From Flavobacteriales bacterium (GTDB lineage Bacteria > Bacteroidota > Bacteroidia > Flavobacteriales_E > Vicingaceae): a DNA stretch of 61,280 nt. The notes under the pieces were generated by a model. It was not told the origin of the DNA. It saw nothing but the letters and a program-made list of their open reading frames with translations, and ran no database searches. Where the stretch lies: NCBI GenBank assembly GCA_905339165.1, contig CAJPFH010000030.1, positions 1 through 61,280 of the forward strand. Direction: 5' to 3'. A program made the position numbers and the translations under genes. Positions 1 to 61,280 of the stretch are shown piece by piece. The first letter of the stretch is position 1; the number at the start of each line of letters is the position of its first letter.

Positions 1-2
1 CT

Positions 3-824
3 ACACAATTATACCGCAATTTAATTGTGTTAGATTTTGATAATACTACCAAACGCAGCCTGGGCGTAAATATTCTGCTACCCAAACGCAGTGTAGATAT
101 TGTAAACAACGGCAATACCGCTGCCGATGCCCAACTACGCCTTACCCATACCGCACACAACAACCCTAACCGTGGTATTTGGACCGATTTTCAAACCACC
201 AACACAGGCAATTTATATATTAATCCTCGCAGGTATTTTAGTGGTCAGTCTATACAACGCAATGTGGGTATTGCCATTCGTAACCCCTTACGCAGGCTCG
301 ATGTGTACGATTCGCTTAATGCTCAAATTAGGCTTACTTCTAATACTACTTTTAGTAATTTTTCTTACACCGATTTAAAAACAACGAATCATTTAAATAA
401 TAATTTCGGAGGTGGGCATCTGCTTATTAATCCCGCTTGGGGGCTTGCAAAAGGTTTTGTAGCCATTAACATGCTCGATTCGAATACCGCCTTAAATACC
501 GACCTTGCTCTTTACGTAAACGGGCAACAAAACCTAAGGTTTGCAAAAGAAGGCGATACCAGCCACGTAAGGGTTATGGTTTGGGATTCTGTAAACAACG
601 GGCGTATTAAATGGCGCCATGCCGATTCTTTGGCTGATAGAGATTGGTTGGTATATGGTACTACGAATAAAATACCACATAGTATTGGCGACCATATTTA
701 TACCCAAAATAAGGTAAATATAGAAGCATCAGGGAATGGTGGGGTGTCGCCCGGTTTGTTAAGTGTTAACCAAAACTCCGGAATAGGGATTCACGTTAGG
801 GTTACGGGCGTTGGTGATGGGTAA
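3..824 (+). CDS. Large surface/adhesin-like protein, internal part (5' end outside window; frameshift at 3' end)
   Basis: The frame is open from the left window edge (codon at 3) to a TAA at 822-824, so the start lies outside. The visible 273 residues are rich in Asn, Thr and Leu and have repeat-like phrases such as NLYINPRR and IAIRNPLRRLDVYD. This resembles the beta-rich stalk of Bacteroidota proteins that end in an S74 (tail-fiber chaperone) domain. The stop follows directly after GVGDG. The frame starting at 821 continues the same kind of sequence (VIARINDGTAVLG), so this and the next entry are probably one gene split by loss of one G in the GGG at 819-821. Function is not known; surface exposure is inferred from the T9SS signal in the second part. 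Confidence 0.6.
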   Translation, partial: TQLYRNLIVLDFDNTTKRSLGVNILLPKRSVDIVNNGNTAADAQLRLTHTAHNNPNRGIWTDFQTTNTGNLYINPRRYFSGQSIQRNVGIAIRNPLRRLDVYDSLNAQIRLTSNTTFSNFSYTDLKTTNHLNNNFGGGHLLINPAWGLAKGFVAINMLDSNTALNTDLALYVNGQQNLRFAKEGDTSHVRVMVWDSVNNGRIKWRHADSLADRDWLVYGTTNKIPHSIGDHIYTQNKVNIEASGNGGVSPGLLSVNQNSGIGIHVRVTGVGDG

Positions 825-1768
825 TTGCACGTATAAATGATGGTACTGCTGTACTTGGTAGTACTTTTTCTGGTATAGGTGTGTGGGGTTCCTCGCCACA
901 GGGTACAGGAAACTATGCCATTTACAGTGATGGCAATTTGTATATAAATGGTATTGGCACAGGTAATAATGGTCAGTTCTACGCCTCAGACCAACAATTT
1001 AAAACCAATATTGATACCATTACAAATGCTTCGGCTATTATTTCTCAACTGGCACCAAAATCTTTTTTTTACGATACACTCAACGCTCTAAATATGCGTT
1101 TTTCGCCAAAGAAACAATATGGTTTTATTGCACAAGATGTTGAGCAATTTATGCCTGAGTTGGTAGGCTCCACCACTAAGCCTGCTGAATATGATTCACT
1201 CGGCAATTTGCTTTACCCTGCCGTAACTTTTAAAACAATGAACTACAATGCGTACTTTGCCATTCTTACCAAAGCCTTGCAGGAGCAAAGCGATAGTATT
1301 ATCAAAATTAATTCACTAAACAATTCGCAACAAAGTTCTATTGATAGTTTAACTACTGCACTAAACAATCTTAGTCAACAGTTTACGCAAATGAAAAACT
1401 GTTTGCAACCCTTGTTAAACTTCTTATGCGGTAATAACAACAATTCTAAAATAGAAAACTTAGAAGAGGTAATGAATATTATTAACGTAGAATTAAGCCA
1501 TGGCGATGCTATTGTACTGGAACAAAACGTACCTAATCCCTTTAACGAAAACACAAGCATAAACTATTACATTCCCGAAAACACCGGCTACGCCCAAATT
1601 ATTTTTACCGATATGCAGGGGCGTATTATTAAAACGGTTGATATAAACCAAACTGGACACGGACAGTTAAAAGTATATGCCGCCCATCTTAGCCAAGGTA
1701 TTTACCAATACAGCATTGTGGTAGATGGAAAAATAATAGATACCAAAAAAATGCTGGTGGAGAAATAA
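821..1768 (+). CDS. C-terminal part of the same protein: S74 tail-fiber/endosialidase-type chaperone domain plus T9SS type A sorting domain
   Basis: This frame continues the preceding one after a one-base shift; there is no good start of its own (the first GTG, at 881, falls inside a conserved stretch). The S74-type intramolecular chaperone is recognised by ASDQQFKTNIDTI followed by FIAQDVEQFMPELV and YNAYFAILTKALQEQ. These domains normally trimerise a beta-helical stalk and may cleave themselves off. A predicted coiled coil (about 60 residues) follows. The last 80 residues, starting at EQNVPNPFNENTSINYYIPE and ending in GIYQYSIVVDGKIIDTKKM, are a type A T9SS sorting domain that is removed on export. 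Family assignment is firm. The native target and role are unknown. Confidence 0.75.
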   Translation, partial: VIARINDGTAVLGSTFSGIGVWGSSPQGTGNYAIYSDGNLYINGIGTGNNGQFYASDQQFKTNIDTITNASAIISQLAPKSFFYDTLNALNMRFSPKKQYGFIAQDVEQFMPELVGSTTKPAEYDSLGNLLYPAVTFKTMNYNAYFAILTKALQEQSDSIIKINSLNNSQQSSIDSLTTALNNLSQQFTQMKNCLQPLLNFLCGNNNNSKIENLEEVMNIINVELSHGDAIVLEQNVPNPFNENTSINYYIPENTGYAQIIFTDMQGRIIKTVDINQTGHGQLKVYAAHLSQGIYQYSIVVDGKIIDTKKMLVEK

Positions 1769-1781
1769 CGTAAAACGTCTC

Positions 1782-1831
1782 ATTCTAAAACTAAAAAACC
1801 AGAAATATTTCTGGTTTTTTAGTTTTAGAAT
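1782..1831. terminator. Perfect 50-bp palindrome, bidirectional rho-independent terminator
   Basis: Positions 1782-1806 and 1807-1831 are exact reverse complements (25-bp arms with no loop beyond the central bases). The stem holds an A6 and a T6 tract, so a T run follows the core CCAGAAAT/ATTTCTGG stem on both strands. It lies between the convergent surface-protein gene and the glutamate dehydrogenase gene and can serve both. Confidence 0.85.
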
Positions 1832-1844
1832 ATGTTTTTTCGGT

Positions 1845-3155
1845 TTAGTAAAACCCTCTGTAATTAATTGCTTTTTCAAGGCGTTTTAATGCGGTAATAT
1901 ATGCACCGATACGCATATTTGTTTTATATTGCTTGGCATTAAACCATACGTTTTCAAAGGCCTTTATCATAGAAGCATCTTGTTTTGCAGCTACTTCAGC
2001 TTCTGTCCAGTAATCGCCACAGCGGTTTTGCACCCACTCGTAATACGAAACGGTAACGCCTCCTCCGTTTGCCAGCACATCGGGAACTACTACAATTTTT
2101 TTATTGGCCAAAATTTCATCGGCTTCGGCAGTAGTAGGACCGTTAGCTCCCTCCACAATGATTTTAGCTTTAATACGAGGTGCATTGGCAGCCGTAATTA
2201 CATTCTGAATGGCACAGGGAGCAAAAATATCTACGTCTAGCGTTACAATGTCTTCTTTATTAATTTCTTTACCTCCTTTAAATCCCTTTAAAACCCCTCC
2301 GTTATTTTGTGCATGTTTTACAGCACTTGGAATGTCTATTCCTTTAGGATTATAGAAAGCTGCCGTATGGTCCGAAATGGCCACAACCTTTAGTTTATTC
2401 TGATGCATTAAACGTGCTGCATGTAAACCCACATTACCAAAACCTTGAACTGCGATGGTAGCCGTTTTTCTGTTTAATCCGGTTACTTTCATAGCTTCCA
2501 ATGCGGCAACCATTACTCCTCTTCCGGTGGCTGCTTCTCTGCCTTCGGAACCTCCCAATGTTAAGGGCTTGCCTGTTACTACTCCGGGCTCGTAATGTCT
2601 TTTCACTTTAGAAAAAGCCTCTACCAACCATGCCATTTCTTTTTTTCCTGTGCCCATATCGGGAGCCGGAATATCTTTATCTACCCCAAATACATCGGCC
2701 ATGGCAACGGTATATGCTTTTGTTAGTCGTTCTAATTCACCAAGCGAAAGAGTACGAGGATCGCATTTGATACCTCCTTTAGCTCCTCCATAAGGAATAT
2801 TGGCAATGGAGCATTTAAAGGTCATCCAGGCCGAAAGTGCTTTTACCTCGTCCAAATCTACATCCATGGCGTAGCGAATACCTCCTTTAGAGGGGCCTAT
2901 GGCTGTGTTGTGTACAATTCTAAATCCTTCAAAAACTCTCATCGAGCCATCGTCCATTTTCACCGGAAGGCTTACAATAACCTGTCTTTCCGGGTTACGA
3001 AGCACATTAGCTACGTCTTTTGAAAGGTTAATAAGATGGGTTGCTTTATCTAAACGTGCCAAAACAGCATCAAACATGCTTTGATGATGAACGCCATTTG
3101 CTATTTGCTTTACTTCCGGTTTGGAAATGTTCGCTTTTTTTGTTTTTGTTGCCAT
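1845..3155 (-). CDS. gdhA: Glu/Leu/Phe/Val family dehydrogenase (glutamate dehydrogenase)
   Basis: This 436-residue cytosolic enzyme interconverts glutamate and 2-oxoglutarate plus ammonia with NAD(P). The dimerisation/catalytic domain carries PYGGAKGGIKCDP at 121-133 with the catalytic Lys126, and IPAPDMGTG at 162-170 with the catalytic Asp166. The Rossmann domain starts with VQGFGNVG at 236-243. Length and motifs match bacterial hexameric GDH. The ATG at 3155 is followed by a lysine-rich leader (MATKTKKANISKP), typical for the group. It stands alone, with a TAnnTTTG box upstream and a palindromic terminator downstream. The specific coenzyme cannot be read reliably from sequence. Confidence 0.92.
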   Translation of the reverse strand: MATKTKKANISKPEVKQIANGVHHQSMFDAVLARLDKATHLINLSKDVANVLRNPERQVIVSLPVKMDDGSMRVFEGFRIVHNTAIGPSKGGIRYAMDVDLDEVKALSAWMTFKCSIANIPYGGAKGGIKCDPRTLSLGELERLTKAYTVAMADVFGVDKDIPAPDMGTGKKEMAWLVEAFSKVKRHYEPGVVTGKPLTLGGSEGREAATGRGVMVAALEAMKVTGLNRKTATIAVQGFGNVGLHAARLMHQNKLKVVAISDHTAAFYNPKGIDIPSAVKHAQNNGGVLKGFKGGKEINKEDIVTLDVDIFAPCAIQNVITAANAPRIKAKIIVEGANGPTTAEADEILANKKIVVVPDVLANGGGVTVSYYEWVQNRCGDYWTEAEVAAKQDASMIKAFENVWFNAKQYKTNMRIGAYITALKRLEKAINYRGFY

Positions 3156-3178
3156 ATTTCTTTTTTAAATAATCGCGA

Positions 3179-3186
3179 CAAATGTA
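3179..3186 (-). promoter_or_regulatory. Bacteroidota -7 promoter element (TACATTTG) upstream of gdhA
   Basis: The minus strand reads TACATTTG, a full match to the TAnnTTTG element used by the Bacteroidota primary sigma factor. It lies 23 bases before the gdhA start codon. The -33 region is T-rich (TGTTTTT, about 21 bases upstream) but not a clean TTTG. Confidence 0.5.
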
Positions 3187-3224
3187 GAATATTTTTAATT
3201 TGAATAGAAAAACACATTCATTTC

Positions 3225-4319
3225 TTAGACGAGTTTGTAATGTTTGCCCGGTAAAGCCTTTATAATACCCTTAAATTCCATTTCCAGCAATAAGGTGGTT
3301 ACTTTACTCAGTGGCATATCGGAAGCTATTGAAATATCATCGATACCTACCGAAAAGGTTTGTTTAAGCAAATTAGCAATTTTGGTTTCCTCTTCGTTTA
3401 AATCGAGCAAGAGTTTGTGTTGAATGGGCTGTTTACTTTTTTCTGTTTTCCAGTTTAGTGTATTCATTAAATCTTGAGCCGACTGTATTAAAGCAGCCCG
3501 ATTTGTTTTAATAAGCCAGTTGCAACCAGCCGAGTATTTTTCGTACACACTTCCCGGAACGGCAAACACATCGCGGTTGTACGAATTGGCAATATCGGCC
3601 GTTATTACCGCCCCGCCTTTTACATCGGTTTCTATTACCACAGTGGCATCACTGATTCCGGCAATAATCCGGTTTCTTGATGGAAAATTTCCGGGATGAA
3701 ATTTATCGCTGCTGCAAAAATCGGTAAGCAGGCCTCCTTGTTCAATCATTTTAACTGCCACGGAGCGATGATCGGAAGGATATATTCTGTTTAAACCGTG
3801 TGCTACTACTCCCACCGTCTTTAACCCTTCGTTTAGAGCCGCTTTATGGGCACAAATATCTATTCCGTAAGCCAGACCGCTCACTATCATTACCCCTGTT
3901 TCTTTTAAGTCGGAAATAAATTTTTCGCAAAATTCTTTTCCGTATAATGAAGCTTTCCGTGTACCCACCACACTAATAATGCGTTGCGTGTTTAAATTGG
4001 CATTCCCTTTATAATACAATAAAATAGGGCCGTCTTCGCAATGTTTTAATCGCTTAGGATACGCGGAATCTAAATAAAATAATGGCTCTATTTTTTTTGC
4101 ACTTATAAATTCGATTTCTTTTTCTGCTTTCTCAAATGCTGTTTTTATGTTTTCTTGGTTCAGAAGTACTTCGGGCACTTTTAATTTTTTAAGATTGCTT
4201 TTAGCTTCTTTAAATACCGCTTCTACCCCACCGATATGGGCTACCAGTTTTTTTATGGTAACCGGACCTACCCCATTAAAAAGCGTAATCGCTATTTTAT
4301 AAAATAAATCGCTTTGCAT
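3225..4319 (-). CDS. dprA: DNA-processing protein DprA
   Basis: DprA (364 residues) binds incoming single-stranded DNA and loads RecA during natural transformation; it is also widespread in non-competent bacteria. An N-terminal helix-hairpin-helix-like part (GVGPVTIKKLVAHIGG, 16-31) precedes the Rossmann-like DprA core. The core carries VVGTRKAS (117-124), SGLAYGID (147-154) and FPSRNRIIAG (212-221). A C-terminal winged-helix (DprA_WH-like) segment covers about the last 65 residues. The start at 4319 lies beside the divergent kdsB gene. Confidence 0.9.
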   Translation of the reverse strand: MQSDLFYKIAITLFNGVGPVTIKKLVAHIGGVEAVFKEAKSNLKKLKVPEVLLNQENIKTAFEKAEKEIEFISAKKIEPLFYLDSAYPKRLKHCEDGPILLYYKGNANLNTQRIISVVGTRKASLYGKEFCEKFISDLKETGVMIVSGLAYGIDICAHKAALNEGLKTVGVVAHGLNRIYPSDHRSVAVKMIEQGGLLTDFCSSDKFHPGNFPSRNRIIAGISDATVVIETDVKGGAVITADIANSYNRDVFAVPGSVYEKYSAGCNWLIKTNRAALIQSAQDLMNTLNWKTEKSKQPIQHKLLLDLNEEETKIANLLKQTFSVGIDDISIASDMPLSKVTTLLLEMEFKGIIKALPGKHYKLV

Positions 4320-4355
4320 AAAAAATTAAGTACATTCGCTTCAAAAGTACATTTT

Positions 4356-5111
4356 TTGAACAGCAAGTTAAAAATATTGGGGGTAATTCCCTCGCGTTAT
4401 GCGTCCAGTCGTTTTCCGGGAAAGCCATTGGTAGACATACGCGGAAAATCAATGATACAAAGGGTTTATGAGCAAGCTATAAAAGCAAAATGGCTACACA
4501 ATGTAGTAGTAGCTACCGATGATGAACGAATTGTTAATGCAGTAAATTCTTTTGGAGGGAAAGCTGTATTTACCTCATCTCAACACCAAAGTGGTACCGA
4601 TCGCTGTGCCGAAGTACTTAGTACTATAAATGAAAACTACGATGTTGTAGTAAATATTCAGGGCGATGAGCCCTTTATTGCTCCCGAACAAATAGACTTG
4701 CTTTGTGCTGCTTTTGAAAACGAAAAAACCGAAATAGCCACTCTTATCAAAAAAATAGAAAATGTAACCGATTTACATAACCCCAACCGAATAAAGGTAG
4801 TTATCAACGCAAAGGGAAATGCCTTGTATTTTAGTCGGCAAGCGATTCCCTTCCGGTTAAATATTCCCAAAGAACAATGGTTAAATCATCATACCTATTT
4901 CAAACACATTGGAATTTACGCCTACCGAAGCCAAATATTAAAATCAATTACTCAATTACCTTTAGGCAAATTAGAAAAATGCGAAAGTTTAGAACAACTA
5001 AGATGGCTGGAAAATGGCTATTCTATTTGTGTAAAAGAAACAACGGTTGAATCTCTTAACATCGATACTCCGGAAGATTTAGCATTGATTTTAAAAACCA
5101 CTAGTCGATGA
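4356..5111 (+). CDS. kdsB: 3-deoxy-manno-octulosonate cytidylyltransferase (CMP-Kdo synthetase)
   Basis: KdsB activates Kdo with CTP to CMP-Kdo for lipopolysaccharide inner-core synthesis in the cytosol. Visible motifs are IPSRYASSRFPGKPLVDI at the N-terminus, VVATDDERIV, GTDRCAEV and VVNIQGDEPFI, the nucleotide and metal-binding signatures of the family. No ATG precedes the conserved start. TTG at 4356 gives 251 residues, close to the 248 of the E. coli enzyme. A TTG at 4314 would add 14 residues of unconserved sequence and would lie in the dprA start region. The gene overlaps the next one by 4 bases (ATGA). Confidence 0.88.
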   Translation: MNSKLKILGVIPSRYASSRFPGKPLVDIRGKSMIQRVYEQAIKAKWLHNVVVATDDERIVNAVNSFGGKAVFTSSQHQSGTDRCAEVLSTINENYDVVVNIQGDEPFIAPEQIDLLCAAFENEKTEIATLIKKIENVTDLHNPNRIKVVINAKGNALYFSRQAIPFRLNIPKEQWLNHHTYFKHIGIYAYRSQILKSITQLPLGKLEKCESLEQLRWLENGYSICVKETTVESLNIDTPEDLALILKTTSR

Positions 5112-5587
5112 AAAAAAAAATACTCTTTTCCCTGTGGGTTATATTTGTTGCCATATTGCAAGGTTGTTCGTGGACAGAGCATTTTTTTATCATTAACAAT
5201 TCTTCACATCCGGTACAGCTATTTATTACGCTTGCTCCTTACGAAAGAGGATTTTCTATTTTTAATTATCAAGACTTCCAACAATATCCGGTAAATAAAA
5301 AAAATAAACTAAACATTGAAAAACCTGAACCAATCAAACACGATACACTCGATGCATATTACAATATAAAAATGATTATTCCCCCTTATAAAGCTGTTTC
5401 AATAGGCTATTTAAACAATCAACACTACGAAAAATATAATCAGGATTTTTTTAACGACAGGCAGTTCAATCTTCGGCACATTCGCCTTATAACTAATTCA
5501 AATACCGTAGAAATTCCGGATACCTTGTTTGACCATTATTTTATAAAAGAAAATGGCGCTGTTAAATACTTTATTACCCCAAGGTAA
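5108..5587 (+). CDS. Small lipoprotein of unknown function
   Basis: The product has 159 residues. Its N-terminus MKKKILFSLWVIFVAILQGC is an SPase II signal peptide with lipobox LQGC and lipidated Cys20. The mature part is rich in aromatic residues, Asn and Tyr, with no domain I recognise. The start codon overlaps the kdsB stop (ATGA), so it is probably translated together with kdsB. A link to the envelope is suggested only by lipidation and by kdsB. Confidence 0.65.
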   Translation: MKKKILFSLWVIFVAILQGCSWTEHFFIINNSSHPVQLFITLAPYERGFSIFNYQDFQQYPVNKKNKLNIEKPEPIKHDTLDAYYNIKMIIPPYKAVSIGYLNNQHYEKYNQDFFNDRQFNLRHIRLITNSNTVEIPDTLFDHYFIKENGAVKYFITPR

Positions 5588-5648
5588 ATAATTTACATTT
5601 TCTGTTTACACATTCTTCGCGTAAACTATGACAATACTCATATTTTAG

Positions 5649-5685
5649 GCATTATTTAATGCTGAATTTTCGGCATTAAATACGA
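5649..5685 (+). promoter_or_regulatory. Candidate operator upstream of the 17-gene catabolic operon
   Basis: GCATTA-TT-TAATGC (5649-5662) is an inverted repeat with 6-bp arms, and a further half-site, GGCATTAAATACG, follows at 5672-5684, ending 7 bases before the first ATG of the operon. This is the only conspicuous symmetric element in the 104-base gap. No regulator gene is adjacent, so its function is a guess. Confidence 0.3.
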
Positions 5686-5691
5686 TATATT

Positions 5692-7710
5692 ATGAGCACA
5701 TTAAAAACGAATAACTTTACCAAATTAAGCGTAATAGGAGCAGGCCAAATAGGCCCCGATATTTTACTTCACTTTTCGAAAGTATTTGCTGGAAAACATG
5801 TACAACTTGTACTGGTAGATATTGCAGAAACCGCTTTGCAGAATGCACAAAAACGCATTGAAAAAAAGATTGCAAAAGGAATGGAAACCGGGGCATTTAA
5901 ACCAGAACAAGCCAAAGCAATGCAGGGAAGCATTATGTACACTACCCATTACAACGAAATTTCCGGTTCGCAGTTAGTGCTAGAAGCAGCCACCGAAAGT
6001 GAACCCATTAAAGACAAAATCTTTAAACAAGCCGAAGCACTTTGCGGAGATGAAACCATCTTTCTGTCGAACTCATCTCACATGCAGCCTGAGGTAATTT
6101 TTAAAAACATTAAAAATCAATCTCGTTGTTTAGTTTCTCATTACTTTTTTCCTGCCGACAGAAATCCAATCGTTGAACTTATTCCCTCCGATAAAACTGA
6201 TAAAAATCTAATAAATGAATTAATGACCTTTTACGAAGAAATAGGAAAAGTGCCTATTGTAGTTAAAAGTTCTTACGGATACGCCATAGATCCCATTTTT
6301 GAAGGCCTCTGCCAAACCGCTCTCATGTGCTTAGAAAAAGGATGGGGCAATGAAAAACAAATTGATAAAATAGCACAAGAAACACTCGGCCTGGGAGTAG
6401 GCCCATTTACCGCATTAAATCTTACCGGAGGAAATCCTATTACCGCACACGGCTTAGATGAAATGGGTAAACTCGTAATGCCTTGGTTTAAAACCCCTAG
6501 CATATTACACCAAGCCGTAGAAAATAAAACTGCATGGAATATTGCCATTAAAGATGAAGTAGTAGAAGTTTCCAATGAACTGCACACCAAACTACGCGAT
6601 GAATTTTTAGGAGCCTACTTTTCGCTCTCCTCGTTTATTATAGATTTGGGAATAAGTTCTGTAAACGACTTAGATATGGCCTGCGAACTCTCTCTGGTAA
6701 TAAAAGCTCCTTTTACATTTATGAATAAATTCGGAACACAAAATGCATTAGAAGTGGTTAAAAAATTTAATGCAAATCATCCCGAATTTAAAGTCCCCAT
6801 TTCACTCGAAAATGCTGCTAAAAATGGCCAATGGCAAATAGAACAGATTACAAAAACAATAAAAAATAATGTAGCCATCCTTACCATACGCAGACCTAAA
6901 GTACTAAACGCTCTCAACAGCGATGTAATGGGGCAAATTCTTAAACACTGTAAAGAAATTGAACAAGATAATACCATTAAAGGAGTAGTTATTACAGGAC
7001 ACGGAACAAAAGCATTCGTTTCCGGTGCTGATATACGAGAACTCGCTGCCTGCAAAACACCGGCCGAAGGCGTTGCCAATTCAAGATATTTCCACTCCGT
7101 ATTATCTTTTATAGAAAATATGAAAAAACCGGTAATCTGTGCTTACAACGGTTTTGCTTTTGGAGGCGGCAACGAATTGGGAATGGCGTGCACCCTTCGT
7201 ATTGCTAAAAAAGGATTACCCATTGCATTTTGCCAGCCCGAAGTAAATTTAGGCTTTATACCCGGAGCAGGTGGAACCCAACGTTTGCCTCGACTAATTT
7301 CCGTAGAAAAAGCCTCAGAAATTTTACGAACCGGCCGGCCCGTTTCCGGGAAAGAAGCCCTAAGCCTCGGATTTATTTACAAAGAATTTGACGGAGATTT
7401 AGTTAACGAAGCCATAACCATCATAGAACAAATAAATTCCGGAAAAATAACTCCCAAACGACTCTCTAAAGACCCGGCCATTTCAGACATTGAATGCCCA
7501 CCCGAAATAACCTTAAACCACCTAAGCAAACGCATCGATCAAATTCTTTGCAGAGCCATTTACGATGGATTAAGAATGAGATTGGAAGACGGACTCGAGC
7601 TTGAATCTACTCTTTTTGGTGAATGCATCCTAACCAAAGACATGAAAATTGGCCTCGAAACTTTTATGAAACAAGGAGCCAAAGCAAAAGCAGAATTTAT
7701 TCATGCATAA
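5692..7710 (+). CDS. Fused 3-hydroxyacyl-CoA dehydrogenase / enoyl-CoA hydratase
   Basis: This 672-residue bifunctional beta-oxidation enzyme has the dehydrogenase domain first, the reverse of FadB. NAD binding: GAGQIG at 16-21. Catalytic pair: His150 in SHYFFPADRNPIVELIP with Glu162. The helical dehydrogenase C-domain extends to about 375. The crotonase domain (about 388-600) has the oxyanion-hole motifs FVSGADIRE and FAFGGGNELGMA. Both hydratase glutamates are present: Glu495, and Glu517 in CQPEVNLGFIPGAGGTQRL. It heads a 17-gene operon. A hydratase/dehydrogenase fusion is also part of the described indoleacetate (iaa) cluster. The inferred role is 2-aminocinnamoyl-CoA -> 3-hydroxy -> 2-aminobenzoylacetyl-CoA. 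Family is certain, substrate is inferred. Confidence 0.88.
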   Translation: MSTLKTNNFTKLSVIGAGQIGPDILLHFSKVFAGKHVQLVLVDIAETALQNAQKRIEKKIAKGMETGAFKPEQAKAMQGSIMYTTHYNEISGSQLVLEAATESEPIKDKIFKQAEALCGDETIFLSNSSHMQPEVIFKNIKNQSRCLVSHYFFPADRNPIVELIPSDKTDKNLINELMTFYEEIGKVPIVVKSSYGYAIDPIFEGLCQTALMCLEKGWGNEKQIDKIAQETLGLGVGPFTALNLTGGNPITAHGLDEMGKLVMPWFKTPSILHQAVENKTAWNIAIKDEVVEVSNELHTKLRDEFLGAYFSLSSFIIDLGISSVNDLDMACELSLVIKAPFTFMNKFGTQNALEVVKKFNANHPEFKVPISLENAAKNGQWQIEQITKTIKNNVAILTIRRPKVLNALNSDVMGQILKHCKEIEQDNTIKGVVITGHGTKAFVSGADIRELAACKTPAEGVANSRYFHSVLSFIENMKKPVICAYNGFAFGGGNELGMACTLRIAKKGLPIAFCQPEVNLGFIPGAGGTQRLPRLISVEKASEILRTGRPVSGKEALSLGFIYKEFDGDLVNEAITIIEQINSGKITPKRLSKDPAISDIECPPEITLNHLSKRIDQILCRAIYDGLRMRLEDGLELESTLFGECILTKDMKIGLETFMKQGAKAKAEFIHA

Positions 7711-9841
7711 TAAAACCGATATGAGATATAAACTCGGTATAGATATTGGCGGCACATTTACAGATCTGATACTTATTTCAGATACCGGACAAACAACCGT
7801 TCATAAAACATTATCTACTCCAAACGACCCTTCCGTTGGTTTTATTAATGGCATCAAGGAATTGGCCGAAATGAACTGTATTCCCTTTGATTCTTTCATA
7901 AAATTAATTGATACCATTGTACATGGCACCACCGTTGCCACCAACGCCCTCTTAACCCTTAAAGGTGCAAAAACCGCTTTAATAACCACAAAAGGATTTA
8001 GAGATGCTCTAGAAATGCGCAGAGGAATTAGAGAAGAACAATTCAACAACCGGTACCAAAATGTTACTCCGCTTGCACCACGCTACCTCCGATTTACAAT
8101 AGATGAACGCATAGATGCCGAAGGCAAAGTGTATAAAAAACTAAACGAAAAAGAACTGCTGCCTATTGTAAAAAAAATAAAACAAGAAAAGGTTGAAGCT
8201 GTGGCCATTTGTTTTATGAATTCGTTTAAAAACAATATACACGAAAAAAAAACACTTTCCTTTCTTAAAAGAAATCTTCCCGGAGTTTTTATTACCGCCT
8301 CGTACGAAGTACTGCCTTCCATACGCTTCTACGAAAGAGTAAGCACTACTACTGTTAGTGCATTTGTAGGCCCTATCGTTGCAAACTATTTTAACAACTT
8401 GCAAAAAAAACTAAAAGAAATAAAATACTCAGGCTCTCTTTTAATCATGCAATCAAACGGAGGAGTAGTGTCGCCCGAAACAGTACAAAAAAACCCTGCC
8501 GTTACCGTTCTCTCAGGCCCTGCTGCGGCCCCCACTGCCGGAGCTTTTTATTCTAAAATGTTGAATTACAAAAACTGCATTACTGTTGATATGGGAGGAA
8601 CCAGTTTCGATGCAGCATTAGTAATAGACAACCAATGCGTAACCGGTACAGAAGGAAACATCAATCGCTATCGCATTGCTCTTCCCTCGCTCGATATTAT
8701 TACCATCGGAGCAGGTGGCGGAAGCATTGGATGGATAAACGAAGGTGGATTGTTACAGATGGGGCCACAAAGTGCGGGAGCACTACCAGGCCCGGTATGT
8801 TACAACAGAGGAGGAGAGCTACCCACTTGCACCGATGCCGATTTAATACTAGGTTACTTAAACCCAAACTTCTTTGCAGGCGGAAAACTGAAACTAGATA
8901 AAACAAAAGCAGAAAAAGCTATCTCCGAAAAACTGGCAAAAAAATTAGGCCTTAACGTACTGGAAACAGCAGCCGGAATGTACCGAATTATAAACAGCAA
9001 CATGGCTCAAGGCGTTAGGCAAATATCTATTGAACGCGGATACGACCCTCGCGAATTTTTATTCATCGTGGCAGGTGGAGCCGGATCTATTCACTCATCG
9101 GAAATATGCAAAGAACTAGAAATCCCCATGTTTTTAGTGCCGAATGTTTCCTCTATTTTTTGTGCAGCCGGTATGCTCTTGGGCGACCTAAAACACGATT
9201 ACATCCGCTCGTTTTATACCACTTTTTCAGCTATGGATAAAAAGAAATTTCTTTCACTTTTTAACGAAATGAAAGAAGAGGGACTGAAAACATTAGCGAA
9301 TGAAGGAGTGCAAAAAAACAAAATCGAATTTTACCCCGTACTCGATATGCGGTACAGTGGGCAATATCACGAAGTGCAACTTCCCTGCCGTTGGAACGAT
9401 ATTCAAAAACTAAAATTCGAAACTATTTTTGAAGCTTTTCACAACGAACACAACCGCCAATTTGGGTATGCCTTAAAAGAAGAAAAAACCGAAATGGAAA
9501 TAATAAATCTACGTTTAAGAGTAGTTGGAGAAAACGAAAAACCAACCTTTTTATCGAATACACAAAACACCATTGAGGCCCAACAAGCCATTAAAGAATA
9601 CAGAGATGTTTTTATTCCGGAAACCAACCAAATGGAAAAAGTTCCCATTTACGATGGCGACAAACCCATTTTCGGAGCCGAAATAAAAGGACCCTGCGTA
9701 ATTGAAAAGGTTACTACCTGCATTTTCGTAAGTAAAAACTATGATTGTAAAGTAGATTATTGGGGTTCTTTTTTGGTGTACGAAAAAAATTCAAAAACAA
9801 CAAACCAGATGTTAAGTAAAAAACTGCTCCATGCCAATTGA
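7703..9841 (+). CDS. Hydantoinase/5-oxoprolinase family, ATP-binding A subunit
   Basis: HyuA-type subunit (712 residues) of an ATP-dependent cyclic-amide hydrolase. Actin-like ATPase motifs are GIDIGGTFTDL at the N-terminus, the HGTTVATNALL loop, VDMGGTSFDAALV and GAGGGSIGWI. Family members open hydantoins or oxoproline, or carboxylate ketones, by phosphorylating a carbonyl. The start overlaps the previous gene by 8 bases; ATG at 7721 (MRYKLGIDIGG) is an equally good start. The B subunit follows with an 11-base overlap. Inferred role: ATP-driven opening of the lactam ring of 2-oxindole-3-acetate to 2-aminophenylsuccinate, as proposed for the iaa cluster. Other lactams are possible. Confidence 0.86.
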   Translation: MHNKTDMRYKLGIDIGGTFTDLILISDTGQTTVHKTLSTPNDPSVGFINGIKELAEMNCIPFDSFIKLIDTIVHGTTVATNALLTLKGAKTALITTKGFRDALEMRRGIREEQFNNRYQNVTPLAPRYLRFTIDERIDAEGKVYKKLNEKELLPIVKKIKQEKVEAVAICFMNSFKNNIHEKKTLSFLKRNLPGVFITASYEVLPSIRFYERVSTTTVSAFVGPIVANYFNNLQKKLKEIKYSGSLLIMQSNGGVVSPETVQKNPAVTVLSGPAAAPTAGAFYSKMLNYKNCITVDMGGTSFDAALVIDNQCVTGTEGNINRYRIALPSLDIITIGAGGGSIGWINEGGLLQMGPQSAGALPGPVCYNRGGELPTCTDADLILGYLNPNFFAGGKLKLDKTKAEKAISEKLAKKLGLNVLETAAGMYRIINSNMAQGVRQISIERGYDPREFLFIVAGGAGSIHSSEICKELEIPMFLVPNVSSIFCAAGMLLGDLKHDYIRSFYTTFSAMDKKKFLSLFNEMKEEGLKTLANEGVQKNKIEFYPVLDMRYSGQYHEVQLPCRWNDIQKLKFETIFEAFHNEHNRQFGYALKEEKTEMEIINLRLRVVGENEKPTFLSNTQNTIEAQQAIKEYRDVFIPETNQMEKVPIYDGDKPIFGAEIKGPCVIEKVTTCIFVSKNYDCKVDYWGSFLVYEKNSKTTNQMLSKKLLHAN

Positions 9842-11507
9842 TAAAATATTAGTAAGCATCTTCCAACGTGCTTTCAAATCAATAACCGATGAGATGAGTA
9901 TCTCGTTAACCAAAACGACTCGTTCTCCTATATTATGCGAGGCAAAAGATTTTGTTACCGGATTGTATGATGCCAATGGACAAATGCTGGAACAAACCGA
10001 AAACCTGCCCATTCTTTCTTTTTCATTAGGGCCCGTATGCAGAGTTATTTTAGAGCAATACAAAAAAGACATTCACGAAGGCGATGTAATTATTCACAAC
10101 GATGTTTTTTCTATGGGAAATCAAAATAACGATGTAGCTATTTTTAAACCCATTTTCTTCGAAAATACATTGATTGGCTGGGCTGCAGCCAAAGGTCATC
10201 AGGCCGATATTGGCGGAGCCGTACAGGGCGGATACAACCCGAATGCTACCGAAGTTTGGCAGGAAGCCATTCGCATTCCGGCCGTAAAACTTTATGAAAA
10301 AGGCCAACTGCGTAAAGATGTGTGGAACCTGATTTTTGCAAACATCCGTCTTCAAATGGTTCAAGAAGATATTAAAGCACAAATGGGAGCCTGCACACTA
10401 GGTGAAAGAAGATTACAAAACTTTGTTTCAAAATATGGTCTAACTATTTTTGAAACACATAAGCAAGCCTTATTTGATAGCACCGAAAAAATGATGCGAG
10501 CCGAAATTAAATCCATTCCAAACGGCACGTACAAAGGAAGCAGTATGGTCTATTACGATGGCAAACATAAAGGAAGTAAATTCCCTATACGTGCAGAAAT
10601 TACTGTAAAAAACGAAGACATTATTTTCGATTTTTCCAAATCATCACCCCAAACCAAAGGTTTTGTAAACGGTACTTACACTTCTACTTGTTCGGCTATT
10701 ACTCTTACCTTTCTGCAAATGGTTAATCCCAATATTCCACACAACGAAGGAATGATTAAACCTTTAAAATATATTGTTCCGGAAGGCACCATACTCAATG
10801 CTTCTTATCCTGCCGCCACTACTTTTGGAAACCATCTTTGCCCACAAGTTGCCGATGCCATTTTTAAAGCACTTGGCCCTGCCGTTCCCAATCGTATTAC
10901 AGCCGGCTGGAATCACTTACTTTGCTCTTTGTTTACAGGCATACACCCGCGTACCGGAAAAAAATACGTTGACATTTGTTTTCTGGGAATGAAAGGCGGA
11001 AGTGGTGCCATGAATGGAAACGATGGATACGACCATATTGGCATGATTGACGCATCGGGCGGAGTTCTCGACCAAGATTATGAAATGTACGAACAACAAA
11101 CTCCACACATGATATTGCAACACGAATACCTTTGCGACTCGGGCGGTGCAGGACAATGGCGAGGAGGGTTAGGAACCATCACAAAAATTAATCTGAGAGG
11201 AGGCAACACCACGATGGTAGTATTTGGCGATGGCGATGTGGAAACCAATTACGGGCTCTTTGGCGGAAAAGGAAGTGTATTAAATACAATCGAATTAACC
11301 TATCCCAATAAGAAAAAAATTACACCTATGAGCAAAGACCTTCTTGAAGGCATCCCCGATAACACTCTTTATTACCAAATAGCCGGAGGAGGAGGAGGGT
11401 ATGGCAATCCTAAAAAAAGAAAAAAAGAAAACGTGCTACAAGATGTAAAAAATGAAGTGGTTTCTAAAAAAGCGGCCGAAAAAATGTATGGTATTAAAAT
11501 TAAATAA
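9831..11507 (+). CDS. Hydantoinase B/oxoprolinase family subunit
   Basis: HyuB-type subunit (558 residues), partner of the upstream HyuA-like protein. Signatures are SISLTKTTRSPILCEAKDF near the N-terminus, GDVIIHNDVFSMGNQNNDV, AAAKGHQADIGGAVQGG (a conserved metal/substrate-site region) and the glycine-rich C-terminal AGGGGGYGNP. Length is normal for the family. Translation is coupled to hyuA by an 11-base overlap, which fits a tight complex. It should supply the amide-hydrolysing site for the ring opening described for HyuA. Confidence 0.86.
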   Translation: MPIDKILVSIFQRAFKSITDEMSISLTKTTRSPILCEAKDFVTGLYDANGQMLEQTENLPILSFSLGPVCRVILEQYKKDIHEGDVIIHNDVFSMGNQNNDVAIFKPIFFENTLIGWAAAKGHQADIGGAVQGGYNPNATEVWQEAIRIPAVKLYEKGQLRKDVWNLIFANIRLQMVQEDIKAQMGACTLGERRLQNFVSKYGLTIFETHKQALFDSTEKMMRAEIKSIPNGTYKGSSMVYYDGKHKGSKFPIRAEITVKNEDIIFDFSKSSPQTKGFVNGTYTSTCSAITLTFLQMVNPNIPHNEGMIKPLKYIVPEGTILNASYPAATTFGNHLCPQVADAIFKALGPAVPNRITAGWNHLLCSLFTGIHPRTGKKYVDICFLGMKGGSGAMNGNDGYDHIGMIDASGGVLDQDYEMYEQQTPHMILQHEYLCDSGGAGQWRGGLGTITKINLRGGNTTMVVFGDGDVETNYGLFGGKGSVLNTIELTYPNKKKITPMSKDLLEGIPDNTLYYQIAGGGGGYGNPKKRKKENVLQDVKNEVVSKKAAEKMYGIKIK

Positions 11508-11516
11508 CATATACTC

Positions 11517-11990
11517 ATGAACAACATTGAAACCGATTGCTGCCCAAAGTTTGACAAAACACCTTGGGACGAAAAAGAAATTCAATGGGAAAATAAATTG
11601 TTTATTAAAGACCGTGTAAAAAGTTTTATGCACATGCCGCTAAATTTTGGTTCGGTAATTAAGAGCTGCATGAAAAAAATAGAAAAATCGTCTGCCAATA
11701 ACCCAGATTACTTAATGCTCTCCGATGAAAATTCTTTGTGGGGTTCTGATTTGTTTATTGCTGTAAATAAAAAAATTGACAGCGCCAATAATGTTACTAT
11801 TTCCGGAAACTTTATTTCAAAAGTTTTTGAAGGACCCTTTCAAAATGCAGGTAAGTGGGCTAAAGAAATGGAATTCTATGTAAATACAAAAGAGGGAAAA
11901 ACTAAAAAAATTTATTTCTGGTACACCACCTGCCCGAAATGTGCTAAAGTATACGGAAAAAATTATGTGGTTCTTTTTGCTCAGGTATAA
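11517..11990 (+). CDS. Conserved small protein with CPKC motif (function unknown)
   Basis: 157 residues with an N-terminal DCCPKFDKTPWDEKEI signature and, near the C-terminus, YTTCPKCAKVYGKNYVVLF with a CxxC that could bind a metal. I recognise it as a conserved bacterial family sometimes labelled hydrolase without biochemical proof. It lies 9 bases after hyuB and 18 before the Rid-family gene. A small metal-binding accessory subunit, as in some carboxylases of the HyuAB group, is one possibility, but nothing in the sequence proves it. No signal peptide or membrane segment is seen. Confidence 0.7.
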   Translation: MNNIETDCCPKFDKTPWDEKEIQWENKLFIKDRVKSFMHMPLNFGSVIKSCMKKIEKSSANNPDYLMLSDENSLWGSDLFIAVNKKIDSANNVTISGNFISKVFEGPFQNAGKWAKEMEFYVNTKEGKTKKIYFWYTTCPKCAKVYGKNYVVLFAQV

Positions 11991-12008
11991 ATAAAATAAT
12001 AATAACGA

Positions 12009-12410
12009 ATGAAACACCAAACAATACTTCCCGATGGTTGGCCAATGCCAAAAGGATACTCAAATGGAATATTGGCAGCAAAAGGCAGAACACTTTTTTT
12101 AGCCGGACAAGTAGGATGGACACCTGAGGAAAAATTTGCCAGCGATAAATTAGTTCCCCAATTCGAACAAGCCCTAAAAAACATTAAATCCATTGTAGAA
12201 AAAGCCGGAGGAAGCGTAACCGATATCTGCAAAATGACCTGCTTCTGCAAAGACAGAAATCAATATTTAGAATCGAGAAAAGAATTGGGAACAATTTGGA
12301 AACAAATAATGGGAAACCACTACCCCTGTATGAGCATGATTTTCGTAGTAGATTTATTAGACCATCCGGCACTCATAGAAATTGAAGCAATGGCCGTAAT
12401 TCCTGATTAG
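12009..12410 (+). CDS. Rid-family (YjgF/YER057c/UK114) protein lacking the RidA arginine
   Basis: 133 residues with the Rid fold: ILAAKGRTLFLAGQVGW, the helix QFEQALKNIKSIVEKAGG and C-terminal IEIEAMAVIPD. RidA deaminases use an Arg (Arg105 in E. coli) in a PxRSxV context. Here that position is Met108 (PCMSM), while the C-terminal Glu124/126 are present. So it is not expected to be a standard 2-iminoacid deaminase. It abuts the acyl-CoA dehydrogenase start with no gap. It may tautomerise or hydrolyse an enol, imine or aminated intermediate of the pathway, for example the enol of 2-oxindoleacetate, but that is speculation. Confidence 0.82.
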   Translation: MKHQTILPDGWPMPKGYSNGILAAKGRTLFLAGQVGWTPEEKFASDKLVPQFEQALKNIKSIVEKAGGSVTDICKMTCFCKDRNQYLESRKELGTIWKQIMGNHYPCMSMIFVVDLLDHPALIEIEAMAVIPD

Positions 12411-13538
12411 ATGAACTTTGAACTAAACGACATACAAAAATCGGTACAGCAAACTTTTAAAGATTTTGTGGATAGAAAAGTAATCCCTCAAGCCGCTGCT
12501 ATTGATGAAAATGCGGAATTTCCACGCGAACTATTTAAGGAAGTGGGCCATTTGGGATTTTTTGGAATGCGTTACCCCGAAGAAGCAGGCGGGACCCATT
12601 TAGACATTCTCTCCTATTGCCTCGCTGTTATTGAACTTTCTCGTGGCTCGCTTTCTTTGGCAGCCGCTTGCACCATGCAATCGTTAATGGCCACCTACTT
12701 TTTGTACCGATTTGGTGATGATGAAGTAAAAAAACATTTTGATGCTGCTTTAAAAGGAGAAGAAATTGGAGCCATTTGTATGACCGAACCTAATGCAGGA
12801 AGCGATTTATTTGCGATACAAACCAAAGCATTGGTTAAAGAAGATGGGTTTATGTTAAGCGGACAAAAAACCTGGGTTACCTCTGCTCCGGTTGCAAACT
12901 TTTTTACCGTTTTGGCAAAAACAGATAACCACGAAAAATTATCCATCTTTTTTGTTCCTGCCAGTTTGAAAGGTGTTACCGTTGGAAAAAAAATAAACAA
13001 ATTGGGAGTCTGTGGATCAGTTACCAGTGAAGTGGCTTTCGATAATGTGAAACTCCCAAAAAATTATTTACTGGGCGAAATAGGTGGTGGAACCAATGGT
13101 TTAATGGAAATACTAGCTGAAATAAGAATAATGACTGCAGCACTTTCTATTGGCGTTGCTACAGCCGCATTCGAAGATGCTCTAAAATACGCCAAAGAAC
13201 GTGTTCAGTTTGGAAAACCCATTGGAAAATTTCAAGCCATACAAATGAAATTTGCCGAAATGGAAGTGCAATTACAAACCGCCAAACAGTACTTGTTTTA
13301 TACCGCTTATTTGAGCGACAACAACATGCCCCGACACAAAGAATCAATGATTACAAAATTGTATGCATCGGAATGTGCTAACTCCATTTGCGACCAAGCA
13401 TCTAGAGTGCTGGCCTCTTATGGGTATGCCACAGAATATTCAATTCAACGCTATCTGCGTGATGCCCGATTTACATTAATTGGTGGCGGAACCTCAGAAA
13501 TATTAAAAATAAATATTGCAAAAGAACTGGGAACATGA
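12411..13538 (+). CDS. Acyl-CoA dehydrogenase without the canonical catalytic Glu (candidate decarboxylating benzylmalonyl-CoA-type dehydrogenase)
   Basis: 375-residue FAD-dependent acyl-CoA dehydrogenase with the usual domains: helical N-domain (1-115), beta domain with MTEPNAGSD (124-132) and KTWVTSA (153-159), and helical C-domain with RVQFGKPIGKFQ (264-275). The family motif IYEGTSEI reads LIGGGTSEI (356-364), so the catalytic Glu position is Gly359. The isovaleryl-CoA dehydrogenase base position, just before Arg239, is Ile238. Loss of the base fits an enzyme in which CO2 leaves C2 instead of a proton, as reported for IaaF of the indoleacetate pathway. Inferred reaction: 2-aminobenzylmalonyl-CoA -> 2-aminocinnamoyl-CoA + CO2. 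A base elsewhere cannot be excluded. Confidence 0.88.
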   Translation: MNFELNDIQKSVQQTFKDFVDRKVIPQAAAIDENAEFPRELFKEVGHLGFFGMRYPEEAGGTHLDILSYCLAVIELSRGSLSLAAACTMQSLMATYFLYRFGDDEVKKHFDAALKGEEIGAICMTEPNAGSDLFAIQTKALVKEDGFMLSGQKTWVTSAPVANFFTVLAKTDNHEKLSIFFVPASLKGVTVGKKINKLGVCGSVTSEVAFDNVKLPKNYLLGEIGGGTNGLMEILAEIRIMTAALSIGVATAAFEDALKYAKERVQFGKPIGKFQAIQMKFAEMEVQLQTAKQYLFYTAYLSDNNMPRHKESMITKLYASECANSICDQASRVLASYGYATEYSIQRYLRDARFTLIGGGTSEILKINIAKELGT

Positions 13539-14893
13539 GTTACATAAAATCATACGGGCTCTATGTTCCTGCATTTAAAATTCAGGGCAGCGTGCTGCAC
13601 CCTTCCGGCCGAAAAAACGAACACCGCATTGCATACGTTGATGAAGATATTATAACCATGTCTTTTGAAGCCGCACAACAGTGCCTTCATACCGTTTCCG
13701 AAAAAATAGATGCCGTGTTTTTTGCAGGCAATATGCCTGTTTTCAAAAATCGTTACCATGCTTCTTATTTAGCAGATCTACTGCAAATACCACAAAATAT
13801 TTTAGCCTTAGATTTTTTTCAAACAAACCGTTCGGGAACAGATGCTCTGTTAATGGCTCACCAACTCATAAAATCAAAAGAGTTTAAAAATATCCTGATA
13901 GTAGCTGCTAATCAATCTTTCCCGTCCATTGGCAAAGAGAGAGAAACTCCTTTCGGACATGCCGCAGTGGCTCTTTTGGTTTCTGCAAACAATGGCTTTA
14001 TTAAAATAAACCACACAAAATCATATTCGGTCGGTTATGCCGAAGAGTTTGAATATAAAAACAACACCGTTTCTTACGATCCTCGCTTTTCAAGAACTGC
14101 CGGCTTTCAAACCTGTTTTAAATCCATGCTTGCAGAAATAAACACAAAAAATATTTCATCTTTTATCATCAATTCTTCGTATGCCAAAGCCGCCACCAGC
14201 GATCTAAAAAATGCAGGCGTAAATATCGAAACACAACTTATAAGCGACCAAGTTATTCCCTCTTTAGGATACACCGGTGCCGCACATGCCCTACTGCGAT
14301 TTATTTATGCAGCCGAAAATAAAAGTGAATATTGTACACTAATCGACTACAACAACGGAATAAACCTGATAGAATTCTCGGTGCTTGAAAACAAAACTTT
14401 TTCTCTTAATAAAGGAAGCAACATCAATACATATCAAGATTATTTAACCATAAGAAAAGTATCAAATTTCAACTCATACAAGTATAAAACGGTCGATATG
14501 TTTTCATCAGAAATGATGAATGAAAGAGAAAAAAATCAACTTTTATATTTAAATGGTTTTGAATGTTCCGAATGTAAAACCATTTATCTTATCAAATCCG
14601 AACAATGTAAAAATTGCAAATGCAAAAATTTTACACTCAAAAAATTAAACACCGAAGGAAAGGTTTTTACATCTACCAAAGAATTTTATTTTCCGGCCTC
14701 TTTTGCTCCAATAACTATGGTTGTGATAGATTTAATAGGAGGAGGAAGAATTACCGTACAACTTACCGATGATATGTATGTAGAACAAAAAAATAAATTG
14801 CAAATTGGCTCCAAGGTGAAACTAGTGTTACGCAAAATGTTAGAAAATGGGAATAAGCCCAATTATTTTTATAAATGTATTGTGGAACCATGA
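13535..14893 (+). CDS. HMG-CoA synthase-like protein with fused DUF35 zinc ribbon/OB domain; catalytic Cys missing
   Basis: 452 residues. The first ~310 resemble archaeal-type HMG-CoA synthase/KAS III folds (YGLYVPAFKI at the start, FGHAAVALLV at 140-149). The nucleophile motif ACKAGT reads TNRSGT, placing Asn98 at the Cys position. The C-terminal ~115 residues form a DUF35-type zinc ribbon (Cys344, Cys347, Cys358, Cys361) plus OB fold. It overlaps both neighbours by 4 bases. DUF35 proteins and dead synthase homologues are known partners of SCP2-type thiolases, for example BbsA with BbsB. I infer a non-catalytic scaffold or acyl-CoA-binding partner of the next gene's thiolase. Confidence 0.8.
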   Translation: MSYIKSYGLYVPAFKIQGSVLHPSGRKNEHRIAYVDEDIITMSFEAAQQCLHTVSEKIDAVFFAGNMPVFKNRYHASYLADLLQIPQNILALDFFQTNRSGTDALLMAHQLIKSKEFKNILIVAANQSFPSIGKERETPFGHAAVALLVSANNGFIKINHTKSYSVGYAEEFEYKNNTVSYDPRFSRTAGFQTCFKSMLAEINTKNISSFIINSSYAKAATSDLKNAGVNIETQLISDQVIPSLGYTGAAHALLRFIYAAENKSEYCTLIDYNNGINLIEFSVLENKTFSLNKGSNINTYQDYLTIRKVSNFNSYKYKTVDMFSSEMMNEREKNQLLYLNGFECSECKTIYLIKSEQCKNCKCKNFTLKKLNTEGKVFTSTKEFYFPASFAPITMVVIDLIGGGRITVQLTDDMYVEQKNKLQIGSKVKLVLRKMLENGNKPNYFYKCIVEP

Positions 14894-16068
14894 AAGACAT
14901 TGCCATTATAGGAATTGGAGTAACAAAATTTGGAGAACTCTTTCATCAGAGCTACGATGATTTAGTGCGAGATGCCGCCATACAAGCCATTTCCGATGCA
15001 CAAATTTCTATTGATGATATTGGTGCGGCATGGTTATCTACGGCATTTCCTGAAATTGGCGTTTATAAAGGCCGGAGTGGAATGGATTTATGCGAACCTC
15101 TTTCGCTTTATAATATACCCGTTACACGTGTTTCAAACTACTGTGCCTCCGGAGGAGATGCCATTCGCAATGCCGCAAATGCTCTAAGAGCAGATGAATG
15201 TGATGTAGCTATGGCCTTAGGAGTAGAAAAACTACGCGATCGCCAACCACAAGATAGCATCGTAAAAATGATGGTAGAATACGGACACCCCTACCTTCAA
15301 AAAGGGTTCACTGCCGCAGGTACATTTGCCGTATATGCCAACCGCATCATGCATGAATACGGAGTTACAAGAGAAGATATTTCTTCCATTTCTGTTAAGA
15401 ATCATTTCCATGGTACACTCAACCACAAAGCACACCACAGAGTTGCCTGCTCACTCGAAGAAGTGATGACATCGCCCATGGTAGCAAACCCACTAACTGT
15501 TATGGACAGTTGCCCCACTACCGATGGTGCCGCCTGTGTAATAATGGTGCGTGCCGAAGATGTAAATCCATTAAAGCACAAACCGGTTTATATCAAAGGC
15601 ATCGGATTTTCTATTTCTACTGGTTGGGATATGCCATTTTTCGACCCCAAACATAACTTCCTTTCTTTCGAGGCCACCCGTAAAGCCGCACAAACAGCCT
15701 ACAAACAAGCTGGAATTACAAAACCTATTGAAGAAATTGATTTAATAGAAGTACACGATTGCTTTTCTATTGTAGAACTTTTAACATACGAAGATTTGGG
15801 TTTATGCAAACCCGGTGAAGCAAAAGACTTACTACGAGGAAACGAAACCAAATTAGGAGGAAGCATTCCGGTAAATGTAAGCGGAGGTTTACTTTCTTGC
15901 GGACATCCGGTGGGTGCCACAGGAATAAGAATGGTACACGAAATAGCCACACACCTTAGAAACAATGCAGGAGAACGACAAGTAAAAAATGCCCAAACCG
16001 GAATGACCCACAATATTGGAGGACCCGGTGCCATTGCAAGTGTAATTATTTTAAGTAACCAAATATAA
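14890..16068 (+). CDS. Thiolase, SCP2/lipid-transfer type
   Basis: 392 residues from the ATG at 14890, whose ATGA overlaps the upstream stop; an ATG at 14875 would add five unconserved residues. The nucleophile Cys85 sits in VSNYCASGGDAIRNAA. Other signatures are LIEVHDCFSIVELL (HDCF motif) and SGGLLSCGHPVGATGIRM with catalytic His and the second Cys. These place it with non-decarboxylating SCP2-like thiolases that act together with DUF35 proteins. Inferred reaction: CoA-dependent cleavage of 2-aminobenzoylacetyl-CoA to anthraniloyl-CoA and acetyl-CoA, the last step encoded in the operon. Confidence 0.88.
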   Translation: MKDIAIIGIGVTKFGELFHQSYDDLVRDAAIQAISDAQISIDDIGAAWLSTAFPEIGVYKGRSGMDLCEPLSLYNIPVTRVSNYCASGGDAIRNAANALRADECDVAMALGVEKLRDRQPQDSIVKMMVEYGHPYLQKGFTAAGTFAVYANRIMHEYGVTREDISSISVKNHFHGTLNHKAHHRVACSLEEVMTSPMVANPLTVMDSCPTTDGAACVIMVRAEDVNPLKHKPVYIKGIGFSISTGWDMPFFDPKHNFLSFEATRKAAQTAYKQAGITKPIEEIDLIEVHDCFSIVELLTYEDLGLCKPGEAKDLLRGNETKLGGSIPVNVSGGLLSCGHPVGATGIRMVHEIATHLRNNAGERQVKNAQTGMTHNIGGPGAIASVIILSNQI

Positions 16069-16074
16069 AAATAT

Positions 16075-16458
16075 ATGAAAGTACTGTTAAGTAAACCAGG
16101 CTTAGACGGACACGATGTGGGTGTAAAAGTATTAGCCCATGGCCTCATTGATGCCGGATTTGAGGTAGTATATACCGGACTAAGAAAAACCATTGAAGAA
16201 ATTGTAGATGCCGCCATTAAAAACAAAGTCGATATCATTGGTATGTCTATATTATCAGGCACACACCTTGTGCTGGCTAAAAAAATGAACGAAGTAATGC
16301 AGCAAAAAAAATTAAATATTCCATGGTTTGTGGGCGGAAATATTCCGGCCAAAGACATTGAAAAATTAAAACAACTGGGAGCCCACAACGCCTTTCCCAC
16401 AGGAAGCAAAATTGCCGATGTGGTAAATTATTTCAACACCATAAAAGTAAACGTATGA
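16075..16458 (+). CDS. B12-dependent acyl-CoA mutase, small (cobalamin-binding) subunit
   Basis: 127-residue B12-binding subunit. It carries the base-off/His-on motif DGHDVG (DxHxxG) in KPGLDGHDVGVKVLAHGL, the SILSG stretch and the VGGNIP loop that hold the nucleotide tail. This is the split arrangement of isobutyryl-CoA and 2-hydroxyisobutyryl-CoA mutases rather than the fused methylmalonyl-CoA mutase. It ends with a 4-base overlap (ATGA) into the large subunit gene, so the two should form one enzyme. Confidence 0.9.
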   Translation: MKVLLSKPGLDGHDVGVKVLAHGLIDAGFEVVYTGLRKTIEEIVDAAIKNKVDIIGMSILSGTHLVLAKKMNEVMQQKKLNIPWFVGGNIPAKDIEKLKQLGAHNAFPTGSKIADVVNYFNTIKVNV

Positions 16459-18077
16459 ACAAGATTAAAACAAAAAAAACAGCCGAAGAACTTGGCGTTA
16501 AAAAAGTTTTTCTTGAATCGGGAATAGAAGTAAACCCTATTTACACAGCCGAAGATATTGAAAATTCAAGTATCAAACACGAAATACCCGGCCAATACCC
16601 ATTTACCAGAGGTATTCACCCTAGCATGTACCGTAATAAACCATTTACTATTCGGCAGTATGCAGGTTTTGGCTCGCCCGAAGAAACCAACGAACGCTTT
16701 CAATTCTTAATTAAAAATGGGCAAACGGGACTCAACGTAGCTTTCGATTTACCTACTCAATGCGGTTTAGACTCAGACGATCCGCGTGCCTTTGGCGAAG
16801 TAGGAAGAGTAGGCATGAGTATAGATACATTGGAAGATTTTGAAATTGCCTTTAAAAATATTGACCTCGATAAAATTACCGTTTCTCTTACCATTAACGG
16901 AACTGCAATTATTGCCATAGCCATGTACATTGCAATGGCCGAAAAAAACGGATACAACATTTCTAACCTTAGAGGTACCGCACAAAACGATATTTTAAAA
17001 GAATTTATTGGAAGAGGAACATGGATTTTTCCGGTTGACAAATCGGTAAAACTAGTGGTAGATACCATAGAATATTGTGCTCAACACGTTCCCAAATACA
17101 GTCCGGTAAGTGTATGCGGATACCATATTCGCGAAAGCGGAGCAAACCCTATTCAAGAAATGGCCTATGCGTTTTGCATTGCAAAAGCCTACAGCGATGG
17201 AGCACTGAGCAGAGGTATTTCAATTGATGACTTTGCATCCCGCCTGTCTTTTAATTTTGATATCTATGGAAATCTATTTGAGCAAGTAGCCAAATTCAGA
17301 GGCGGAAGAAGACTGTGGGCAAAAATTATTCGCGAAGAGTATGGTGCAAAAAAAGAAAGTTCATCGTGGTTACGTATGATTGCCGGTGGTGGTGGTGGTG
17401 GACTAACCAAAGAACAACCCTTAAATAATATTATTAGAAGTTCCTACTACGCTTTAATTAGTGCACTTTCGGGAACACAAACGATGGCTCTTTGCAGTTA
17501 TGATGAAGCCTATACCATTCCCACCGAACATTCGGCAGAAATTTCTTTGAGAACTATGCAAATTATGATTCATGAAATGGGAATTTGCGACACCGTTGAC
17601 CCGCTTGGAGGTTCTTATTATGTAGAAGCATTAACCGACCGGTTTGAAAAAGAAATTAAAGAAGAAATGAAAACCGTTGAAAAATGGAATGGTATTATCA
17701 ATGCCGTAGCAACAGGTAAAATTCAGGAATCCGTTTCCAAACAGGCGTACGAAAGAGAAATGGGAATCCAAAACGGAACCGTTCCAAAAGTAGGAGTCAA
17801 TATTTTTGTGCGAGAAGAAGAATCGAAAGAAGTAGAGTTTCACCCATACAACCAAAAAGCTGCCGATAAACAGATAGAAAAATTAAAACGGATTAAAGCA
17901 TCGAGAAACAACGAATTGGTAAAACAAAAATTAGAAACCATTAGAAAAGATGCAATAGATGATAAAAACTTGATGCCTTCAATTATTGAAGCAGTAAAAG
18001 AATATGCCACTGTTGGAGAAATTGTTCAAGTAATGAAAGATGTGTATGGAGAATTTAAAGAACCTATCTTTTTTTAA
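16455..18077 (+). CDS. B12-dependent acyl-CoA mutase, large (catalytic) subunit
   Basis: 540-residue TIM-barrel mutase subunit. By alignment from memory with P. shermanii methylmalonyl-CoA mutase, Arg207, which binds the malonyl carboxylate, is kept as Arg187 (NDILKEFIGRGTW). Gln197 is Gln177 and His244 is His224 (CGYHIRESG). Tyr89 is replaced by His55 (TRGIHPSMY), and a run of six glycines (311-316) replaces another substrate loop. This suggests a malonyl-type substrate with a group bulkier than methyl. Inferred reaction: 2-aminophenylsuccinyl-CoA <-> 2-aminobenzylmalonyl-CoA. Annotation as plain methylmalonyl-CoA mutase is less likely. No MeaB chaperone gene is in the window. Confidence 0.9.
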   Translation: MNKIKTKKTAEELGVKKVFLESGIEVNPIYTAEDIENSSIKHEIPGQYPFTRGIHPSMYRNKPFTIRQYAGFGSPEETNERFQFLIKNGQTGLNVAFDLPTQCGLDSDDPRAFGEVGRVGMSIDTLEDFEIAFKNIDLDKITVSLTINGTAIIAIAMYIAMAEKNGYNISNLRGTAQNDILKEFIGRGTWIFPVDKSVKLVVDTIEYCAQHVPKYSPVSVCGYHIRESGANPIQEMAYAFCIAKAYSDGALSRGISIDDFASRLSFNFDIYGNLFEQVAKFRGGRRLWAKIIREEYGAKKESSSWLRMIAGGGGGGLTKEQPLNNIIRSSYYALISALSGTQTMALCSYDEAYTIPTEHSAEISLRTMQIMIHEMGICDTVDPLGGSYYVEALTDRFEKEIKEEMKTVEKWNGIINAVATGKIQESVSKQAYEREMGIQNGTVPKVGVNIFVREEESKEVEFHPYNQKAADKQIEKLKRIKASRNNELVKQKLETIRKDAIDDKNLMPSIIEAVKEYATVGEIVQVMKDVYGEFKEPIFF

Positions 18078-18108
18078 AAAATTAATCGCAATTAGAAAAT
18101 AAAAAAAT

Positions 18109-19302
18109 GTGATAAAACAAAAAATCATATTATCTCTAGAACAAGCTCTCGCTCTCCCATATGCTACCCAACGTTTTGTGCAATTGGGTTGGCGTGTAAT
18201 ACGCATTGAATCTCCTGCCGAAGAGAACGAAAATGCCGGAGACCCTAACCGATACATTGGTGCCGATTTAGGTTACCACGATTTACATTCGTATTACATT
18301 GCTCCCAATACCGGTAAAGAAGCCATCACTATTAATCTGAAAAAAAAGGAAGGACAGGAATTATTAAAAAAATTAATTCAAGAGCTGAATATTGATGTGT
18401 TTATGTGCAACACACTACCTAAACGCTATCAGCCATTGGGTATCGACTATAACACATTAAAAGAAGCTAATCCAAATTTAATCTGGTGCGGTATTTCGGC
18501 CATGGGGCCCGAATATCCAGAAAGAGCAGGCTACGACCCGGCTCTACAAGCCATGATGGGGTTTACTTATCTTACCGGAGAACCTAACGGAAAACCGGTT
18601 CCTTGTGGCATTCCGATTATTGATTTAAAAGCAGGTGATGAAGCTTTTACACAAGTTGTTCTTGCCATGTTAGATAACCATGCAAAAAAAGAAATTCATA
18701 TTTCTATGGCACAATGTGCTGCCAGTTGGTTAATGACGGCTTTACCACAACTCCAATTTGTAAATAGCGACAACGAATTATTTACCAGAAGTGGTAACGA
18801 ACACCGAAGTTTTATTCCTTGCAACGCTTATCCAACAAAAGACGGATTTCTTTATTTGGCAATAGGAAACGATTTGCAATGGCACAAATTTGTTTCGCAC
18901 AAAGGATTTGAAAAACTTTTTTCGGAAAGCCGCAAAACCAACGAGGGAAGGATGAGAGAAAAAGAAAACATTTATCAGGAAATTGGCGAATTAAGTAAAA
19001 ACTTTACCACTCAAGAATTTTTTGAGTTGTGCCTTTCCTTAAATCTGTCGGCCGCTCCGGTAAACACCGTTAAAGAAGTAGCTGCATTACCTTTTGTAGA
19101 TGCTTGTATGATGAAAACAATCATACCCAACGGAAAAGAAGTAAAACTTTCTCCTCCATCTTACAACACTTCATTTCTCGAAAAAAATAAATTTCTATTG
19201 AATTGCTCTCCCCGATTGGGAGAACAAAACAGCAAAGTATATCAACAAATTGGATACTCCGAAAATGAAATTGAAAAATTGACCATTCAAAAAATTATTT
19301 GA
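18109..19302 (+). CDS. Class III (CaiB/BaiF family) CoA transferase
   Basis: 397 residues with GTG start at 18109. N-terminal ALPYATQRFVQLGWRVIRIE and PNTGKEAITINLKKKEGQELL are typical of the formyl-CoA transferase family. The conserved catalytic Asp is Asp172 in CGIPIIDLKAGDEAF. It follows the mutase after 31 bases and overlaps the oxidoreductase gene by 4. No CoA ligase gene is present in the operon, so this transferase must load CoA onto the substrate. The donor may be the indoleacetyl-CoA made by the neighbouring oxidoreductase and the acceptor 2-aminophenylsuccinate (inference; compare IaaL of the iaa cluster). Confidence 0.87.
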   Translation: MIKQKIILSLEQALALPYATQRFVQLGWRVIRIESPAEENENAGDPNRYIGADLGYHDLHSYYIAPNTGKEAITINLKKKEGQELLKKLIQELNIDVFMCNTLPKRYQPLGIDYNTLKEANPNLIWCGISAMGPEYPERAGYDPALQAMMGFTYLTGEPNGKPVPCGIPIIDLKAGDEAFTQVVLAMLDNHAKKEIHISMAQCAASWLMTALPQLQFVNSDNELFTRSGNEHRSFIPCNAYPTKDGFLYLAIGNDLQWHKFVSHKGFEKLFSESRKTNEGRMREKENIYQEIGELSKNFTTQEFFELCLSLNLSAAPVNTVKEVAALPFVDACMMKTIIPNGKEVKLSPPSYNTSFLEKNKFLLNCSPRLGEQNSKVYQQIGYSENEIEKLTIQKII

Positions 19303-22300
19303 TGATAAAAAAAACCATTGACATATTAACTTCTTATTCAACACCACGTAAAGTTTGCGAAATGGGCAATGTGGCTGTTGCCAGAGGAGCTATAGAAGCA
19401 AATGTTGATGGCGTTTTTTCTTATCCGGGTACTCCTTCTACCGAAATTTCGGAAGTTTTTTCTCACATCAATTCTTTTCAAAGCCGAAAAGAAAATACTG
19501 AAAAATACCCCGAGCAAACAGCCAATAAAATATATTTTGAATACAGCATCAACGAAAAAATTGCCTTAGAAAAAGCCATTGCTTATTCCATAGCAAACAA
19601 AAGTGCTTTATGTGTAATGAAAAACGTAGGCATGAATGTAGCTTGCGATGCACTTATGAGCATTACTTATCAAACTATTCTGGCTCCTTTGGTAATTGTT
19701 GTTTGCGATGACCCGGGTTGCCACTCCAGCTCTAATGAACAAGATTCCCGTTATTGGGGAAAAATGGCAAACGTGCCAGTATTTAATCCTTCTACACCGG
19801 CAGAAAGTTTAGCACAAACCAAATCGGCTTTTTTACTATCGGCACAATTAAAACTTCCGGTTATGGTACGGCTTACCACCCGCGTTTCGCACACAAGAGG
19901 TGTTTTTAACTACGGGAAATTATCAAATAAAAACCATGCAGCCACTTTCGAAAGAATTCCGGAACATATTAACATTCCTGCAAAAACAGCCGCAGCACAT
20001 GCCAAACTTTTAAATAAACTTCATTCGGATTACATTAACGAACATGCTGTAAAATACAACCAAATTATACATCGTCAAAACGCCAATATCGGAATTATTA
20101 CCAGTGGAGTTACAACCGTTTATGTAAAAGAAATATTGGAGCGTTCGGCTATAAAAAATAACTATTCTATACTAAACCTTGGTTTAATATATCCATTTCC
20201 AACCGCTATTGTTTTAGAATTTCTACAACTTTCTTTAAAGAAAATTATCGTAATTGAAGAGTTAGACCCCATCATCGAAAATGAAGTTCGAGTTATTGCT
20301 CAACAAAATAAAATAAAGACCCCCATTTACGGAAAAGGCTTTTCTACCTTGTTACCAACAGGCGAATTTTCGTTAGACAGCATTGAAAAAACGCTTTTTG
20401 ATTTTACAAAAGACAAATCCTTAAAAAATAAAAATACCCCAATAAAAAATACGGAAAATATTGTAAAAAAATTGCCCGTTCGCCCGCCCACCTTATGTGC
20501 CGGGTGCCCACACAGAGCAACCTTTTACGCCTTAAAATTGGCCGTTCCCAGAAATATTTCAGATGTAATACTTTGTGGTGATATTGGATGTAACGGTTTG
20601 GGAGCATTGCCTCCTCTTAAAATGATAGACACCATTAACCACATGGGCATGAGTGTTTCTATGGCACAAGGGCTTTCCGAGGCATTTCATACTTCCAACC
20701 AAAAGAATAAAACGGTTGCCATGCTGGGTGATGGCACTTTTTTTCATTCGGGTGTTACTTCTTTATTAAATGCCATTTATACCAAAGCCAATATATTGGT
20801 TATTATTTTCGATAACAGAACCATTGGCATGACAGGACATCAGGACCACCCGGGAGCAACACATCTAAACAAATATCATCAAATTGATTTATTGCCTTTT
20901 ATACGAGGTATGGGAGCTCAATATGTAGAATCTATTTTTCCGTTTAATTTAAAAGAAAGTTTCAGTAAAATAAACGAGGCGTTGGCAACACAAGGCGTTT
21001 CGGTTATTGTAGCCAAATCGCCTTGTATATTTTTACCCGAATTTAAAGAGGGTAGTATTTACAGAAAAAAAATTGTGGTAGACCATTCTCGCTGCAACAC
21101 CTGCGACAATCACGAGGATATGCAAATTGCTTGTGCAAGATGCTATTCGCCATTAAATAATTTATCGAGAGCCAAATTAAAAATAACCGCCACCCATCAT
21201 GTTGCGGCACAAGAACAGTTGTGCCCCGCCAATATCTGTAATCATGGATTTTTTAATTCCATTATTGAAGAACACTATCCAGAAGCAGTTAAAATGGTTC
21301 GGGATAAGATGTTGTTTTCTCGCACCTGCGGAGATATTTGCCACCGACCCTGCGAATTGTTGTCGAAAAATAAAACCATTGTTCCTATTAAAAACCTTAA
21401 GCGTTTTGTTTCTTCTTTCGATGAAAGTTTTTTCGATTTTTCAACAGCTATCGAGCGAACAAAAACTGCCCAAAAGAAAAATAAAAAAGTAGCCATTGTA
21501 GGTGCCGGTCCGGCAGGATTAAGTTCTGCATACGATTTAATTCGTGAAGGATATACCGTTGATATTTTCGATAAAGAAGAAAAACCGGGAGGAATGTTAA
21601 AATACATCATTCCTTTTTTTAGAATGGACAAAACCGGTTTGGATTACGAAACAAGCATTTTAGAAGAATTAGGAGTAACCTTTTTTGGCAACAAACTCTT
21701 AGGAAAAGATTTTACGATAAACGACCTCAGTCAAAAATATGATGCCGTTGTTTTAGCCATTGGTTTATGGAAATCGAAAAAATTAGAAGTAGTAGAAAAC
21801 CATGTTCCCGATGCAAAAAAACACACCGCCCTTTCTTTTTTAAAGGCCATAAATACACATTCCATTCAAGCCACTCAGCCCTCAAATTATTTAATTATTG
21901 GAGGCGGAAACAGTGCCATCGACTCCGCACGTGCAGCAAAAAAAATAAATCCTAACAACACCGTTACCTTAGTTTGTATTGAAAGCAGAGAAAATATGCC
22001 CGCCTTTGAAGAAGAAATTGTTCATGCCATAGAAGAAGGTGTTAAAATAATTCCGGAATCTTCCGTTGAAAAAGTGATAGATTGTAACGAGGTTGTTCAA
22101 TGCACCATAAAATCACTCCTTACCGATAACACACAAATCATTTCTTGCGATACCATCATCACAGCCATTGGGCAAAGCCCAAACACTGAATTGTTTTCCG
22201 AGTTATCAGAACAAACCGACAAAAACTCCTCACTCATTCACATCAATAACAAAAACGGATTTACCCATTTCAAAAATGTTTTTGCTGCCGGAGATATTTG

Positions 22301-22685
22301 CCAAGGCAACCACCAAAGCGTAATTGGAGCCATTGCCAGCGGAAAAAGAGCCGCAACAGGAATAAGGCAGTTACTCGAAAATTACAAGTACGGTTATGAA
22401 GGAATTAACGCACTAGATAAGTTAAATCAATCGAGTGGTAAGTATAGTATTCCAAAAAATAATTTTACCAACGAAGTGGATTTGTTAGAAGGAATAAAAG
22501 GAATGGATTTCTATCAGGCTTGTGCAAAATGCAATCATTGCATCGATAATTTCGGTTGCCCTGCCATGATAAAAGTAAACGGAAAAATAGAAATCGATTA
22601 TCAAAAATGTACCAACTGCGGTTTGTGTATTGATGTTTGCCCGAATAATGCCATCACATTTATTGAAGAAGTAATACCTGCATAA
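19299..22685 (+). CDS. iorA: Indolepyruvate:acceptor oxidoreductase alpha subunit fused to a GltD-like NAD(P)H:FAD module
   Basis: 1128 residues. Residues ~1-590 are IorA-like: pyrimidine domain with YPGTPSTEISEVF, CAGCPHRATFYALK (~400) and the TPP-binding GDIGCNGLG (~427). Near 593-610 is VDHSRCNTCDN. From ~640 a second, GltD-like half begins with an Fe-S segment (TCGDICHRPCEL), an FAD site VAIVGAGPAGLSSAYDL (~729) and an NAD(P) site LIIGGGNSAIDSA (~865). A ferredoxin-like cluster domain, CAKCNHC...CTNCGLCIDVC, ends the protein (~1073-1115). The fusion should let electrons from arylpyruvate oxidation reach NAD(P)+ directly. Reaction: indolepyruvate + CoA -> indoleacetyl-CoA + CO2. Phenylpyruvates are alternative substrates. 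Confidence 0.87.
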   Translation: MMIKKTIDILTSYSTPRKVCEMGNVAVARGAIEANVDGVFSYPGTPSTEISEVFSHINSFQSRKENTEKYPEQTANKIYFEYSINEKIALEKAIAYSIANKSALCVMKNVGMNVACDALMSITYQTILAPLVIVVCDDPGCHSSSNEQDSRYWGKMANVPVFNPSTPAESLAQTKSAFLLSAQLKLPVMVRLTTRVSHTRGVFNYGKLSNKNHAATFERIPEHINIPAKTAAAHAKLLNKLHSDYINEHAVKYNQIIHRQNANIGIITSGVTTVYVKEILERSAIKNNYSILNLGLIYPFPTAIVLEFLQLSLKKIIVIEELDPIIENEVRVIAQQNKIKTPIYGKGFSTLLPTGEFSLDSIEKTLFDFTKDKSLKNKNTPIKNTENIVKKLPVRPPTLCAGCPHRATFYALKLAVPRNISDVILCGDIGCNGLGALPPLKMIDTINHMGMSVSMAQGLSEAFHTSNQKNKTVAMLGDGTFFHSGVTSLLNAIYTKANILVIIFDNRTIGMTGHQDHPGATHLNKYHQIDLLPFIRGMGAQYVESIFPFNLKESFSKINEALATQGVSVIVAKSPCIFLPEFKEGSIYRKKIVVDHSRCNTCDNHEDMQIACARCYSPLNNLSRAKLKITATHHVAAQEQLCPANICNHGFFNSIIEEHYPEAVKMVRDKMLFSRTCGDICHRPCELLSKNKTIVPIKNLKRFVSSFDESFFDFSTAIERTKTAQKKNKKVAIVGAGPAGLSSAYDLIREGYTVDIFDKEEKPGGMLKYIIPFFRMDKTGLDYETSILEELGVTFFGNKLLGKDFTINDLSQKYDAVVLAIGLWKSKKLEVVENHVPDAKKHTALSFLKAINTHSIQATQPSNYLIIGGGNSAIDSARAAKKINPNNTVTLVCIESRENMPAFEEEIVHAIEEGVKIIPESSVEKVIDCNEVVQCTIKSLLTDNTQIISCDTIITAIGQSPNTELFSELSEQTDKNSSLIHINNKNGFTHFKNVFAAGDICQGNHQSVIGAIASGKRAATGIRQLLENYKYGYEGINALDKLNQSSGKYSIPKNNFTNEVDLLEGIKGMDFYQACAKCNHCIDNFGCPAMIKVNGKIEIDYQKCTNCGLCIDVCPNNAITFIEEVIPA

Positions 22686-23269
22686 TGAATAATAAAACCA
22701 AAATACAAGTAGCCGGAGTAGGTGGACAAGGAGTGGTATTTTTGACCAACTTAATGGTTGAAGCAGCTCTGATTTCCGATATTCCTGTAGCTACCAGTGA
22801 AATTCATGGCTTATCGCAACGAGGTGGCTCAGTTACAGCAAGCATTACCATGGGAGAAAACACTTATGGTTTTATAGAAAAAGGAGGAGCCGATTTTTTA
22901 TTAGGACTGGAATTGCTGGAAACGCAACGTTGCTTAAGTTATCTTCATAAAAGTTCTGTTGTGGTGGCTGATGATTTTAAGATTACTCCTTATTCCGTTA
23001 ATGCAGGAACGGCTCCATATCCCGACACAAAAAAATTTGTAAAAAATCTTGAAAAACAAATACAAAAAATTATTCTGATAGAACATGTTTCCGGCATCAA
23101 AGATATTTTAAGAAATATGTTCGTGTTGGGAGTAGCCTCTACGGTTAATAATTTTCCACTAACAAACGAAAATATTCTAAAAGCAGTTCACCAAAATGTA
23201 GCCGATTATAATATAGAATCTACTATCGAAGCATTTGCATTGGGAAGAAAATATAAATATGAAAAATAA
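22685..23269 (+). CDS. iorB: Indolepyruvate:acceptor oxidoreductase beta (gamma-domain) subunit
   Basis: 194 residues with the 2-oxoacid oxidoreductase gamma-domain signatures VAGVGGQGVVFLTNLMVEAA and SEIHGLSQRGGSVTASI. It shares one base with the upstream stop codon, so subunits are made together. This domain binds CoA and completes the oxidoreductase. Length fits IorB. Confidence 0.9.
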   Translation: MNNKTKIQVAGVGGQGVVFLTNLMVEAALISDIPVATSEIHGLSQRGGSVTASITMGENTYGFIEKGGADFLLGLELLETQRCLSYLHKSSVVVADDFKITPYSVNAGTAPYPDTKKFVKNLEKQIQKIILIEHVSGIKDILRNMFVLGVASTVNNFPLTNENILKAVHQNVADYNIESTIEAFALGRKYKYEK

Positions 23270-23277
23270 AATAAACA

Positions 23278-23778
23278 ATGGAAATAACTTTTACGCTAAA
23301 CGGTAAAAAAACAACATGCCAGATTAAAGCGAGTGCCACCTTGTTGGAATTGTTGAGAGAAGCACTGAATTTAACCGGAACCAAACCGGGTTGCCATGAA
23401 GGCGAATGCGGTGCCTGCACTGTTTTAATAAATGGAAAATCGGTAAACTCCTGCCTGTATCTGGCACTAAACGCAAACGGAAAAGAAATTACAACCATAG
23501 AAGGGCTTACCAAACCAAACGGAGGTTTAGACGAAGTGCAGGAAAGCATGATTAAAAATGGAGCCGTACAATGCGGTTTTTGCACATCCGGAATGGTTTT
23601 AAACATAAAAGCCCTGCAGTTGGAAACCATGCAAAATAAAAAAGTGCCCGGAAGCGGAATAAAAAATTCACCCAACCGAAACGAAATAAAAAAGTGGCTG
23701 GAAGGAAACCTTTGCCGATGCACAGGATACGTAAAAATTATTGATGCTGCCGAAGAAGTTTTTAATAAAGGAAAATAA
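23278..23778 (+). CDS. Molybdenum hydroxylase (xanthine dehydrogenase family), 2Fe-2S subunit
   Basis: 166 residues. The plant-type [2Fe-2S] cluster ligands are Cys39, Cys44, Cys47 and Cys59 (GCHEGECGACTVLINGKSV), and the second cluster uses Cys99, Cys102, Cys146 and Cys148 (QCGFC and LCRCTGY). It forms an electron relay between the Mo site and FAD in a three-subunit enzyme with the next two genes. A 21-residue insert (about 118-138) precedes the second CxC. Confidence 0.92.
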   Translation: MEITFTLNGKKTTCQIKASATLLELLREALNLTGTKPGCHEGECGACTVLINGKSVNSCLYLALNANGKEITTIEGLTKPNGGLDEVQESMIKNGAVQCGFCTSGMVLNIKALQLETMQNKKVPGSGIKNSPNRNEIKKWLEGNLCRCTGYVKIIDAAEEVFNKGK

Positions 23779-23789
23779 CACTTGCTACT

Positions 23790-26087
23790 ATGAGTAAAAA
23801 ATTGAAAATTATAGGAACACCTGTTCCAAAACACGATGCAAAAATACGTACCACGGGCGAAGCCATTTACGGGCACGATATTAAATTGCCCAATATGCTG
23901 TATGGTGCTATTTTAAGGACTCAGCACCCCCATGCCGAATTTACTATTGATGTTTCCGAAGCCAAAAAAATACCCGGAGTAGCCTGTATCATTACAGCCG
24001 ATGATGTAGATACAAACCATATAGGCTACAAACGCGATCATCCAATTTTAAAGAAAAACGAAGCCAATTGCTGCCGCGATGAAATAGCGGCTGTTGCTGC
24101 CGAAACCAAGGAAATAGCACAAGAAGCACTGAAACGGATAAAGGTAAAATACAAAGTAAAAAAAGGCATTTACAACCCACATGAAGCATTAAAGAAAAAT
24201 GCTCCTCAAATAAATAAATTCAGTAGTGGAAAATTTGAAAACAAAAACATAGCCGAAAAATTTTTCTACGAACACGGAAATTTAGAACAAGAAAAAAAGA
24301 ACAGCGTAGCCATTGTAAAAAGAAAATTTACACTGCCACGAATGACACATGCTTGCATGGCCACAAGCAACATAACCGCACACTACACTAAAACCAACGG
24401 AAAATTGTTGCTGTACAGTTCCACACAAGTACCCTTTCTCTACCAACGAGATATGGCTCATGCCCTAAAAATGAATCCCTCCGATATTCGCATCATTCAA
24501 CCCATTATTGGAGGAGGATTTGGAAGTAAATTAGACATGCACCCCTTTGAACCCATTTGTGCACTACTTTCTATTAAAACCGGCAAACCGGTACAAATTC
24601 TTTATTCAAGAGAAGAAGAATTTATTGCCTCTCCTACTCGCCAACCCATGGAAATAGAACTTACAGCAGGAGTAGATAAAAACGGGAATTTTACGTTTCG
24701 CGAAATAGAAATTATAAAAGATAATGGAGCGTACACCTCTTGGGGAGCGACCACCCCATTTGTGATTATGCAGGCATTCTCTTCATTGTATAAAATTAAA
24801 GCTTGCCGTTTTAATGCACTTGCCGTTTATACCAATAATGTATTTGCCGGCTCTTTTAGGGGATATGGCAACCCTCAGGCTACTTTTGCTCTTGAAAGAG
24901 TGATTGATTTATTAGCCGATGAAATTGGAATAGACAAAGCCGAAATTCGTTTACGCAATGCCAATACAAAAGGCGAAATTACCGGACAAGGTTTACATTA
25001 CGATACCTGCGGACATAAAGAATGTTTACAAACCGTTATTAAAAAGTTGAAAGTTGAAAAGAAAAAAGTTGAAAAGAAAAATCGATTTAAAAGAGGAATT
25101 GGTTACGCTTCAATGCTTCACGTGGGCGGGGGAGCAAAAATTTATCGTTCCGATGGATGTGGCACTACTCTGAAAATAGACCCCTACGGATTTTGCACCA
25201 TTATTACAGGTTCTAACGAGATAGGACAAGGTTCTGAAACCGTACTGGCCATGATTGCAGCCGAAGAACTAGGCATTGAATTAAGTAAAATAAAAGTAAT
25301 TAATACCGATACCGATGTAAAACCATGGGACGTAGGTGTACACGCCTCTCGCACCAGTTTTGTAGCAGGAAACTCTCTGCTCGGAGCCATTCACATTTTA
25401 AAAGAAAAATTAAATAATAAAGCCGCTCAACTTTTAAATGAAAAGAATAAAAACTTCACTTACGAAAACGGAAATATTATTTCTCCCTCCCATCAACAAA
25501 TTGCCTTAGATAAAGTGGTAAGAGAAATGCACTTTACAGAACCCAATGAATTAGCTATTGCTTCTTATTTTTATGAACCTTCCAGTAAATTTCAAGATAA
25601 AGATTTTAAAGGAAATGTTTCCGGAACTTATGCCTTTGCATCGCAAAGCATTAGTGTAGAAGTAGACACCTATACAGGAAATGTACAAGTATTAGATATT
25701 CATGTGGCACAAGATGTAGGAAAAGTATTGAACCCACTACTACTCGATGGACAAATACATGGGGGAATTTTACAAGGGGTAGGTTATGCCTTAACAGAAG
25801 AGTTGATTTTTAAAGAAGGAGAACTTCTCAATCCGAATTTTCATAATTACAAAATGCTTACGGCAGCCGATGTGCCCAATATTCACTTTTACCCCGTAGA
25901 AACCAATGACAAACAAGGCCCTTACGGAGCCAAGGGCGTAGGCGAAGCTCCACTTATTCCTACGGCTGCAGCTATTGCCAATGCAGTATGCGATGCATTA
26001 GATGTAGAAATAGTAGAACTACCTATAACACCCGAAAGAGTATTAAAAGCCATTGCAGAAAAGAAGAATAACAAAAAAAATAAGTAA
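23790..26087 (+). CDS. Molybdenum hydroxylase, large Mo-pterin subunit (candidate indoleacetate 2-hydroxylase)
   Basis: 765-residue xanthine dehydrogenase-type catalytic subunit. Visible signatures are IIGGGFGSKLDMHPFEP, AGSFRGYGNPQATFALE, GSNEIGQGSETVLAMIAAEE and the active-site GAKGVGEAPLIP with catalytic Glu719. It hydroxylates a heteroaromatic or aldehyde carbon with water and passes electrons to the Fe-S and FAD subunits, so no oxygen is needed. In the operon context the likely reaction is indoleacetate -> 2-oxindole-3-acetate. An odd lysine-rich tandem repeat (KVEKKKVEKKN, about 422-432) sits between domains. The substrate is inferred. Mo-cofactor sulfuration genes (XdhC) are not in the window. 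Confidence 0.88.
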   Translation: MSKKLKIIGTPVPKHDAKIRTTGEAIYGHDIKLPNMLYGAILRTQHPHAEFTIDVSEAKKIPGVACIITADDVDTNHIGYKRDHPILKKNEANCCRDEIAAVAAETKEIAQEALKRIKVKYKVKKGIYNPHEALKKNAPQINKFSSGKFENKNIAEKFFYEHGNLEQEKKNSVAIVKRKFTLPRMTHACMATSNITAHYTKTNGKLLLYSSTQVPFLYQRDMAHALKMNPSDIRIIQPIIGGGFGSKLDMHPFEPICALLSIKTGKPVQILYSREEEFIASPTRQPMEIELTAGVDKNGNFTFREIEIIKDNGAYTSWGATTPFVIMQAFSSLYKIKACRFNALAVYTNNVFAGSFRGYGNPQATFALERVIDLLADEIGIDKAEIRLRNANTKGEITGQGLHYDTCGHKECLQTVIKKLKVEKKKVEKKNRFKRGIGYASMLHVGGGAKIYRSDGCGTTLKIDPYGFCTIITGSNEIGQGSETVLAMIAAEELGIELSKIKVINTDTDVKPWDVGVHASRTSFVAGNSLLGAIHILKEKLNNKAAQLLNEKNKNFTYENGNIISPSHQQIALDKVVREMHFTEPNELAIASYFYEPSSKFQDKDFKGNVSGTYAFASQSISVEVDTYTGNVQVLDIHVAQDVGKVLNPLLLDGQIHGGILQGVGYALTEELIFKEGELLNPNFHNYKMLTAADVPNIHFYPVETNDKQGPYGAKGVGEAPLIPTAAAIANAVCDALDVEIVELPITPERVLKAIAEKKNNKKNK

Positions 26088-26090
26088 GTC

Positions 26091-26960
26091 ATGGAATTTG
26101 AAATTGAATCTCCGAAAAATATTACCGAATTGTGCAAAACGATAAAATCCTATCGTTCAAAATCTTTCCGATTGGGAGCAGGGTATACCGATTTGCTGAT
26201 GGAATTAAAAAAACATACGCCCCGGAATTTAACGGTTATCAATCTTGCACAATTAAAAGATATTTCATTTTCTTCCATTCGTTCTACTACAAAAAATATT
26301 CAAATTGGAGCAATGGTTACTGCTTCGAAACTAGTAACTGATACAAGTGTAGAACAACCCTTTCCGGTTTTACAGCAAGCCGCACATAACCTCGCTTCTA
26401 CACAAATACGGCAGGTTGCCACCCTGGGAGGAAACTTGTGTACCGCTTCGCCCTCCGGTGATTTAATTTGTGCTGCAATGGCACTTCAGGCTTCTTGCGA
26501 AATAATGAATGATGACAAAAAAATACGTACTCTTTCTATTCAAGATTTTTTTATCGGTGTACGTAAAACGGCTCTTAAGAAAAATGAATTTTTATTTGCC
26601 ATAAATATTCCAAAAAATAAAAAGGAAACGGCCACACTTCATTCTGGATTCATTAAAATTGGCACACGTAAATCTATGGAATGTTCGGTGGTTTCGCTGG
26701 CCTTTCATTTACAAATAGATAAAACCGGAAAAATAATTGATGCCGGAATAGCTATTGGAGCTTCTGCTCCTACTGTGAAGTTTGCCCAATCGGCTTGCCA
26801 ATTTTTAATCGGAAAAAAAATAAATTCTTTTTCCGAAAAAGAAAAAGAAGAATTTGCCAACAAAGTGCTTTCGTATGCATCGCCCATTAGCGATATACGT
26901 GCTACTGCGTGGTATAGAAAAGAGGTATTGTTTAATATAAGTAAAGGCGTATTGGAATAA
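26091..26960 (+). CDS. Molybdenum hydroxylase, FAD-binding subunit
   Basis: 289 residues of the CO dehydrogenase/xanthine dehydrogenase FAD subunit type. FAD-binding motifs are RLGAGYTDLLMELK near the N-terminus and RQVATLGGNLCTASPSGDL in the middle; the C-terminal domain (GIAIGASAPTVKFAQSA) is also present. It completes the small-large-medium gene trio in the order S, L, M. It probably delivers electrons to NAD+, though the FAD-proximal NAD site cannot be verified here. Confidence 0.9.
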   Translation: MEFEIESPKNITELCKTIKSYRSKSFRLGAGYTDLLMELKKHTPRNLTVINLAQLKDISFSSIRSTTKNIQIGAMVTASKLVTDTSVEQPFPVLQQAAHNLASTQIRQVATLGGNLCTASPSGDLICAAMALQASCEIMNDDKKIRTLSIQDFFIGVRKTALKKNEFLFAINIPKNKKETATLHSGFIKIGTRKSMECSVVSLAFHLQIDKTGKIIDAGIAIGASAPTVKFAQSACQFLIGKKINSFSEKEKEEFANKVLSYASPISDIRATAWYRKEVLFNISKGVLE

Positions 26961-27962
26961 ATGGCAGACAAAAAACTAATCAAACTAAATGCCAATGAAA
27001 ACTTTTATGGCTGTTCGCCTAAGGTGGTTTCTTTTATTAAGAAAAACGCCCACATCGTTTCTTCGTATCCAAACTACACCCCCGAAAAATTAGAGCAGGC
27101 TATTGCACAAAAACTAAATGTTTCTACCAACTGTGTAGCGGTTGGAGCAGGATCGGTAAGAATTATTGATGGCATACTCCAATCGTTAGTTAAACCTGAA
27201 AACGAAATTTTAATTTTTGAAAACTCTTTTGTAGCCTACTATCAGTTAGCAGATATACATCAGATAAAATACAAACTTATTCCCCAACACCAATTTGTAT
27301 GTAAATTAGAAAATGTAATTCCTTACGTTACAAAAAAAACGAAACTTGTTTTTATTGCCAACCCAAACAACCCCACCGGTACAGCAATTACGCACAATGA
27401 ACTTGTGCAATTTATAAATAAAATTCCTTCTTCGGTTTTGGTAGTGGTAGACGAAGCTTACATTGAATACGCCACACAGAAAAATATTGCAAAGCCCTTA
27501 AGTTTAATTTCTAAACATAAAAATATTGTAGTGGTACGCACCTTTTCTAAAGCATATGGTTTGGCCGGATTGAGAATTGGCTACGTTATTGCCGATGAAA
27601 AAATAATTGCTCAACTTAAAAATAATCGCATACCCTTTACCATTAACTGCTTTGCAGAAAAGGCAGCACTTACAGCACTTTCGGACGAAACCTTTCTCTA
27701 TTCCTGTGTACAAAAAAATAAAACAGAAAAAGAGTTTCTTTTTTCCGCTTTGAAAAGAAAGGGATATCAGGTGGTTCCTTCAGAAGCCAATTTTCTTTTT
27801 GTGTATTTTAAAAAAGAAGAGGAAAAAGAAAAAGTCTACCACGCCCTTCTCGATAAAAATCTGGTAGTGTGTAATTTAAAAATTTTCGGACAAGAGAAAT
27901 GCTTACGAATTGGCATTGGAGATAGAAAAATAAATAAACAGATAATTGCTTCAATGGTGTAA
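26961..27962 (+). CDS. HisC-like class I/II PLP aminotransferase (candidate aromatic/tryptophan aminotransferase)
   Basis: 333 residues, fold type I. The start NANENFYGCSP matches the LNANENP-type substrate loop of HisC/aromatic aminotransferases. NPNNPTGT, VVDEAYIEY (Asp164 binds the pyridine N) and TFSKAYGLAGLRIGY (PLP Lys197, Arg205) are intact. The ATG follows the preceding stop with no spacer, so it is the last gene of the operon. No other histidine-biosynthesis gene is nearby. Next to an arylpyruvate oxidoreductase it most likely makes indolepyruvate from tryptophan. Histidinol-phosphate aminotransferase remains the formal alternative. It is shorter than typical HisC (about 350). Confidence 0.82.
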   Translation: MADKKLIKLNANENFYGCSPKVVSFIKKNAHIVSSYPNYTPEKLEQAIAQKLNVSTNCVAVGAGSVRIIDGILQSLVKPENEILIFENSFVAYYQLADIHQIKYKLIPQHQFVCKLENVIPYVTKKTKLVFIANPNNPTGTAITHNELVQFINKIPSSVLVVVDEAYIEYATQKNIAKPLSLISKHKNIVVVRTFSKAYGLAGLRIGYVIADEKIIAQLKNNRIPFTINCFAEKAALTALSDETFLYSCVQKNKTEKEFLFSALKRKGYQVVPSEANFLFVYFKKEEEKEKVYHALLDKNLVVCNLKIFGQEKCLRIGIGDRKINKQIIASMV

Positions 27963-28095
27963 TGTAGTGATGATGCACACTTATTCATTTAACTATTTTG
28001 TTATTTTTTCTTCGATATGATGCTTATTAATTGTTTTTCTATTATTATAATAAGTAGTGAATCCAACACCTAAATGTATTGCTTTCGGACCTTGA

Positions 28096-28176
28096 TGCAT
28101 TAAAACACACTTTGCTGACCTTGACGGACATCAATGGGAAGTGATGTTTGCAGATGACACCCATATACCCAACTAA
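28096..28176 (+). pseudogene. Remnant of a VOC/glyoxalase-family gene (C-terminal tail only)
   Basis: In the 384-base gap after the operon, one frame reads CIKTHFADLDGHQWEV then MFADDTHIPN and a stop at 28174-28176. That is the typical C-terminal end of glyoxalase/bleomycin-resistance (VOC) proteins, with DPDGH and WEV. A TGA lies just before it at 28093-28095, and no start or other domain is present, so only a decayed tail survives. I see nothing else in 27963-28346. Confidence 0.6.
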
Positions 28177-28346
28177 ATTATGAAGCAAAAAATAATTCCT
28201 AATCTATGGTTTTGTAGAGTTAACGAAATATTTTTGAGAATGGCAACTGATTGAATGTAAAAATGAAAGGGTATAGAATGAATGTTTACTACTAAGTAAA
28301 ACCTTTTTTTACCATAAAGGGGACAAAGAAAAGGTAAAGCCAGAAA

Positions 28347-29054
28347 TTATTTTTTAATTTCCGTTAGTTCCGTTTTGCCCATGTATTTTCCGTTCTCCTT
28401 ATATGTTTCGGTTTTAACCACACCTGCTTCAAAACTGAACCATTGCACCGATTTCATTTTTATTCCAACAATGGATTTTGTTTCTACCCATTCCGAAATT
28501 TTATAACATTCAAAAGTTCCTGCCGGAGTAGTGGTGGATTCTTTGGCTTCCACCTTTCTTTCTGTAATTCTTACGCTCATATTCATCATAGGTATGGGAG
28601 CCCCACCTTTTGCACTCACTTTAATATTTACATGGGCATCTTTTAGTGTATTGCCAACTTGTAAATTTGATGGCATTTCCAGATCAGTTCCATCCATTGT
28701 CATTTCCATATCTTTATAGGCTTCTTGTTGTTGCTGAGGCACCATCATTTTCATATCAAATACTAAATTTCCTCCGGCACATTTTACCGTAAATTCACTA
28801 TTAAAAGTTGATTTGCCTTTTTTATCAAAACTTTCCTGAAAAGCTGATACCGAGATTTCTGTTGGAGTTTTAGTGGTTTTGGTATAAGAGGTTTTGGTGC
28901 TGCCGGTTACTTTTCCGTCATCGGTGTATGAAGTCATCGTAAGTATGGTGCCTTCTTTAAAAAAGATTAAATTGTCGCATACATCAGCCGGTGTAAATGC
29001 GGTAAATAAAAAAAAGATAGCTGGTGTAGTGGAAATAAGAATTAACTTTTTCAT
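28347..29054 (-). CDS. Secreted DUF3108/TapB-like protein
   Basis: 235 residues from the ATG at 29054, chosen because it starts the signal peptide MKKLILISTTPAIFFLFTAFTPA; a longer frame to 29099 only adds non-signal residues. The mature protein is beta-rich, with repeats of Lys/Thr/Glu and the C-terminal phrases PAGTFECYKISEW and WFSFEAGVVKTETY, which are typical of TapB/DUF3108-like periplasmic proteins. Function unknown. Upstream, a TTTG and an A/T-rich TATATTTA box lie in the spacer after the next gene. Confidence 0.7.
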   Translation of the reverse strand: MKKLILISTTPAIFFLFTAFTPADVCDNLIFFKEGTILTMTSYTDDGKVTGSTKTSYTKTTKTPTEISVSAFQESFDKKGKSTFNSEFTVKCAGGNLVFDMKMMVPQQQQEAYKDMEMTMDGTDLEMPSNLQVGNTLKDAHVNIKVSAKGGAPIPMMNMSVRITERKVEAKESTTTPAGTFECYKISEWVETKSIVGIKMKSVQWFSFEAGVVKTETYKENGKYMGKTELTEIKK

Positions 29055-29100
29055 ATTACTTTTTTTGAATACGTAAATATAAATTATTTTTAAAAACAAA

Positions 29101-29466
29101 CTAGGTGTTCCCTTCGGAAAAATATTTTCTCAATACTACTTTTTGAAGTTCTCGTTTTAGCACTTCATCAACTATGCAGCGTATTTTTTGGTTAAAAGGT
29201 AAGGGTTTAATCTTTTTGTAAAGACTTGCTTCGTCAATATCTATGCGGTATAAAATGCCGGATAGGCCATGCAAATGATTATTGTAGTAGTTGTTAAAAT
29301 ACGGGGTAAGTTGTTCCACTAACTCTTCGTAGGCATTTTCGGAACTGCCCGAAATTTCAACATGTAATCCAAACATTGAAAAATCTTTTATTACCTGTTG
29401 AACAACCTGCTGAATTAAATCGAGGTGTAATTTATATTTTTCAATATCGGAAACATCGGGTATCAT
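29101..29466 (-). CDS. Conserved hypothetical protein, 121 residues
   Basis: A soluble alpha/beta protein beginning MIPDVSDIEKYKLHLDLIQQ and containing GLSGILYRIDIDEASLYKKI and a basic C-terminal helix (DEVLKRELQKVVLRKYF). It starts 4 bases after the polyprenyl synthase stop, in the same operon. It looks like a small protein family found beside isoprenoid or cell-envelope genes in Bacteroidota, but I cannot name a function. Confidence 0.65.
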   Translation of the reverse strand: MIPDVSDIEKYKLHLDLIQQVVQQVIKDFSMFGLHVEISGSSENAYEELVEQLTPYFNNYYNNHLHGLSGILYRIDIDEASLYKKIKPLPFNQKIRCIVDEVLKRELQKVVLRKYFSEGNT

Positions 29467-29470
29467 GATA

Positions 29471-30460
29471 TTAATTTTCTCTTTTCATTAAATATTCCGA
29501 GAAAGCAAGCAATGTTTCTTTCTTTACATAATTAGCTTCAACGACAAATAAATTATTTTTTGCGTTTTCGAAATATCTTTTCATTTCGTTCTCGGCTTTT
29601 TCTTTTATGTTTAGTTTTTTGTAAATGTTTTTAAATACCTCCACCTTATCTTTTGCCAAAAATTCTTTTTGCTCTATCCATTTTTCCATCTCTGCTTTAT
29701 CCGATGGAGAAGCGTCTTGCATGGCTCTAATCAGTAGCCATGTTTTCTTATTACAGATAATATCTCCTCCCGTTTGTTTACCAAATTTTTCGGCACTTCC
29801 AAATACATCTAATAAATCGTCTTGAATTTGAAATGCAATACCAATATTTTTCCCGAAATGATACAGGGCATCGGCATCCTTCTCATTGGCATTGGCAATA
29901 ACAGCTCCCATTTTTAAGGCGGCTCCTAAAAGAACGGCTGTTTTCAGAGTAATCATCTGTTGATACTCATCGATTGAAATTGTTTTTCTTTCCTCAAAAT
30001 CCATGTCGAGTTGTTGGCCTTCACAAACCTCGGCTGCCGTTTTGCTGAATATAGATAGTAATGAAATGATTTTTTCGGTTTTTACCTTTTCGAATTGCTG
30101 ATATGCTGTAACCAACAGTGCATCTCCACTTAATATCGCTACATTGTTGTTCCACTTTTCGTGAATTGTGGTTTTTCCTCTGCGTAACGGAGCCTTATCC
30201 ATAATATCATCGTGTATCAACGAAAAATTATGAAATATTTCTACCGCTAAGGCAATGGGAGTTGCATTTTCTGTTTTTCCGTTAAACAAATCATTGGCTA
30301 TATATACCAAAAGGGGGCGAATACGTTTTCCGCCCAAAGAAAATATATAACGCATTGGCTGATATAATGAGGCAGGAGTTTTATCGATGGACAGAAGAAA
30401 ATCATTTAATTTTTCATCGAATAAGGTTTGATATGCAGAATATGGATTCAAGCTAAACAA
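29471..30460 (-). CDS. Polyprenyl (farnesyl/geranylgeranyl/octaprenyl) diphosphate synthase
   Basis: 329-residue trans-prenyltransferase that elongates allylic diphosphates with isopentenyl diphosphate for quinone side chains or carrier lipids. GGKRIRPL (43-50) binds IPP. The first Asp-rich motif is HDDIMD (83-88) and the second is DDLLD (214-218); GQQLDMDFEE lies between them. The residues before the first motif, which set chain length, are FHNFSLI, so a small residue does not block long products. The start overlaps the epimerase gene by 8 bases. Confidence 0.87.
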   Translation of the reverse strand: MFSLNPYSAYQTLFDEKLNDFLLSIDKTPASLYQPMRYIFSLGGKRIRPLLVYIANDLFNGKTENATPIALAVEIFHNFSLIHDDIMDKAPLRRGKTTIHEKWNNNVAILSGDALLVTAYQQFEKVKTEKIISLLSIFSKTAAEVCEGQQLDMDFEERKTISIDEYQQMITLKTAVLLGAALKMGAVIANANEKDADALYHFGKNIGIAFQIQDDLLDVFGSAEKFGKQTGGDIICNKKTWLLIRAMQDASPSDKAEMEKWIEQKEFLAKDKVEVFKNIYKKLNIKEKAENEMKRYFENAKNNLFVVEANYVKKETLLAFSEYLMKREN

Positions 30461-31388
30461 TAAATGTTGTGTTTTCTAAAACTTTTTTTAATCCCGCTTC
30501 CAATGGAATCAGTTCGCGATTTAATATGCCTTTCATTTTTGAAATGTCGGGGCAACGCCTGCTCATATCGCCTTCTTCGAGAGGTGGTAAAAATTGTATT
30601 TCGGATTTAGATTTGGTTAATTCTAAAATTATTTTTGCTAGTTCTAAGATTGAGGTTTCTTTGTCGTTGCCAATATTTATTACTTCGTTTATATTCAGAT
30701 TTTCGTAAAATAGTTTGGTAGTGGCGTCTATATTATCATCAATGTAGCAGAAGGTACGGGTTTGACTTCCGTTGCCGTAAATAGTAATAGGTGCATTTTT
30801 TAGTGCCGATTGAATGAATTTCGATACCACAAAATCTTTGCTCTGCTTTGGACCATAGGTATTAAAAAAACGGAATATGGTATAATCTAAATCAAATTCT
30901 GTTTTGTATGCTTTCAGAAAAGCTTCTCCTACATTTTTTACAATAGCGTAAGGCAAACGCGAGTTTAATGGAGTAGTAAGTTCGTTTTGCGGTATTTCTA
31001 CCGGTTCGCCATACACCTCGGAAGAAGAGGAATAATACACCCTTTTTACTCCGGTATTTTTTGAAAGGTTAAGAATATTCTTAATACCGGAAATATCTCT
31101 AAGCACTTTTACCGGATTTTGCAATGTTCTTTTTACTCCTACCAGTGCAGCATAATGAAAAACAAAATCGAAAGAAAAAGCATGAAATACACTGGTAATA
31201 TCGGAAAGTCTATTTACATCGCACTTTATAAATTTTATGTTGTTGTGTTTAGAAAATGGGATTTTTTCTCTGCCTCCTGTACTTAAATTATCGGCAATTA
31301 CAATGAAATTTTTGGCATCTTCCGAAAGTTTTTCGGCTAATGCACTGGCAATAAAACCAGCTCCTCCTGTTATTAATATTTTGTTCAT
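30453..31388 (-). CDS. NAD-dependent nucleoside-diphosphate-sugar epimerase/dehydratase
   Basis: 311-residue extended short-chain dehydrogenase (UDP-glucose 4-epimerase-like). Rossmann motif GGAGFI (8-13), catalytic Ser122 region ([11 protein letters not shown]) and the YxxxK pair Tyr147/Lys151 (LPYAIVK) are present. It overlaps rfbA upstream by 4 bases, which links it to activated-sugar supply for surface polysaccharide. The precise sugar cannot be told from sequence. Confidence 0.85.
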
Positions 31389-32248
31389 TGTTTGAGCAAA
31401 TTCATCAGGTAATTTCCATAACCACTTTTTAATAATGGGGTGGCCAGTTTTTCTAACTGAAGGGCATCAATAAATCCCATATTATAGGCCACTTCTTCTA
31501 TACAGCCAATTTTTAGTCCTTGTCGTTCTTCTATTACTTCTACATATTGTGCCGCTTGCATAAGAGATTTAAATGTACCGGTATCGAGCCAGGCGGTGCC
31601 CCTGTCCATAATCAGTACATTTAATTTATCTTGTTGAAGATACATTTTGTTTACATCGGTAATTTCGTATTCTCCTCTGGAGCTAGGCTTAAGATTTTTA
31701 GCTATTTCAATTACATTGTTATCGTAAAAATATAATCCGGGCACTGCAAAATTTGATTTTGGTTTGCTTGGTTTTTCTTCTATAGAAATAGCTTTTCCTT
31801 CTTTATTAAATTCTACCACACCATATCTTTCGGGGTCGGATACATGATATGCAAATACAAAACCTCCCTGAGGGTTTTTGGCTCTGAAAAGAGTTTCATG
31901 CAGGCCTGTTCCGTAAAATATATTATCTCCTAATATTAAAGAAACGCTCTCTTTTCCTATAAACTCTGCACCAATAACAAAGGCTTGAGCAAGCCCATTG
32001 GGAACTTCTTGTATTGCATATTGGAAATTACAACCTAACTGAGAGCCATCTCCTAGTAGTTTGGTAAAAAAAGGATTATCGTGTGGAGTGGTAATAATTA
32101 ATATATCTTTTATTCCTGCACTCATAAGTGTAGAGAGTGGGTAATAAATCATGGGTTTATCGTAAACAGGCATTAGTTGTTTACTTACGGTTATAGTGAG
32201 TGGGTGTAAGCGAGTACCGGATCCTCCGGCTAAAATAATTCCTTTCAT
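31385..32248 (-). CDS. rfbA: Glucose-1-phosphate thymidylyltransferase
   Basis: 287 residues, close to the usual 290 of RmlA/RfbA. It makes dTDP-glucose from glucose 1-phosphate and dTTP. The signature [15 protein letters not shown] and the [13 protein letters not shown] region, LGDNIFYG and YGVVEFN are all intact. It is the first gene of a 4-gene minus-strand run (rfbA, epimerase, polyprenyl synthase, 29101 gene). The rest of the rhamnose pathway (rfbBCD) is not in the window. Confidence 0.9.
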
Positions 32249-32258
32249 AAAAATATTA

Positions 32259-34658
32259 TTAAGGGGTACCGTTTTCTAATTCTTTTATTTCCAGTTCATC
32301 TAATTCAATATCTTCTTCCTCATCTATTATTTGAAGAAGCGGTTCGCTTTTAAAACTTTTTGTAATAACAGCTCTATCGAGCGAAAGAAGTAAAGAAGGC
32401 AGAATAATAAGGTTGGAAAACATGGCGAATAATAGGGTTAGAGAAACTAACAGTCCGAGGGCCTGCGTACCTCCAAAATCGGAAGCAGTAAACACTCCAA
32501 AACCAAAAAACAAAATAATGGAAGTGTATATCATGCTTACTCCTGTTTCCCTTATCGCTACTATGGTTGCTTCTTTAATATTCCAGTTATGATGCTTTAA
32601 TTCTTGGCGGTATTTAGCCAGATAGTGAATGGTGTCATCTATGCTAATTCCAAAGGCTATGCTAAAAATGAGTAGGGTAGATGGTTTTAAAGGAATATTA
32701 AAATACCCCATCAGGCCTGCCGTGGTAATTAATGGCAATAAATTAGGTACCAAAGAAATGAGTACCATTTTAAAAGAACTGAACAGCAATGCCATGATGC
32801 ATGCTATTAAAACAATAGCAATAAAGATACTAATAAAGAGGTTTTTTACCAAATACGTAGTGCCCTTAAAAAACACCACACTGCTTCCGGTTAGTTGTAC
32901 ATGGTATTTGTCGGGTTCAAAGATAGAATCAATTTTAGGTTTTAAATCTTGTACTAACAAATCCATTTTACTGGTTCCCACATCGGCCATGCGAACTGAA
33001 ACTCGGGTAATTTGTTTGGTACTGTCTAAAAAAGCCTTCAGTTGGTCTTGATTTCCTTTTGCCGCTTTAAGGTAGGGGGCTAAAAAACTTTTTTCGTTAT
33101 TGTTAAACAACTGGTATTTGTTGGGATTTCCATTATAAAAGGCTTGCTTGGCAAATTTTACTCCATCTACCACCGAAATGGGTTTCGAGAGCTCGGGATA
33201 TTCTTCGAGTAATTTTTCCAATTCATCAATTCTTTTAAGTGTAGGTAACTGAAGGGCTCCGTTTTTCTTTTTTGTGTCGATAATAATTTCTAAAGGAAGA
33301 ACCCCGTTAAATGTGTTTTCGAAAAATTTTAAATCGGTGTAAACTTTGTCTTTGTGCGGTACATCATCAGCTACTCTTCCTGTAGTTTTTATACGTGTTA
33401 TACCATACATACTTAACGCAAATACTAACAGTGCAGAAACATACACCCATCTTCTTTTTTTACTGATTAGGTGTATGAGCGATTCAACCGCTTTAAACAC
33501 CCATTTACGATCGAGGTGTTTGGTATGGCGAATTTCCGGACGAGGAAGGTAACTGAATATTAAAGGGATTAAAACCAGAGATAACATAAAGAGCATCATT
33601 ACACATGATGAAGCTACCACACCGAATTCAAATAATATTTTACTGTCGGTAAAAATAAAAGTTGCAAAACCAAGAGCAGTAGTAGCGTTCGTCATAAAAA
33701 GAGCCGTTCCTACCTTACTTATTACTCTTGCTAATGCTTTTATTTTATTTCCGTGGGCTTTAAATTCCTGATGGTATTTATTGATTAGGTATACACAATT
33801 GGGTATTCCAATTACAATAATGAGGGGGGGGACCAAGCCCAATAAAATGGTTATTTCGTAACCTATTAACCCTATAAAACCTACGCCCCATAATACTCCA
33901 ATGCCTACTACCACCATAGAGAAAAGCATGGCCTTAAAAGAACGAAAAAATAAAAGCAACACCACTGCAGTAACTAAGGCTGCCAAGAGGCAAAAAAGTT
34001 TAATTTCTTTAGAAATTTTATTGCTTGTAACTGCTCTGATATAGGGCAAACCCGATGCATGAATTTCTATGCCACTTTGTTTTTCGAACTGCTGAATTTG
34101 TTTTTGTAGATTAGAAAAAAGTTCTACTCTTTCCGATGAGCCAAATACTTTTTCGTTTAACGTAATCGCCATGATGGTTGCCAACGATGAATCGGCATAC
34201 AGAAATCCCTTATAAAACGGCAAATTAAGTGCAATGTGTTTAATGCTATCTACTTGTTGTTGCGATGTGGCTGGTGTTGAAACGATAGGCTCTAACCTGA
34301 ATTTTTTTACAGAATCTTCTTTTGTAAGGTTATAAGCATTGGCTAATGAAATGACATTATCTACTCCTTCTATGGTTTCAATAGATTTGGTAAACTGGTA
34401 CCATTTATTAAACTGTTCTAATGTCCAAAAATCGGGAGTATTGATGGCTAACACCACCACGCTACCTTCTTTTCCAAAAGTTTGCTGAAATTGTGCAAAA
34501 GCCTGAAAAGTAGAATCGGTTTTGGGTAACACCTGAGCCATTTGATAACTCATACGTGCAAATTGTGCGTAATAACCCATTATAGCAGTAATGACTGCCA
34601 CACAAATTAACATTACTAAACGATTTCGTAGGAGTAATGTTGCCAGTTTAGCCCACAT
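32259..34658 (-). CDS. RND/MMPL-family exporter
   Basis: 799-residue inner-membrane protein with the duplicated RND layout. There is one N-terminal membrane helix, a soluble porter domain, then about five helices ending near 400 ([20 protein letters not shown] is one). The same plan repeats in the second half, where [20 protein letters not shown] carries the acidic residues typical of a proton relay. Two-fold MMPL/SSD-type architecture is clear. The cargo (lipid, hopanoid or drug) cannot be inferred. The last 30 residues are strongly acidic and cytosolic. It lies 10 bases upstream of rfbA in the same direction. Confidence 0.87.
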
Positions 34659-34747
34659 ATCTTTTTTCTCGATTTATAGTAAGCAAATATCGAATTTAAT
34701 CAGCAAAAAGTAATGAAAAAAAACGAAATCATTCGTTTAACCGAAAA

Positions 34748-35557
34748 TTACAATTCCCTAATAAGAAGACTATAAATAAGAGTAAGTTGTTTTTCGGTTT
34801 CGTTGGCTACTGCTATAATTTCTGCTATATCTACGGGTTTTAGTGTTTCAGGATAACACTCATCGGTAAGCACGGAAATGGCACAACAAGGCAGGCCCAT
34901 GTGGTTGGCTACAATGCATTCGGGTACAGTACTCATGCCCACTGCATCGGCTCCAATACGCTGCATAAAGCGATATTCGGCACGTGTTTCTAAGTTTGGT
35001 CCACTTACCACGGCATACACCCCTTGGTGCAGCATAATATTGTTTTGGGCAGCTATTTTTTCTAATTTTTTGTTCAATTCTAATGAGTAAGGTTGACTCA
35101 TATCGGGAAAACGAGGACCTAGCTCGTTTAAATTTTTTCCCCTCAGCGGATTATCGGGCAATAGATTAATATGGTCGTTTAACAACATTAATGAACCCTT
35201 TCGGAATTTTTCGTTTACAGTACCTGCCGCATTAGAAATAAGTAAATATTTTATTCCTAAGTGATGCATAACCCTAACCGGAAAGGTAACTTGAGCAAGG
35301 CTATACCCTTCGTAATAATGGAAGCGGCCTTGCATGGCTAATACTTTTTTGCCATGCAGGGTACCATATATTAGTTTTCCGCTATGCGATTCTACCGTTG
35401 AAACAGGAAAATGGGGAATCTCGGAATAACTGATTTCTGTAATGATTTCAATTTCTTTTACCATTCCTCCTAATCCTGTACCTAAAATAATGCCCGCTAA
35501 GGGGGCGGAGATTCCTTTTAACTGAAGATAGGATGCCGCTTCTTTTATTTCCTTCAT
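34748..35557 (-). CDS. Purine nucleoside phosphorylase I
   Basis: 269 residues from the ATG at 35557 (MKEIKEAASYLQLKG); upstream in-frame codons lack conservation. It phosphorolyses inosine/guanosine. Phosphate and base site motifs are GTGLGGMVKEIEI, ESHSGKLIYGTL, MQGRFHYYEGYS, SNAAGTVNEKF and GPNLETRAEYRFMQ...GADAVGMSTVPE. This is the trimeric (human-type) PNP family. It follows the response-regulator group in the same direction. Confidence 0.9.
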   Translation of the reverse strand: MKEIKEAASYLQLKGISAPLAGIILGTGLGGMVKEIEIITEISYSEIPHFPVSTVESHSGKLIYGTLHGKKVLAMQGRFHYYEGYSLAQVTFPVRVMHHLGIKYLLISNAAGTVNEKFRKGSLMLLNDHINLLPDNPLRGKNLNELGPRFPDMSQPYSLELNKKLEKIAAQNNIMLHQGVYAVVSGPNLETRAEYRFMQRIGADAVGMSTVPECIVANHMGLPCCAISVLTDECYPETLKPVDIAEIIAVANETEKQLTLIYSLLIREL

Positions 35558-35633
35558 TTTTCTATTTTTTTTCGAAAGTAAGAAAACTTGATGGAATGAA
35601 TTTTTTTTGTTGAATGAAATTATTACCGCTTTT

Positions 35634-35855
35634 CTATTTTTTATAATAGAAGTCGGGGAGCCAACCGTTTTGAATGGCATATTTGGTAAGCCCTACTAAA
35701 TTTTTAATGCCTGTTTTTCGGAGTATGTTTTTTCGGTGTGTATCTACTGTTCTTATGCTTAAGCGAAGCGTATCGGATATTTCAACGCTGGTTTTTTCTT
35801 GCATAATCAATTTCACTATTTCCGTTTCTCTTAAGGTTAATTTTATTGGTTTCAT
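35634..35855 (-). CDS. Stand-alone LuxR/GerE-type helix-turn-helix protein (73 residues)
   Basis: Only the DNA-binding domain is present: LTLRETEIVKLIMQEKTS then SIRTVDTHRKNILRKTGI and a C-terminal amphipathic tail. It is strikingly like the output domain of the next-upstream response regulator (RTVDTHRKNI and KTGI are shared), so it may be a receiver-less duplicate. The two genes are co-directional, 65 bases apart. Without a receiver it cannot be phosphorylated. It could compete for, or dimerise with, the response regulator. This is unproven. Confidence 0.75.
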   Translation of the reverse strand: MKPIKLTLRETEIVKLIMQEKTSVEISDTLRLSIRTVDTHRKNILRKTGIKNLVGLTKYAIQNGWLPDFYYKK

Positions 35856-35920
35856 GTGTACTCAATTTAAATGCAAGTACACTATTTTTTTATTTTGTTT
35901 CTCTACGTAACAATACGTAT

Positions 35921-36577
35921 TTAAATAGATGCCAATTTATTTCGAAGGGCGAATTTTATAAGTCCTACCAGAGTATGAATTCCGGTTTTATCAATAATAT
36001 TTTTTCGGTGGGTATCTACTGTGCGCTTGCTTATAAACAGTTTTTCGGCTATTTGTTCGCTGGTTAGTTCCAAGCAAATAAGTTTCAATATTTCCAGTTC
36101 CCTTTCGGTTAAAACATCCACACGAATATCCGCTTCTGCGTGCTGAATGGCTGAATTTTCCACCATAATATTTACTACCTCATTTGAAAAAAAGGTTCCA
36201 TTATCGGCAATTTTTTCTAATGCATGTATCAATTCTTGTTTGCCTGTATTTTTTAGAATGTATCCTTCTGCTTCGGCCATAATTATTTCGCTAATTACCT
36301 GCCTATCGTTAAACATGGTAAGTACTAATATTTTTATTTCGGGGTTATTTTTCTTTACTTTTTTAGTTAGTTCCACTCCCGATATGCCCGGCATACTAAT
36401 ATCGGTAATTAAAATATCTATATCATGATTTGTAATAAAGGACAGAGCTTGTTCTCCATTTAATGCTTCTCCAACGATTTCAAATTTTTTTTCTTTTCTT
36501 AAAAGGGCTTTTACTCCATCTATAAACATTTGATGATCGTCTACCAATAGTATTTTTATAGGTTCTTTCTTTTCCAT
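35921..36577 (-). CDS. NarL/FixJ-family response regulator
   Basis: 218 residues. The receiver domain has the acidic pair DD (13-14), phosphoacceptor Asp59 in DIDILITDISMPGIS, and LTMFND and YILKNTGK for Thr/Lys. The C-terminal GerE domain is LTERELEILKLICLE...RTVDTHRKNIIDKTGI. It starts 2 bases after the histidine kinase stop, so the pair forms one two-component system. Confidence 0.9.
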   Translation of the reverse strand: MEKKEPIKILLVDDHQMFIDGVKALLRKEKKFEIVGEALNGEQALSFITNHDIDILITDISMPGISGVELTKKVKKNNPEIKILVLTMFNDRQVISEIIMAEAEGYILKNTGKQELIHALEKIADNGTFFSNEVVNIMVENSAIQHAEADIRVDVLTERELEILKLICLELTSEQIAEKLFISKRTVDTHRKNIIDKTGIHTLVGLIKFALRNKLASI

Positions 36578-36579
36578 TT

Positions 36580-38541
36580 TTACATTAAAAAATCAATTTC
36601 TACTTGGGTTCCTTTATCTGTTGCCGAAGTTACATTAATGGTTGCATTAATGATGGCGGCTCTTGAATAAATGTTTTTCCACCCTATTCCTTTGCTTTGC
36701 TCTATCAGCTTTGTATCAAAACCTTTTCCGTTGTCTGAAATAACAAGTATTCCCTTTGAATGTTGTTGGCTAAGTAAAATTTTTATTGTATTGGCTTGGG
36801 AGTGTTTAATCATATTGTTTACTACTTCCTGAACGATACGGTATAATGCCACTTCTATGGTTTCGTTAATTCTGTTATTTACATTATTCTCAAAAAAGAT
36901 TTCTACTTTATTCGATGAATTTATTTTTCTTACTTGCTCTTCTATTGCTTTTACCAGGCCATAGCGTGTTAATGTGGCAGGCATTAAATTGTGCGAAATG
37001 TTTCTTACCTCATGTACGGCTTCGTCTATCAGGTTTAAAGCGTTTCCAAAAATTTCTTTGTCATCGGGTTCAATATCTTCTTCCAAACTAGAAACATTTA
37101 ATTTTGCCGAAGACAGAAGTTGACCTAATCCATCGTGCAGTTCCTGAGCAATGCGCTTGCGTTCTTTTTCTTCTGCTTCAATCACTTCTTTAAGTCTCAA
37201 GGCTTGTTGTTCACTTATTTTTAATTCCAATTCCGATTTTTTCTTAATGTTATTACGACTGATAAGCAGAGCAAAGAATATAATGAGGAAAAGAAAACCG
37301 GCACCCGAAAAAAGAAAAATACTTTTTCTTTGTTTTTGCTCTTGCTGAATTCTTAAATCTTTTATTTTGTTTTCCGAAAGCAGTTTTAAATTTTCTTTTT
37401 CTTTTTTTTCGGTTTCATATTTAGTACTCATCTCGGTAATTTTCTCTATCAGATTTTCGTTTACAAGAGAGTCTCTATAAATAGTTAATAAGCGTTGTGC
37501 TTCTAAGGCTTCTTTGTATTTTCCCAATTTTTCGTAAACCAAAGAAAGATTACTGTATAGGCCGGGCAATTCTGTTTTTGCGTCTATTTGCTTAGATATG
37601 CTTTCTGCTTGTTTTAATTTAATAACAGCCTCGTTATATTGATTGAAATAAATATGTAAAGAAGCAATATTTACAAGAGTGGCAATCATTCCCCTGCGGT
37701 CGTTTAGTTTTTCTCTTAATTCAAAAGCTTCCAATAAGTACGGAAAGGCTTTTTGTTTTTTTTCGGTTTCTTTGTAGAGTGCTCCAATGTTGTTTAATAT
37801 AATGGAAAGGGCTTCAATATCGTTATTTTCTCTGCTTTGCTTTTCTGCCAGTAAAAAATAATCTTCTGCTTTATTATACTCCTTTTGAGTATAATACACA
37901 TTTCCAATATTCAAATAACTTCGGGTTAGTGCGGTTGTAAAATTTATTTCTTTGCATATAGCTACTGATTTGTTATACCACTTAAGAGCTTCGCTGTAAT
38001 TGCGTATGTCGTAATGTAAAATACCAATGTTGCTAAGAACAAGAGCGAGTTCTCTTTTCATGTTTAGTTTTTCGTATAAATCGAGGGCGAGTTTTTGGTA
38101 TTCGAAGGAATTTACCCAGTCGGCTTTTCGTTGGTAAATTAATGCCATTTTGTTGTATAGAGCAGCGATGCCAACCGAGTCGTTTAATTGTTTTCTAATT
38201 TGCAATGCCGCCTTGTAGTTATAAAGGCATTTTTCGTACTCCTGTATATCGTAGAAAATAATTCCCTGATCATTGTAGGCTTGTGCCAATCCTTTTTTAT
38301 AGTTGATTTGTTTAGCCAACGAAATGGCTTTATTTCCATACTCTATTGCTTTTTCGCTTGAAACAAATCGGTATTGCCAGCATAGTTCACAATACATTTC
38401 AACTAAAACAGAATCTTTTAGGTATGGTATTTTCTTTTCTAAACTATCTATAACGGTGTTGGCCCTTACGCTATTCAATGAGCAGAATAGTGTGCAACAC
38501 ATAATTTTTATCAGAGAAATATATAAATATTTTAAATTCAT
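36580..38541 (-). CDS. TPR-repeat sensor histidine kinase (HisKA_3 type)
   Basis: 653 residues. A signal peptide and an exported/periplasmic sensor region with about seven tetratricopeptide repeats (roughly 60-370, A-x-Y-N-x-x-x-I-x-Y patterns) precede a single membrane helix (SIFLFSGAGFLFLIIFFALL, near 405). The kinase part has the phosphoacceptor His in QELHDGLGQLLSSAKLNVSS (about 468) and a HATPase domain with VNNMIKHS, DNGKGFD and GIGWKNIYSR. This arrangement is common in Bacteroidota. It pairs with the response regulator immediately downstream. Confidence 0.9.
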   Translation of the reverse strand: MNLKYLYISLIKIMCCTLFCSLNSVRANTVIDSLEKKIPYLKDSVLVEMYCELCWQYRFVSSEKAIEYGNKAISLAKQINYKKGLAQAYNDQGIIFYDIQEYEKCLYNYKAALQIRKQLNDSVGIAALYNKMALIYQRKADWVNSFEYQKLALDLYEKLNMKRELALVLSNIGILHYDIRNYSEALKWYNKSVAICKEINFTTALTRSYLNIGNVYYTQKEYNKAEDYFLLAEKQSRENNDIEALSIILNNIGALYKETEKKQKAFPYLLEAFELREKLNDRRGMIATLVNIASLHIYFNQYNEAVIKLKQAESISKQIDAKTELPGLYSNLSLVYEKLGKYKEALEAQRLLTIYRDSLVNENLIEKITEMSTKYETEKKEKENLKLLSENKIKDLRIQQEQKQRKSIFLFSGAGFLFLIIFFALLISRNNIKKKSELELKISEQQALRLKEVIEAEEKERKRIAQELHDGLGQLLSSAKLNVSSLEEDIEPDDKEIFGNALNLIDEAVHEVRNISHNLMPATLTRYGLVKAIEEQVRKINSSNKVEIFFENNVNNRINETIEVALYRIVQEVVNNMIKHSQANTIKILLSQQHSKGILVISDNGKGFDTKLIEQSKGIGWKNIYSRAAIINATINVTSATDKGTQVEIDFLM

Positions 38542-38557
38542 TGAAACAAAAATGTTG

Positions 38558-38965
38558 TTATAAATTGTGTTGAATAGAAAGTCGTGTTCTCATGTCTATT
38601 GCCGGGTTCTCTTTAGTAAAGGTAAAAACCGGAACGGGTGTGGAATTAAATATGGTATAAAAATCGGCTAGTATTTTTTGAATTTTTGATTTTAAAACAT
38701 AGATTTCTTTTAGGGAATACTGGGTTAATTCTTCGGAGAAAATAATTTCTCTTGCTTCTGTGGAAATATCTGTATCTTCTTTAAGGATAACCACTACTAC
38801 GCTTTTTACTTTACCGGTTAGTTTTATTTGTGCATCAAGTATTTCGCGTAAATCAGAAGCCTCTAACATGCCCGGTTGCGTAATTCGAATAACCACTAAC
38901 TTGCTTTGATGCAGTTCTAACACTGCTTTAGAAGTAGTTGCGGTGGTTATTATTTTTCTTTCCAT
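38558..38965 (-). CDS. STAS/SpoIIAA-like small protein of unknown function
   Basis: 135 residues with alternating beta strands and helices. ELHQSKLVVIRITQPGML is followed by a helix (REILDAQIKLTGKVK) and the strand SVVVVILKED, suggesting an STAS-like fold as in other small Bacteroidota proteins, though no motif is decisive. It sits 1 base after the E1 fusion stop and 16 bases before the kinase start, all on the minus strand. A role in the nearby signalling system is possible but not shown. Confidence 0.6.
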   Translation of the reverse strand: MERKIITTATTSKAVLELHQSKLVVIRITQPGMLEASDLREILDAQIKLTGKVKSVVVVILKEDTDISTEAREIIFSEELTQYSLKEIYVLKSKIQKILADFYTIFNSTPVPVFTFTKENPAIDMRTRLSIQHNL

Positions 38966-38966
38966 T

Positions 38967-41057
38967 TTAATATGAAAGTAATTGATGGATTGCAGAAGTC
39001 ACTTTTTCTTCGTTAGGGAGATATGCGACCTCTAAAACGGAGTTCAAGGGCAGAGCCGGAATATTCAATGCTCCTACTATTTCAACCGGAGCATCGAGCC
39101 ACTCGAAACAGTTTTTTTGTACAAGTCCTGCCAATGCCATGGCAAAAGAGTTAGAAACAGGTTCTTCGGTAAGAATTAAGCACCTTCCGTGTTTTTTTAC
39201 GGAGTTAAAAATTGTTTCTTCATCGAGTGGAACCAGGGTTCTCATATCTATTATTTCTACTTTGCCGGAAAAGTTTTTTGCCGCGCTTTTGCTCCAATAC
39301 ACCCCTCGGCCGTACGTAATTACGCACAACGAGTTTCCTTTTTCTATGTTTAGTTGCTCGGCTGTTTGCACTATGCGGGCTTTACCAAAGGGCAATATAT
39401 AATTTTCATCTGGTTCAATGGTTTTGGCTTCTTCAGTTCCTTTAATTTTACTCCAATATAAGCCTTTGTGTTCAAGCATTACTACCGGATTGGGATCGTA
39501 ATAAGCAGCTTTCATCAACCCTTTTAAATCGGCACCGGTAGAAGGATAGGCCACTTTTATTCCTTTAATATTTGTTAGTACGCTTTCTACACTGGAAGAA
39601 TGGTAAGGCCCACCGCTTCCGTAAGCTCCAATGGGTACACGCAGTATCATACTTACCGGCCATTTTCCGTTCGAGAGGTAACACGAACGACTTACTTCGG
39701 TAAACAGTTGATTTAGTCCGGGCCAAATATAATCTGCAAACTGAACTTCAACAATAGGCTTTAAACCAACAGCACTCATGCCTACTGTACTGCCTATTAT
39801 AAAGGCTTCTTGTATGGGGGTGTTGAATACTCTTGTATTACCAAACTGTTGGGCTAGTGTAGCTGCCTCACGAAATACTCCTCCTAAACGGGCTCCTACA
39901 TCCTGCCCATATAATAAACACTCGGGGTGCTTTTCCATCAATTCGCGAATGGCAAATAGAGCCGAATCTACCATTACGGTGGGTTGTTTATGAGCCGGAG
40001 CACGTTCGCCTGTTTCTTCGGTAATGGGAGTGGGAGCAAAAATATGATGGCTTACTTCTTCGGGTTTAGGATCTTCTTCTTGTATTGCTTTGTTATAATC
40101 ATTCTGTACATTTTCTTTGGTCTCTACTTCTATTTGCTGTAATGTGGATGCTTTAAATCCTTGTTTTGTAAGTGAATGGAAGAACAAATGATAAGGATCC
40201 CTGCTTTGCTGTTCTGGCAAATCATCTCTATACCATTCTTTTCTTACGCCCGAAGTATGGTGGTTTAGAAGGGGTACCTTGGCATGAATTAAAAATGGCC
40301 TTCGTTCTTTTCTTACTATCTCTATTACTTCTTTAAATGTAGTATATGATTCGAAAAAATCGCTCCCGTTAATGGTACGTGTTTCTATTCCACTAAATGC
40401 TTTGGCGTATTGTGTGGCATCTTGTGCCCTAATTTCTTTTGCATGTGCCGAGATATCCCACTCATTATCCTGCACCAAATAAATAATTGGAAGTTTCTTT
40501 AGTGCAGCCATCTGAAAAGCTTCTGCCACCTCTCCTTCGGTAATGGAGGCATCGCCAAAAGAACATACCACAACCGGTTTTTCGCTTTGTTCTTCTTGGT
40601 TTAAGTTTAATTTTTCTTTATACTGAATACCCATTGCCACTCCGGTAGTAGGTATGGCTTGCATTCCGGTGGCTGAAGATTGATGAGGAATTTTTGGAAA
40701 CTCCGATGAATTTAAGGAAGGATGACAATAATACGTTCTTCCGCCTGAAAAAGGGTCTTTGCGTTTTGCTAAAAGTTGCAACATTAAATCAAATGGCTTT
40801 AAGCCTATTGCCAACAACATGGCATCATCACGGTAGTATGGAGCAACCCAATCGCATGGTTTTAACTGCATACCTACAGCAATTTGCAGAGCCTCATGCC
40901 CACGGGAGGTTGCGTGTACATATTTAGATGTTACCGATTTATTCTCTTCAAATAGTTCACTCATCGCTTTGGCGGCACATAACAACCTCCATGCTTTAAG
41001 CAATGTGTTTTCCGATATAGCAAAAGGCTCTTTCAAGGGCAAAACTTTTTCTTCCAT
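38967..41057 (-). CDS. 2-oxoacid (branched-chain) dehydrogenase E1, alpha and beta fused
   Basis: 696 residues from ATG 41057 (MEEKVLPLKEPFAI); the upstream extension is not E1-like. The alpha half (about 1-370) has the TPP motif GDASITEGEVAEAFQMA...VQDNEWD. The beta half (about 380-690) has the PIQEAFIIGSTVGMSAVG and EVQFADYIWPG signatures. Alpha-beta fusions of this kind are usual in Bacteroidota for the 2-oxoisovalerate type. It feeds E2 lipoamide acyltransferase, which is not in the window. Reaction: oxidative decarboxylation of Val/Leu/Ile-derived 2-oxoacids, or pyruvate as an alternative. Confidence 0.85.
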   Translation of the reverse strand: MEEKVLPLKEPFAISENTLLKAWRLLCAAKAMSELFEENKSVTSKYVHATSRGHEALQIAVGMQLKPCDWVAPYYRDDAMLLAIGLKPFDLMLQLLAKRKDPFSGGRTYYCHPSLNSSEFPKIPHQSSATGMQAIPTTGVAMGIQYKEKLNLNQEEQSEKPVVVCSFGDASITEGEVAEAFQMAALKKLPIIYLVQDNEWDISAHAKEIRAQDATQYAKAFSGIETRTINGSDFFESYTTFKEVIEIVRKERRPFLIHAKVPLLNHHTSGVRKEWYRDDLPEQQSRDPYHLFFHSLTKQGFKASTLQQIEVETKENVQNDYNKAIQEEDPKPEEVSHHIFAPTPITEETGERAPAHKQPTVMVDSALFAIRELMEKHPECLLYGQDVGARLGGVFREAATLAQQFGNTRVFNTPIQEAFIIGSTVGMSAVGLKPIVEVQFADYIWPGLNQLFTEVSRSCYLSNGKWPVSMILRVPIGAYGSGGPYHSSSVESVLTNIKGIKVAYPSTGADLKGLMKAAYYDPNPVVMLEHKGLYWSKIKGTEEAKTIEPDENYILPFGKARIVQTAEQLNIEKGNSLCVITYGRGVYWSKSAAKNFSGKVEIIDMRTLVPLDEETIFNSVKKHGRCLILTEEPVSNSFAMALAGLVQKNCFEWLDAPVEIVGALNIPALPLNSVLEVAYLPNEEKVTSAIHQLLSY

Positions 41058-41133
41058 TGATGCAATTTGTGGAAGTGCTAAACTACTGAAAAAAATATGT
41101 AGTTTAAAAAAATAATTGCCTATTTGCTTTATG

Positions 41134-41141
41134 TAATTTTG
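41134..41141 (+). promoter_or_regulatory. -7 promoter element TAATTTTG very close to the start codon
   Basis: A perfect TAnnTTTG box ends 3 bases before the ATG at 41145. Transcription from it would begin at or near the A of the start codon, giving a leaderless mRNA. A clear -33 TTTG is not seen at 19-21 bases, so confidence is moderate. Confidence 0.4.
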
Positions 41142-41144
41142 CCT

Positions 41145-41639
41145 ATGCCAACCAATATAAAAGACCTTAAACAGAAGGCTCTTTTGAATAAAAAAGAGAA
41201 TCATCGCTTTTTTGAAAAATTAAAAAAAGAAAATAATCGTGTGTTAGATGATGTTTTTCACTCCCTTCATCAAGAAGTTTTTTCGCTTACAAACTGCTTA
41301 CATTGTGCCAATTGTTGTAAAACAACAGGCCCTCTTTTTACCGTAAAAGATATTGAACGCATTGCGAAGCACCTAAAAATGAAAGCCGGTGATTTTGTTC
41401 AGAACTATTTGCATAAAGACGAAGATGATGATATGGTGCTAAACCAACTGCCTTGTGTATTTTTAAAATCCGATAACACCTGCCGTATTTACGAAGTAAG
41501 ACCTAAAGCCTGCAAAGAGTACCCACATACCGATCGGAAAAATATGAAAGAAATACTAAACATTACCTACCTTAACATTTCTGTTTGCCCTGCTGTATTT
41601 GATATTGTAGACAAAATGAAAAAACAAATTAAAATATAA
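41145..41639 (+). CDS. YkgJ-type Cys-cluster (zinc/iron-chelating domain) protein
   Basis: 164 residues from ATG 41145 (MPTNIKDLKQKALLNKK); the frame could start earlier at 41124 but that would overlap the -7 box. The CxxC...C pattern NCLHCANCCKTTGPLFT with further Cys in PCVFL and VRPKACKEYP is the YkgJ signature, thought to hold an iron-sulfur or zinc site. Cytosolic. Function in cells is not established. Confidence 0.8.
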   Translation: MPTNIKDLKQKALLNKKENHRFFEKLKKENNRVLDDVFHSLHQEVFSLTNCLHCANCCKTTGPLFTVKDIERIAKHLKMKAGDFVQNYLHKDEDDDMVLNQLPCVFLKSDNTCRIYEVRPKACKEYPHTDRKNMKEILNITYLNISVCPAVFDIVDKMKKQIKI

Positions 41640-41645
41640 TCTGCT

Positions 41646-42086
41646 ATGAAAAATTTTCTTTTTTGCACCCTATTTTCCGTTTTACTTTTTTCTTGTAAAA
41701 CCGAAACCCTACACGAGAGTGAAATTTCTATTACTCCGGAAACATCTTTAGAAGAAGAAACCCTACAACTGAATAATGGAAACAAATGGAACGTCACCGA
41801 AAACATGATTGTTTTTATTAGAAATATGGAAACTGCGGTAAACGAATTTGAGAACTCAGAAAATACGGATTATACCCTGTTGGCTTAAACTATTGATAAA
41901 AACATCCGTGAACTACCCTCTAACTGTACCATGAAAAAACAGGCGCATGACGAGCTTCACAAATGGTTTGCCCCTTACATTGAGTTGTCGGAAAAATTTG
42001 ATGCGGCTACAGAACCCTCCGAACAAGAAGAAATTTATCAAGAATTTAAAAAAATGTTTCTTCAATTCAACATCTATTTCGAATAA
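41646..42086 (+). pseudogene. Lipoprotein gene interrupted by an in-frame TAA (41886-41888)
   Basis: The frame starts with signal peptide MKNFLFCTLFSVLLFSC (lipobox Cys17) and reads DYTLLA then TAA at 41886-41888. The same frame continues with TIDKNIREL and then CTMKKQAHDELHKW, FAPYIELSEKF and a stop at 42084-42086. The continuation has a codon pattern and charge like a normal domain, so this is one gene with a premature stop. Gln (CAA) to TAA, a single C-to-T change, would be enough. An ATG at 41931 could restart a 51-residue fragment. Sequencing error is possible. Function unknown. Confidence 0.7.
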
Positions 42087-42134
42087 TTACCCCTTTAGGT
42101 AACATTTGTAACAAACTACTAAAACAGTACTGAA

Positions 42135-42142
42135 TAACTTTG
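42135..42142 (+). promoter_or_regulatory. -7 promoter element TAACTTTG upstream of the DUF302 gene
   Basis: An exact TAnnTTTG match lies 21 bases before the ATG of the DUF302 gene. A TTTG lies further upstream with about 26 bases between, longer than the usual 19-21. The gap before it contains no other element. Confidence 0.4.
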
Positions 42143-42163
42143 CTCTGTAATTAAAAAAATATT

Positions 42164-42553
42164 ATGAACTACTATCATTCAAAAAAAATTAGCGGAACCT
42201 CCATAGAAAGTATCCGCCCAAAAGTTGAAGAAGCATTAAAAACTGAAGGCTTTGGAGTGTTAACAGAGATTGACATCCAGGCCACCATGAAAAAAAAGCT
42301 AGACAAAGATTATTTGCCTCACGTCATTTTAGGTGCTTGTAACCCGGTTTATGCCGACAAAGTATTAAGCATAGAACCCACCATAAGCACTATGCTACCT
42401 TGCAACGTAACACTTCGCCAATTGGAAACAGGAGAAATTGAAGTGGCCATCATAAACCCTGTTGCTGCTATGGGTGCCATTGGTAATTCGAATATTGAAA
42501 CTCATGCCAAAGAAGTGAACGATAAACTTCTTCGCGTGTTAAACTTAATTTAA
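42164..42553 (+). CDS. DUF302 domain protein
   Basis: 129 residues: SIESIRPKVEEALKTEGFGVLTEIDIQATMKKKL followed by HVILGACNPVYADKVLSIEP and MLPCNVTLRQ form the DUF302 fold, including the conserved Cys residues. It is cytosolic and followed 9 bases later by an OsmC gene, an association compatible with thiol or oxidative stress. No catalytic role is established for DUF302. Confidence 0.85.
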   Translation: MNYYHSKKISGTSIESIRPKVEEALKTEGFGVLTEIDIQATMKKKLDKDYLPHVILGACNPVYADKVLSIEPTISTMLPCNVTLRQLETGEIEVAIINPVAAMGAIGNSNIETHAKEVNDKLLRVLNLI

Positions 42554-42562
42554 TTATTAAAA

Positions 42563-42994
42563 ATGGATAAACACACTTACAATGTTTCCCTAAAATGGGA
42601 AGAAGGGAGAAAGGGCATTGTGTCCTCGCCAGAACTACCTAGTAAAATAGAGGTGGCTACCCCTCCTGAATTTGAAAAAGGTATACCCGGTATTTGGAGT
42701 CCTGAACACCTTTTTACGGCTTCCATATTGAGTTGCTTTATGACCACCTTTTTGGCTATTGCCGAATACTCAAAATTTGAATTTAAAGATTTTAGCTGCT
42801 CGGCTCAAGGCACTTTAGAAAAAGTAGAGGGTAAATTTTTAATGACTGAAATTATACTAAAACCTGTTCTGGTAGTTGCCGATATTACTCAAAAAGAAAA
42901 AGCCGAACGCATATTACAGAAATCGGAAACTGCCTGCCTAATATCTAATTCTATTAAAACAAGAGTGCATTTAGAAACAGAAATAACAACCTGA
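42563..42994 (+). CDS. OsmC-family protein
   Basis: 143 residues with the OsmC fold. The two reactive cysteines of hydroperoxide reductases are present: one in ASILSCFMTTF and one in SETACLISNSIK. Family members reduce organic hydroperoxides or bind thiols. It probably forms a two-gene unit with DUF302. Confidence 0.85.
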   Translation: MDKHTYNVSLKWEEGRKGIVSSPELPSKIEVATPPEFEKGIPGIWSPEHLFTASILSCFMTTFLAIAEYSKFEFKDFSCSAQGTLEKVEGKFLMTEIILKPVLVVADITQKEKAERILQKSETACLISNSIKTRVHLETEITT

Positions 42995-42997
42995 AAA

Positions 42998-44047
42998 TTA
43001 ATTTTTAAGTAACCAGGCAGAAGTGTTATTTTCACGAATAGCTTGTAGTTGCTCGGTAGCCTCTTTACGAGTTGAATAAGTGCCGTAAACCACCGTAAAT
43101 AAATTTTTGCGTTTACCTATTATAGAAGCATTATACCCTTCGGATTGTAGTTTGTTTAAGAAATGTTGTGCATTTTCATACACCGAAAAACACCCTCCTA
43201 CAACATAATAACTGTTTAAAGACATACGCTCTGTTTTTTTAACAAATGTGGTTACCGCTTCTGCTTCTTTTAAACGTACCACAACAGAACTTCCTCCTTC
43301 ATAAAGCGGAACTGAAATATAGCGAATCGTATCCGGCACGTTCGCTAACTCATTTTTAAATTCAAACGAAACGGAAGATTCCGCTGTTTCAGTTTCAAGG
43401 ATTTCTCTTTCAGAGTAGGTAGCTTTCTTTAAAAAAGTAAAAGGAAGCATATCCGAATAATGCGAAGAATTAACTCCTTTAGGTATAAGAAAAGGGATAA
43501 CCACTAATAAAATAAGTAGGGGCATTAAAATGGCAGCCACTCGATACCTCTTTGCTTTGCTTGTTTTTCTTTGCACCTCAATGTTGGCCGCTTTTACCTC
43601 CCTCTTCATTTTTTCAGGTAATTTTTCGCGATCAACGGGTATTGCTAAAACAGGAGATAAGCCGTATGATTCGGTTGAAAAATTAAACTCCTTGCTTTGG
43701 GTAAAAATAAGTTTATCGTTTATATCGATATGAAAAAAGCCTAGTCCATCAATTTCTACTTTTTTATTCTCTTTTAAGTCATTTTGAGTTGTTGTTACCC
43801 AGTCTTTTATTTGCAGCAATGCTTCTGCATACGATATATTTTCGGTTTCTGAAATATAATTTGCAAGTAATCCATCATTGTTCTGAAGGTTTTTATTGAA
43901 GGTTATTCTTGCTGTAGGCGGATATAAAGTAAGGTTAAATGGATTCAACTCGGCACTGCATGGGTTTTTAACAAATCCTCCAAAACCGGGAATAATAACA
44001 CAATCGTACTGATACAATAATTTTTTTATGTTTACAATGGGCTTCAT
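42998..44047 (-). CDS. HU-CCDC81-type and SPOR domain membrane protein
   Basis: 349 residues. The N-terminal ~110 match the CCDC81-like HU domain (DCVIIPGFGGFVKN and then a helical repeat). A membrane helix follows (AAILMPLLILLVVIPFLI, about 172-189). The C-terminal ~75 form a SPOR domain (YYVVGGCFSVYENAQHFLNKL). Bacteroidota proteins of this layout are thought to act at the division site and septal peptidoglycan. A near-consensus TACTTTAG lies upstream, so its -7 box is uncertain. Confidence 0.83.
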   Translation of the reverse strand: MKPIVNIKKLLYQYDCVIIPGFGGFVKNPCSAELNPFNLTLYPPTARITFNKNLQNNDGLLANYISETENISYAEALLQIKDWVTTTQNDLKENKKVEIDGLGFFHIDINDKLIFTQSKEFNFSTESYGLSPVLAIPVDREKLPEKMKREVKAANIEVQRKTSKAKRYRVAAILMPLLILLVVIPFLIPKGVNSSHYSDMLPFTFLKKATYSEREILETETAESSVSFEFKNELANVPDTIRYISVPLYEGGSSVVVRLKEAEAVTTFVKKTERMSLNSYYVVGGCFSVYENAQHFLNKLQSEGYNASIIGKRKNLFTVVYGTYSTRKEATEQLQAIRENNTSAWLLKN

Positions 44048-44167
44048 TTTGAAATGCTAAAGTACGAAAAACACCATTATATCGCATTAAATATTCAATT
44101 CATCTAAAAAAAATTACTTGTTGCATTTTTATGATTCCTCTCATACATTCATCTACTGTATTCTATT

Positions 44168-44175
44168 TAATTTTG
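44168..44175 (+). promoter_or_regulatory. -7 promoter element TAATTTTG
   Basis: Perfect TAnnTTTG, 7 bases upstream of the ATG at 44183, so the mRNA leader would be very short. No -33 TTTG at the expected distance. Confidence 0.4.
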
Positions 44176-44182
44176 GTACATT

Positions 44183-44575
44183 ATGAGGGCCGCCATTGGG
44201 ATTGTTTTACTTTTAATTTATACGAGTGTGTTGGTAAAGCCTGTCGTACCCTTTATAGAATATTCTATTTACAAGGAATCTATCGCTAGAGAAAAATGCG
44301 AAAACAATGATAAGCCTAAAATGCAGTGTAATGGAAAATGCTTTTTGGCAAAGCAAATAAAAAAACTTATTGCCGATGATGAACGTCCATCTTCCAAACC
44401 AAAACCCATAAAAACAGAAAATAAAGAAGTGTTTTTCTTTCCTATTATAAATTGCTGTTCAAAAAAAATCTTTCGAACAGAATCAACTTTTGAATATACT
44501 CTTTTCAAAGATTCTAAAGTAAGTGAATATTTTAAAACTCCCATAGCACCTCCTCCTCAGCACATTTCTTGTTAA
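44183..44575 (+). CDS. Small membrane protein with conserved CNGKC motif
   Basis: 130 residues. The N-terminal helix MRAAIGIVLLLIYTSVLVK is followed by KMQCNGKCFLAKQIKK, a motif seen in many Bacteroidota proteins next to outer-membrane or copper/heme genes, and later a CC pair. A metal-binding role is possible but unproven. It precedes a cytochrome c and beta-barrel cluster. Confidence 0.7.
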   Translation: MRAAIGIVLLLIYTSVLVKPVVPFIEYSIYKESIAREKCENNDKPKMQCNGKCFLAKQIKKLIADDERPSSKPKPIKTENKEVFFFPIINCCSKKIFRTESTFEYTLFKDSKVSEYFKTPIAPPPQHISC

Positions 44576-44695
44576 CTCCTTCTGCTTTATTTTATAGATA
44601 ATTCGCTTTAAAAGCAGTGTAAAATATCCAAAAATAACTTTAAATGGTACCAAGGGAGTTTTAATCCTTTTGGTTACGTTTTAAATTCAAAAATT

Positions 44696-45088
44696 ATGAA
44701 AACAGTACTAGTACTTATAGTATCGGTATTTTCTGTAATGCAAAATTTATATGTAAATATCGACAACACTAGATGGAAAGCACCAGAGAGTGCAGATAAA
44801 GTAGCAAATTCAATACCTGCCGATCAAGCCTCCATTAATGCGGGAAAGCATCTTTTTAATAAATTATGCTGGACCTGCCATGGCCAAACAGGAAAGGGCG
44901 ATGGGCCTGCTTCGAATAATTTAAATCCAAAACCAGCCGATTTCTCAACTGTAGAATTTAACGAACAAACAGATGGGGCCATTTTTTGGAAAATATCAGA
45001 AGGCAGAGGAGCTATGGCTTCATACAAAACAAGTTTAAGCATAAAACAACGTTGGCAACTTGTAAATTATTTACGAACCCTAAAATAA
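44696..45088 (+). CDS. Class I cytochrome c
   Basis: 130 residues with signal peptide MKTVLVLIVSVFSVMQ. A single heme motif, CWTCH, lies in LFNKLCWTCHGQTGKGDGPA, and the distal Met is probably that of GAMASYKT. Exported and covalently heme-bound. It leads a run with a beta-barrel protein and two small heme-motif lipoproteins, which suggests a shared periplasmic or outer-membrane electron pathway. Confidence 0.85.
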   Translation: MKTVLVLIVSVFSVMQNLYVNIDNTRWKAPESADKVANSIPADQASINAGKHLFNKLCWTCHGQTGKGDGPASNNLNPKPADFSTVEFNEQTDGAIFWKISEGRGAMASYKTSLSIKQRWQLVNYLRTLK

Positions 45089-45093
45089 ATTTT

Positions 45094-45999
45094 ATGAAAA
45101 AATATCTGATTCTTCTGCTTTTTTTGGCATGTGTACTACCCCTTAGAACATATGCACAAAAAACAGATACATTAACAACTAAGGAATTTTCGGAAAATGC
45201 TTTTACCGGAACTCAACTCATCAATTCACAAACTACCACAATAATGCCTTCCAATTCTTGGGCATTTGAAATTCAGCACCGTTTTGGAAAAATTGGAATT
45301 GATTCCAGTTTAACACAACAATTTTTGGGACTAGACTTACCGGCTGTAATGCGAATTGCCTTTGCATGGAACATTACCGACCGGTTTTATTTCAAAATTG
45401 GAAGAACCAATGTTTTTAAAACCTATGATATTGAAGGGAAATACTTATTGGCAAAACAAACGGTTGATTTTAAAATGCCCGTTTCTATTTCTCTGTTCTT
45501 CAACTCGTCCATACGTAGTGAAAAATTTCCTGCTGTGCCCAAAAATTCGTTTTTCGAAGACGATTCAACAGCTTTCTTTTACAAACCATCACACCGTTTT
45601 GCTTACAATACTCAATTCATTATCTCATCACGTATAAGTGAAAGGTTTTCGATGCAAGTGAATCCGGTTTTTATTTACCAAAACTTAGCCACCCCCTATA
45701 CAGATAATTTTACACTGGCATTATCGGCTGGAGCAAGATATAAAATTGGTTTTAGTTCTGCATTTGTAGTGGAATATGCTCACGTTTTTAATAACAGAGG
45801 CAATCGGTTTTACGACCCTGTTTCTATTGGTTTTGAATTTGGAACTCCCGGGCATACCTTTCAACTTTTCGCAAGTACTGCTTCAAAAATTTTAGAAACA
45901 CAAATTTATACGGCAAGTTCTGTAAATGCTGCAAATGCTGAATTTATGATAGGATTTAACCTACAACGAAGTTTTTGGAGAAAAAATAAATCAAACTAA
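45094..45999 (+). CDS. DUF5777-family outer-membrane beta-barrel protein
   Basis: 301 residues from ATG 45094, chosen because MKKYLILLLFLACVLPLRTYA is a signal peptide ending in AYA-like cleavage (TYAQK). The mature part is amphipathic strands with conserved AFEIQHRFGKIG and FAWNITDRFYFKIGRTN, and it ends in a strand with a large aromatic content. Such barrels are found beside cytochrome genes. It is read in the same operon as the cytochrome c. No catalytic residues. Confidence 0.75.
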   Translation: MKKYLILLLFLACVLPLRTYAQKTDTLTTKEFSENAFTGTQLINSQTTTIMPSNSWAFEIQHRFGKIGIDSSLTQQFLGLDLPAVMRIAFAWNITDRFYFKIGRTNVFKTYDIEGKYLLAKQTVDFKMPVSISLFFNSSIRSEKFPAVPKNSFFEDDSTAFFYKPSHRFAYNTQFIISSRISERFSMQVNPVFIYQNLATPYTDNFTLALSAGARYKIGFSSAFVVEYAHVFNNRGNRFYDPVSIGFEFGTPGHTFQLFASTASKILETQIYTASSVNAANAEFMIGFNLQRSFWRKNKSN

Positions 46000-46010
46000 A
46001 TCTTCTGTTT

Positions 46011-46499
46011 ATGAAAAATAGTATAACCCAAATAATAAATCCATTGATATTTATAAGTTTACTTTCTTTAATTGCTTTTTCTTGTGCCAAAGACGAGGGG
46101 CCTTTTGTTAAGAAAATGGCATTACCTCTTCCAAAGCCACAAGATACCGTTCCCTCTCCTACCGATACCACCCCCACAACTATTCCTGAGCCAACGGTTT
46201 TTCCCTACACTATTCTTTTTAATACCGATATAAAACCTATCTTTCCTGCTAACTGTGTTCAAGGGTGTCACAACCCTCAGCATCCCAAGTTAGACCTTAG
46301 GCCAAATGTTGCTTACAAACAATTATTAACCGATGGTTTTAGTGCCCCCTACGTTAATGTTTCAGTTCCTAAACAAAGCATTTTGTATTTGCATTTGGTT
46401 GGAATTTACCCATTGATGCCAAAAAATGGACAAAAACTTTCGCAGGGTAAAATAGATACAATTTATACTTGGATAAGCCAAGGTGCACTAGATAACTAA
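46011..46499 (+). CDS. Heme-motif lipoprotein with CxxxCH (CVQGCH)
   Basis: 162 residues. The signal peptide ends in LIAFSC (lipidated Cys). The mature start is AKDEGPFV, then a Pro/Thr-rich linker, and FPANCVQGCHNPQHPKLDL, where the heme motif is CxxxCH rather than CxxCH. It is a paralogue of the next gene (shared KDEGPFV and PQDTV). The C-terminus has LMPKNGQKL for a possible distal Met. Whether heme is attached is not certain. Confidence 0.75.
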   Translation: MKNSITQIINPLIFISLLSLIAFSCAKDEGPFVKKMALPLPKPQDTVPSPTDTTPTTIPEPTVFPYTILFNTDIKPIFPANCVQGCHNPQHPKLDLRPNVAYKQLLTDGFSAPYVNVSVPKQSILYLHLVGIYPLMPKNGQKLSQGKIDTIYTWISQGALDN

Positions 46500-46511
46500 A
46501 TTTTTAATTTT

Positions 46512-46931
46512 ATGAGAAACTACTTTAAAATATTTCTATCGGTATGCATCATGACTCTATTCGTATTTCAGGGATGTAATAAAGATGAAGGCCCTTTTGT
46601 TTTAACCGGCCCTGTTCCGCAAGATACTGTACAAAATGATACAAATAGAATAAGCTATTCAAAAGAAATACAACCTATTTTTAATTCAAATTGTACCGCG
46701 TGTCATTCAGAACTACATGCAAAACTAAATTTACTGCCTTGTTGTTCTTACGACCAGTTGATAAATACGGGGTTTAACGCCTCTTATATCGATACTGTAA
46801 CACCCGAAAACAGCCGATTATACAAACACTTAACAGGTATTCTTTCTGTAATGCCTCCTTCCGGAAAAATATCTGATGAACAAATAAGTAAAATAAAAAA
46901 TTGGATGAAAGAGGGTGGAAAAAATAACTAA
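46512..46931 (+). CDS. Heme-motif lipoprotein with CTACH
   Basis: 139 residues with lipobox VFQGC (Cys22). A CTACH motif follows IQPIFNSN, as in small c-type cytochrome domains of Bacteroidota, and VMPPSGKIS could supply the distal Met. The protein shares the KDEGPFV start and C-terminal WM/I-x-x-G layout with the preceding gene, so the two arose by tandem duplication. The extra CC pair (LLPCCSY) is unusual. Confidence 0.75.
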   Translation: MRNYFKIFLSVCIMTLFVFQGCNKDEGPFVLTGPVPQDTVQNDTNRISYSKEIQPIFNSNCTACHSELHAKLNLLPCCSYDQLINTGFNASYIDTVTPENSRLYKHLTGILSVMPPSGKISDEQISKIKNWMKEGGKNN

Positions 46932-46957
46932 TAAAAAACAACTAAAACTATTTAACT

Positions 46958-47386
46958 ATGAAAAAGATCTTCATTTTTACAATTCTCTCCGTGTTCGTGT
47001 TTACAGTTATTTCTTGTGCCAAGAAAAAAACGGATGATGAAACAATGAACCCAAAACTAAAAACAGACCCCGATAAAGAATTGCCTGTTATCACCTACTT
47101 AGCCAATTTGAATTCCCTTTATAGTATTGGGGCTAAGGTTAAAATTAATTTTAAGGTAACCGATAATGCTAAACTAAAAAATGTGCTTCTGAAGGTTACC
47201 AATACAACCATTGACTCTGTTTATCTAAGTAAAAGTGAGAATACAACATTAAAGGAATTGACTATCTTAGATTCTGTAATTACCAATTTAACCACAAATA
47301 TGGCCGATTTTGAAGTTTTTATTCAGGCAGAAGATTCAACCGGAAATAAAGCAACTTCCACAAAAGGATTTCATGTAATGAATTAA
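46958..47386 (+). CDS. DUF4625-like Ig-fold lipoprotein
   Basis: 142 residues with lipobox TVISC (SPase II). The mature part is a single Ig-like beta sandwich (DPDKELPVITYLANLNSL...FKVTDNAKLKNVLLKVTN...FEVFIQAEDSTGNKATSTKGF) similar to DUF4625 or Ig-like domains in lipoproteins. Role unknown. It ends 3-4 bases into a convergent gene. Confidence 0.7.
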   Translation: MKKIFIFTILSVFVFTVISCAKKKTDDETMNPKLKTDPDKELPVITYLANLNSLYSIGAKVKINFKVTDNAKLKNVLLKVTNTTIDSVYLSKSENTTLKELTILDSVITNLTTNMADFEVFIQAEDSTGNKATSTKGFHVMN

Positions 47387-48126
47387 TTTTTAACGGGTTC
47401 ATCAAATTCATTTGATGAACCCGTTTTCTTTTTCGGAAAAATATCTCTGTATAACTCTCCAAAGTACACTCTGCTAATTACCGTCCATACCGGGGCCGTA
47501 AAGGTTTCTTGTTTTCTTAACTCATTGTAAAATGCAAACCTATAACCAATACCCAGTCCAATGCCAATATATTTTATCGGCTTGTATTCAACCGTTATGG
47601 CCGGTTCATAAGTTAGAATAACAGCTTCATTCAATTTGTTTTTTTTATTGGAAAGAGTAGAATATTCGTAGTATGCTTTACCTATGCCCAATTGCACCGG
47701 AATACTAAAAACCCATTTCTTGCTTTTATAAAATGTATAGTTTAAAAAGGGCGATAAGTATTGATATTTAAGATATCCTGCTATGGTATCGGTTATTGAA
47801 TGTTGAGAAATAAAATCGTGTTTTATTGAAGTATTCAACCAATTATAGCCAATGCCAAATTGTAAGGTTTTATTAAACTCTATTCCCACCTTAACGCCAA
47901 TGGTTCTTACACTAAGATTGGTAACAAAAGCATTTTTAGAATCCAGTTTTAAAACGGGTTTTGGTTTTTGTTTTAAACTGTATTTAATAGAATCTTCAAA
48001 ATGTTGGGCACTTAAAGATTGGCTCAGAAGAAATAACAATAAAACAAAAATGCCCTTAGTGTAAAGACTAAAGGCATTTCCGTAAGAAATAAAACTCAAT
48101 GCGTTAATGACCTTCGTCTTTTTCAT
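47383..48126 (-). CDS. Outer-membrane beta-barrel-type protein, unknown function
   Basis: 247 residues from ATG 48126 (MKKTKVINALSF, with a hydrophobic core near IFVLLLFLLSQSLSA that marks the signal peptide). Repeated amphipathic strands with GIGYNW and KYIGIGLGIGYRFA are like porin-type barrels. It overlaps the 3' end of ctaD by 23 bases and carries a plus-strand terminator hairpin in its last codons. No named family. Confidence 0.65.
   Translation of the reverse strand: MKKTKVINALSFISYGNAFSLYTKGIFVLLLFLLSQSLSAQHFEDSIKYSLKQKPKPVLKLDSKNAFVTNLSVRTIGVKVGIEFNKTLQFGIGYNWLNTSIKHDFISQHSITDTIAGYLKYQYLSPFLNYTFYKSKKWVFSIPVQLGIGKAYYEYSTLSNKKNKLNEAVILTYEPAITVEYKPIKYIGIGLGIGYRFAFYNELRKQETFTAPVWTVISRVYFGELYRDIFPKKKTGSSNEFDEPVKN
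47392..47425 (+). terminator. Rho-independent terminator inside the convergent gene's 3' end
   Basis: The hairpin AACGGGTTCATCAAA (47392-47406), loop TTCA, and TTTGATGAACCCGTT (47411-47425) is followed by TTCTTTTTC. It lies 6 bases after the plus-strand lipoprotein stop but within the last codons of the minus-strand gene. Confidence 0.7.
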
Positions 48127-49879
48127 ATTCCGACAAAGGTACGGTTTGCGGAATAAAATCAGAGGCAGCACCCGGTTTGCTATAATCGTAGGGCCATCTG
48201 TGTACCGCAGGTATTTCGCCCGGCCAATTACCATGAATATGTTCTACTGGGGTTGTCCATTCTAGCGTATTAGAATCCCAAGGATTTTGAGTGGCTTTTG
48301 GACCACGTAATGCACTATACACAAAGTTTATAAAAAATAAAACCTGTGCAAAGGCTGCTAAAATGGCAAAGGCACTCACAATTTCATTCAGGTCAATAAA
48401 ACTATCAAACAGAGGAAATGCAGAATTTGAATAATACCTTCTGGGAACACCTGCTAAACCAATAAAGTGCATAGGTAAGAACACCCCATAAACACTCGTT
48501 ATGGTCAGCCAAAAGTGGGCTTTTCCTAAATTATGATTCATCATGCGTCCAAAAAGTTTTGGAAACCAATGATACGCTCCGGCATACATTCCAAATACAG
48601 CCGATAGTCCCATTACGATATGAAAGTGTCCTACCACAAAATAGGTATCATGAACATTTATATCTAAAGCCGAGTCTCCTAAAATTAAACCGGTTAAACC
48701 GCCCGAAATAAAAGTAGAAATCAAGCCTACTGCAAAAAGCATAGCAGGAGTAAATCGAATATTTCCCTTCCATAAAGTGGTAAGGTAATTAAACACTTTT
48801 ACAGCCGAAGGTATTGCTACCAGTAATGTAGTGAATGTAAACACAGCACCCAGAAACGGATTCATCCCTGTAACAAACATGTGGTGCCCCCAAACAATAA
48901 TAGAAATAAAGGCTATCGTTAACATAGAACCAATCATAGCACGGTAGCCAAAAATGGGTTTACGTGCATTTACCGAAATAATTTCGGAGGTTAGCCCCAA
49001 TGAGGGTAACAAAACAATATATACTTCAGGGTGGCCAAGAAACCAAAACAAGTGTTCGAAAAGTATGGGACTACCTCCGTTAAAATCTAATGCAGTGCCT
49101 GCAACTACAATATCTGAAAGGTAAAAACTTGTTTCAAATGAACGGTCGAATATAAGCAACAATGCGGCCGATAATAAAACGGGAAAAGTAAGTACTCCGA
49201 GAATGGCAGTAATTAAAAATGCCCAAATAGTAAGAGGCATTCTTGTCATTTTCATTCCCTTTGTACGTAGGTTTAATATGGTTACAATATAGTTTAAACT
49301 TCCTAAAAGTGATGAAACAATAAATATGGCCATACTTACTAACCATAGTGTCATACCTAGTCCTGAACCAGGAATAGCTTGTGGTAAGGCACTAAGTGGA
49401 GGGTAAATAGTCCAACCTGCAGAAGCCGGCCCTCCTTCTACTCCCAAAGAAATAAGCATAATAATTGAAGAGAGAAAGAAAAACCAATAAGACAACATAT
49501 TCAAAAAGCCAGAGGCCATATCTCTGGCACCCAGTTGTAAAGGAATTAGCAAGTTGCTGAATGTTCCACTTAGACCTGCGGTAAGCAAAAAGAAAACCAT
49601 TATAGTACCATGAATAGTAACGAGTGCCAAATATTTATCGGGGGTAAGCACTCCATCGGGAGCCCAGTTTTCGCCCAATAAAAAAGTTAATATCGGAAAA
49701 CTTTCACCAGGCCAACCCAATTGTAAACGAAATAATACAGACATCATCATGCCAATAAACCCCATTAAAAATCCGGTTATCAGAAATTGCTTTGCAATCA
49801 TTTTATGATCCTGACTGAATACATATTTTGTAATAAAACTTTGCTCGTGATGAGAATGTTCTTCGTGTGTAGTGCTCAT
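48104..49879 (-). CDS. ctaD: Cytochrome c oxidase subunit I
   Basis: 591 residues of aa3-type heme-copper oxidase. The CuB/active-site motif WFLGHPEVYIVLLP (His-Pro-Glu-Val-Tyr, cross-linked His-Tyr) and the heme ligand pair VVGHFHIVMG are present, as is WGHHMF. It is a multi-helix membrane protein with normal length. It follows ctaC by 39 bases in the same operon. Reduces O2 to water and pumps protons. Confidence 0.95.
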   Translation of the reverse strand: MSTTHEEHSHHEQSFITKYVFSQDHKMIAKQFLITGFLMGFIGMMMSVLFRLQLGWPGESFPILTFLLGENWAPDGVLTPDKYLALVTIHGTIMVFFLLTAGLSGTFSNLLIPLQLGARDMASGFLNMLSYWFFFLSSIIMLISLGVEGGPASAGWTIYPPLSALPQAIPGSGLGMTLWLVSMAIFIVSSLLGSLNYIVTILNLRTKGMKMTRMPLTIWAFLITAILGVLTFPVLLSAALLLIFDRSFETSFYLSDIVVAGTALDFNGGSPILFEHLFWFLGHPEVYIVLLPSLGLTSEIISVNARKPIFGYRAMIGSMLTIAFISIIVWGHHMFVTGMNPFLGAVFTFTTLLVAIPSAVKVFNYLTTLWKGNIRFTPAMLFAVGLISTFISGGLTGLILGDSALDINVHDTYFVVGHFHIVMGLSAVFGMYAGAYHWFPKLFGRMMNHNLGKAHFWLTITSVYGVFLPMHFIGLAGVPRRYYSNSAFPLFDSFIDLNEIVSAFAILAAFAQVLFFINFVYSALRGPKATQNPWDSNTLEWTTPVEHIHGNWPGEIPAVHRWPYDYSKPGAASDFIPQTVPLSEYEKDEGH

Positions 49880-49918
49880 TTCTACTTATTTTGTATTAAT
49901 AAAACTTTTACTATTTGT

Positions 49919-50896
49919 TTAATTAGATGCTAAAAATCTCTTTTGAGACGAAAGCCACTTATTGTAATCTTCTTCACTTTCAACAATTATTTTCATTTGC
50001 ATATTGTAGTGTGCCGCTCCACATATTTTGTTGCAGAGTAAGATGTAATCAAAATTTTCATTATTTGTTTTCTGTTTCATTTCGGCTGTTGTATATCTAG
50101 GAATAAAATTAAACAAGGTGGCCATGCCAGGCACACAATTCATTTGTGCCCTAAAATGAGGCATATACGCACTATGTATCACATCTTGCGAACGAAAAAC
50201 AAACTCAACTGGTTTATTTACCGGAAGATGAAATTCTCCTTTTACTAAAATATCATCGTGTGCATTTGCATCAGATGAGTCTACGCCTAGAGCGTTAAAA
50301 CCTTTAATTAATCGAAAATGAGAGCGACCTAATTTTTCATCCTCTCCTGCATAACGTGCCGTCCAGTCAAACTGCCGGGCAAAAAGTTCTATGGTTACTT
50401 TATCTGCTTCATCAGGAATGGGGCTCATTACCGAATTCCATGTTTTTAAGCCATACAAGATAAGTGTGGCCAAAGTTAAAGAAGGTATTACTGTCCAAGC
50501 CAACTCCAGTTTGTTGTTGTGTGCAAAGAAAGAGGCTTTTCTGTCTTTATTATACACATATTTAAAGCAAAAGTATGCCAATAAGGAATGTGTAATAATA
50601 AAAACAGGAATTATAATTGACCAGGTGGTTGCAAAAAGTCCATCAATTTTTTCTCCATGAACCGAAGCTGATTCGGGAAGCATATACTTTCCCCAAACCA
50701 AATACTGCCAAAGAATAAAGATAAAATACGAAGGAACAAATATGAGCCATAAAAAGGCCTGTGTTTTATTTTCTTTTTCTGTAACCTCAAAAGCTTTTCT
50801 CCCTTTTATAACACTTGTTAAATCATATATACTGAGCATTTGCACAATAGCCGTAACTGCTAATAAAATGGCCAGAAAAATCAGAAATGTAATCAT
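49919..50896 (-). CDS. ctaC: Cytochrome c oxidase subunit II
   Basis: 325 residues. Two N-terminal membrane helices (one near SIIIPVFIITHSLLAYFCF, 95-113) precede a CuA domain with ligands in HSAYMPHFR and CNKICGAAHYNM (CxxxCxxxHxxM). This accepts electrons from cytochrome c. The preceding gene (cytochrome c) and ctaD lie in the same direction. Confidence 0.93.
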   Translation of the reverse strand: MITFLIFLAILLAVTAIVQMLSIYDLTSVIKGRKAFEVTEKENKTQAFLWLIFVPSYFIFILWQYLVWGKYMLPESASVHGEKIDGLFATTWSIIIPVFIITHSLLAYFCFKYVYNKDRKASFFAHNNKLELAWTVIPSLTLATLILYGLKTWNSVMSPIPDEADKVTIELFARQFDWTARYAGEDEKLGRSHFRLIKGFNALGVDSSDANAHDDILVKGEFHLPVNKPVEFVFRSQDVIHSAYMPHFRAQMNCVPGMATLFNFIPRYTTAEMKQKTNNENFDYILLCNKICGAAHYNMQMKIIVESEEDYNKWLSSQKRFLASN

Positions 50897-50923
50897 GAAA
50901 CTGCGTTTTAAATTTATTTATTC

Positions 50924-51463
50924 TTAGTTGTTATTTTTTGATGCTGCTATCTGGTACAGTGACTTGTAAACCATATTAAGCATTACAATAATAAACAGTA
51001 GTACTACAATGGCTAATATAGGTACCCAAAGCGGGGTTTCTTTAACTACAGGAATAGAATTATCAGAAGTAGCATTACTACTTGGCACAGCAGAAACAGG
51101 AGGGTTTGCAATGTACTCCAACATCAAGTCTATTTCTTCATTTGTTACCGCTTGTGCCGGCATTACAATTTTGTTATACTCTTCAAATATAGCAATCGCA
51201 TCTTTATCTCCCGATGCAACCAATTCTTGCGAATTTTGAATCCATTTGTACAACCATTCCTTACTCCTTTTGGTTTGAATACCCTCTAAGCCGGGTCCTA
51301 CTAATTTCTTAGATGTGGTGGAATGGCAGGCTGCACAGTTGGCCTTAAATAAGGATTCTCCATTATTTTGAGCAAACAATGGGGTGGCAGAATACCCAAG
51401 GGCAATTATAAAAACTGCAAAGGATTTTAAACCAATGTTCACTCTTGATAGACGTAATTTCAT
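50924..51463 (-). CDS. Membrane-anchored monoheme cytochrome c
   Basis: 179 residues from ATG 51463 (MKLRLSRVNIG, alternative 51475). A signal/membrane N-terminus is followed by a heme motif in FKANCAACHSTTSKKLVGPGL with the distal Met likely in IVMPAQAV. A C-terminal helix (WVPILAIVVLLFIIVMLNMVY) anchors it. It sits just upstream of ctaC and probably delivers electrons to the oxidase. Confidence 0.87.
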   Translation of the reverse strand: MKLRLSRVNIGLKSFAVFIIALGYSATPLFAQNNGESLFKANCAACHSTTSKKLVGPGLEGIQTKRSKEWLYKWIQNSQELVASGDKDAIAIFEEYNKIVMPAQAVTNEEIDLMLEYIANPPVSAVPSSNATSDNSIPVVKETPLWVPILAIVVLLFIIVMLNMVYKSLYQIAASKNNN

Positions 51464-51784
51464 TTTTTGAATCATTTTGTTTGTTAAAAAGATAGAATGA
51501 GTGCGAACAAATTTAGAAAATTCTTCTATTTTCAAAATATTTATCATATAAATTAAATACACTAATGTTTATTTATATTCGTTCTAAATTAGAATTGGGC
51601 TTTTATATTGAATTTTAAATAATTATAATTTTACATCTTCCTAATAAATTGTATCGATGATTTCGGAATAAACAAAAAAAATTGGGTATTTCGCTGTTTA
51701 GCCTTCTCCACTGTTGGCCATTTTCCCCTATTATTAATTTAAAACGGTGTGTGGAGCTATAACAAGCATGGCAAGAATTTTGTT

Positions 51785-51792
51785 TACCTTTG
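51785..51792 (+). promoter_or_regulatory. -7 promoter element TACCTTTG
   Basis: Perfect TAnnTTTG, 16 bases upstream of the SPOR gene ATG at 51809. In the 345 bases between the divergent cytochrome c and SPOR genes (51464-51808) I see no other feature. Confidence 0.45.
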
Positions 51793-51808
51793 TTCCATGT
51801 TTTACGCC

Positions 51809-52201
51809 ATGAAATATTTATCTGTACTGCTCTTTTTTTCTTCTGCTCTGCTTTGCCACCTTGCTGTATCGCAAACCAACCCTTCCGAAAATATTATGGT
51901 TGACGCAAAAATTAATCATTATTTAGAACGCTACAGAACAACCTATAAACTCTCCGGTTTTCGAATTCAAATTCATTCGGGCTCCAAAAAAGAAGATGCC
52001 CGAAAAGTTAAAACTTCCTTTTTACAACACTACCCTAAAACGAAAGCTTACGAAATTTATCAGCAACCTAATTTTAGAGTACGAGTAGGAAACTTTACAT
52101 CTCGCATAGAGGCCACAAAGTTTTTAATGGATATTCAAAAACATTATCCGAATGCATACATTGTTCCGGAAGACAAAATTGATATTCAGATTTCTGAATA
52201 A
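51809..52201 (+). CDS. Small SPOR-domain protein
   Basis: 130 residues from ATG 51809 (MKYLSVLLFFSSALLC signal peptide). The mature protein is one SPOR-like peptidoglycan-binding fold (GFRIQIHSGSKKEDARKVKT and FRVRVGNFTSRIEATKFLMD). Exported. Role in cell-wall metabolism is inferred from the fold only. Confidence 0.78.
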   Translation: MKYLSVLLFFSSALLCHLAVSQTNPSENIMVDAKINHYLERYRTTYKLSGFRIQIHSGSKKEDARKVKTSFLQHYPKTKAYEIYQQPNFRVRVGNFTSRIEATKFLMDIQKHYPNAYIVPEDKIDIQISE

Positions 52202-52233
52202 TTTTTACCTCTTCTCTTTTTTAACTCTCTGAA

Positions 52234-53325
52234 ATGAATTCTTTTTTTGACCATTTCTTTTCTCACCATATCCCAACTATTATTAGCGGACCCTGTAGTG
52301 CCGAAACCGAAGAACAGTTGATGGAAACAGCCATACAATTGGCGCAAACTCAAAAAGTACATATACTTCGTGCCGGCATTTGGAAACCAAGAACAAAACC
52401 CGGAAGCTTTGAAGGAGTAGGAAGTATAGGGCTTACATGGCTGCAACGTGCAAAAAAAGAAACCGGTTTAAAAACTGCGGTAGAAGTGGCAAGTCCTGCC
52501 CACGTTGAGCTAGCCTTAAAACATGAGGTGGACATTTTGTGGATAGGAGCCAGAACCACTGCAAACCCTTTTGCTGTACAAGAAATTGCCAACTCACTAA
52601 AAAAGGTAGATGTTATTGTTTTAGTTAAAAACCCGGTAAATCCCGATATTAACTTGTGGGAAGGAGGAATTGAACGAATAGCTAAAGCCGGCATTGATAA
52701 ATTAGGAGCTATTCACAGAGGCTTCTCTACCTACGGAAATTCAGATTTCAGAAACCCTCCGCAGTGGCAAATACCCATAGAGTTAAAACAACATCTCCCT
52801 CATATTCCCTTATTTTGCGACCCTAGCCATATTTGTGGAAAAACGGATTCCCTCTTACAAATTGCACAAAAAGCTCTTGATTTGAATTTTAACGGGTTAA
52901 TGATAGAATCCCATATTAATCCAGGTAAAGCATGGAGTGATGCCCAACAACAAATTACACCCAATGCCCTTTCCAAACTCATTAGCCACCTTGTAATAAG
53001 AGAATATAACCCTGCCCTACATAACAAAGAAGCGGAACTCATTAAACTGCGCGAAAAAATAAATATGCTCGATAATGAATTATTTGATGTACTCAGTAAA
53101 AGAATGCAAACCATCATCGAATTAGGGCTCTACAAAAAACAAAACAATATAAAAATTCTTCAGCCCGAGCGGTGGGAAGAAGTAGTAAATATGTGCACGG
53201 AAAAAGGGCTTAACAAAGGTTTAAGTGAAGAGTTTATCTCTCTTATTCTTTCGGCCATACACATAGAATCAATAAACAAACAAAGCAGCGTTATGAATAA
53301 AGAAGAACTTAAAAAACTTCTGTAA
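52234..53325 (+). CDS. DAHP synthase / chorismate mutase bifunctional enzyme
   Basis: 363 residues. The N-terminal type I-beta (KDO8P-like) 3-deoxy-7-phosphoheptulonate synthase has SGPCSAE, KPRTKPGSFEGVG and CDPSHICGK. The C-terminal AroQ chorismate mutase (about 265-350) has LREKINMLDNELFDVLSKRM. It carries out the first shikimate step and chorismate -> prephenate. The mutase probably acts as a regulatory or channelling partner, as in other fusions. Single gene with no aromatic neighbours. Confidence 0.9.
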   Translation: MNSFFDHFFSHHIPTIISGPCSAETEEQLMETAIQLAQTQKVHILRAGIWKPRTKPGSFEGVGSIGLTWLQRAKKETGLKTAVEVASPAHVELALKHEVDILWIGARTTANPFAVQEIANSLKKVDVIVLVKNPVNPDINLWEGGIERIAKAGIDKLGAIHRGFSTYGNSDFRNPPQWQIPIELKQHLPHIPLFCDPSHICGKTDSLLQIAQKALDLNFNGLMIESHINPGKAWSDAQQQITPNALSKLISHLVIREYNPALHNKEAELIKLREKINMLDNELFDVLSKRMQTIIELGLYKKQNNIKILQPERWEEVVNMCTEKGLNKGLSEEFISLILSAIHIESINKQSSVMNKEELKKLL

Positions 53326-53345
53326 TACCGTTTTTTTTATTTGCA

Positions 53346-53353
53346 TACCTTTG
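53346..53353 (+). promoter_or_regulatory. -7 promoter element TACCTTTG upstream of the M42 peptidase
   Basis: Perfect TAnnTTTG, 19 bases before the ATG at 53373. A -33 TTG at the right distance is not clear. Confidence 0.45.
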
Positions 53354-53372
53354 AGAACGAAACCCTATTTCT

Positions 53373-54377
53373 ATGCATAGCTATAAACTTTTAGAAGAAC
53401 TGATTGCCATCGATTCGCCCACAGGATATACTCATAATGCCTGCGAATACATTTTTAAAAAACTGAAATTACTTGGCTTGAATCCTGAATACACCAATAA
53501 AGGAGCTGTTAAATGTGCATTAGGGAAAAACCCGTGCTTAGCTATTGCTGCCCATCTCGATACGTTAGGAGCAATAGTAAGTGGAATAAAAGCCGATGGA
53601 ACCCTCGCTTTCTCATTGCTTGGTGGTCTTTCGCTTACCAATGCCGAAGGCGAATACGTGCGAATACATACCATGAAAGGAAAAACCTACACAGGAACCA
53701 TTCTCGTAAATAATCCCTCTTCGCACGCGAACCACCAAAAAGAAACAATAAAGCGTGAAATGGCTACCATGCATATTCGCATTGACGAAGAAGTGTACAA
53801 TAAAAAAGACACCCAAAAATTAGGCATACAGCCTGGAGATATTATTTGTTTAGAACCTCGCTACCGAGAACTTCCTAGCGGATACATAAAATCTAGATTT
53901 TTAGATAATAAAGCCGGTTGCTTTGTGCTCCTTAAACTGGCCGAACAATTTAAAAACAAAAATATTCCTGTAGAACTTTTTTTCTCAACTTACGAAGAAG
54001 TCGGACATGGAGGTGCCGTGGGTTATTCGGCTTCTGTAAAAGAACTACTGGTCATTGATATGGGTGTGCTGGGTGATAATTGCCAAGGGAACGAAACATC
54101 TTGCTCTATCTGTGCAAAAGACAGTTCCGGACCTTACGATTATCATTTCAGAAAAAAGCTGATTGCATTGAGCGAAAAGAAAAAAATTCCCTACAAAGTA
54201 GATGTGTATCCATTTTACGGATCTGATGGGTCTGCTGCACTGCGTGCGGGAAACGACTTACGCGTGGCTCTGATTGGAATGGGGGTTGCCGCTTCGCACG
54301 GAACTGAAAGAACTCATAAAAAAGGAATACAAGCTACGATTGACTTGTGTTCCGCTTACATCCACTCCATTAAATAA
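53373..54377 (+). CDS. M42-family aminopeptidase
   Basis: 334 residues, the usual size for M42 (TET-type) metallopeptidases. Co-catalytic metal ligands are in AAHLDTLG (His/Asp), RFLDNKAGC (Asp), YEEVGHGGA (catalytic Glu pair), VIDMGVLGD (Asp) and HGTERTHKKG (His). Cytosolic. It releases N-terminal amino acids from peptides. The unique glycine-rich insert found in some M42 is absent. Confidence 0.88.
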   Translation: MHSYKLLEELIAIDSPTGYTHNACEYIFKKLKLLGLNPEYTNKGAVKCALGKNPCLAIAAHLDTLGAIVSGIKADGTLAFSLLGGLSLTNAEGEYVRIHTMKGKTYTGTILVNNPSSHANHQKETIKREMATMHIRIDEEVYNKKDTQKLGIQPGDIICLEPRYRELPSGYIKSRFLDNKAGCFVLLKLAEQFKNKNIPVELFFSTYEEVGHGGAVGYSASVKELLVIDMGVLGDNCQGNETSCSICAKDSSGPYDYHFRKKLIALSEKKKIPYKVDVYPFYGSDGSAALRAGNDLRVALIGMGVAASHGTERTHKKGIQATIDLCSAYIHSIK

Positions 54378-54383
54378 CCGCCT

Positions 54384-56462
54384 TTGAACTTTTGCATTAA
54401 AAAAAAGTTTTTTCTTTTTATTATTCCTATTTTGCTTTACCTGCTTGGTAATTTGCAGCTATACGACACATACAAGTTTTTCATGTCGTGGAGCGACCCG
54501 CAGTATTGCTACCTTTTAAACGGACTTAACATTGCCAATGGCACTGGAGATATTGGCCATGTGGATCATCCGGGTACCCCGGTGCAGCTGTTTGCTGCCC
54601 TGATTATTAAAATCACTTCATTTTTCAGAAATTCTAATGATATAACAAGCGATGTGCTTCTGCACCCCGAAATGTATTTATTCATAATTAGTCAGTGTAT
54701 TTTACTATTGGTTGCACTACTCATTTTTATTCTTGGAAAAGTAGTTCTTAATAAAACACACCATCCTATTTCCGCCTTATTTCTACAAACAAGCACCTTG
54801 TTTTCTTTTGTTATTAGTATGTATTTACCCAATTTAATGACAGAGCCTTTTATTGTAATGTGTGGGTTAGCCATGCTAATCTTTTATATTAAATTTATAT
54901 TTGAGCAAAAAACGAACGGAACTCCTTTTGCCATTATTTTTGGACTGATTGCCGGCCTTTCATTAGCTGTAAAATTTTCTTCTTTTCCTGCTCTTGTTAT
55001 TCCCTTAATTCTTTTAACCCGATGGAAAGATAGGGTATTTTATGGTATTACAAGCAATGTATCTTTTATTTTTTGTACGCTACCCATTTTTAACAAGTAT
55101 GTCTATTTTTTAGATTTTATTAGGGGCATTTTTACTCATACGGGTAAATACGGAACAGGGAAAAACCAGTTTGTAGAAAGTTCTCTTTTTTCTGAGAATT
55201 TATACAACATATTTTCTGCCGGACCCTCATTTACTGTGGTGTTGTGTTTGTCCTTATTTGTTCTGCTACTTACACTTTTCAATAAATTAAATTTTTCGGA
55301 AAAAGAAAAACCCTTTTTAAGATTGTTGGCAGGAATATTTTTTGCCTGCATTATTCAAATACTCGTAGTTGCAAAACATTATTCTTACCATTACCTTATT
55401 CCTGTACATATTTACAGTATTGCTTCTCTGTACTTAATTTTTATGCTGACTAAAAAATATTTTTCCGTTACAAAATTTTCATTTTTACATTCTTACTCCA
55501 ACACCAGAATTCTTTTTACTTTGTTTTTTGTTTTGCTCTTTTTAAAAACTATTTTCATTTACGGGTATTTCGAAAATGTATACAATCCTCGCAGAACCAC
55601 CCATGCTTTTTTAGAAAAATATAAACGGATTCCTCGACTTATTGTGACCGAAAATACAGGTGCTACACCCGAACCGGCTTTGCATTTCGGATATATTTAC
55701 AGTGGCAACGGAAAATCCAATTATGCAGCCTATTTATCTGATTTGTACAAAAACTCCTTCTTGTATCTTTTATACGATTCTAAAATCAGAAATTTTACAG
55801 AGGAGCTAACGGTAAGGGAACTTGCACAAAAAAGCCCTGTGTGGCTTATCTATTTTTCTCAACATAATGATTCTATTGTAGAATCGGTACTGAACCAATT
55901 TGACTTACTAAATAAAAACAGCAAAATAACTACCCCACAACTTCTCTTTACCCATTTTGGAAACAAAGAAAAAATTTATTTATTGCAGGTAGATACAATA
56001 GCTCTTAGGCAATCTATTAAAACGGTGCGTTCCATTTTCTGTACAATGGAATGGGCAAAAAATGATGTTTTTCTTTCAACCGATTCTCTATACACCTTTA
56101 AAGGAGCCTTTCTCCAATCGAACGAAAAAGCCTACCGTGGCAAGTATTCTGCAAAACTTACTCACGAACTTATTTTTGGTTTGGATATTCCGCTGCAAGT
56201 AAAATCCGGACGAACATACGAAATATCGGTTTTAAGAAACTCGGCCAATGGAAAAGGAGCCTTGGTGGTGAGTGCAAAAAACACCCAACATTTTTATATG
56301 CATACCGATTTACCTTCCGATGCCAACAAAGAATGGAAAACCTTAAGATTAAACTTTACCATTCCACCAAGCCTGAATGACAGCACCCTTAGTGTTTACT
56401 TGTGGAACAATGGCAATGAAAATGTGTGGTTTGACGATTTACGTATCATTGAAACCGAATAA
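54384..56462 (+). CDS. Multi-spanning membrane glycosyltransferase-like protein with C-terminal beta domain
   Basis: 692 residues with a TTG start at 54384; an ATG at 54483 would lose the first membrane helix, and an upstream stop at 54375 rules out an earlier start. The first ~390 residues hold about ten membrane helices with a DHPGTPVQL loop, like GT39/ArnT-type lipid-linked sugar transferases. A periplasmic C-terminal part with a beta-rich carbohydrate-binding-like domain (about 565-690) follows. Acceptor and sugar are unknown. Confidence 0.72.
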   Translation: MNFCIKKKFFLFIIPILLYLLGNLQLYDTYKFFMSWSDPQYCYLLNGLNIANGTGDIGHVDHPGTPVQLFAALIIKITSFFRNSNDITSDVLLHPEMYLFIISQCILLLVALLIFILGKVVLNKTHHPISALFLQTSTLFSFVISMYLPNLMTEPFIVMCGLAMLIFYIKFIFEQKTNGTPFAIIFGLIAGLSLAVKFSSFPALVIPLILLTRWKDRVFYGITSNVSFIFCTLPIFNKYVYFLDFIRGIFTHTGKYGTGKNQFVESSLFSENLYNIFSAGPSFTVVLCLSLFVLLLTLFNKLNFSEKEKPFLRLLAGIFFACIIQILVVAKHYSYHYLIPVHIYSIASLYLIFMLTKKYFSVTKFSFLHSYSNTRILFTLFFVLLFLKTIFIYGYFENVYNPRRTTHAFLEKYKRIPRLIVTENTGATPEPALHFGYIYSGNGKSNYAAYLSDLYKNSFLYLLYDSKIRNFTEELTVRELAQKSPVWLIYFSQHNDSIVESVLNQFDLLNKNSKITTPQLLFTHFGNKEKIYLLQVDTIALRQSIKTVRSIFCTMEWAKNDVFLSTDSLYTFKGAFLQSNEKAYRGKYSAKLTHELIFGLDIPLQVKSGRTYEISVLRNSANGKGALVVSAKNTQHFYMHTDLPSDANKEWKTLRLNFTIPPSLNDSTLSVYLWNNGNENVWFDDLRIIETE

Positions 56463-56502
56463 AAATATACAACCAACCTTTTAGGTTTCGTAACTTAGCC
56501 CT

Positions 56503-58137
56503 ATGCATTTTGATTCAATTGACGGATGGAAAGTATTGGCGGGCTTAGGTTTGTTTTTATTCGGAATGTTTATGCTCGAAGAAGCCCTAAAAAAATTGTC
56601 GGGCAGAGCCTTTAAAAAATTTCTACGTAAACAAACCGGAAACCCTGTAAAAGCAGTATTAGCCGGAATATTTTCTACTGCTATTTTACAAAGCAGTTCT
56701 TTAGTATCGCTAATGGTACTTGCTTTTTGTGGTGCAGGTATTATACAACTTAAAAACGGTATTGGAATTATTATTGGCAGCAATTTAGGAACCACAGTAA
56801 CAGGGTGGATAGTAGCCTCGCTCGGATTCAAATTCAATATCGAATCGTTTGTAATGCCTTTTTTAGCAATAGGAGGTTTAGGACTTATCTTCTTATCGAA
56901 ATCCGAAAAACTCTCTAATATAAGCAAACTTATTGCCGGATTTGGGTTTTTATTTTTAGGGCTTGGATATATGAAAAGTGGCATTAGCGATTTTTCTTCT
57001 GTCTTTGATATTTCCACATTTCAAGGCAAACCCCTCATTATTTTTTTGCTGCTTGGTTTTGTATTATCGGGCATTATTCAATCCAGTTCTGCGGTAATGG
57101 TTATTGTGCTTTCAGCCTTAGATGCCGGCATTTTGCCATTTACATCGGCAGCGGCTATGGTAATAGGTTCTGATCTTGGTACTACTTTAACAGCCCTGAT
57201 AGGAAGCATAGGCGGCAATACTATTAAAAAGCAAGCAGGATTCAGTCATTTTTTCTTTAACCTTTTTACTGCGGTTATTGCCTTTATTTTTATTCATCCT
57301 CTCCTCTATTTTGTAAATAATATATTAGGTTTTGAGGAAAAATTAATGGCATTAGTAGCCTTTCATAGCACCTTTAATTTACTTGGAGTGCTTATTTTTA
57401 CACCTTTGTTGGCTCAGTTTGCAAAACTTATCACTATACTAATTAAAGAAAAAAAAACAGGTTTTTCAAGCCACCTAAAAAGTGTTGCCCCCTCTGTAAG
57501 TGAGGCCTCGGTAGAAGCTCTTAAAATGGAATCGCATTTGTTTATAGAATTTGTATTGCGGTTTAATAAACAAGTAATATGCAATGAAGAAAAAAATGGA
57601 ACCCTATTCGGTTCAGATTTTTCATATCTGGAGGAGTACGAAAAAATTAAAAAATACGAATCGGAGATTGCCTCGTTTTACGCAAAAACTCAGCAAGGAG
57701 AGCTAATAGAAAGCGAATCGAAAATTTTAAGCATGGTTATTCTTTCGGTGCGAAACGCTTCTCTTTCGGCAAAATATTTAAAGGATATCGAACATAATTT
57801 AAATGAAATTAAAAATTCAACCGAAGAATATTTACAAGAGCTGTACCGCGAAATCGTATTTTACCAAAAAACTTTTTATACACACATTGATGCCGTATTA
57901 AACGTAAACGAAGCATTTACAGACGAAGATGAAATTCCCGACCTGATTGCCAAGAATAAGGAATTTAGCAATAAAGAAATTGAGCTGGTTTATAAAAAAT
58001 CGGCAAAATTTAAAACCGAAGGAATTGAAATTTCATCCGTCTTAAATATGTTGATGGAAATTTACAATTCAAATCGCTCTATGATAAGAGCTCTTTCGGA
58101 AATAAGACAAATTAATGCTCTCGTAAAACCGGCTTAG
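56503..58137 (+). CDS. Na+/phosphate cotransporter, NptA-like, with PhoU-type C-domain
   Basis: 544 residues. Twin QSSS motifs (63-66, 193-196), which mark the inverted SLC34-like repeats, are followed by the glycine-rich loops GSNLGTT and GSDLGTT. The last ~200 residues (from KSVAPSVSEAS) form a PhoU-like helical regulatory domain. Phosphate uptake coupled to sodium. A near-consensus TAACTTAG lies upstream. It overlaps the convergent DUF4837 gene by 26 bases at its 3' end. Confidence 0.9.
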   Translation: MHFDSIDGWKVLAGLGLFLFGMFMLEEALKKLSGRAFKKFLRKQTGNPVKAVLAGIFSTAILQSSSLVSLMVLAFCGAGIIQLKNGIGIIIGSNLGTTVTGWIVASLGFKFNIESFVMPFLAIGGLGLIFLSKSEKLSNISKLIAGFGFLFLGLGYMKSGISDFSSVFDISTFQGKPLIIFLLLGFVLSGIIQSSSAVMVIVLSALDAGILPFTSAAAMVIGSDLGTTLTALIGSIGGNTIKKQAGFSHFFFNLFTAVIAFIFIHPLLYFVNNILGFEEKLMALVAFHSTFNLLGVLIFTPLLAQFAKLITILIKEKKTGFSSHLKSVAPSVSEASVEALKMESHLFIEFVLRFNKQVICNEEKNGTLFGSDFSYLEEYEKIKKYESEIASFYAKTQQGELIESESKILSMVILSVRNASLSAKYLKDIEHNLNEIKNSTEEYLQELYREIVFYQKTFYTHIDAVLNVNEAFTDEDEIPDLIAKNKEFSNKEIELVYKKSAKFKTEGIEISSVLNMLMEIYNSNRSMIRALSEIRQINALVKPA

Positions 58138-59131
58138 CTGAAAGAGCAATTGCTTCTAGTTCCCGCAAATACTCCCTCTTATCGAACTGTGGGGCAAACA
58201 CATAAACATCAATACAAATTACCCGGGCATTTTTTTCATCTACAAAAGTATAATTTACGAAAGGGCCACCCATAAAATCGTTTACCATACTCCACAATCC
58301 CCGAACTTCTGTGGCATACATTCCATTCAGGTTTATTTCGTTTTTTAGAGCCGGTAACTCTTTATATACTTCCATATAAGCGTTTTTGGCTACACTTCGT
58401 TGATACTTTTTTGTAACCGAATCTCGCACCGTAATTATGTTAGATAAGGTAAATGTACTATCGCTTACAAAGGGGTAATGCCACATGGAAATGCATTGTG
58501 TAATGATATGCTCGCCTATTCTTTTATCTTGCCTTAAGGATAAATAGTTTTCTTTTTTTAGCATAGGCAAATAACCCGTAGGCAATGCCAATGTAAATCC
58601 TAAAAAATTTTCTATTTCTTGTATTTTTTTTGTATCGGGTATTTTAGCAAAATGTTGCTGCCATCGCTCCACCTCTGCTTTTTGCAAATAAGAAACGGTT
58701 TTGGGTCCGTTTGCATTTATGATTTTTGAAGCGGTAGCATCATCGGGAGCAAACACATTGATAACAACCTGCCCTCTTGCCCACACCTCTTTTTGAATTG
58801 AAAACCCAGGAGAATATTTGGAATGTATATTTACAGAAAGCACGTTTCTGCTGCTTTGCAGAATTTTTGTAAACGCCTTATGTGGCACCATCACTACATT
58901 AAAAAGAGGTTCTCGTTGGGGCAAGCCGTATTGCTCTGATGCAAATTGTTTCATTACCGCCTCTCCGCTTTGAGTGTTTTTGTAGGCGGTATCTATCACT
59001 ACCAGTAAATCGCCAGGCCTGCCGGTTATATCGGGTAATACTTTGAAATTACCATTTCCACAAGAAACAAATAAAATACTTATCAAAAAAAGAGTACTGT
59101 AAAAGGGAAGTAAAAGCTTAACTTTTTGCAA
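58112..59131 (-). CDS. DUF4837-family lipoprotein
   Basis: 339 residues with lipobox ILFVSC (SPase II). DUF4837 features: LPDITGRPGDLLVVIDTAY at the start, EPLFNVVMVPHKAF, VWARGQVVINVFAPDD and FMGGPFVNYTFVDE. The family is mainly in Bacteroidota and has no known function. It is 13 bases from the lytic transglycosylase, in the same direction, suggesting a wall or envelope role. Its last 26 bases overlap the cotransporter. Confidence 0.88.
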   Translation of the reverse strand: MQKVKLLLPFYSTLFLISILFVSCGNGNFKVLPDITGRPGDLLVVIDTAYKNTQSGEAVMKQFASEQYGLPQREPLFNVVMVPHKAFTKILQSSRNVLSVNIHSKYSPGFSIQKEVWARGQVVINVFAPDDATASKIINANGPKTVSYLQKAEVERWQQHFAKIPDTKKIQEIENFLGFTLALPTGYLPMLKKENYLSLRQDKRIGEHIITQCISMWHYPFVSDSTFTLSNIITVRDSVTKKYQRSVAKNAYMEVYKELPALKNEINLNGMYATEVRGLWSMVNDFMGGPFVNYTFVDEKNARVICIDVYVFAPQFDKREYLRELEAIALSAKPVLREH

Positions 59132-59144
59132 AACGAATAGTTAT

Positions 59145-60572
59145 TTAACTTACCGAAGCAATTTTTATTTTCATGCCTACTTTCAAGGAATTTTCTTTAA
59201 TCCCTAAATTGAGTTCTTTGATTTTATCAATGCTTACTCCATTCTGTTGTGCTATTTTATATAGGGTATCTCCGGCTTGTACAATATGGTATTTGTCTTT
59301 GCTTGTGGTTTGTGGTTTATTAGATACAAATACAGTCGCTTTATTATTTACGTTTATTTTTTGTCCTACCTGTAAATTAGTGCTTTTTAAATTGTTCCAA
59401 TCTTTTAGTTGGGTTACAGAACAACCGTATTTATGAGCTATTCCGGCTAAGGTTTCTCCTTTTCTAACGGAATGTACACTGTTGGCCGAAGCGGAACCAG
59501 AATGAGGCGAAACATTTTTAAATTCTTTTGCTTGTGCATACAAGGTTTGTTCGTTGGTAATAAACTCGCCTGTTTTGTTAAACGGAAGATATATTGTGTA
59601 GTATTGTCCATCGTTCGGAATGATTCCTTTTTTAAAATGAGGATTAAACCACTTTAATTCTTCTAATGGAATTTGCAGTGAAGTGGCCAGCATGGGTAGA
59701 GAAACACCTCCTTTTAAGCAAACCGTATCTAACAGATAGCCTGAAAAAACAGGCTCGGCAGGAACTATTTGATGTTCGGCAGCGTAACGCATTACATAGT
59801 TTACGGCTATAAAAGCCGGAACATATCCTCTTGTTTCGCGTGGTAGGTGGGGCATTATTTCCCAAAACCTTGTTTTTCCGCCTGCCCTGCGTATGGCCTT
59901 GTTTACGTTTCCGGGGCCGCAATTGTAGGCAGCCAATACCAATTCCCAATCATTAAATTGTTTGTATAAATCGCTCATAAAACGACAGGCTGCTTCGGTT
60001 GATTTGTATAAGTCCATACGGGCATCGTACAGGTAGTTATTATCTAAATCGTACATTTTCCCCGTGCCCGGAATAAATTGCCATAAGCCCACTGCCTTGG
60101 CAGGAGATACGGCCTGTGCATTTAATGCAGATTCTACTATGGCTAAATACTTTATTTCTAAGGGCATATTATATTTGTCTAGCATTTCTTCAAACACAGG
60201 AAAATAAAGAGGGGCTAAACCAAACATGCGAGAGGTTAACCCTTTTCTGCGTTTGGCGTACAAATCGAGCCATTGTTTTACTTCTTCGTTGTACACAAAA
60301 TGAAAAGAAGAGTTTTCGTTCATCTTTTCGAAGCGTTCTTTATACACCCACTCTGGCGTATTATCTGTGCTTTCGCTCCCTGTAAAAACTGTTTTGTAGT
60401 TATATGAAGTGTGTGATTTCCCCAAGTTTTTATACATCTTCGAAGCCATCATACTGTCTATATTTGCCAATATAGGGTTGTCTTTAAGAAGTGGCCCGGC
60501 AGATTGCTGCGAAAAAACACCACTACTCCACATAAAGAGCACTATGAATGCAATATGACTTCTTTTTTTCAT
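59145..60572 (-). CDS. Membrane-bound lytic murein transglycosylase D-like (SLT plus two LysM)
   Basis: 475 residues. An exported N-terminus is followed by an SLT domain with catalytic Glu147 in LAIVESALNAQAVSPAKA, and GLWQFIPGTGKMY, YDARMDLYKSTEAACRF and LAAYNCGPGNVNKAIRR. Two LysM domains are at the C-terminus (GETLAGIAHKYG and GDTLYKIAQQNG). It cleaves peptidoglycan with 1,6-anhydro product formation. The preceding gene on the minus strand is the broken lipoprotein. Confidence 0.9.
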   Translation of the reverse strand: MKKRSHIAFIVLFMWSSGVFSQQSAGPLLKDNPILANIDSMMASKMYKNLGKSHTSYNYKTVFTGSESTDNTPEWVYKERFEKMNENSSFHFVYNEEVKQWLDLYAKRRKGLTSRMFGLAPLYFPVFEEMLDKYNMPLEIKYLAIVESALNAQAVSPAKAVGLWQFIPGTGKMYDLDNNYLYDARMDLYKSTEAACRFMSDLYKQFNDWELVLAAYNCGPGNVNKAIRRAGGKTRFWEIMPHLPRETRGYVPAFIAVNYVMRYAAEHQIVPAEPVFSGYLLDTVCLKGGVSLPMLATSLQIPLEELKWFNPHFKKGIIPNDGQYYTIYLPFNKTGEFITNEQTLYAQAKEFKNVSPHSGSASANSVHSVRKGETLAGIAHKYGCSVTQLKDWNNLKSTNLQVGQKINVNNKATVFVSNKPQTTSKDKYHIVQAGDTLYKIAQQNGVSIDKIKELNLGIKENSLKVGMKIKIASVS

Positions 60573-60765
60573 TTTCTTTAACTACTACGCAATGATTTAG
60601 CGTTTATTTTAAGAGGCGTAAATATCCGTTTTTTTTTGAAAATGAAAAATAAATGAGATGATGTAATGAAATAACTAATAATGAATAAAGGGTACTAAAA
60701 TGAACAATGGTTATTTTTTTACCATAAAAAAATTTATTCTACCACCATTTTTTGGCTGTAGTTTC

Positions 60766-61055
60766 CTATTTTAACTCAAATTCTCCCTTGGCATTGGTGT
60801 AGGTTTGTTCCAAGGTATCGGGTTCTACACAAGGGTGTTTATATTCATTAGGGGGCGGATAATTATACGGCCAGGAGTATTCTTTAAAATCGAGGTGTAC
60901 ACTACGCTTACTTTAACGCCTTCTACGGGTTTTAAATCGAAGTAGTCTATAACCGTACCGTACACCTTGGTTTTAAACAGGCGGTTGCGGTCTTTTTTGC
61001 AGGTAGCAAACAGTACAAACACCAGCAGCAGATAAAGGAGTTTATGTGCTTTCAT
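60766..61055 (-). pseudogene. Truncated/frameshifted carboxypeptidase-regulatory-like lipoprotein
   Basis: The frame from ATG 61055 encodes a lipoprotein signal (LVFVLFATC) then TKVYGTVIDYFDLKPVEGV, the start of a CarboxypepD_reg-like domain. It then drifts into junk after VVYTS (stop at 60825). A different frame, from 60891 downwards, continues with DFKEYSWPYNYPP...TYTNAKGEFELK and ends in TAG at 60766-60768, so one base is missing near 60890. It is short even when repaired. It is probably a remnant next to the dispersed repeats, or a sequencing error. Confidence 0.6.
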
Positions 61056-61104
61056 GTTTTTTTATTTTTTGTTTCAGCTTTTGTGTTTAGTTACCTTCCC
61101 CACA

Positions 61105-61129
61105 GATTCCGAAACCAGTTCGGAATGAC
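61105..61129. repeat. Dispersed repeat unit (GATTCCGAAACCAGTTCGGAATGAC-type)
   Basis: A short imperfect palindrome (ATTCCGAA...TTCGGAAT) of the kind found in many copies in intergenic DNA of Bacteroidota. It is the first of three unlike repeat units within 180 bases at the right edge. Only one copy is visible in this window, so its genome-wide multiplicity is recalled, not seen. Confidence 0.5.
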
Positions 61130-61149
61130 TAGCCTGCTCCTCGCTTTGC

Positions 61150-61175
61150 GTCATGCTGAACTTGTTTCAGCATCT
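61150..61175. repeat. Dispersed repeat unit (GTCATGCTGAACTTGTTTCAGCATC-type)
   Basis: ATGCTGAA...TTCAGCAT is an inverted repeat with 8-bp arms (61152-61159 and 61166-61173) and the text is typical of the intergenic CTGAACTTGTTTCAG elements of Bacteroidota. Copy number elsewhere in the genome cannot be seen. Confidence 0.5.
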
Positions 61176-61250
61176 TTATCGTTCGTATAGCCTCTTTTGT
61201 TATTATGCTTCATATTTCAACTTCCTGAATTCATATTTCCTTTTTCAAAG

Positions 61251-61280
61251 GATTGCTTCGCTCGTGCTTCTCTCGCAATG
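61251..61280. repeat. Dispersed repeat unit (GATTGCTTCGCTCGTGCTTCTCTCGCAATG), truncated by window edge
   Basis: ATTGC...GCAAT ends and the GCTTCGCTCGTGCTTC core match a common intergenic repeat (reverse strand CATTGCGAG...GAAGCAAT). It runs to the edge of the window, so its full length is not known. Confidence 0.45.

Follow-up and report, generated by a model that had tools for sequence, protein, structure and literature searches.

A 17-gene operon in an uncultured member of the Bacteroidota (a Flavobacteriales bacterium; Flavobacteriales_E, Vicingaceae) very probably encodes an oxygenase-free route of tryptophan catabolism through anthraniloyl-CoA, the ring of which would then be reduced and opened by the class I benzoyl-CoA pathway. 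This prediction is drawn from sequence comparison; every activity, the substrate, the electron carriers, and the deamination step are inferred, and how the amino group leaves the ring is left without an explanation. The interpretation offered in an earlier note on this DNA is supported, with amendments on the substrate, the gene order, and the end point. In the usual view, tryptophan leaves anoxic systems in the form of indole or indole acids, or else its ring is opened by oxygenases, and the oxygen-independent chemistry of the indole ring has so far been elucidated in denitrifying Proteobacteria, with the plant hormone indoleacetate as the starting compound.

In the proposed route, an aminotransferase would convert tryptophan to indolepyruvate, from which a fused IorA-GltD subunit and its partner IorB would form indoleacetyl-CoA; because this oxidoreductase itself would yield the CoA ester, an ATP-dependent ligase step becomes dispensable. 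A Mo hydroxylase is then expected to introduce a water-derived oxygen to give 2-oxindoleacetyl-CoA, the lactam of which would be opened by HydAB with ATP to (2-aminophenyl)succinyl-CoA. After a putative shift of the CoA by a CoA transferase, a B12 mutase would produce (2-aminobenzyl)malonyl-CoA, an IaaF-type enzyme would oxidize and decarboxylate it to 2-aminocinnamoyl-CoA, and a fused hydratase/dehydrogenase together with a two-part thiolase would release anthraniloyl-CoA and acetyl-CoA. Finally, the class I benzoyl-CoA reductase pathway, the genes of which lie elsewhere in this genome and on either side of the operon in relatives, would reduce and open the ring.

Operon organization and the iaa-type core

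The window, i.e., the whole stretch of 61,280 nt analyzed from contig CAJPFH010000030.1 (assembly GCA_905339165.1), carries 17 co-directional open reading frames on its plus strand at positions 5692–27962, which bears out the operon described in the earlier note. The spacings are, in order, −8, −11, 9, 18, 0, −4, −19, 6, −4, 31, −4, −1, 8, 11, 3, and 0 nt; the previously given maximum gap of 31 nt stands, but the overlaps, given as 1–11 nt, reach 19 nt. Other genera of the family keep this gene order, with protein identities of 34–92%, so that the arrangement cannot be ascribed to chance and the synteny that the earlier note had proposed to look for in other Bacteroidota is present in several related genera. 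Cytochrome oxidase genes are also present in the host.

The enzyme families named at the outset were confirmed by Pfam and NCBIfam. Three genes had not been listed: a PF20603 "bacterial hydrolase" (11517–11990; 219 bits), without an assigned role, without a solved relative at E ≤ 1, and confined, among the loci compared, to the window's genus and L102; a RidA-family enamine/imine deaminase-like protein (12009–12410; PF01042), the role of which is only inferred and which is absent from all 15 loci of the Aromatoleum clade but present in 42 of the 65 others; and an HMGS-like domain fused to a DUF35/OB zinc domain (13535–14893). The latter protein is regarded as the thiolase partner; its C terminus is BbsA-like, and the synthase cysteine appears to be lost, since residues 50 to 194 contain no cysteine. 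The thiolase itself (14875–16068) is of the SCP2/BbsB type (PRK06157, 410.7 bits against a cut-off of 403), matches BbsB and an archaeal thiolase, and is inferred to cleave 2-aminobenzoylacetyl-CoA to anthraniloyl-CoA and acetyl-CoA. Its substrate would be supplied from 2-aminocinnamoyl-CoA, as inferred for the fused protein at 5692–7710, in which a 3-hydroxyacyl-CoA dehydrogenase (N-terminal; PF02737) precedes an enoyl-CoA hydratase (C-terminal; PF00378) and which is also the first operon gene in relatives.

Anaerobic indoleacetate degradation is the function of the iaa cluster of Aromatoleum, according to the available portion of PMC8360864. The reference locus in this analysis was that of A. 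evansii KB740 (L129), with A. toluvorans also used; A. aromaticum EbN1 was not among the loci compared. Against the KB740 cluster, HydAB, the dehydrogenase, the mutase, the CoA transferase, and the Mo hydroxylase of the operon share 32–64% identity. The HydA-type ATP-dependent lactamase subunit (7703–9841; PF01968/PF05378; 50% identity, 682 bits) is inferred to be part of a 2-oxindoleacetyl-CoA gamma-lactamase together with the HydB-type subunit (9831–11507; PF02538; 64% identity), and HydA-type lactamases have been predicted for indoleacetate metabolism, as far as the accessible text of PMC5214803 goes. The family III CoA transferase (18109–19302; PF02515) is of the IaaL type, with 46% identity and 380 bits to the A. 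evansii enzyme and the motif IDLKAGDE common to both.

The acyl-CoA dehydrogenase (12411–13538; 57% identity to A. evansii), encoded together with HydAB, the split B12 mutase, the CoA transferase, and the Mo hydroxylase, carries GGG in place of YEG, the published diagnostic motif of IaaF, an enzyme that accepts malonyl-CoAs with bulky substituents (PMC8360864, available portion). Its inferred activity is the oxidative decarboxylation of (2-aminobenzyl)malonyl-CoA. The motif is carried by all 79 readable homologues among 80 loci (74 by regular expression and five more by eye; L118 lacks the motif region), and the IaaF tree comprises 78 of the 80, with L113 and L118 left out. Two acyl-CoA dehydrogenase paralogues in the same genome read GEG and YEG at this site, and the 40 listed of 419 records in a plasmid search for IaaF relatives are ordinary-looking acyl-CoA dehydrogenases (36–40%). 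A dedicated electron-transferring flavoprotein (ETF) for IaaF was considered and rejected: no ETF gene is present among the 17 operon genes, and six genomes contain one ETF alpha each.

The mutase, inferred to rearrange (2-aminophenyl)succinyl-CoA to (2-aminobenzyl)malonyl-CoA, consists of a B12-binding subunit (16075–16458; PF02310, TIGR00640), with the B12 motif DGHDVG (DGHDQG in the small subunit of A. evansii), and a catalytic subunit (16455–18077; 64% identity to A. evansii). It could have grouped with enzymes of another known substrate, which would have refuted the earlier interpretation; instead, in a quick tree, it falls among the iaa mutases, at a wide distance from the nine canonical methylmalonyl-CoA mutases included. 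That tree includes 58 of 80 iaa loci (mutase of at least 90% length, no stops) and carries long-branch warnings for L119, L122, and L128. The Mo hydroxylase, inferred to convert indoleacetyl-CoA to 2-oxindoleacetyl-CoA, is composed of a [2Fe-2S] subunit (23278–23778; PF01799, PF00111; 46% identity to A. evansii), a molybdopterin subunit (23790–26087; PF02738/PF20256; 48% identity, GAKGVGE in both), and an FAD subunit (26091–26960; PF00941; 32% identity). Comparison with the iaa enzyme of A. evansii gives 699 bits, and comparison with 4-hydroxybenzoyl-CoA reductase, the nearest solved relative, 356 bits; the two scores come from different programs, and no tree backs them.

Fate of anthraniloyl-CoA

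The earlier claim of a complete route to anthraniloyl-CoA is upheld for the iaa-type core, but the route need not stop at this compound, because the genome also encodes a class I benzoyl-CoA pathway, the genes of which adjoin the operon in relatives. The full set (bcrCBAD, dch, had, and oah) lies on another contig of the genome, C6; BcrB, BcrC, BcrD, Had, and Oah pass the curated cut-offs, whereas BcrA (421.5 against 578) and Dch (230.6 against 292.5) remain below theirs though they are the best matches. In three relatives (G016, G024, and G044), the benzoyl-CoA genes flank the operon on one contig, with bcr at one end and thl-had-oah-dch at the other, in a block of about 37–42 kb; a fourth related genome fits this arrangement over two contigs, and in the window's genus the block is split in two. 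Between bcr and the operon, an HGD-D protein (HadB-like) and a PanE-activase fusion partner are conserved.

It is nevertheless conceivable, if unlikely, that the same chemistry ends at anthraniloyl-CoA, which would be hydrolysed, exported, or passed to biosynthesis, with bcr serving benzoate or other aromatics. The separate contig of the bcr cluster in the window's genus, with its own ligase, would suit such an end product, as would the 18 of 50 iaa-bearing genomes searched that lack BcrB (32 have it); the contiguous block of the three relatives speaks against it. Moreover, the flavoenzyme family PF00724, which we take to be a marker of the aerobic 2-aminobenzoyl-CoA monooxygenase/reductase route, is absent from six of six genomes (13 of 14 control genomes matched), and that aerobic route was rejected. 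The BcrB count covers 50 of the 80 loci; L057, L058, L060, and L061 (matched by the length and position of the contig to G005, G044, G016, and G024) and L059 (probably G011) are among the 30 left out. Within the Bacteroidota, BcrB occurs in three of 395 genomes, this one included, against the 32 of 50 iaa-bearing genomes, a contrast in favor of the proposed route. As counterexamples, G205 has IaaF but is missing from the BcrB matches, and G104 and G339 show BcrB without figuring among the IaaF matches.

Dearomatization of anthraniloyl-CoA remains the favored continuation, and a bolder version of it can only be put forward tentatively, as a possibility on the doubtful side: the 37–42 kb would form a single unit for tryptophan degradation through dearomatization, with internal electron coupling and with the HGD-D/PanE-activase pair acting as an anthraniloyl-CoA deaminase or in a phenylalanine branch. 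For each tryptophan, the oxidoreductase would pass on two low-potential electrons via its GltD-like module, and the same number would be consumed by benzoyl-CoA reductase at the ring; consistent with such coupling, BcrB is present in 17 of 19 genomes that have the GltD-fused type of oxidoreductase but in none of seven with the single-chain type (uncorrected for kinship). The HGD-D protein and the PanE-activase fusion would then be a hitherto unknown ATP-dependent reductive deaminase of anthraniloyl-CoA, or might alternatively serve a phenylalanine branch via phenyllactyl-CoA that joins at cinnamoyl-CoA.

Entry into the pathway

The oxidoreductase genes encode a 1128-residue fusion of an IorA-like alpha subunit with a GltD-like FAD/NAD(P) module and Fe-S motifs (19299–22685; PRK12771) and a beta subunit of the POR type (22685–23269; PF01558). 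The alpha part matches TIGR03336 better than any other family, albeit below the curated cut-off (584.6 against 650.9 bits), and the match of the beta subunit to TIGR03334 likewise stays under its cut-off (132.5 against 205.8 bits); together with the TPP-binding domain PF02775 and a GDG...N motif, these matches suggest no more than that the enzyme works like IorAB. The fusion recurs in 18 of the 26 loci that match strongly. A search for IorA-GltD outside iaa clusters, in 395 genomes at E ≤ 1e-100 and with no more than two candidates per genome scored among the matches listed, showed the operon's own protein alone.

All but two of the 15 Aromatoleum-clade loci (13) encode the indoleacetate-CoA ligase IaaB; this ligase is found neither among the operon genes nor in any of 65 loci outside that clade (no match at E ≤ 1e-12). 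Conversely, an indolepyruvate-type oxidoreductase occurs in 34 of these 65 and in none of the 15. This distribution makes tryptophan, entering as indoleacetyl-CoA, the likelier substrate than indoleacetate, and the operon's lack of both the ligase and the binding protein IaaM shifts the balance the same way; tryptophan, which had been put forward as a possible substrate on account of the oxidoreductase and the aminotransferase, is now favored. As a point against this entry, neither enzyme is seen in 26 of the 65 loci, many of which are short contigs; L069, L102, L104, L105, and L106 among them span about 21 kb, and in L105 only the IaaF gene is seen.

That exogenous indoleacetate is degraded as in Aromatoleum, with the oxidoreductase and aminotransferase as accessories and a ligase encoded elsewhere, is very unlikely. 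The core enzymes are indeed iaa enzymes, and the bcr cluster of the genome includes an AMP-forming ligase without an assigned substrate, but this ligase is merely 24% identical to IaaB, the ligase and oxidoreductase counts outside the Aromatoleum clade run the other way, and in L119, L122, and L131 IorAB stands directly before HydA, the position of IaaB in A. evansii.

For the favored tryptophan entry, the PLP aminotransferase (26961–27962; PF00155), inferred to form indolepyruvate, clusters with its operon counterparts from four relatives and separately from HisC, and its solved relatives include one named putative phenylalanine aminotransferase. It passes the HisC model TIGR01141 (295.9 against 276.55); HisC was rejected as its role in this genome, given the separate grouping and a stronger HisC (365.9 bits) at C6:118963, the neighbors of which resemble hisG, hisD, and hisB by eye. 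In G011, G016, and G044, the operon enzyme is the sole match over the cut-off, and a HisC role is not excluded there. Another lactam-forming heteroaromatic, such as imidazoleacetyl-CoA from histidine, is hardly tenable as the substrate: the nearness of the aminotransferase to HisC-type proteins would fit, but its solved relatives include the putative phenylalanine aminotransferase, benzoyl-CoA reduction, to which the cluster is joined in relatives, has no place in histidine breakdown, and the kin of the IaaF-type dehydrogenase and of the mutase act on intermediates with aryl substituents (malonyl-CoAs with bulky substituents for IaaF, in the available portion of PMC8360864).

Distribution and comparison with known systems

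The oxidoreductase, the iaa core, and BcrB occur together in other Bacteroidota and in one Krumholzibacteriota genome, and the iaa core reaches Marinimicrobia, KSB1, Calditrichota, Electryoneota, and Ignavibacteriota, none of which is named in the available portion of PMC8360864. The open-licence literature yielded no report of such an operon in Bacteroidota, as the earlier note had presumed, nor of an iaa route entered through an oxidoreductase; as far as searched, what is new is the occurrence in Bacteroidota and related phyla, the entry through an oxidoreductase, the IorA-GltD fusion, and the linkage to ring reduction. The operon predicts a full oxygenase-free tryptophan route in a Bacteroidota family and suggests a rule for any genome, namely that a ligase with a binding protein indicates indoleacetate and an oxidoreductase indicates tryptophan. 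It also makes testable the reoxidation of IaaF, the removal of the ring amino group, and the feeding of benzoyl-CoA reductase by a fused oxidoreductase.

Compared with the Aromatoleum iaa cluster, the order HydA-HydB-IaaF-mutase small-mutase large is the same, and the three-subunit Mo hydroxylase, the IaaL-type CoA transferase, and the GGG motif are shared. The gene order is similar and not identical, since the Mo hydroxylase subunits run FeS-Mo-FAD in the window and FAD-FeS-Mo in Aromatoleum (A. evansii). The enzyme list, which had been equated with the iaa cluster, matches in its core; the fused dehydrogenase/hydratase and the thiolase are not orthologues of the Aromatoleum cluster, where a different thiolase stands in place of the SCP2/BbsB type and its HMGS-OB partner. 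IorA-GltD/IorB, the aminotransferase, RidA, and PF20603 are added, and IaaB and IaaM are missing. Without the IaaB ligase, the operon is best described as functionally akin to the iaa pathway but entered from tryptophan, and it is not classed as a cluster for indoleacetate.

The class I benzoyl-CoA reductase pathway is matched by bcrABCD, dch, had, and oah, all in the same genome; here the HGD-D protein and the PanE-activase fusion come with it, as does, in relatives, the tryptophan operon in its entirety. Aromatic 2-oxoacid:ferredoxin oxidoreductases of gut acetogens make indoleacetyl-CoA from indolepyruvate, the reaction proposed here, but there indoleacetate is a minor excreted product, whereas here the CoA ester would enter degradation (PMC13290082, available portion). 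The window's subunit further differs from the acetogen enzymes in its fusion to a GltD-like module. KorABC of Azoarcus evansii, a 2-oxoglutarate:NADP+ oxidoreductase, likewise couples a 2-oxoacid oxidoreductase to a flavoprotein, which can connect NADPH with the ferredoxin on which benzoyl-CoA reductase draws; it acts on another 2-oxoacid, and its flavoprotein is a separate subunit, whereas that of the window is fused.

Make-up of the operon and the proposed route

The genome to which the window belongs (3.16 Mb in 136 contigs, the window being contig C30, with a G+C of 36.8%) has among its nearest relatives, by NCBI title, Flavobacteriales bacterium MAG_49 and Vicingaceae bacterium KA17. Across the 17 plus-strand genes of the operon (5692–27962), intergenic spacing ranges from -19 to +31 bases, and family searches assigned a family to every gene: a fused 3-hydroxyacyl-CoA dehydrogenase/enoyl-CoA hydratase; HydA and HydB; a PF20603 protein; a RidA-family protein (12009–12410); an acyl-CoA dehydrogenase; an HMGS-like/OB protein (13535–14893); a thiolase; two mutase subunits, one binding B12 and the other catalytic; a CoA transferase of family III; an alpha subunit resembling that of indolepyruvate oxidoreductase, with a GltD-like module fused to it, and the matching beta subunit; the three subunits of a Mo hydroxylase; and an aminotransferase similar to HisC. 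These proteins carry what we take to be the motifs for B12, TPP, the PLP lysine, the Mo-site glutamate, and the CoA transferase aspartate region. The HMGS-like domain, fused to a zinc OB domain, has no cysteine between residues 50 and 194, and its sequence is more suggestive of a thiolase scaffold than of an active synthase.

The oxygenase-free conversion of tryptophan to anthraniloyl-CoA proposed in the earlier note can be laid out as follows. Tryptophan would be converted by the aminotransferase to indolepyruvate, by the oxidoreductase to indoleacetyl-CoA, and by the Mo hydroxylase to 2-oxindoleacetyl-CoA; the closest solved relative of this hydroxylase, 4-hydroxybenzoyl-CoA reductase, likewise acts on a CoA ester. 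ATP-dependent HydAB would then yield (2-aminophenyl)succinyl-CoA, the CoA of which would be shifted by an IaaL-type CoA transferase, and the B12 mutase would give (2-aminobenzyl)malonyl-CoA; the IaaF-type acyl-CoA dehydrogenase would release CO2 to form 2-aminocinnamoyl-CoA, and the hydratase/dehydrogenase would continue to 2-aminobenzoylacetyl-CoA. Cleavage to anthraniloyl-CoA and acetyl-CoA is ascribed to the thiolase with its HMGS-OB partner, a pair comparable to the solved archaeal thiolase/DUF35 and benzoylsuccinyl-CoA thiolase complexes, after which the ring would be reduced and then opened by Bcr (class I benzoyl-CoA reductase), Dch, Had, and Oah. The mechanism that removes the ring amino group is not known, the candidates being an HGD-D/PanE-activase pair, the RidA protein, or benzoyl-CoA reductase itself.

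The proposed route uses no oxygenase but need not be strictly anaerobic. Cytochrome c oxidase subunits I and II lie at 48104–50896 on the minus strand (best named so, both below the NCBIfam cut-off), and the genome holds three COX1-family genes above the cut-off plus a fourth weak match; from these genes, the organism is probably a facultative aerobe, predicted to respire oxygen. Elsewhere in the window, a single gene (38967–41204) fuses pyruvate-dehydrogenase-type E1 alpha and beta parts.

Proposed entry of tryptophan among related iaa loci

Public loci were fetched with two peptide patterns from a Bacteroidota alignment, and the set was limited to the best 80 of the 200 confirmed places, so that the sampling is biased toward the Bacteroidota side. 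The GGG motif of IaaF, in place of YEG, is present in the window protein and in all 79 readable homologues of this set; two paralogous acyl-CoA dehydrogenases encoded in the window's genome read GEG and YEG. In the IaaF tree, the clade holding Aromatoleum comprises 15 Pseudomonadota loci (support 100/97), and the window falls in a 61-row clade of Bacteroidota and related phyla (100/99), beside which three rows (Planctomycetota, Acidobacteriota, and one bacterium of unstated group) stand with weaker support. In the mutase tree, the iaa mutases lie apart from nine canonical mutases. A single row titled Candidatus Competibacteraceae, a Pseudomonadota contig (L102), sits within the 61-row clade, a placement that may reflect either gene transfer or a misbinned contig; it has the PF20603 protein in common with the window. 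In L102 and five further loci (L074, L081, L110, L115, and L116), a different crotonase-type protein of about 693 aa adjoins the core (PF00378 in L081), nothing else there matches the window's dehydrogenase/hydratase better, and the thiolase is 35–38% identical to that of Aromatoleum.

The entry step was compared within the best 80 of 200 places, an IaaB-type (indoleacetate-CoA) ligase being called at 50% identity or more to the Aromatoleum evansii protein. Such a ligase occurs in 13 of the 15 Aromatoleum-clade loci, contig ends cutting the relevant side of the other two (L128 and L135), and in none of the 65 loci outside that clade, even at lower identity. Among these 65 loci, 34 carry indolepyruvate-type oxidoreductase genes by similarity, five only a Kor/Vor-like 2-oxoacid oxidoreductase, and 26 neither. 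A strong alpha-subunit match was found in 26 loci: fused in one frame to the GltD-like module in 18, cut by the locus end in five, split in two frames in one, and of another, 841-aa type in two. In L119, L122, and L131, IorAB lies immediately upstream of HydA, the position of the ligase in A. evansii. The simplest reading of these gene contents is that tryptophan enters as indoleacetyl-CoA via oxidative decarboxylation. KorAB- or VorAB-like enzymes replace or accompany the indolepyruvate type in seven loci (L065, L066, L068, L072, L075, L092, and L096), suggesting a possible exchange of the entry enzyme. A single-chain 2-oxoacid oxidoreductase of 841–843 aa occurs in L063, L067, and L070, with matches of at least 60% in L071, L095, L098, L101, and L114.

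The operon aminotransferase clusters with its counterparts in the operons of four relatives rather than with HisC, and a separate, stronger HisC in the same genome adjoins genes resembling, by eye, hisG, hisD, and hisB. However, the operon aminotransferase is the sole match above the HisC cut-off in three relatives (G011, G016, and G044), which counts against a non-HisC reading.

Conservation and linkage with benzoyl-CoA reductase genes

A mutase match was found in 39 of 46 genomes searched in the order; eight of these, the window's own included, have the operon-type catalytic mutase (84–100% identity), and the remainder only the ordinary kind (about 37–41%). All 17 operon genes are kept in order in a congeneric genome (G005), and 16, without PF20603, in G016, G024, and G044, the last with IorA-GltD broken into two frames; in G011, G017, and G037 the operon is visible as far as their contigs hold it. 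Gene order is kept in other genera though aminotransferase identity drops to 34–43%.

A PF06050 search returned three genes per genome in six operon-bearing genomes. On contig C6 of the window's genome they form part of a cluster that encodes BcrC, BcrB, BcrA, BcrD, Had, Oah, and Dch. Of these seven proteins, five pass curated cut-offs, and BcrA and Dch fall below. In G024, G016, and G044, bcr genes and operon form one block on a single contig and strand: bcrC-B-A-D, an AMP ligase (not found whole in G044), the HGD-D and PanE-activase genes, the 16 conserved operon genes, thiolase, had, oah, and dch, with bcrD in two pieces in G016. The order in G011 is compatible across two contigs, and the two halves lie on separate contigs in the window's genus.

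The HGD-D and PanE-activase genes keep their place between bcr and operon in G011, G016, G024, and G044. In the window's genome, a lone HGD-D (HadB-like) gene (L161:728-1942; PF06050) adjoins the gene for the 616-aa PanE-activase (L174:377-2224; C6 about 173877–175724), which joins a ketopantoate-reductase-like domain (PF02558/PF08546) to a BadF/BcrA-type activase (PF01869); the pair is a candidate anthraniloyl-CoA deaminase or phenyllactate branch. Other genes accompany this cluster: a saccharopine-dehydrogenase-like gene (L161:5670-6812) between bcrA and bcrD, seen also in G005 and not found there in G011, G016, G024, or G044; a 605-aa protein between had and thiolase (L160:15792-17606), without a Pfam (E<=0.001) or NCBIfam (E<=1e-30) match; and a c-type cytochrome with a divergent COX1-family protein (L160:6815-8586), the latter NorB-like by eye and without an NCBIfam match at E<=1e-30.

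BcrB was sought in the genomes of 50 of the 80 iaa loci and exceeded the cut-off in 32, as against three of 395 evenly sampled Bacteroidota genomes, the window's own among them, and none of 14 controls. Fisher's test (32/50 versus 2/394) gives p of about 1e-33, which overstates the evidence because the genomes are related. Oxidoreductase type tracks the presence of benzoyl-CoA reductase in these 50 genomes, kinship uncorrected: BcrB was found in 17 of 19 with the GltD-fused type, 5 of 5 with only the Kor/Vor-like, 0 of 7 with the single-chain, and 10 of 19 with another or none. Similarly uncorrected, BcrB occurs in 30 of the 36 genomes in which RidA adjoins the iaa core, versus 2 of the 14 in which it does not. 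Counter-cases exist: G205 has IaaF and is absent from the BcrB matches, and G104 and G339 have BcrB and are absent from the IaaF matches. No bcr-type BcrB was found in A. evansii, which presumably uses a bzd-type reductase.

Comparison with known systems

The iaa chemistry and gene family are already known. A cluster of HydAB-type lactamases belonging to indoleacetate metabolism is named in PMC5214803, and the holders given in the parts consulted of PMC8360864 are Pseudomonadota, sulfate reducers, Ferroglobus, and Thermoplasmatales; its main text contains no word starting 'bacteroid' or 'tryptophan'. BcrABCD is known in Krumholzibacteriota (PMC10936416, with no word starting 'indole' or 'tryptophan'). 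No report was found in the open-licence literature of an iaa route in Bacteroidota, of one entered by an oxidoreductase, or of one linked with a bcr cluster; within that literature, all three are apparently new.

Read in gene order, the iaa locus of A. evansii KB740 (L129) encodes a thiolase, an AMP ligase, HydA, HydB, IaaF, the two subunits of the mutase, the three of the Mo hydroxylase, a CoA transferase, and a binding protein of the periplasmic type. The window proteins are identical to their counterparts there at 50% (HydA), 64% (HydB), 57% (IaaF), 64% (mutase), 46% (CoA transferase), and, for the Mo hydroxylase, 48% (Mo), 46% (FeS), and 32% (FAD).
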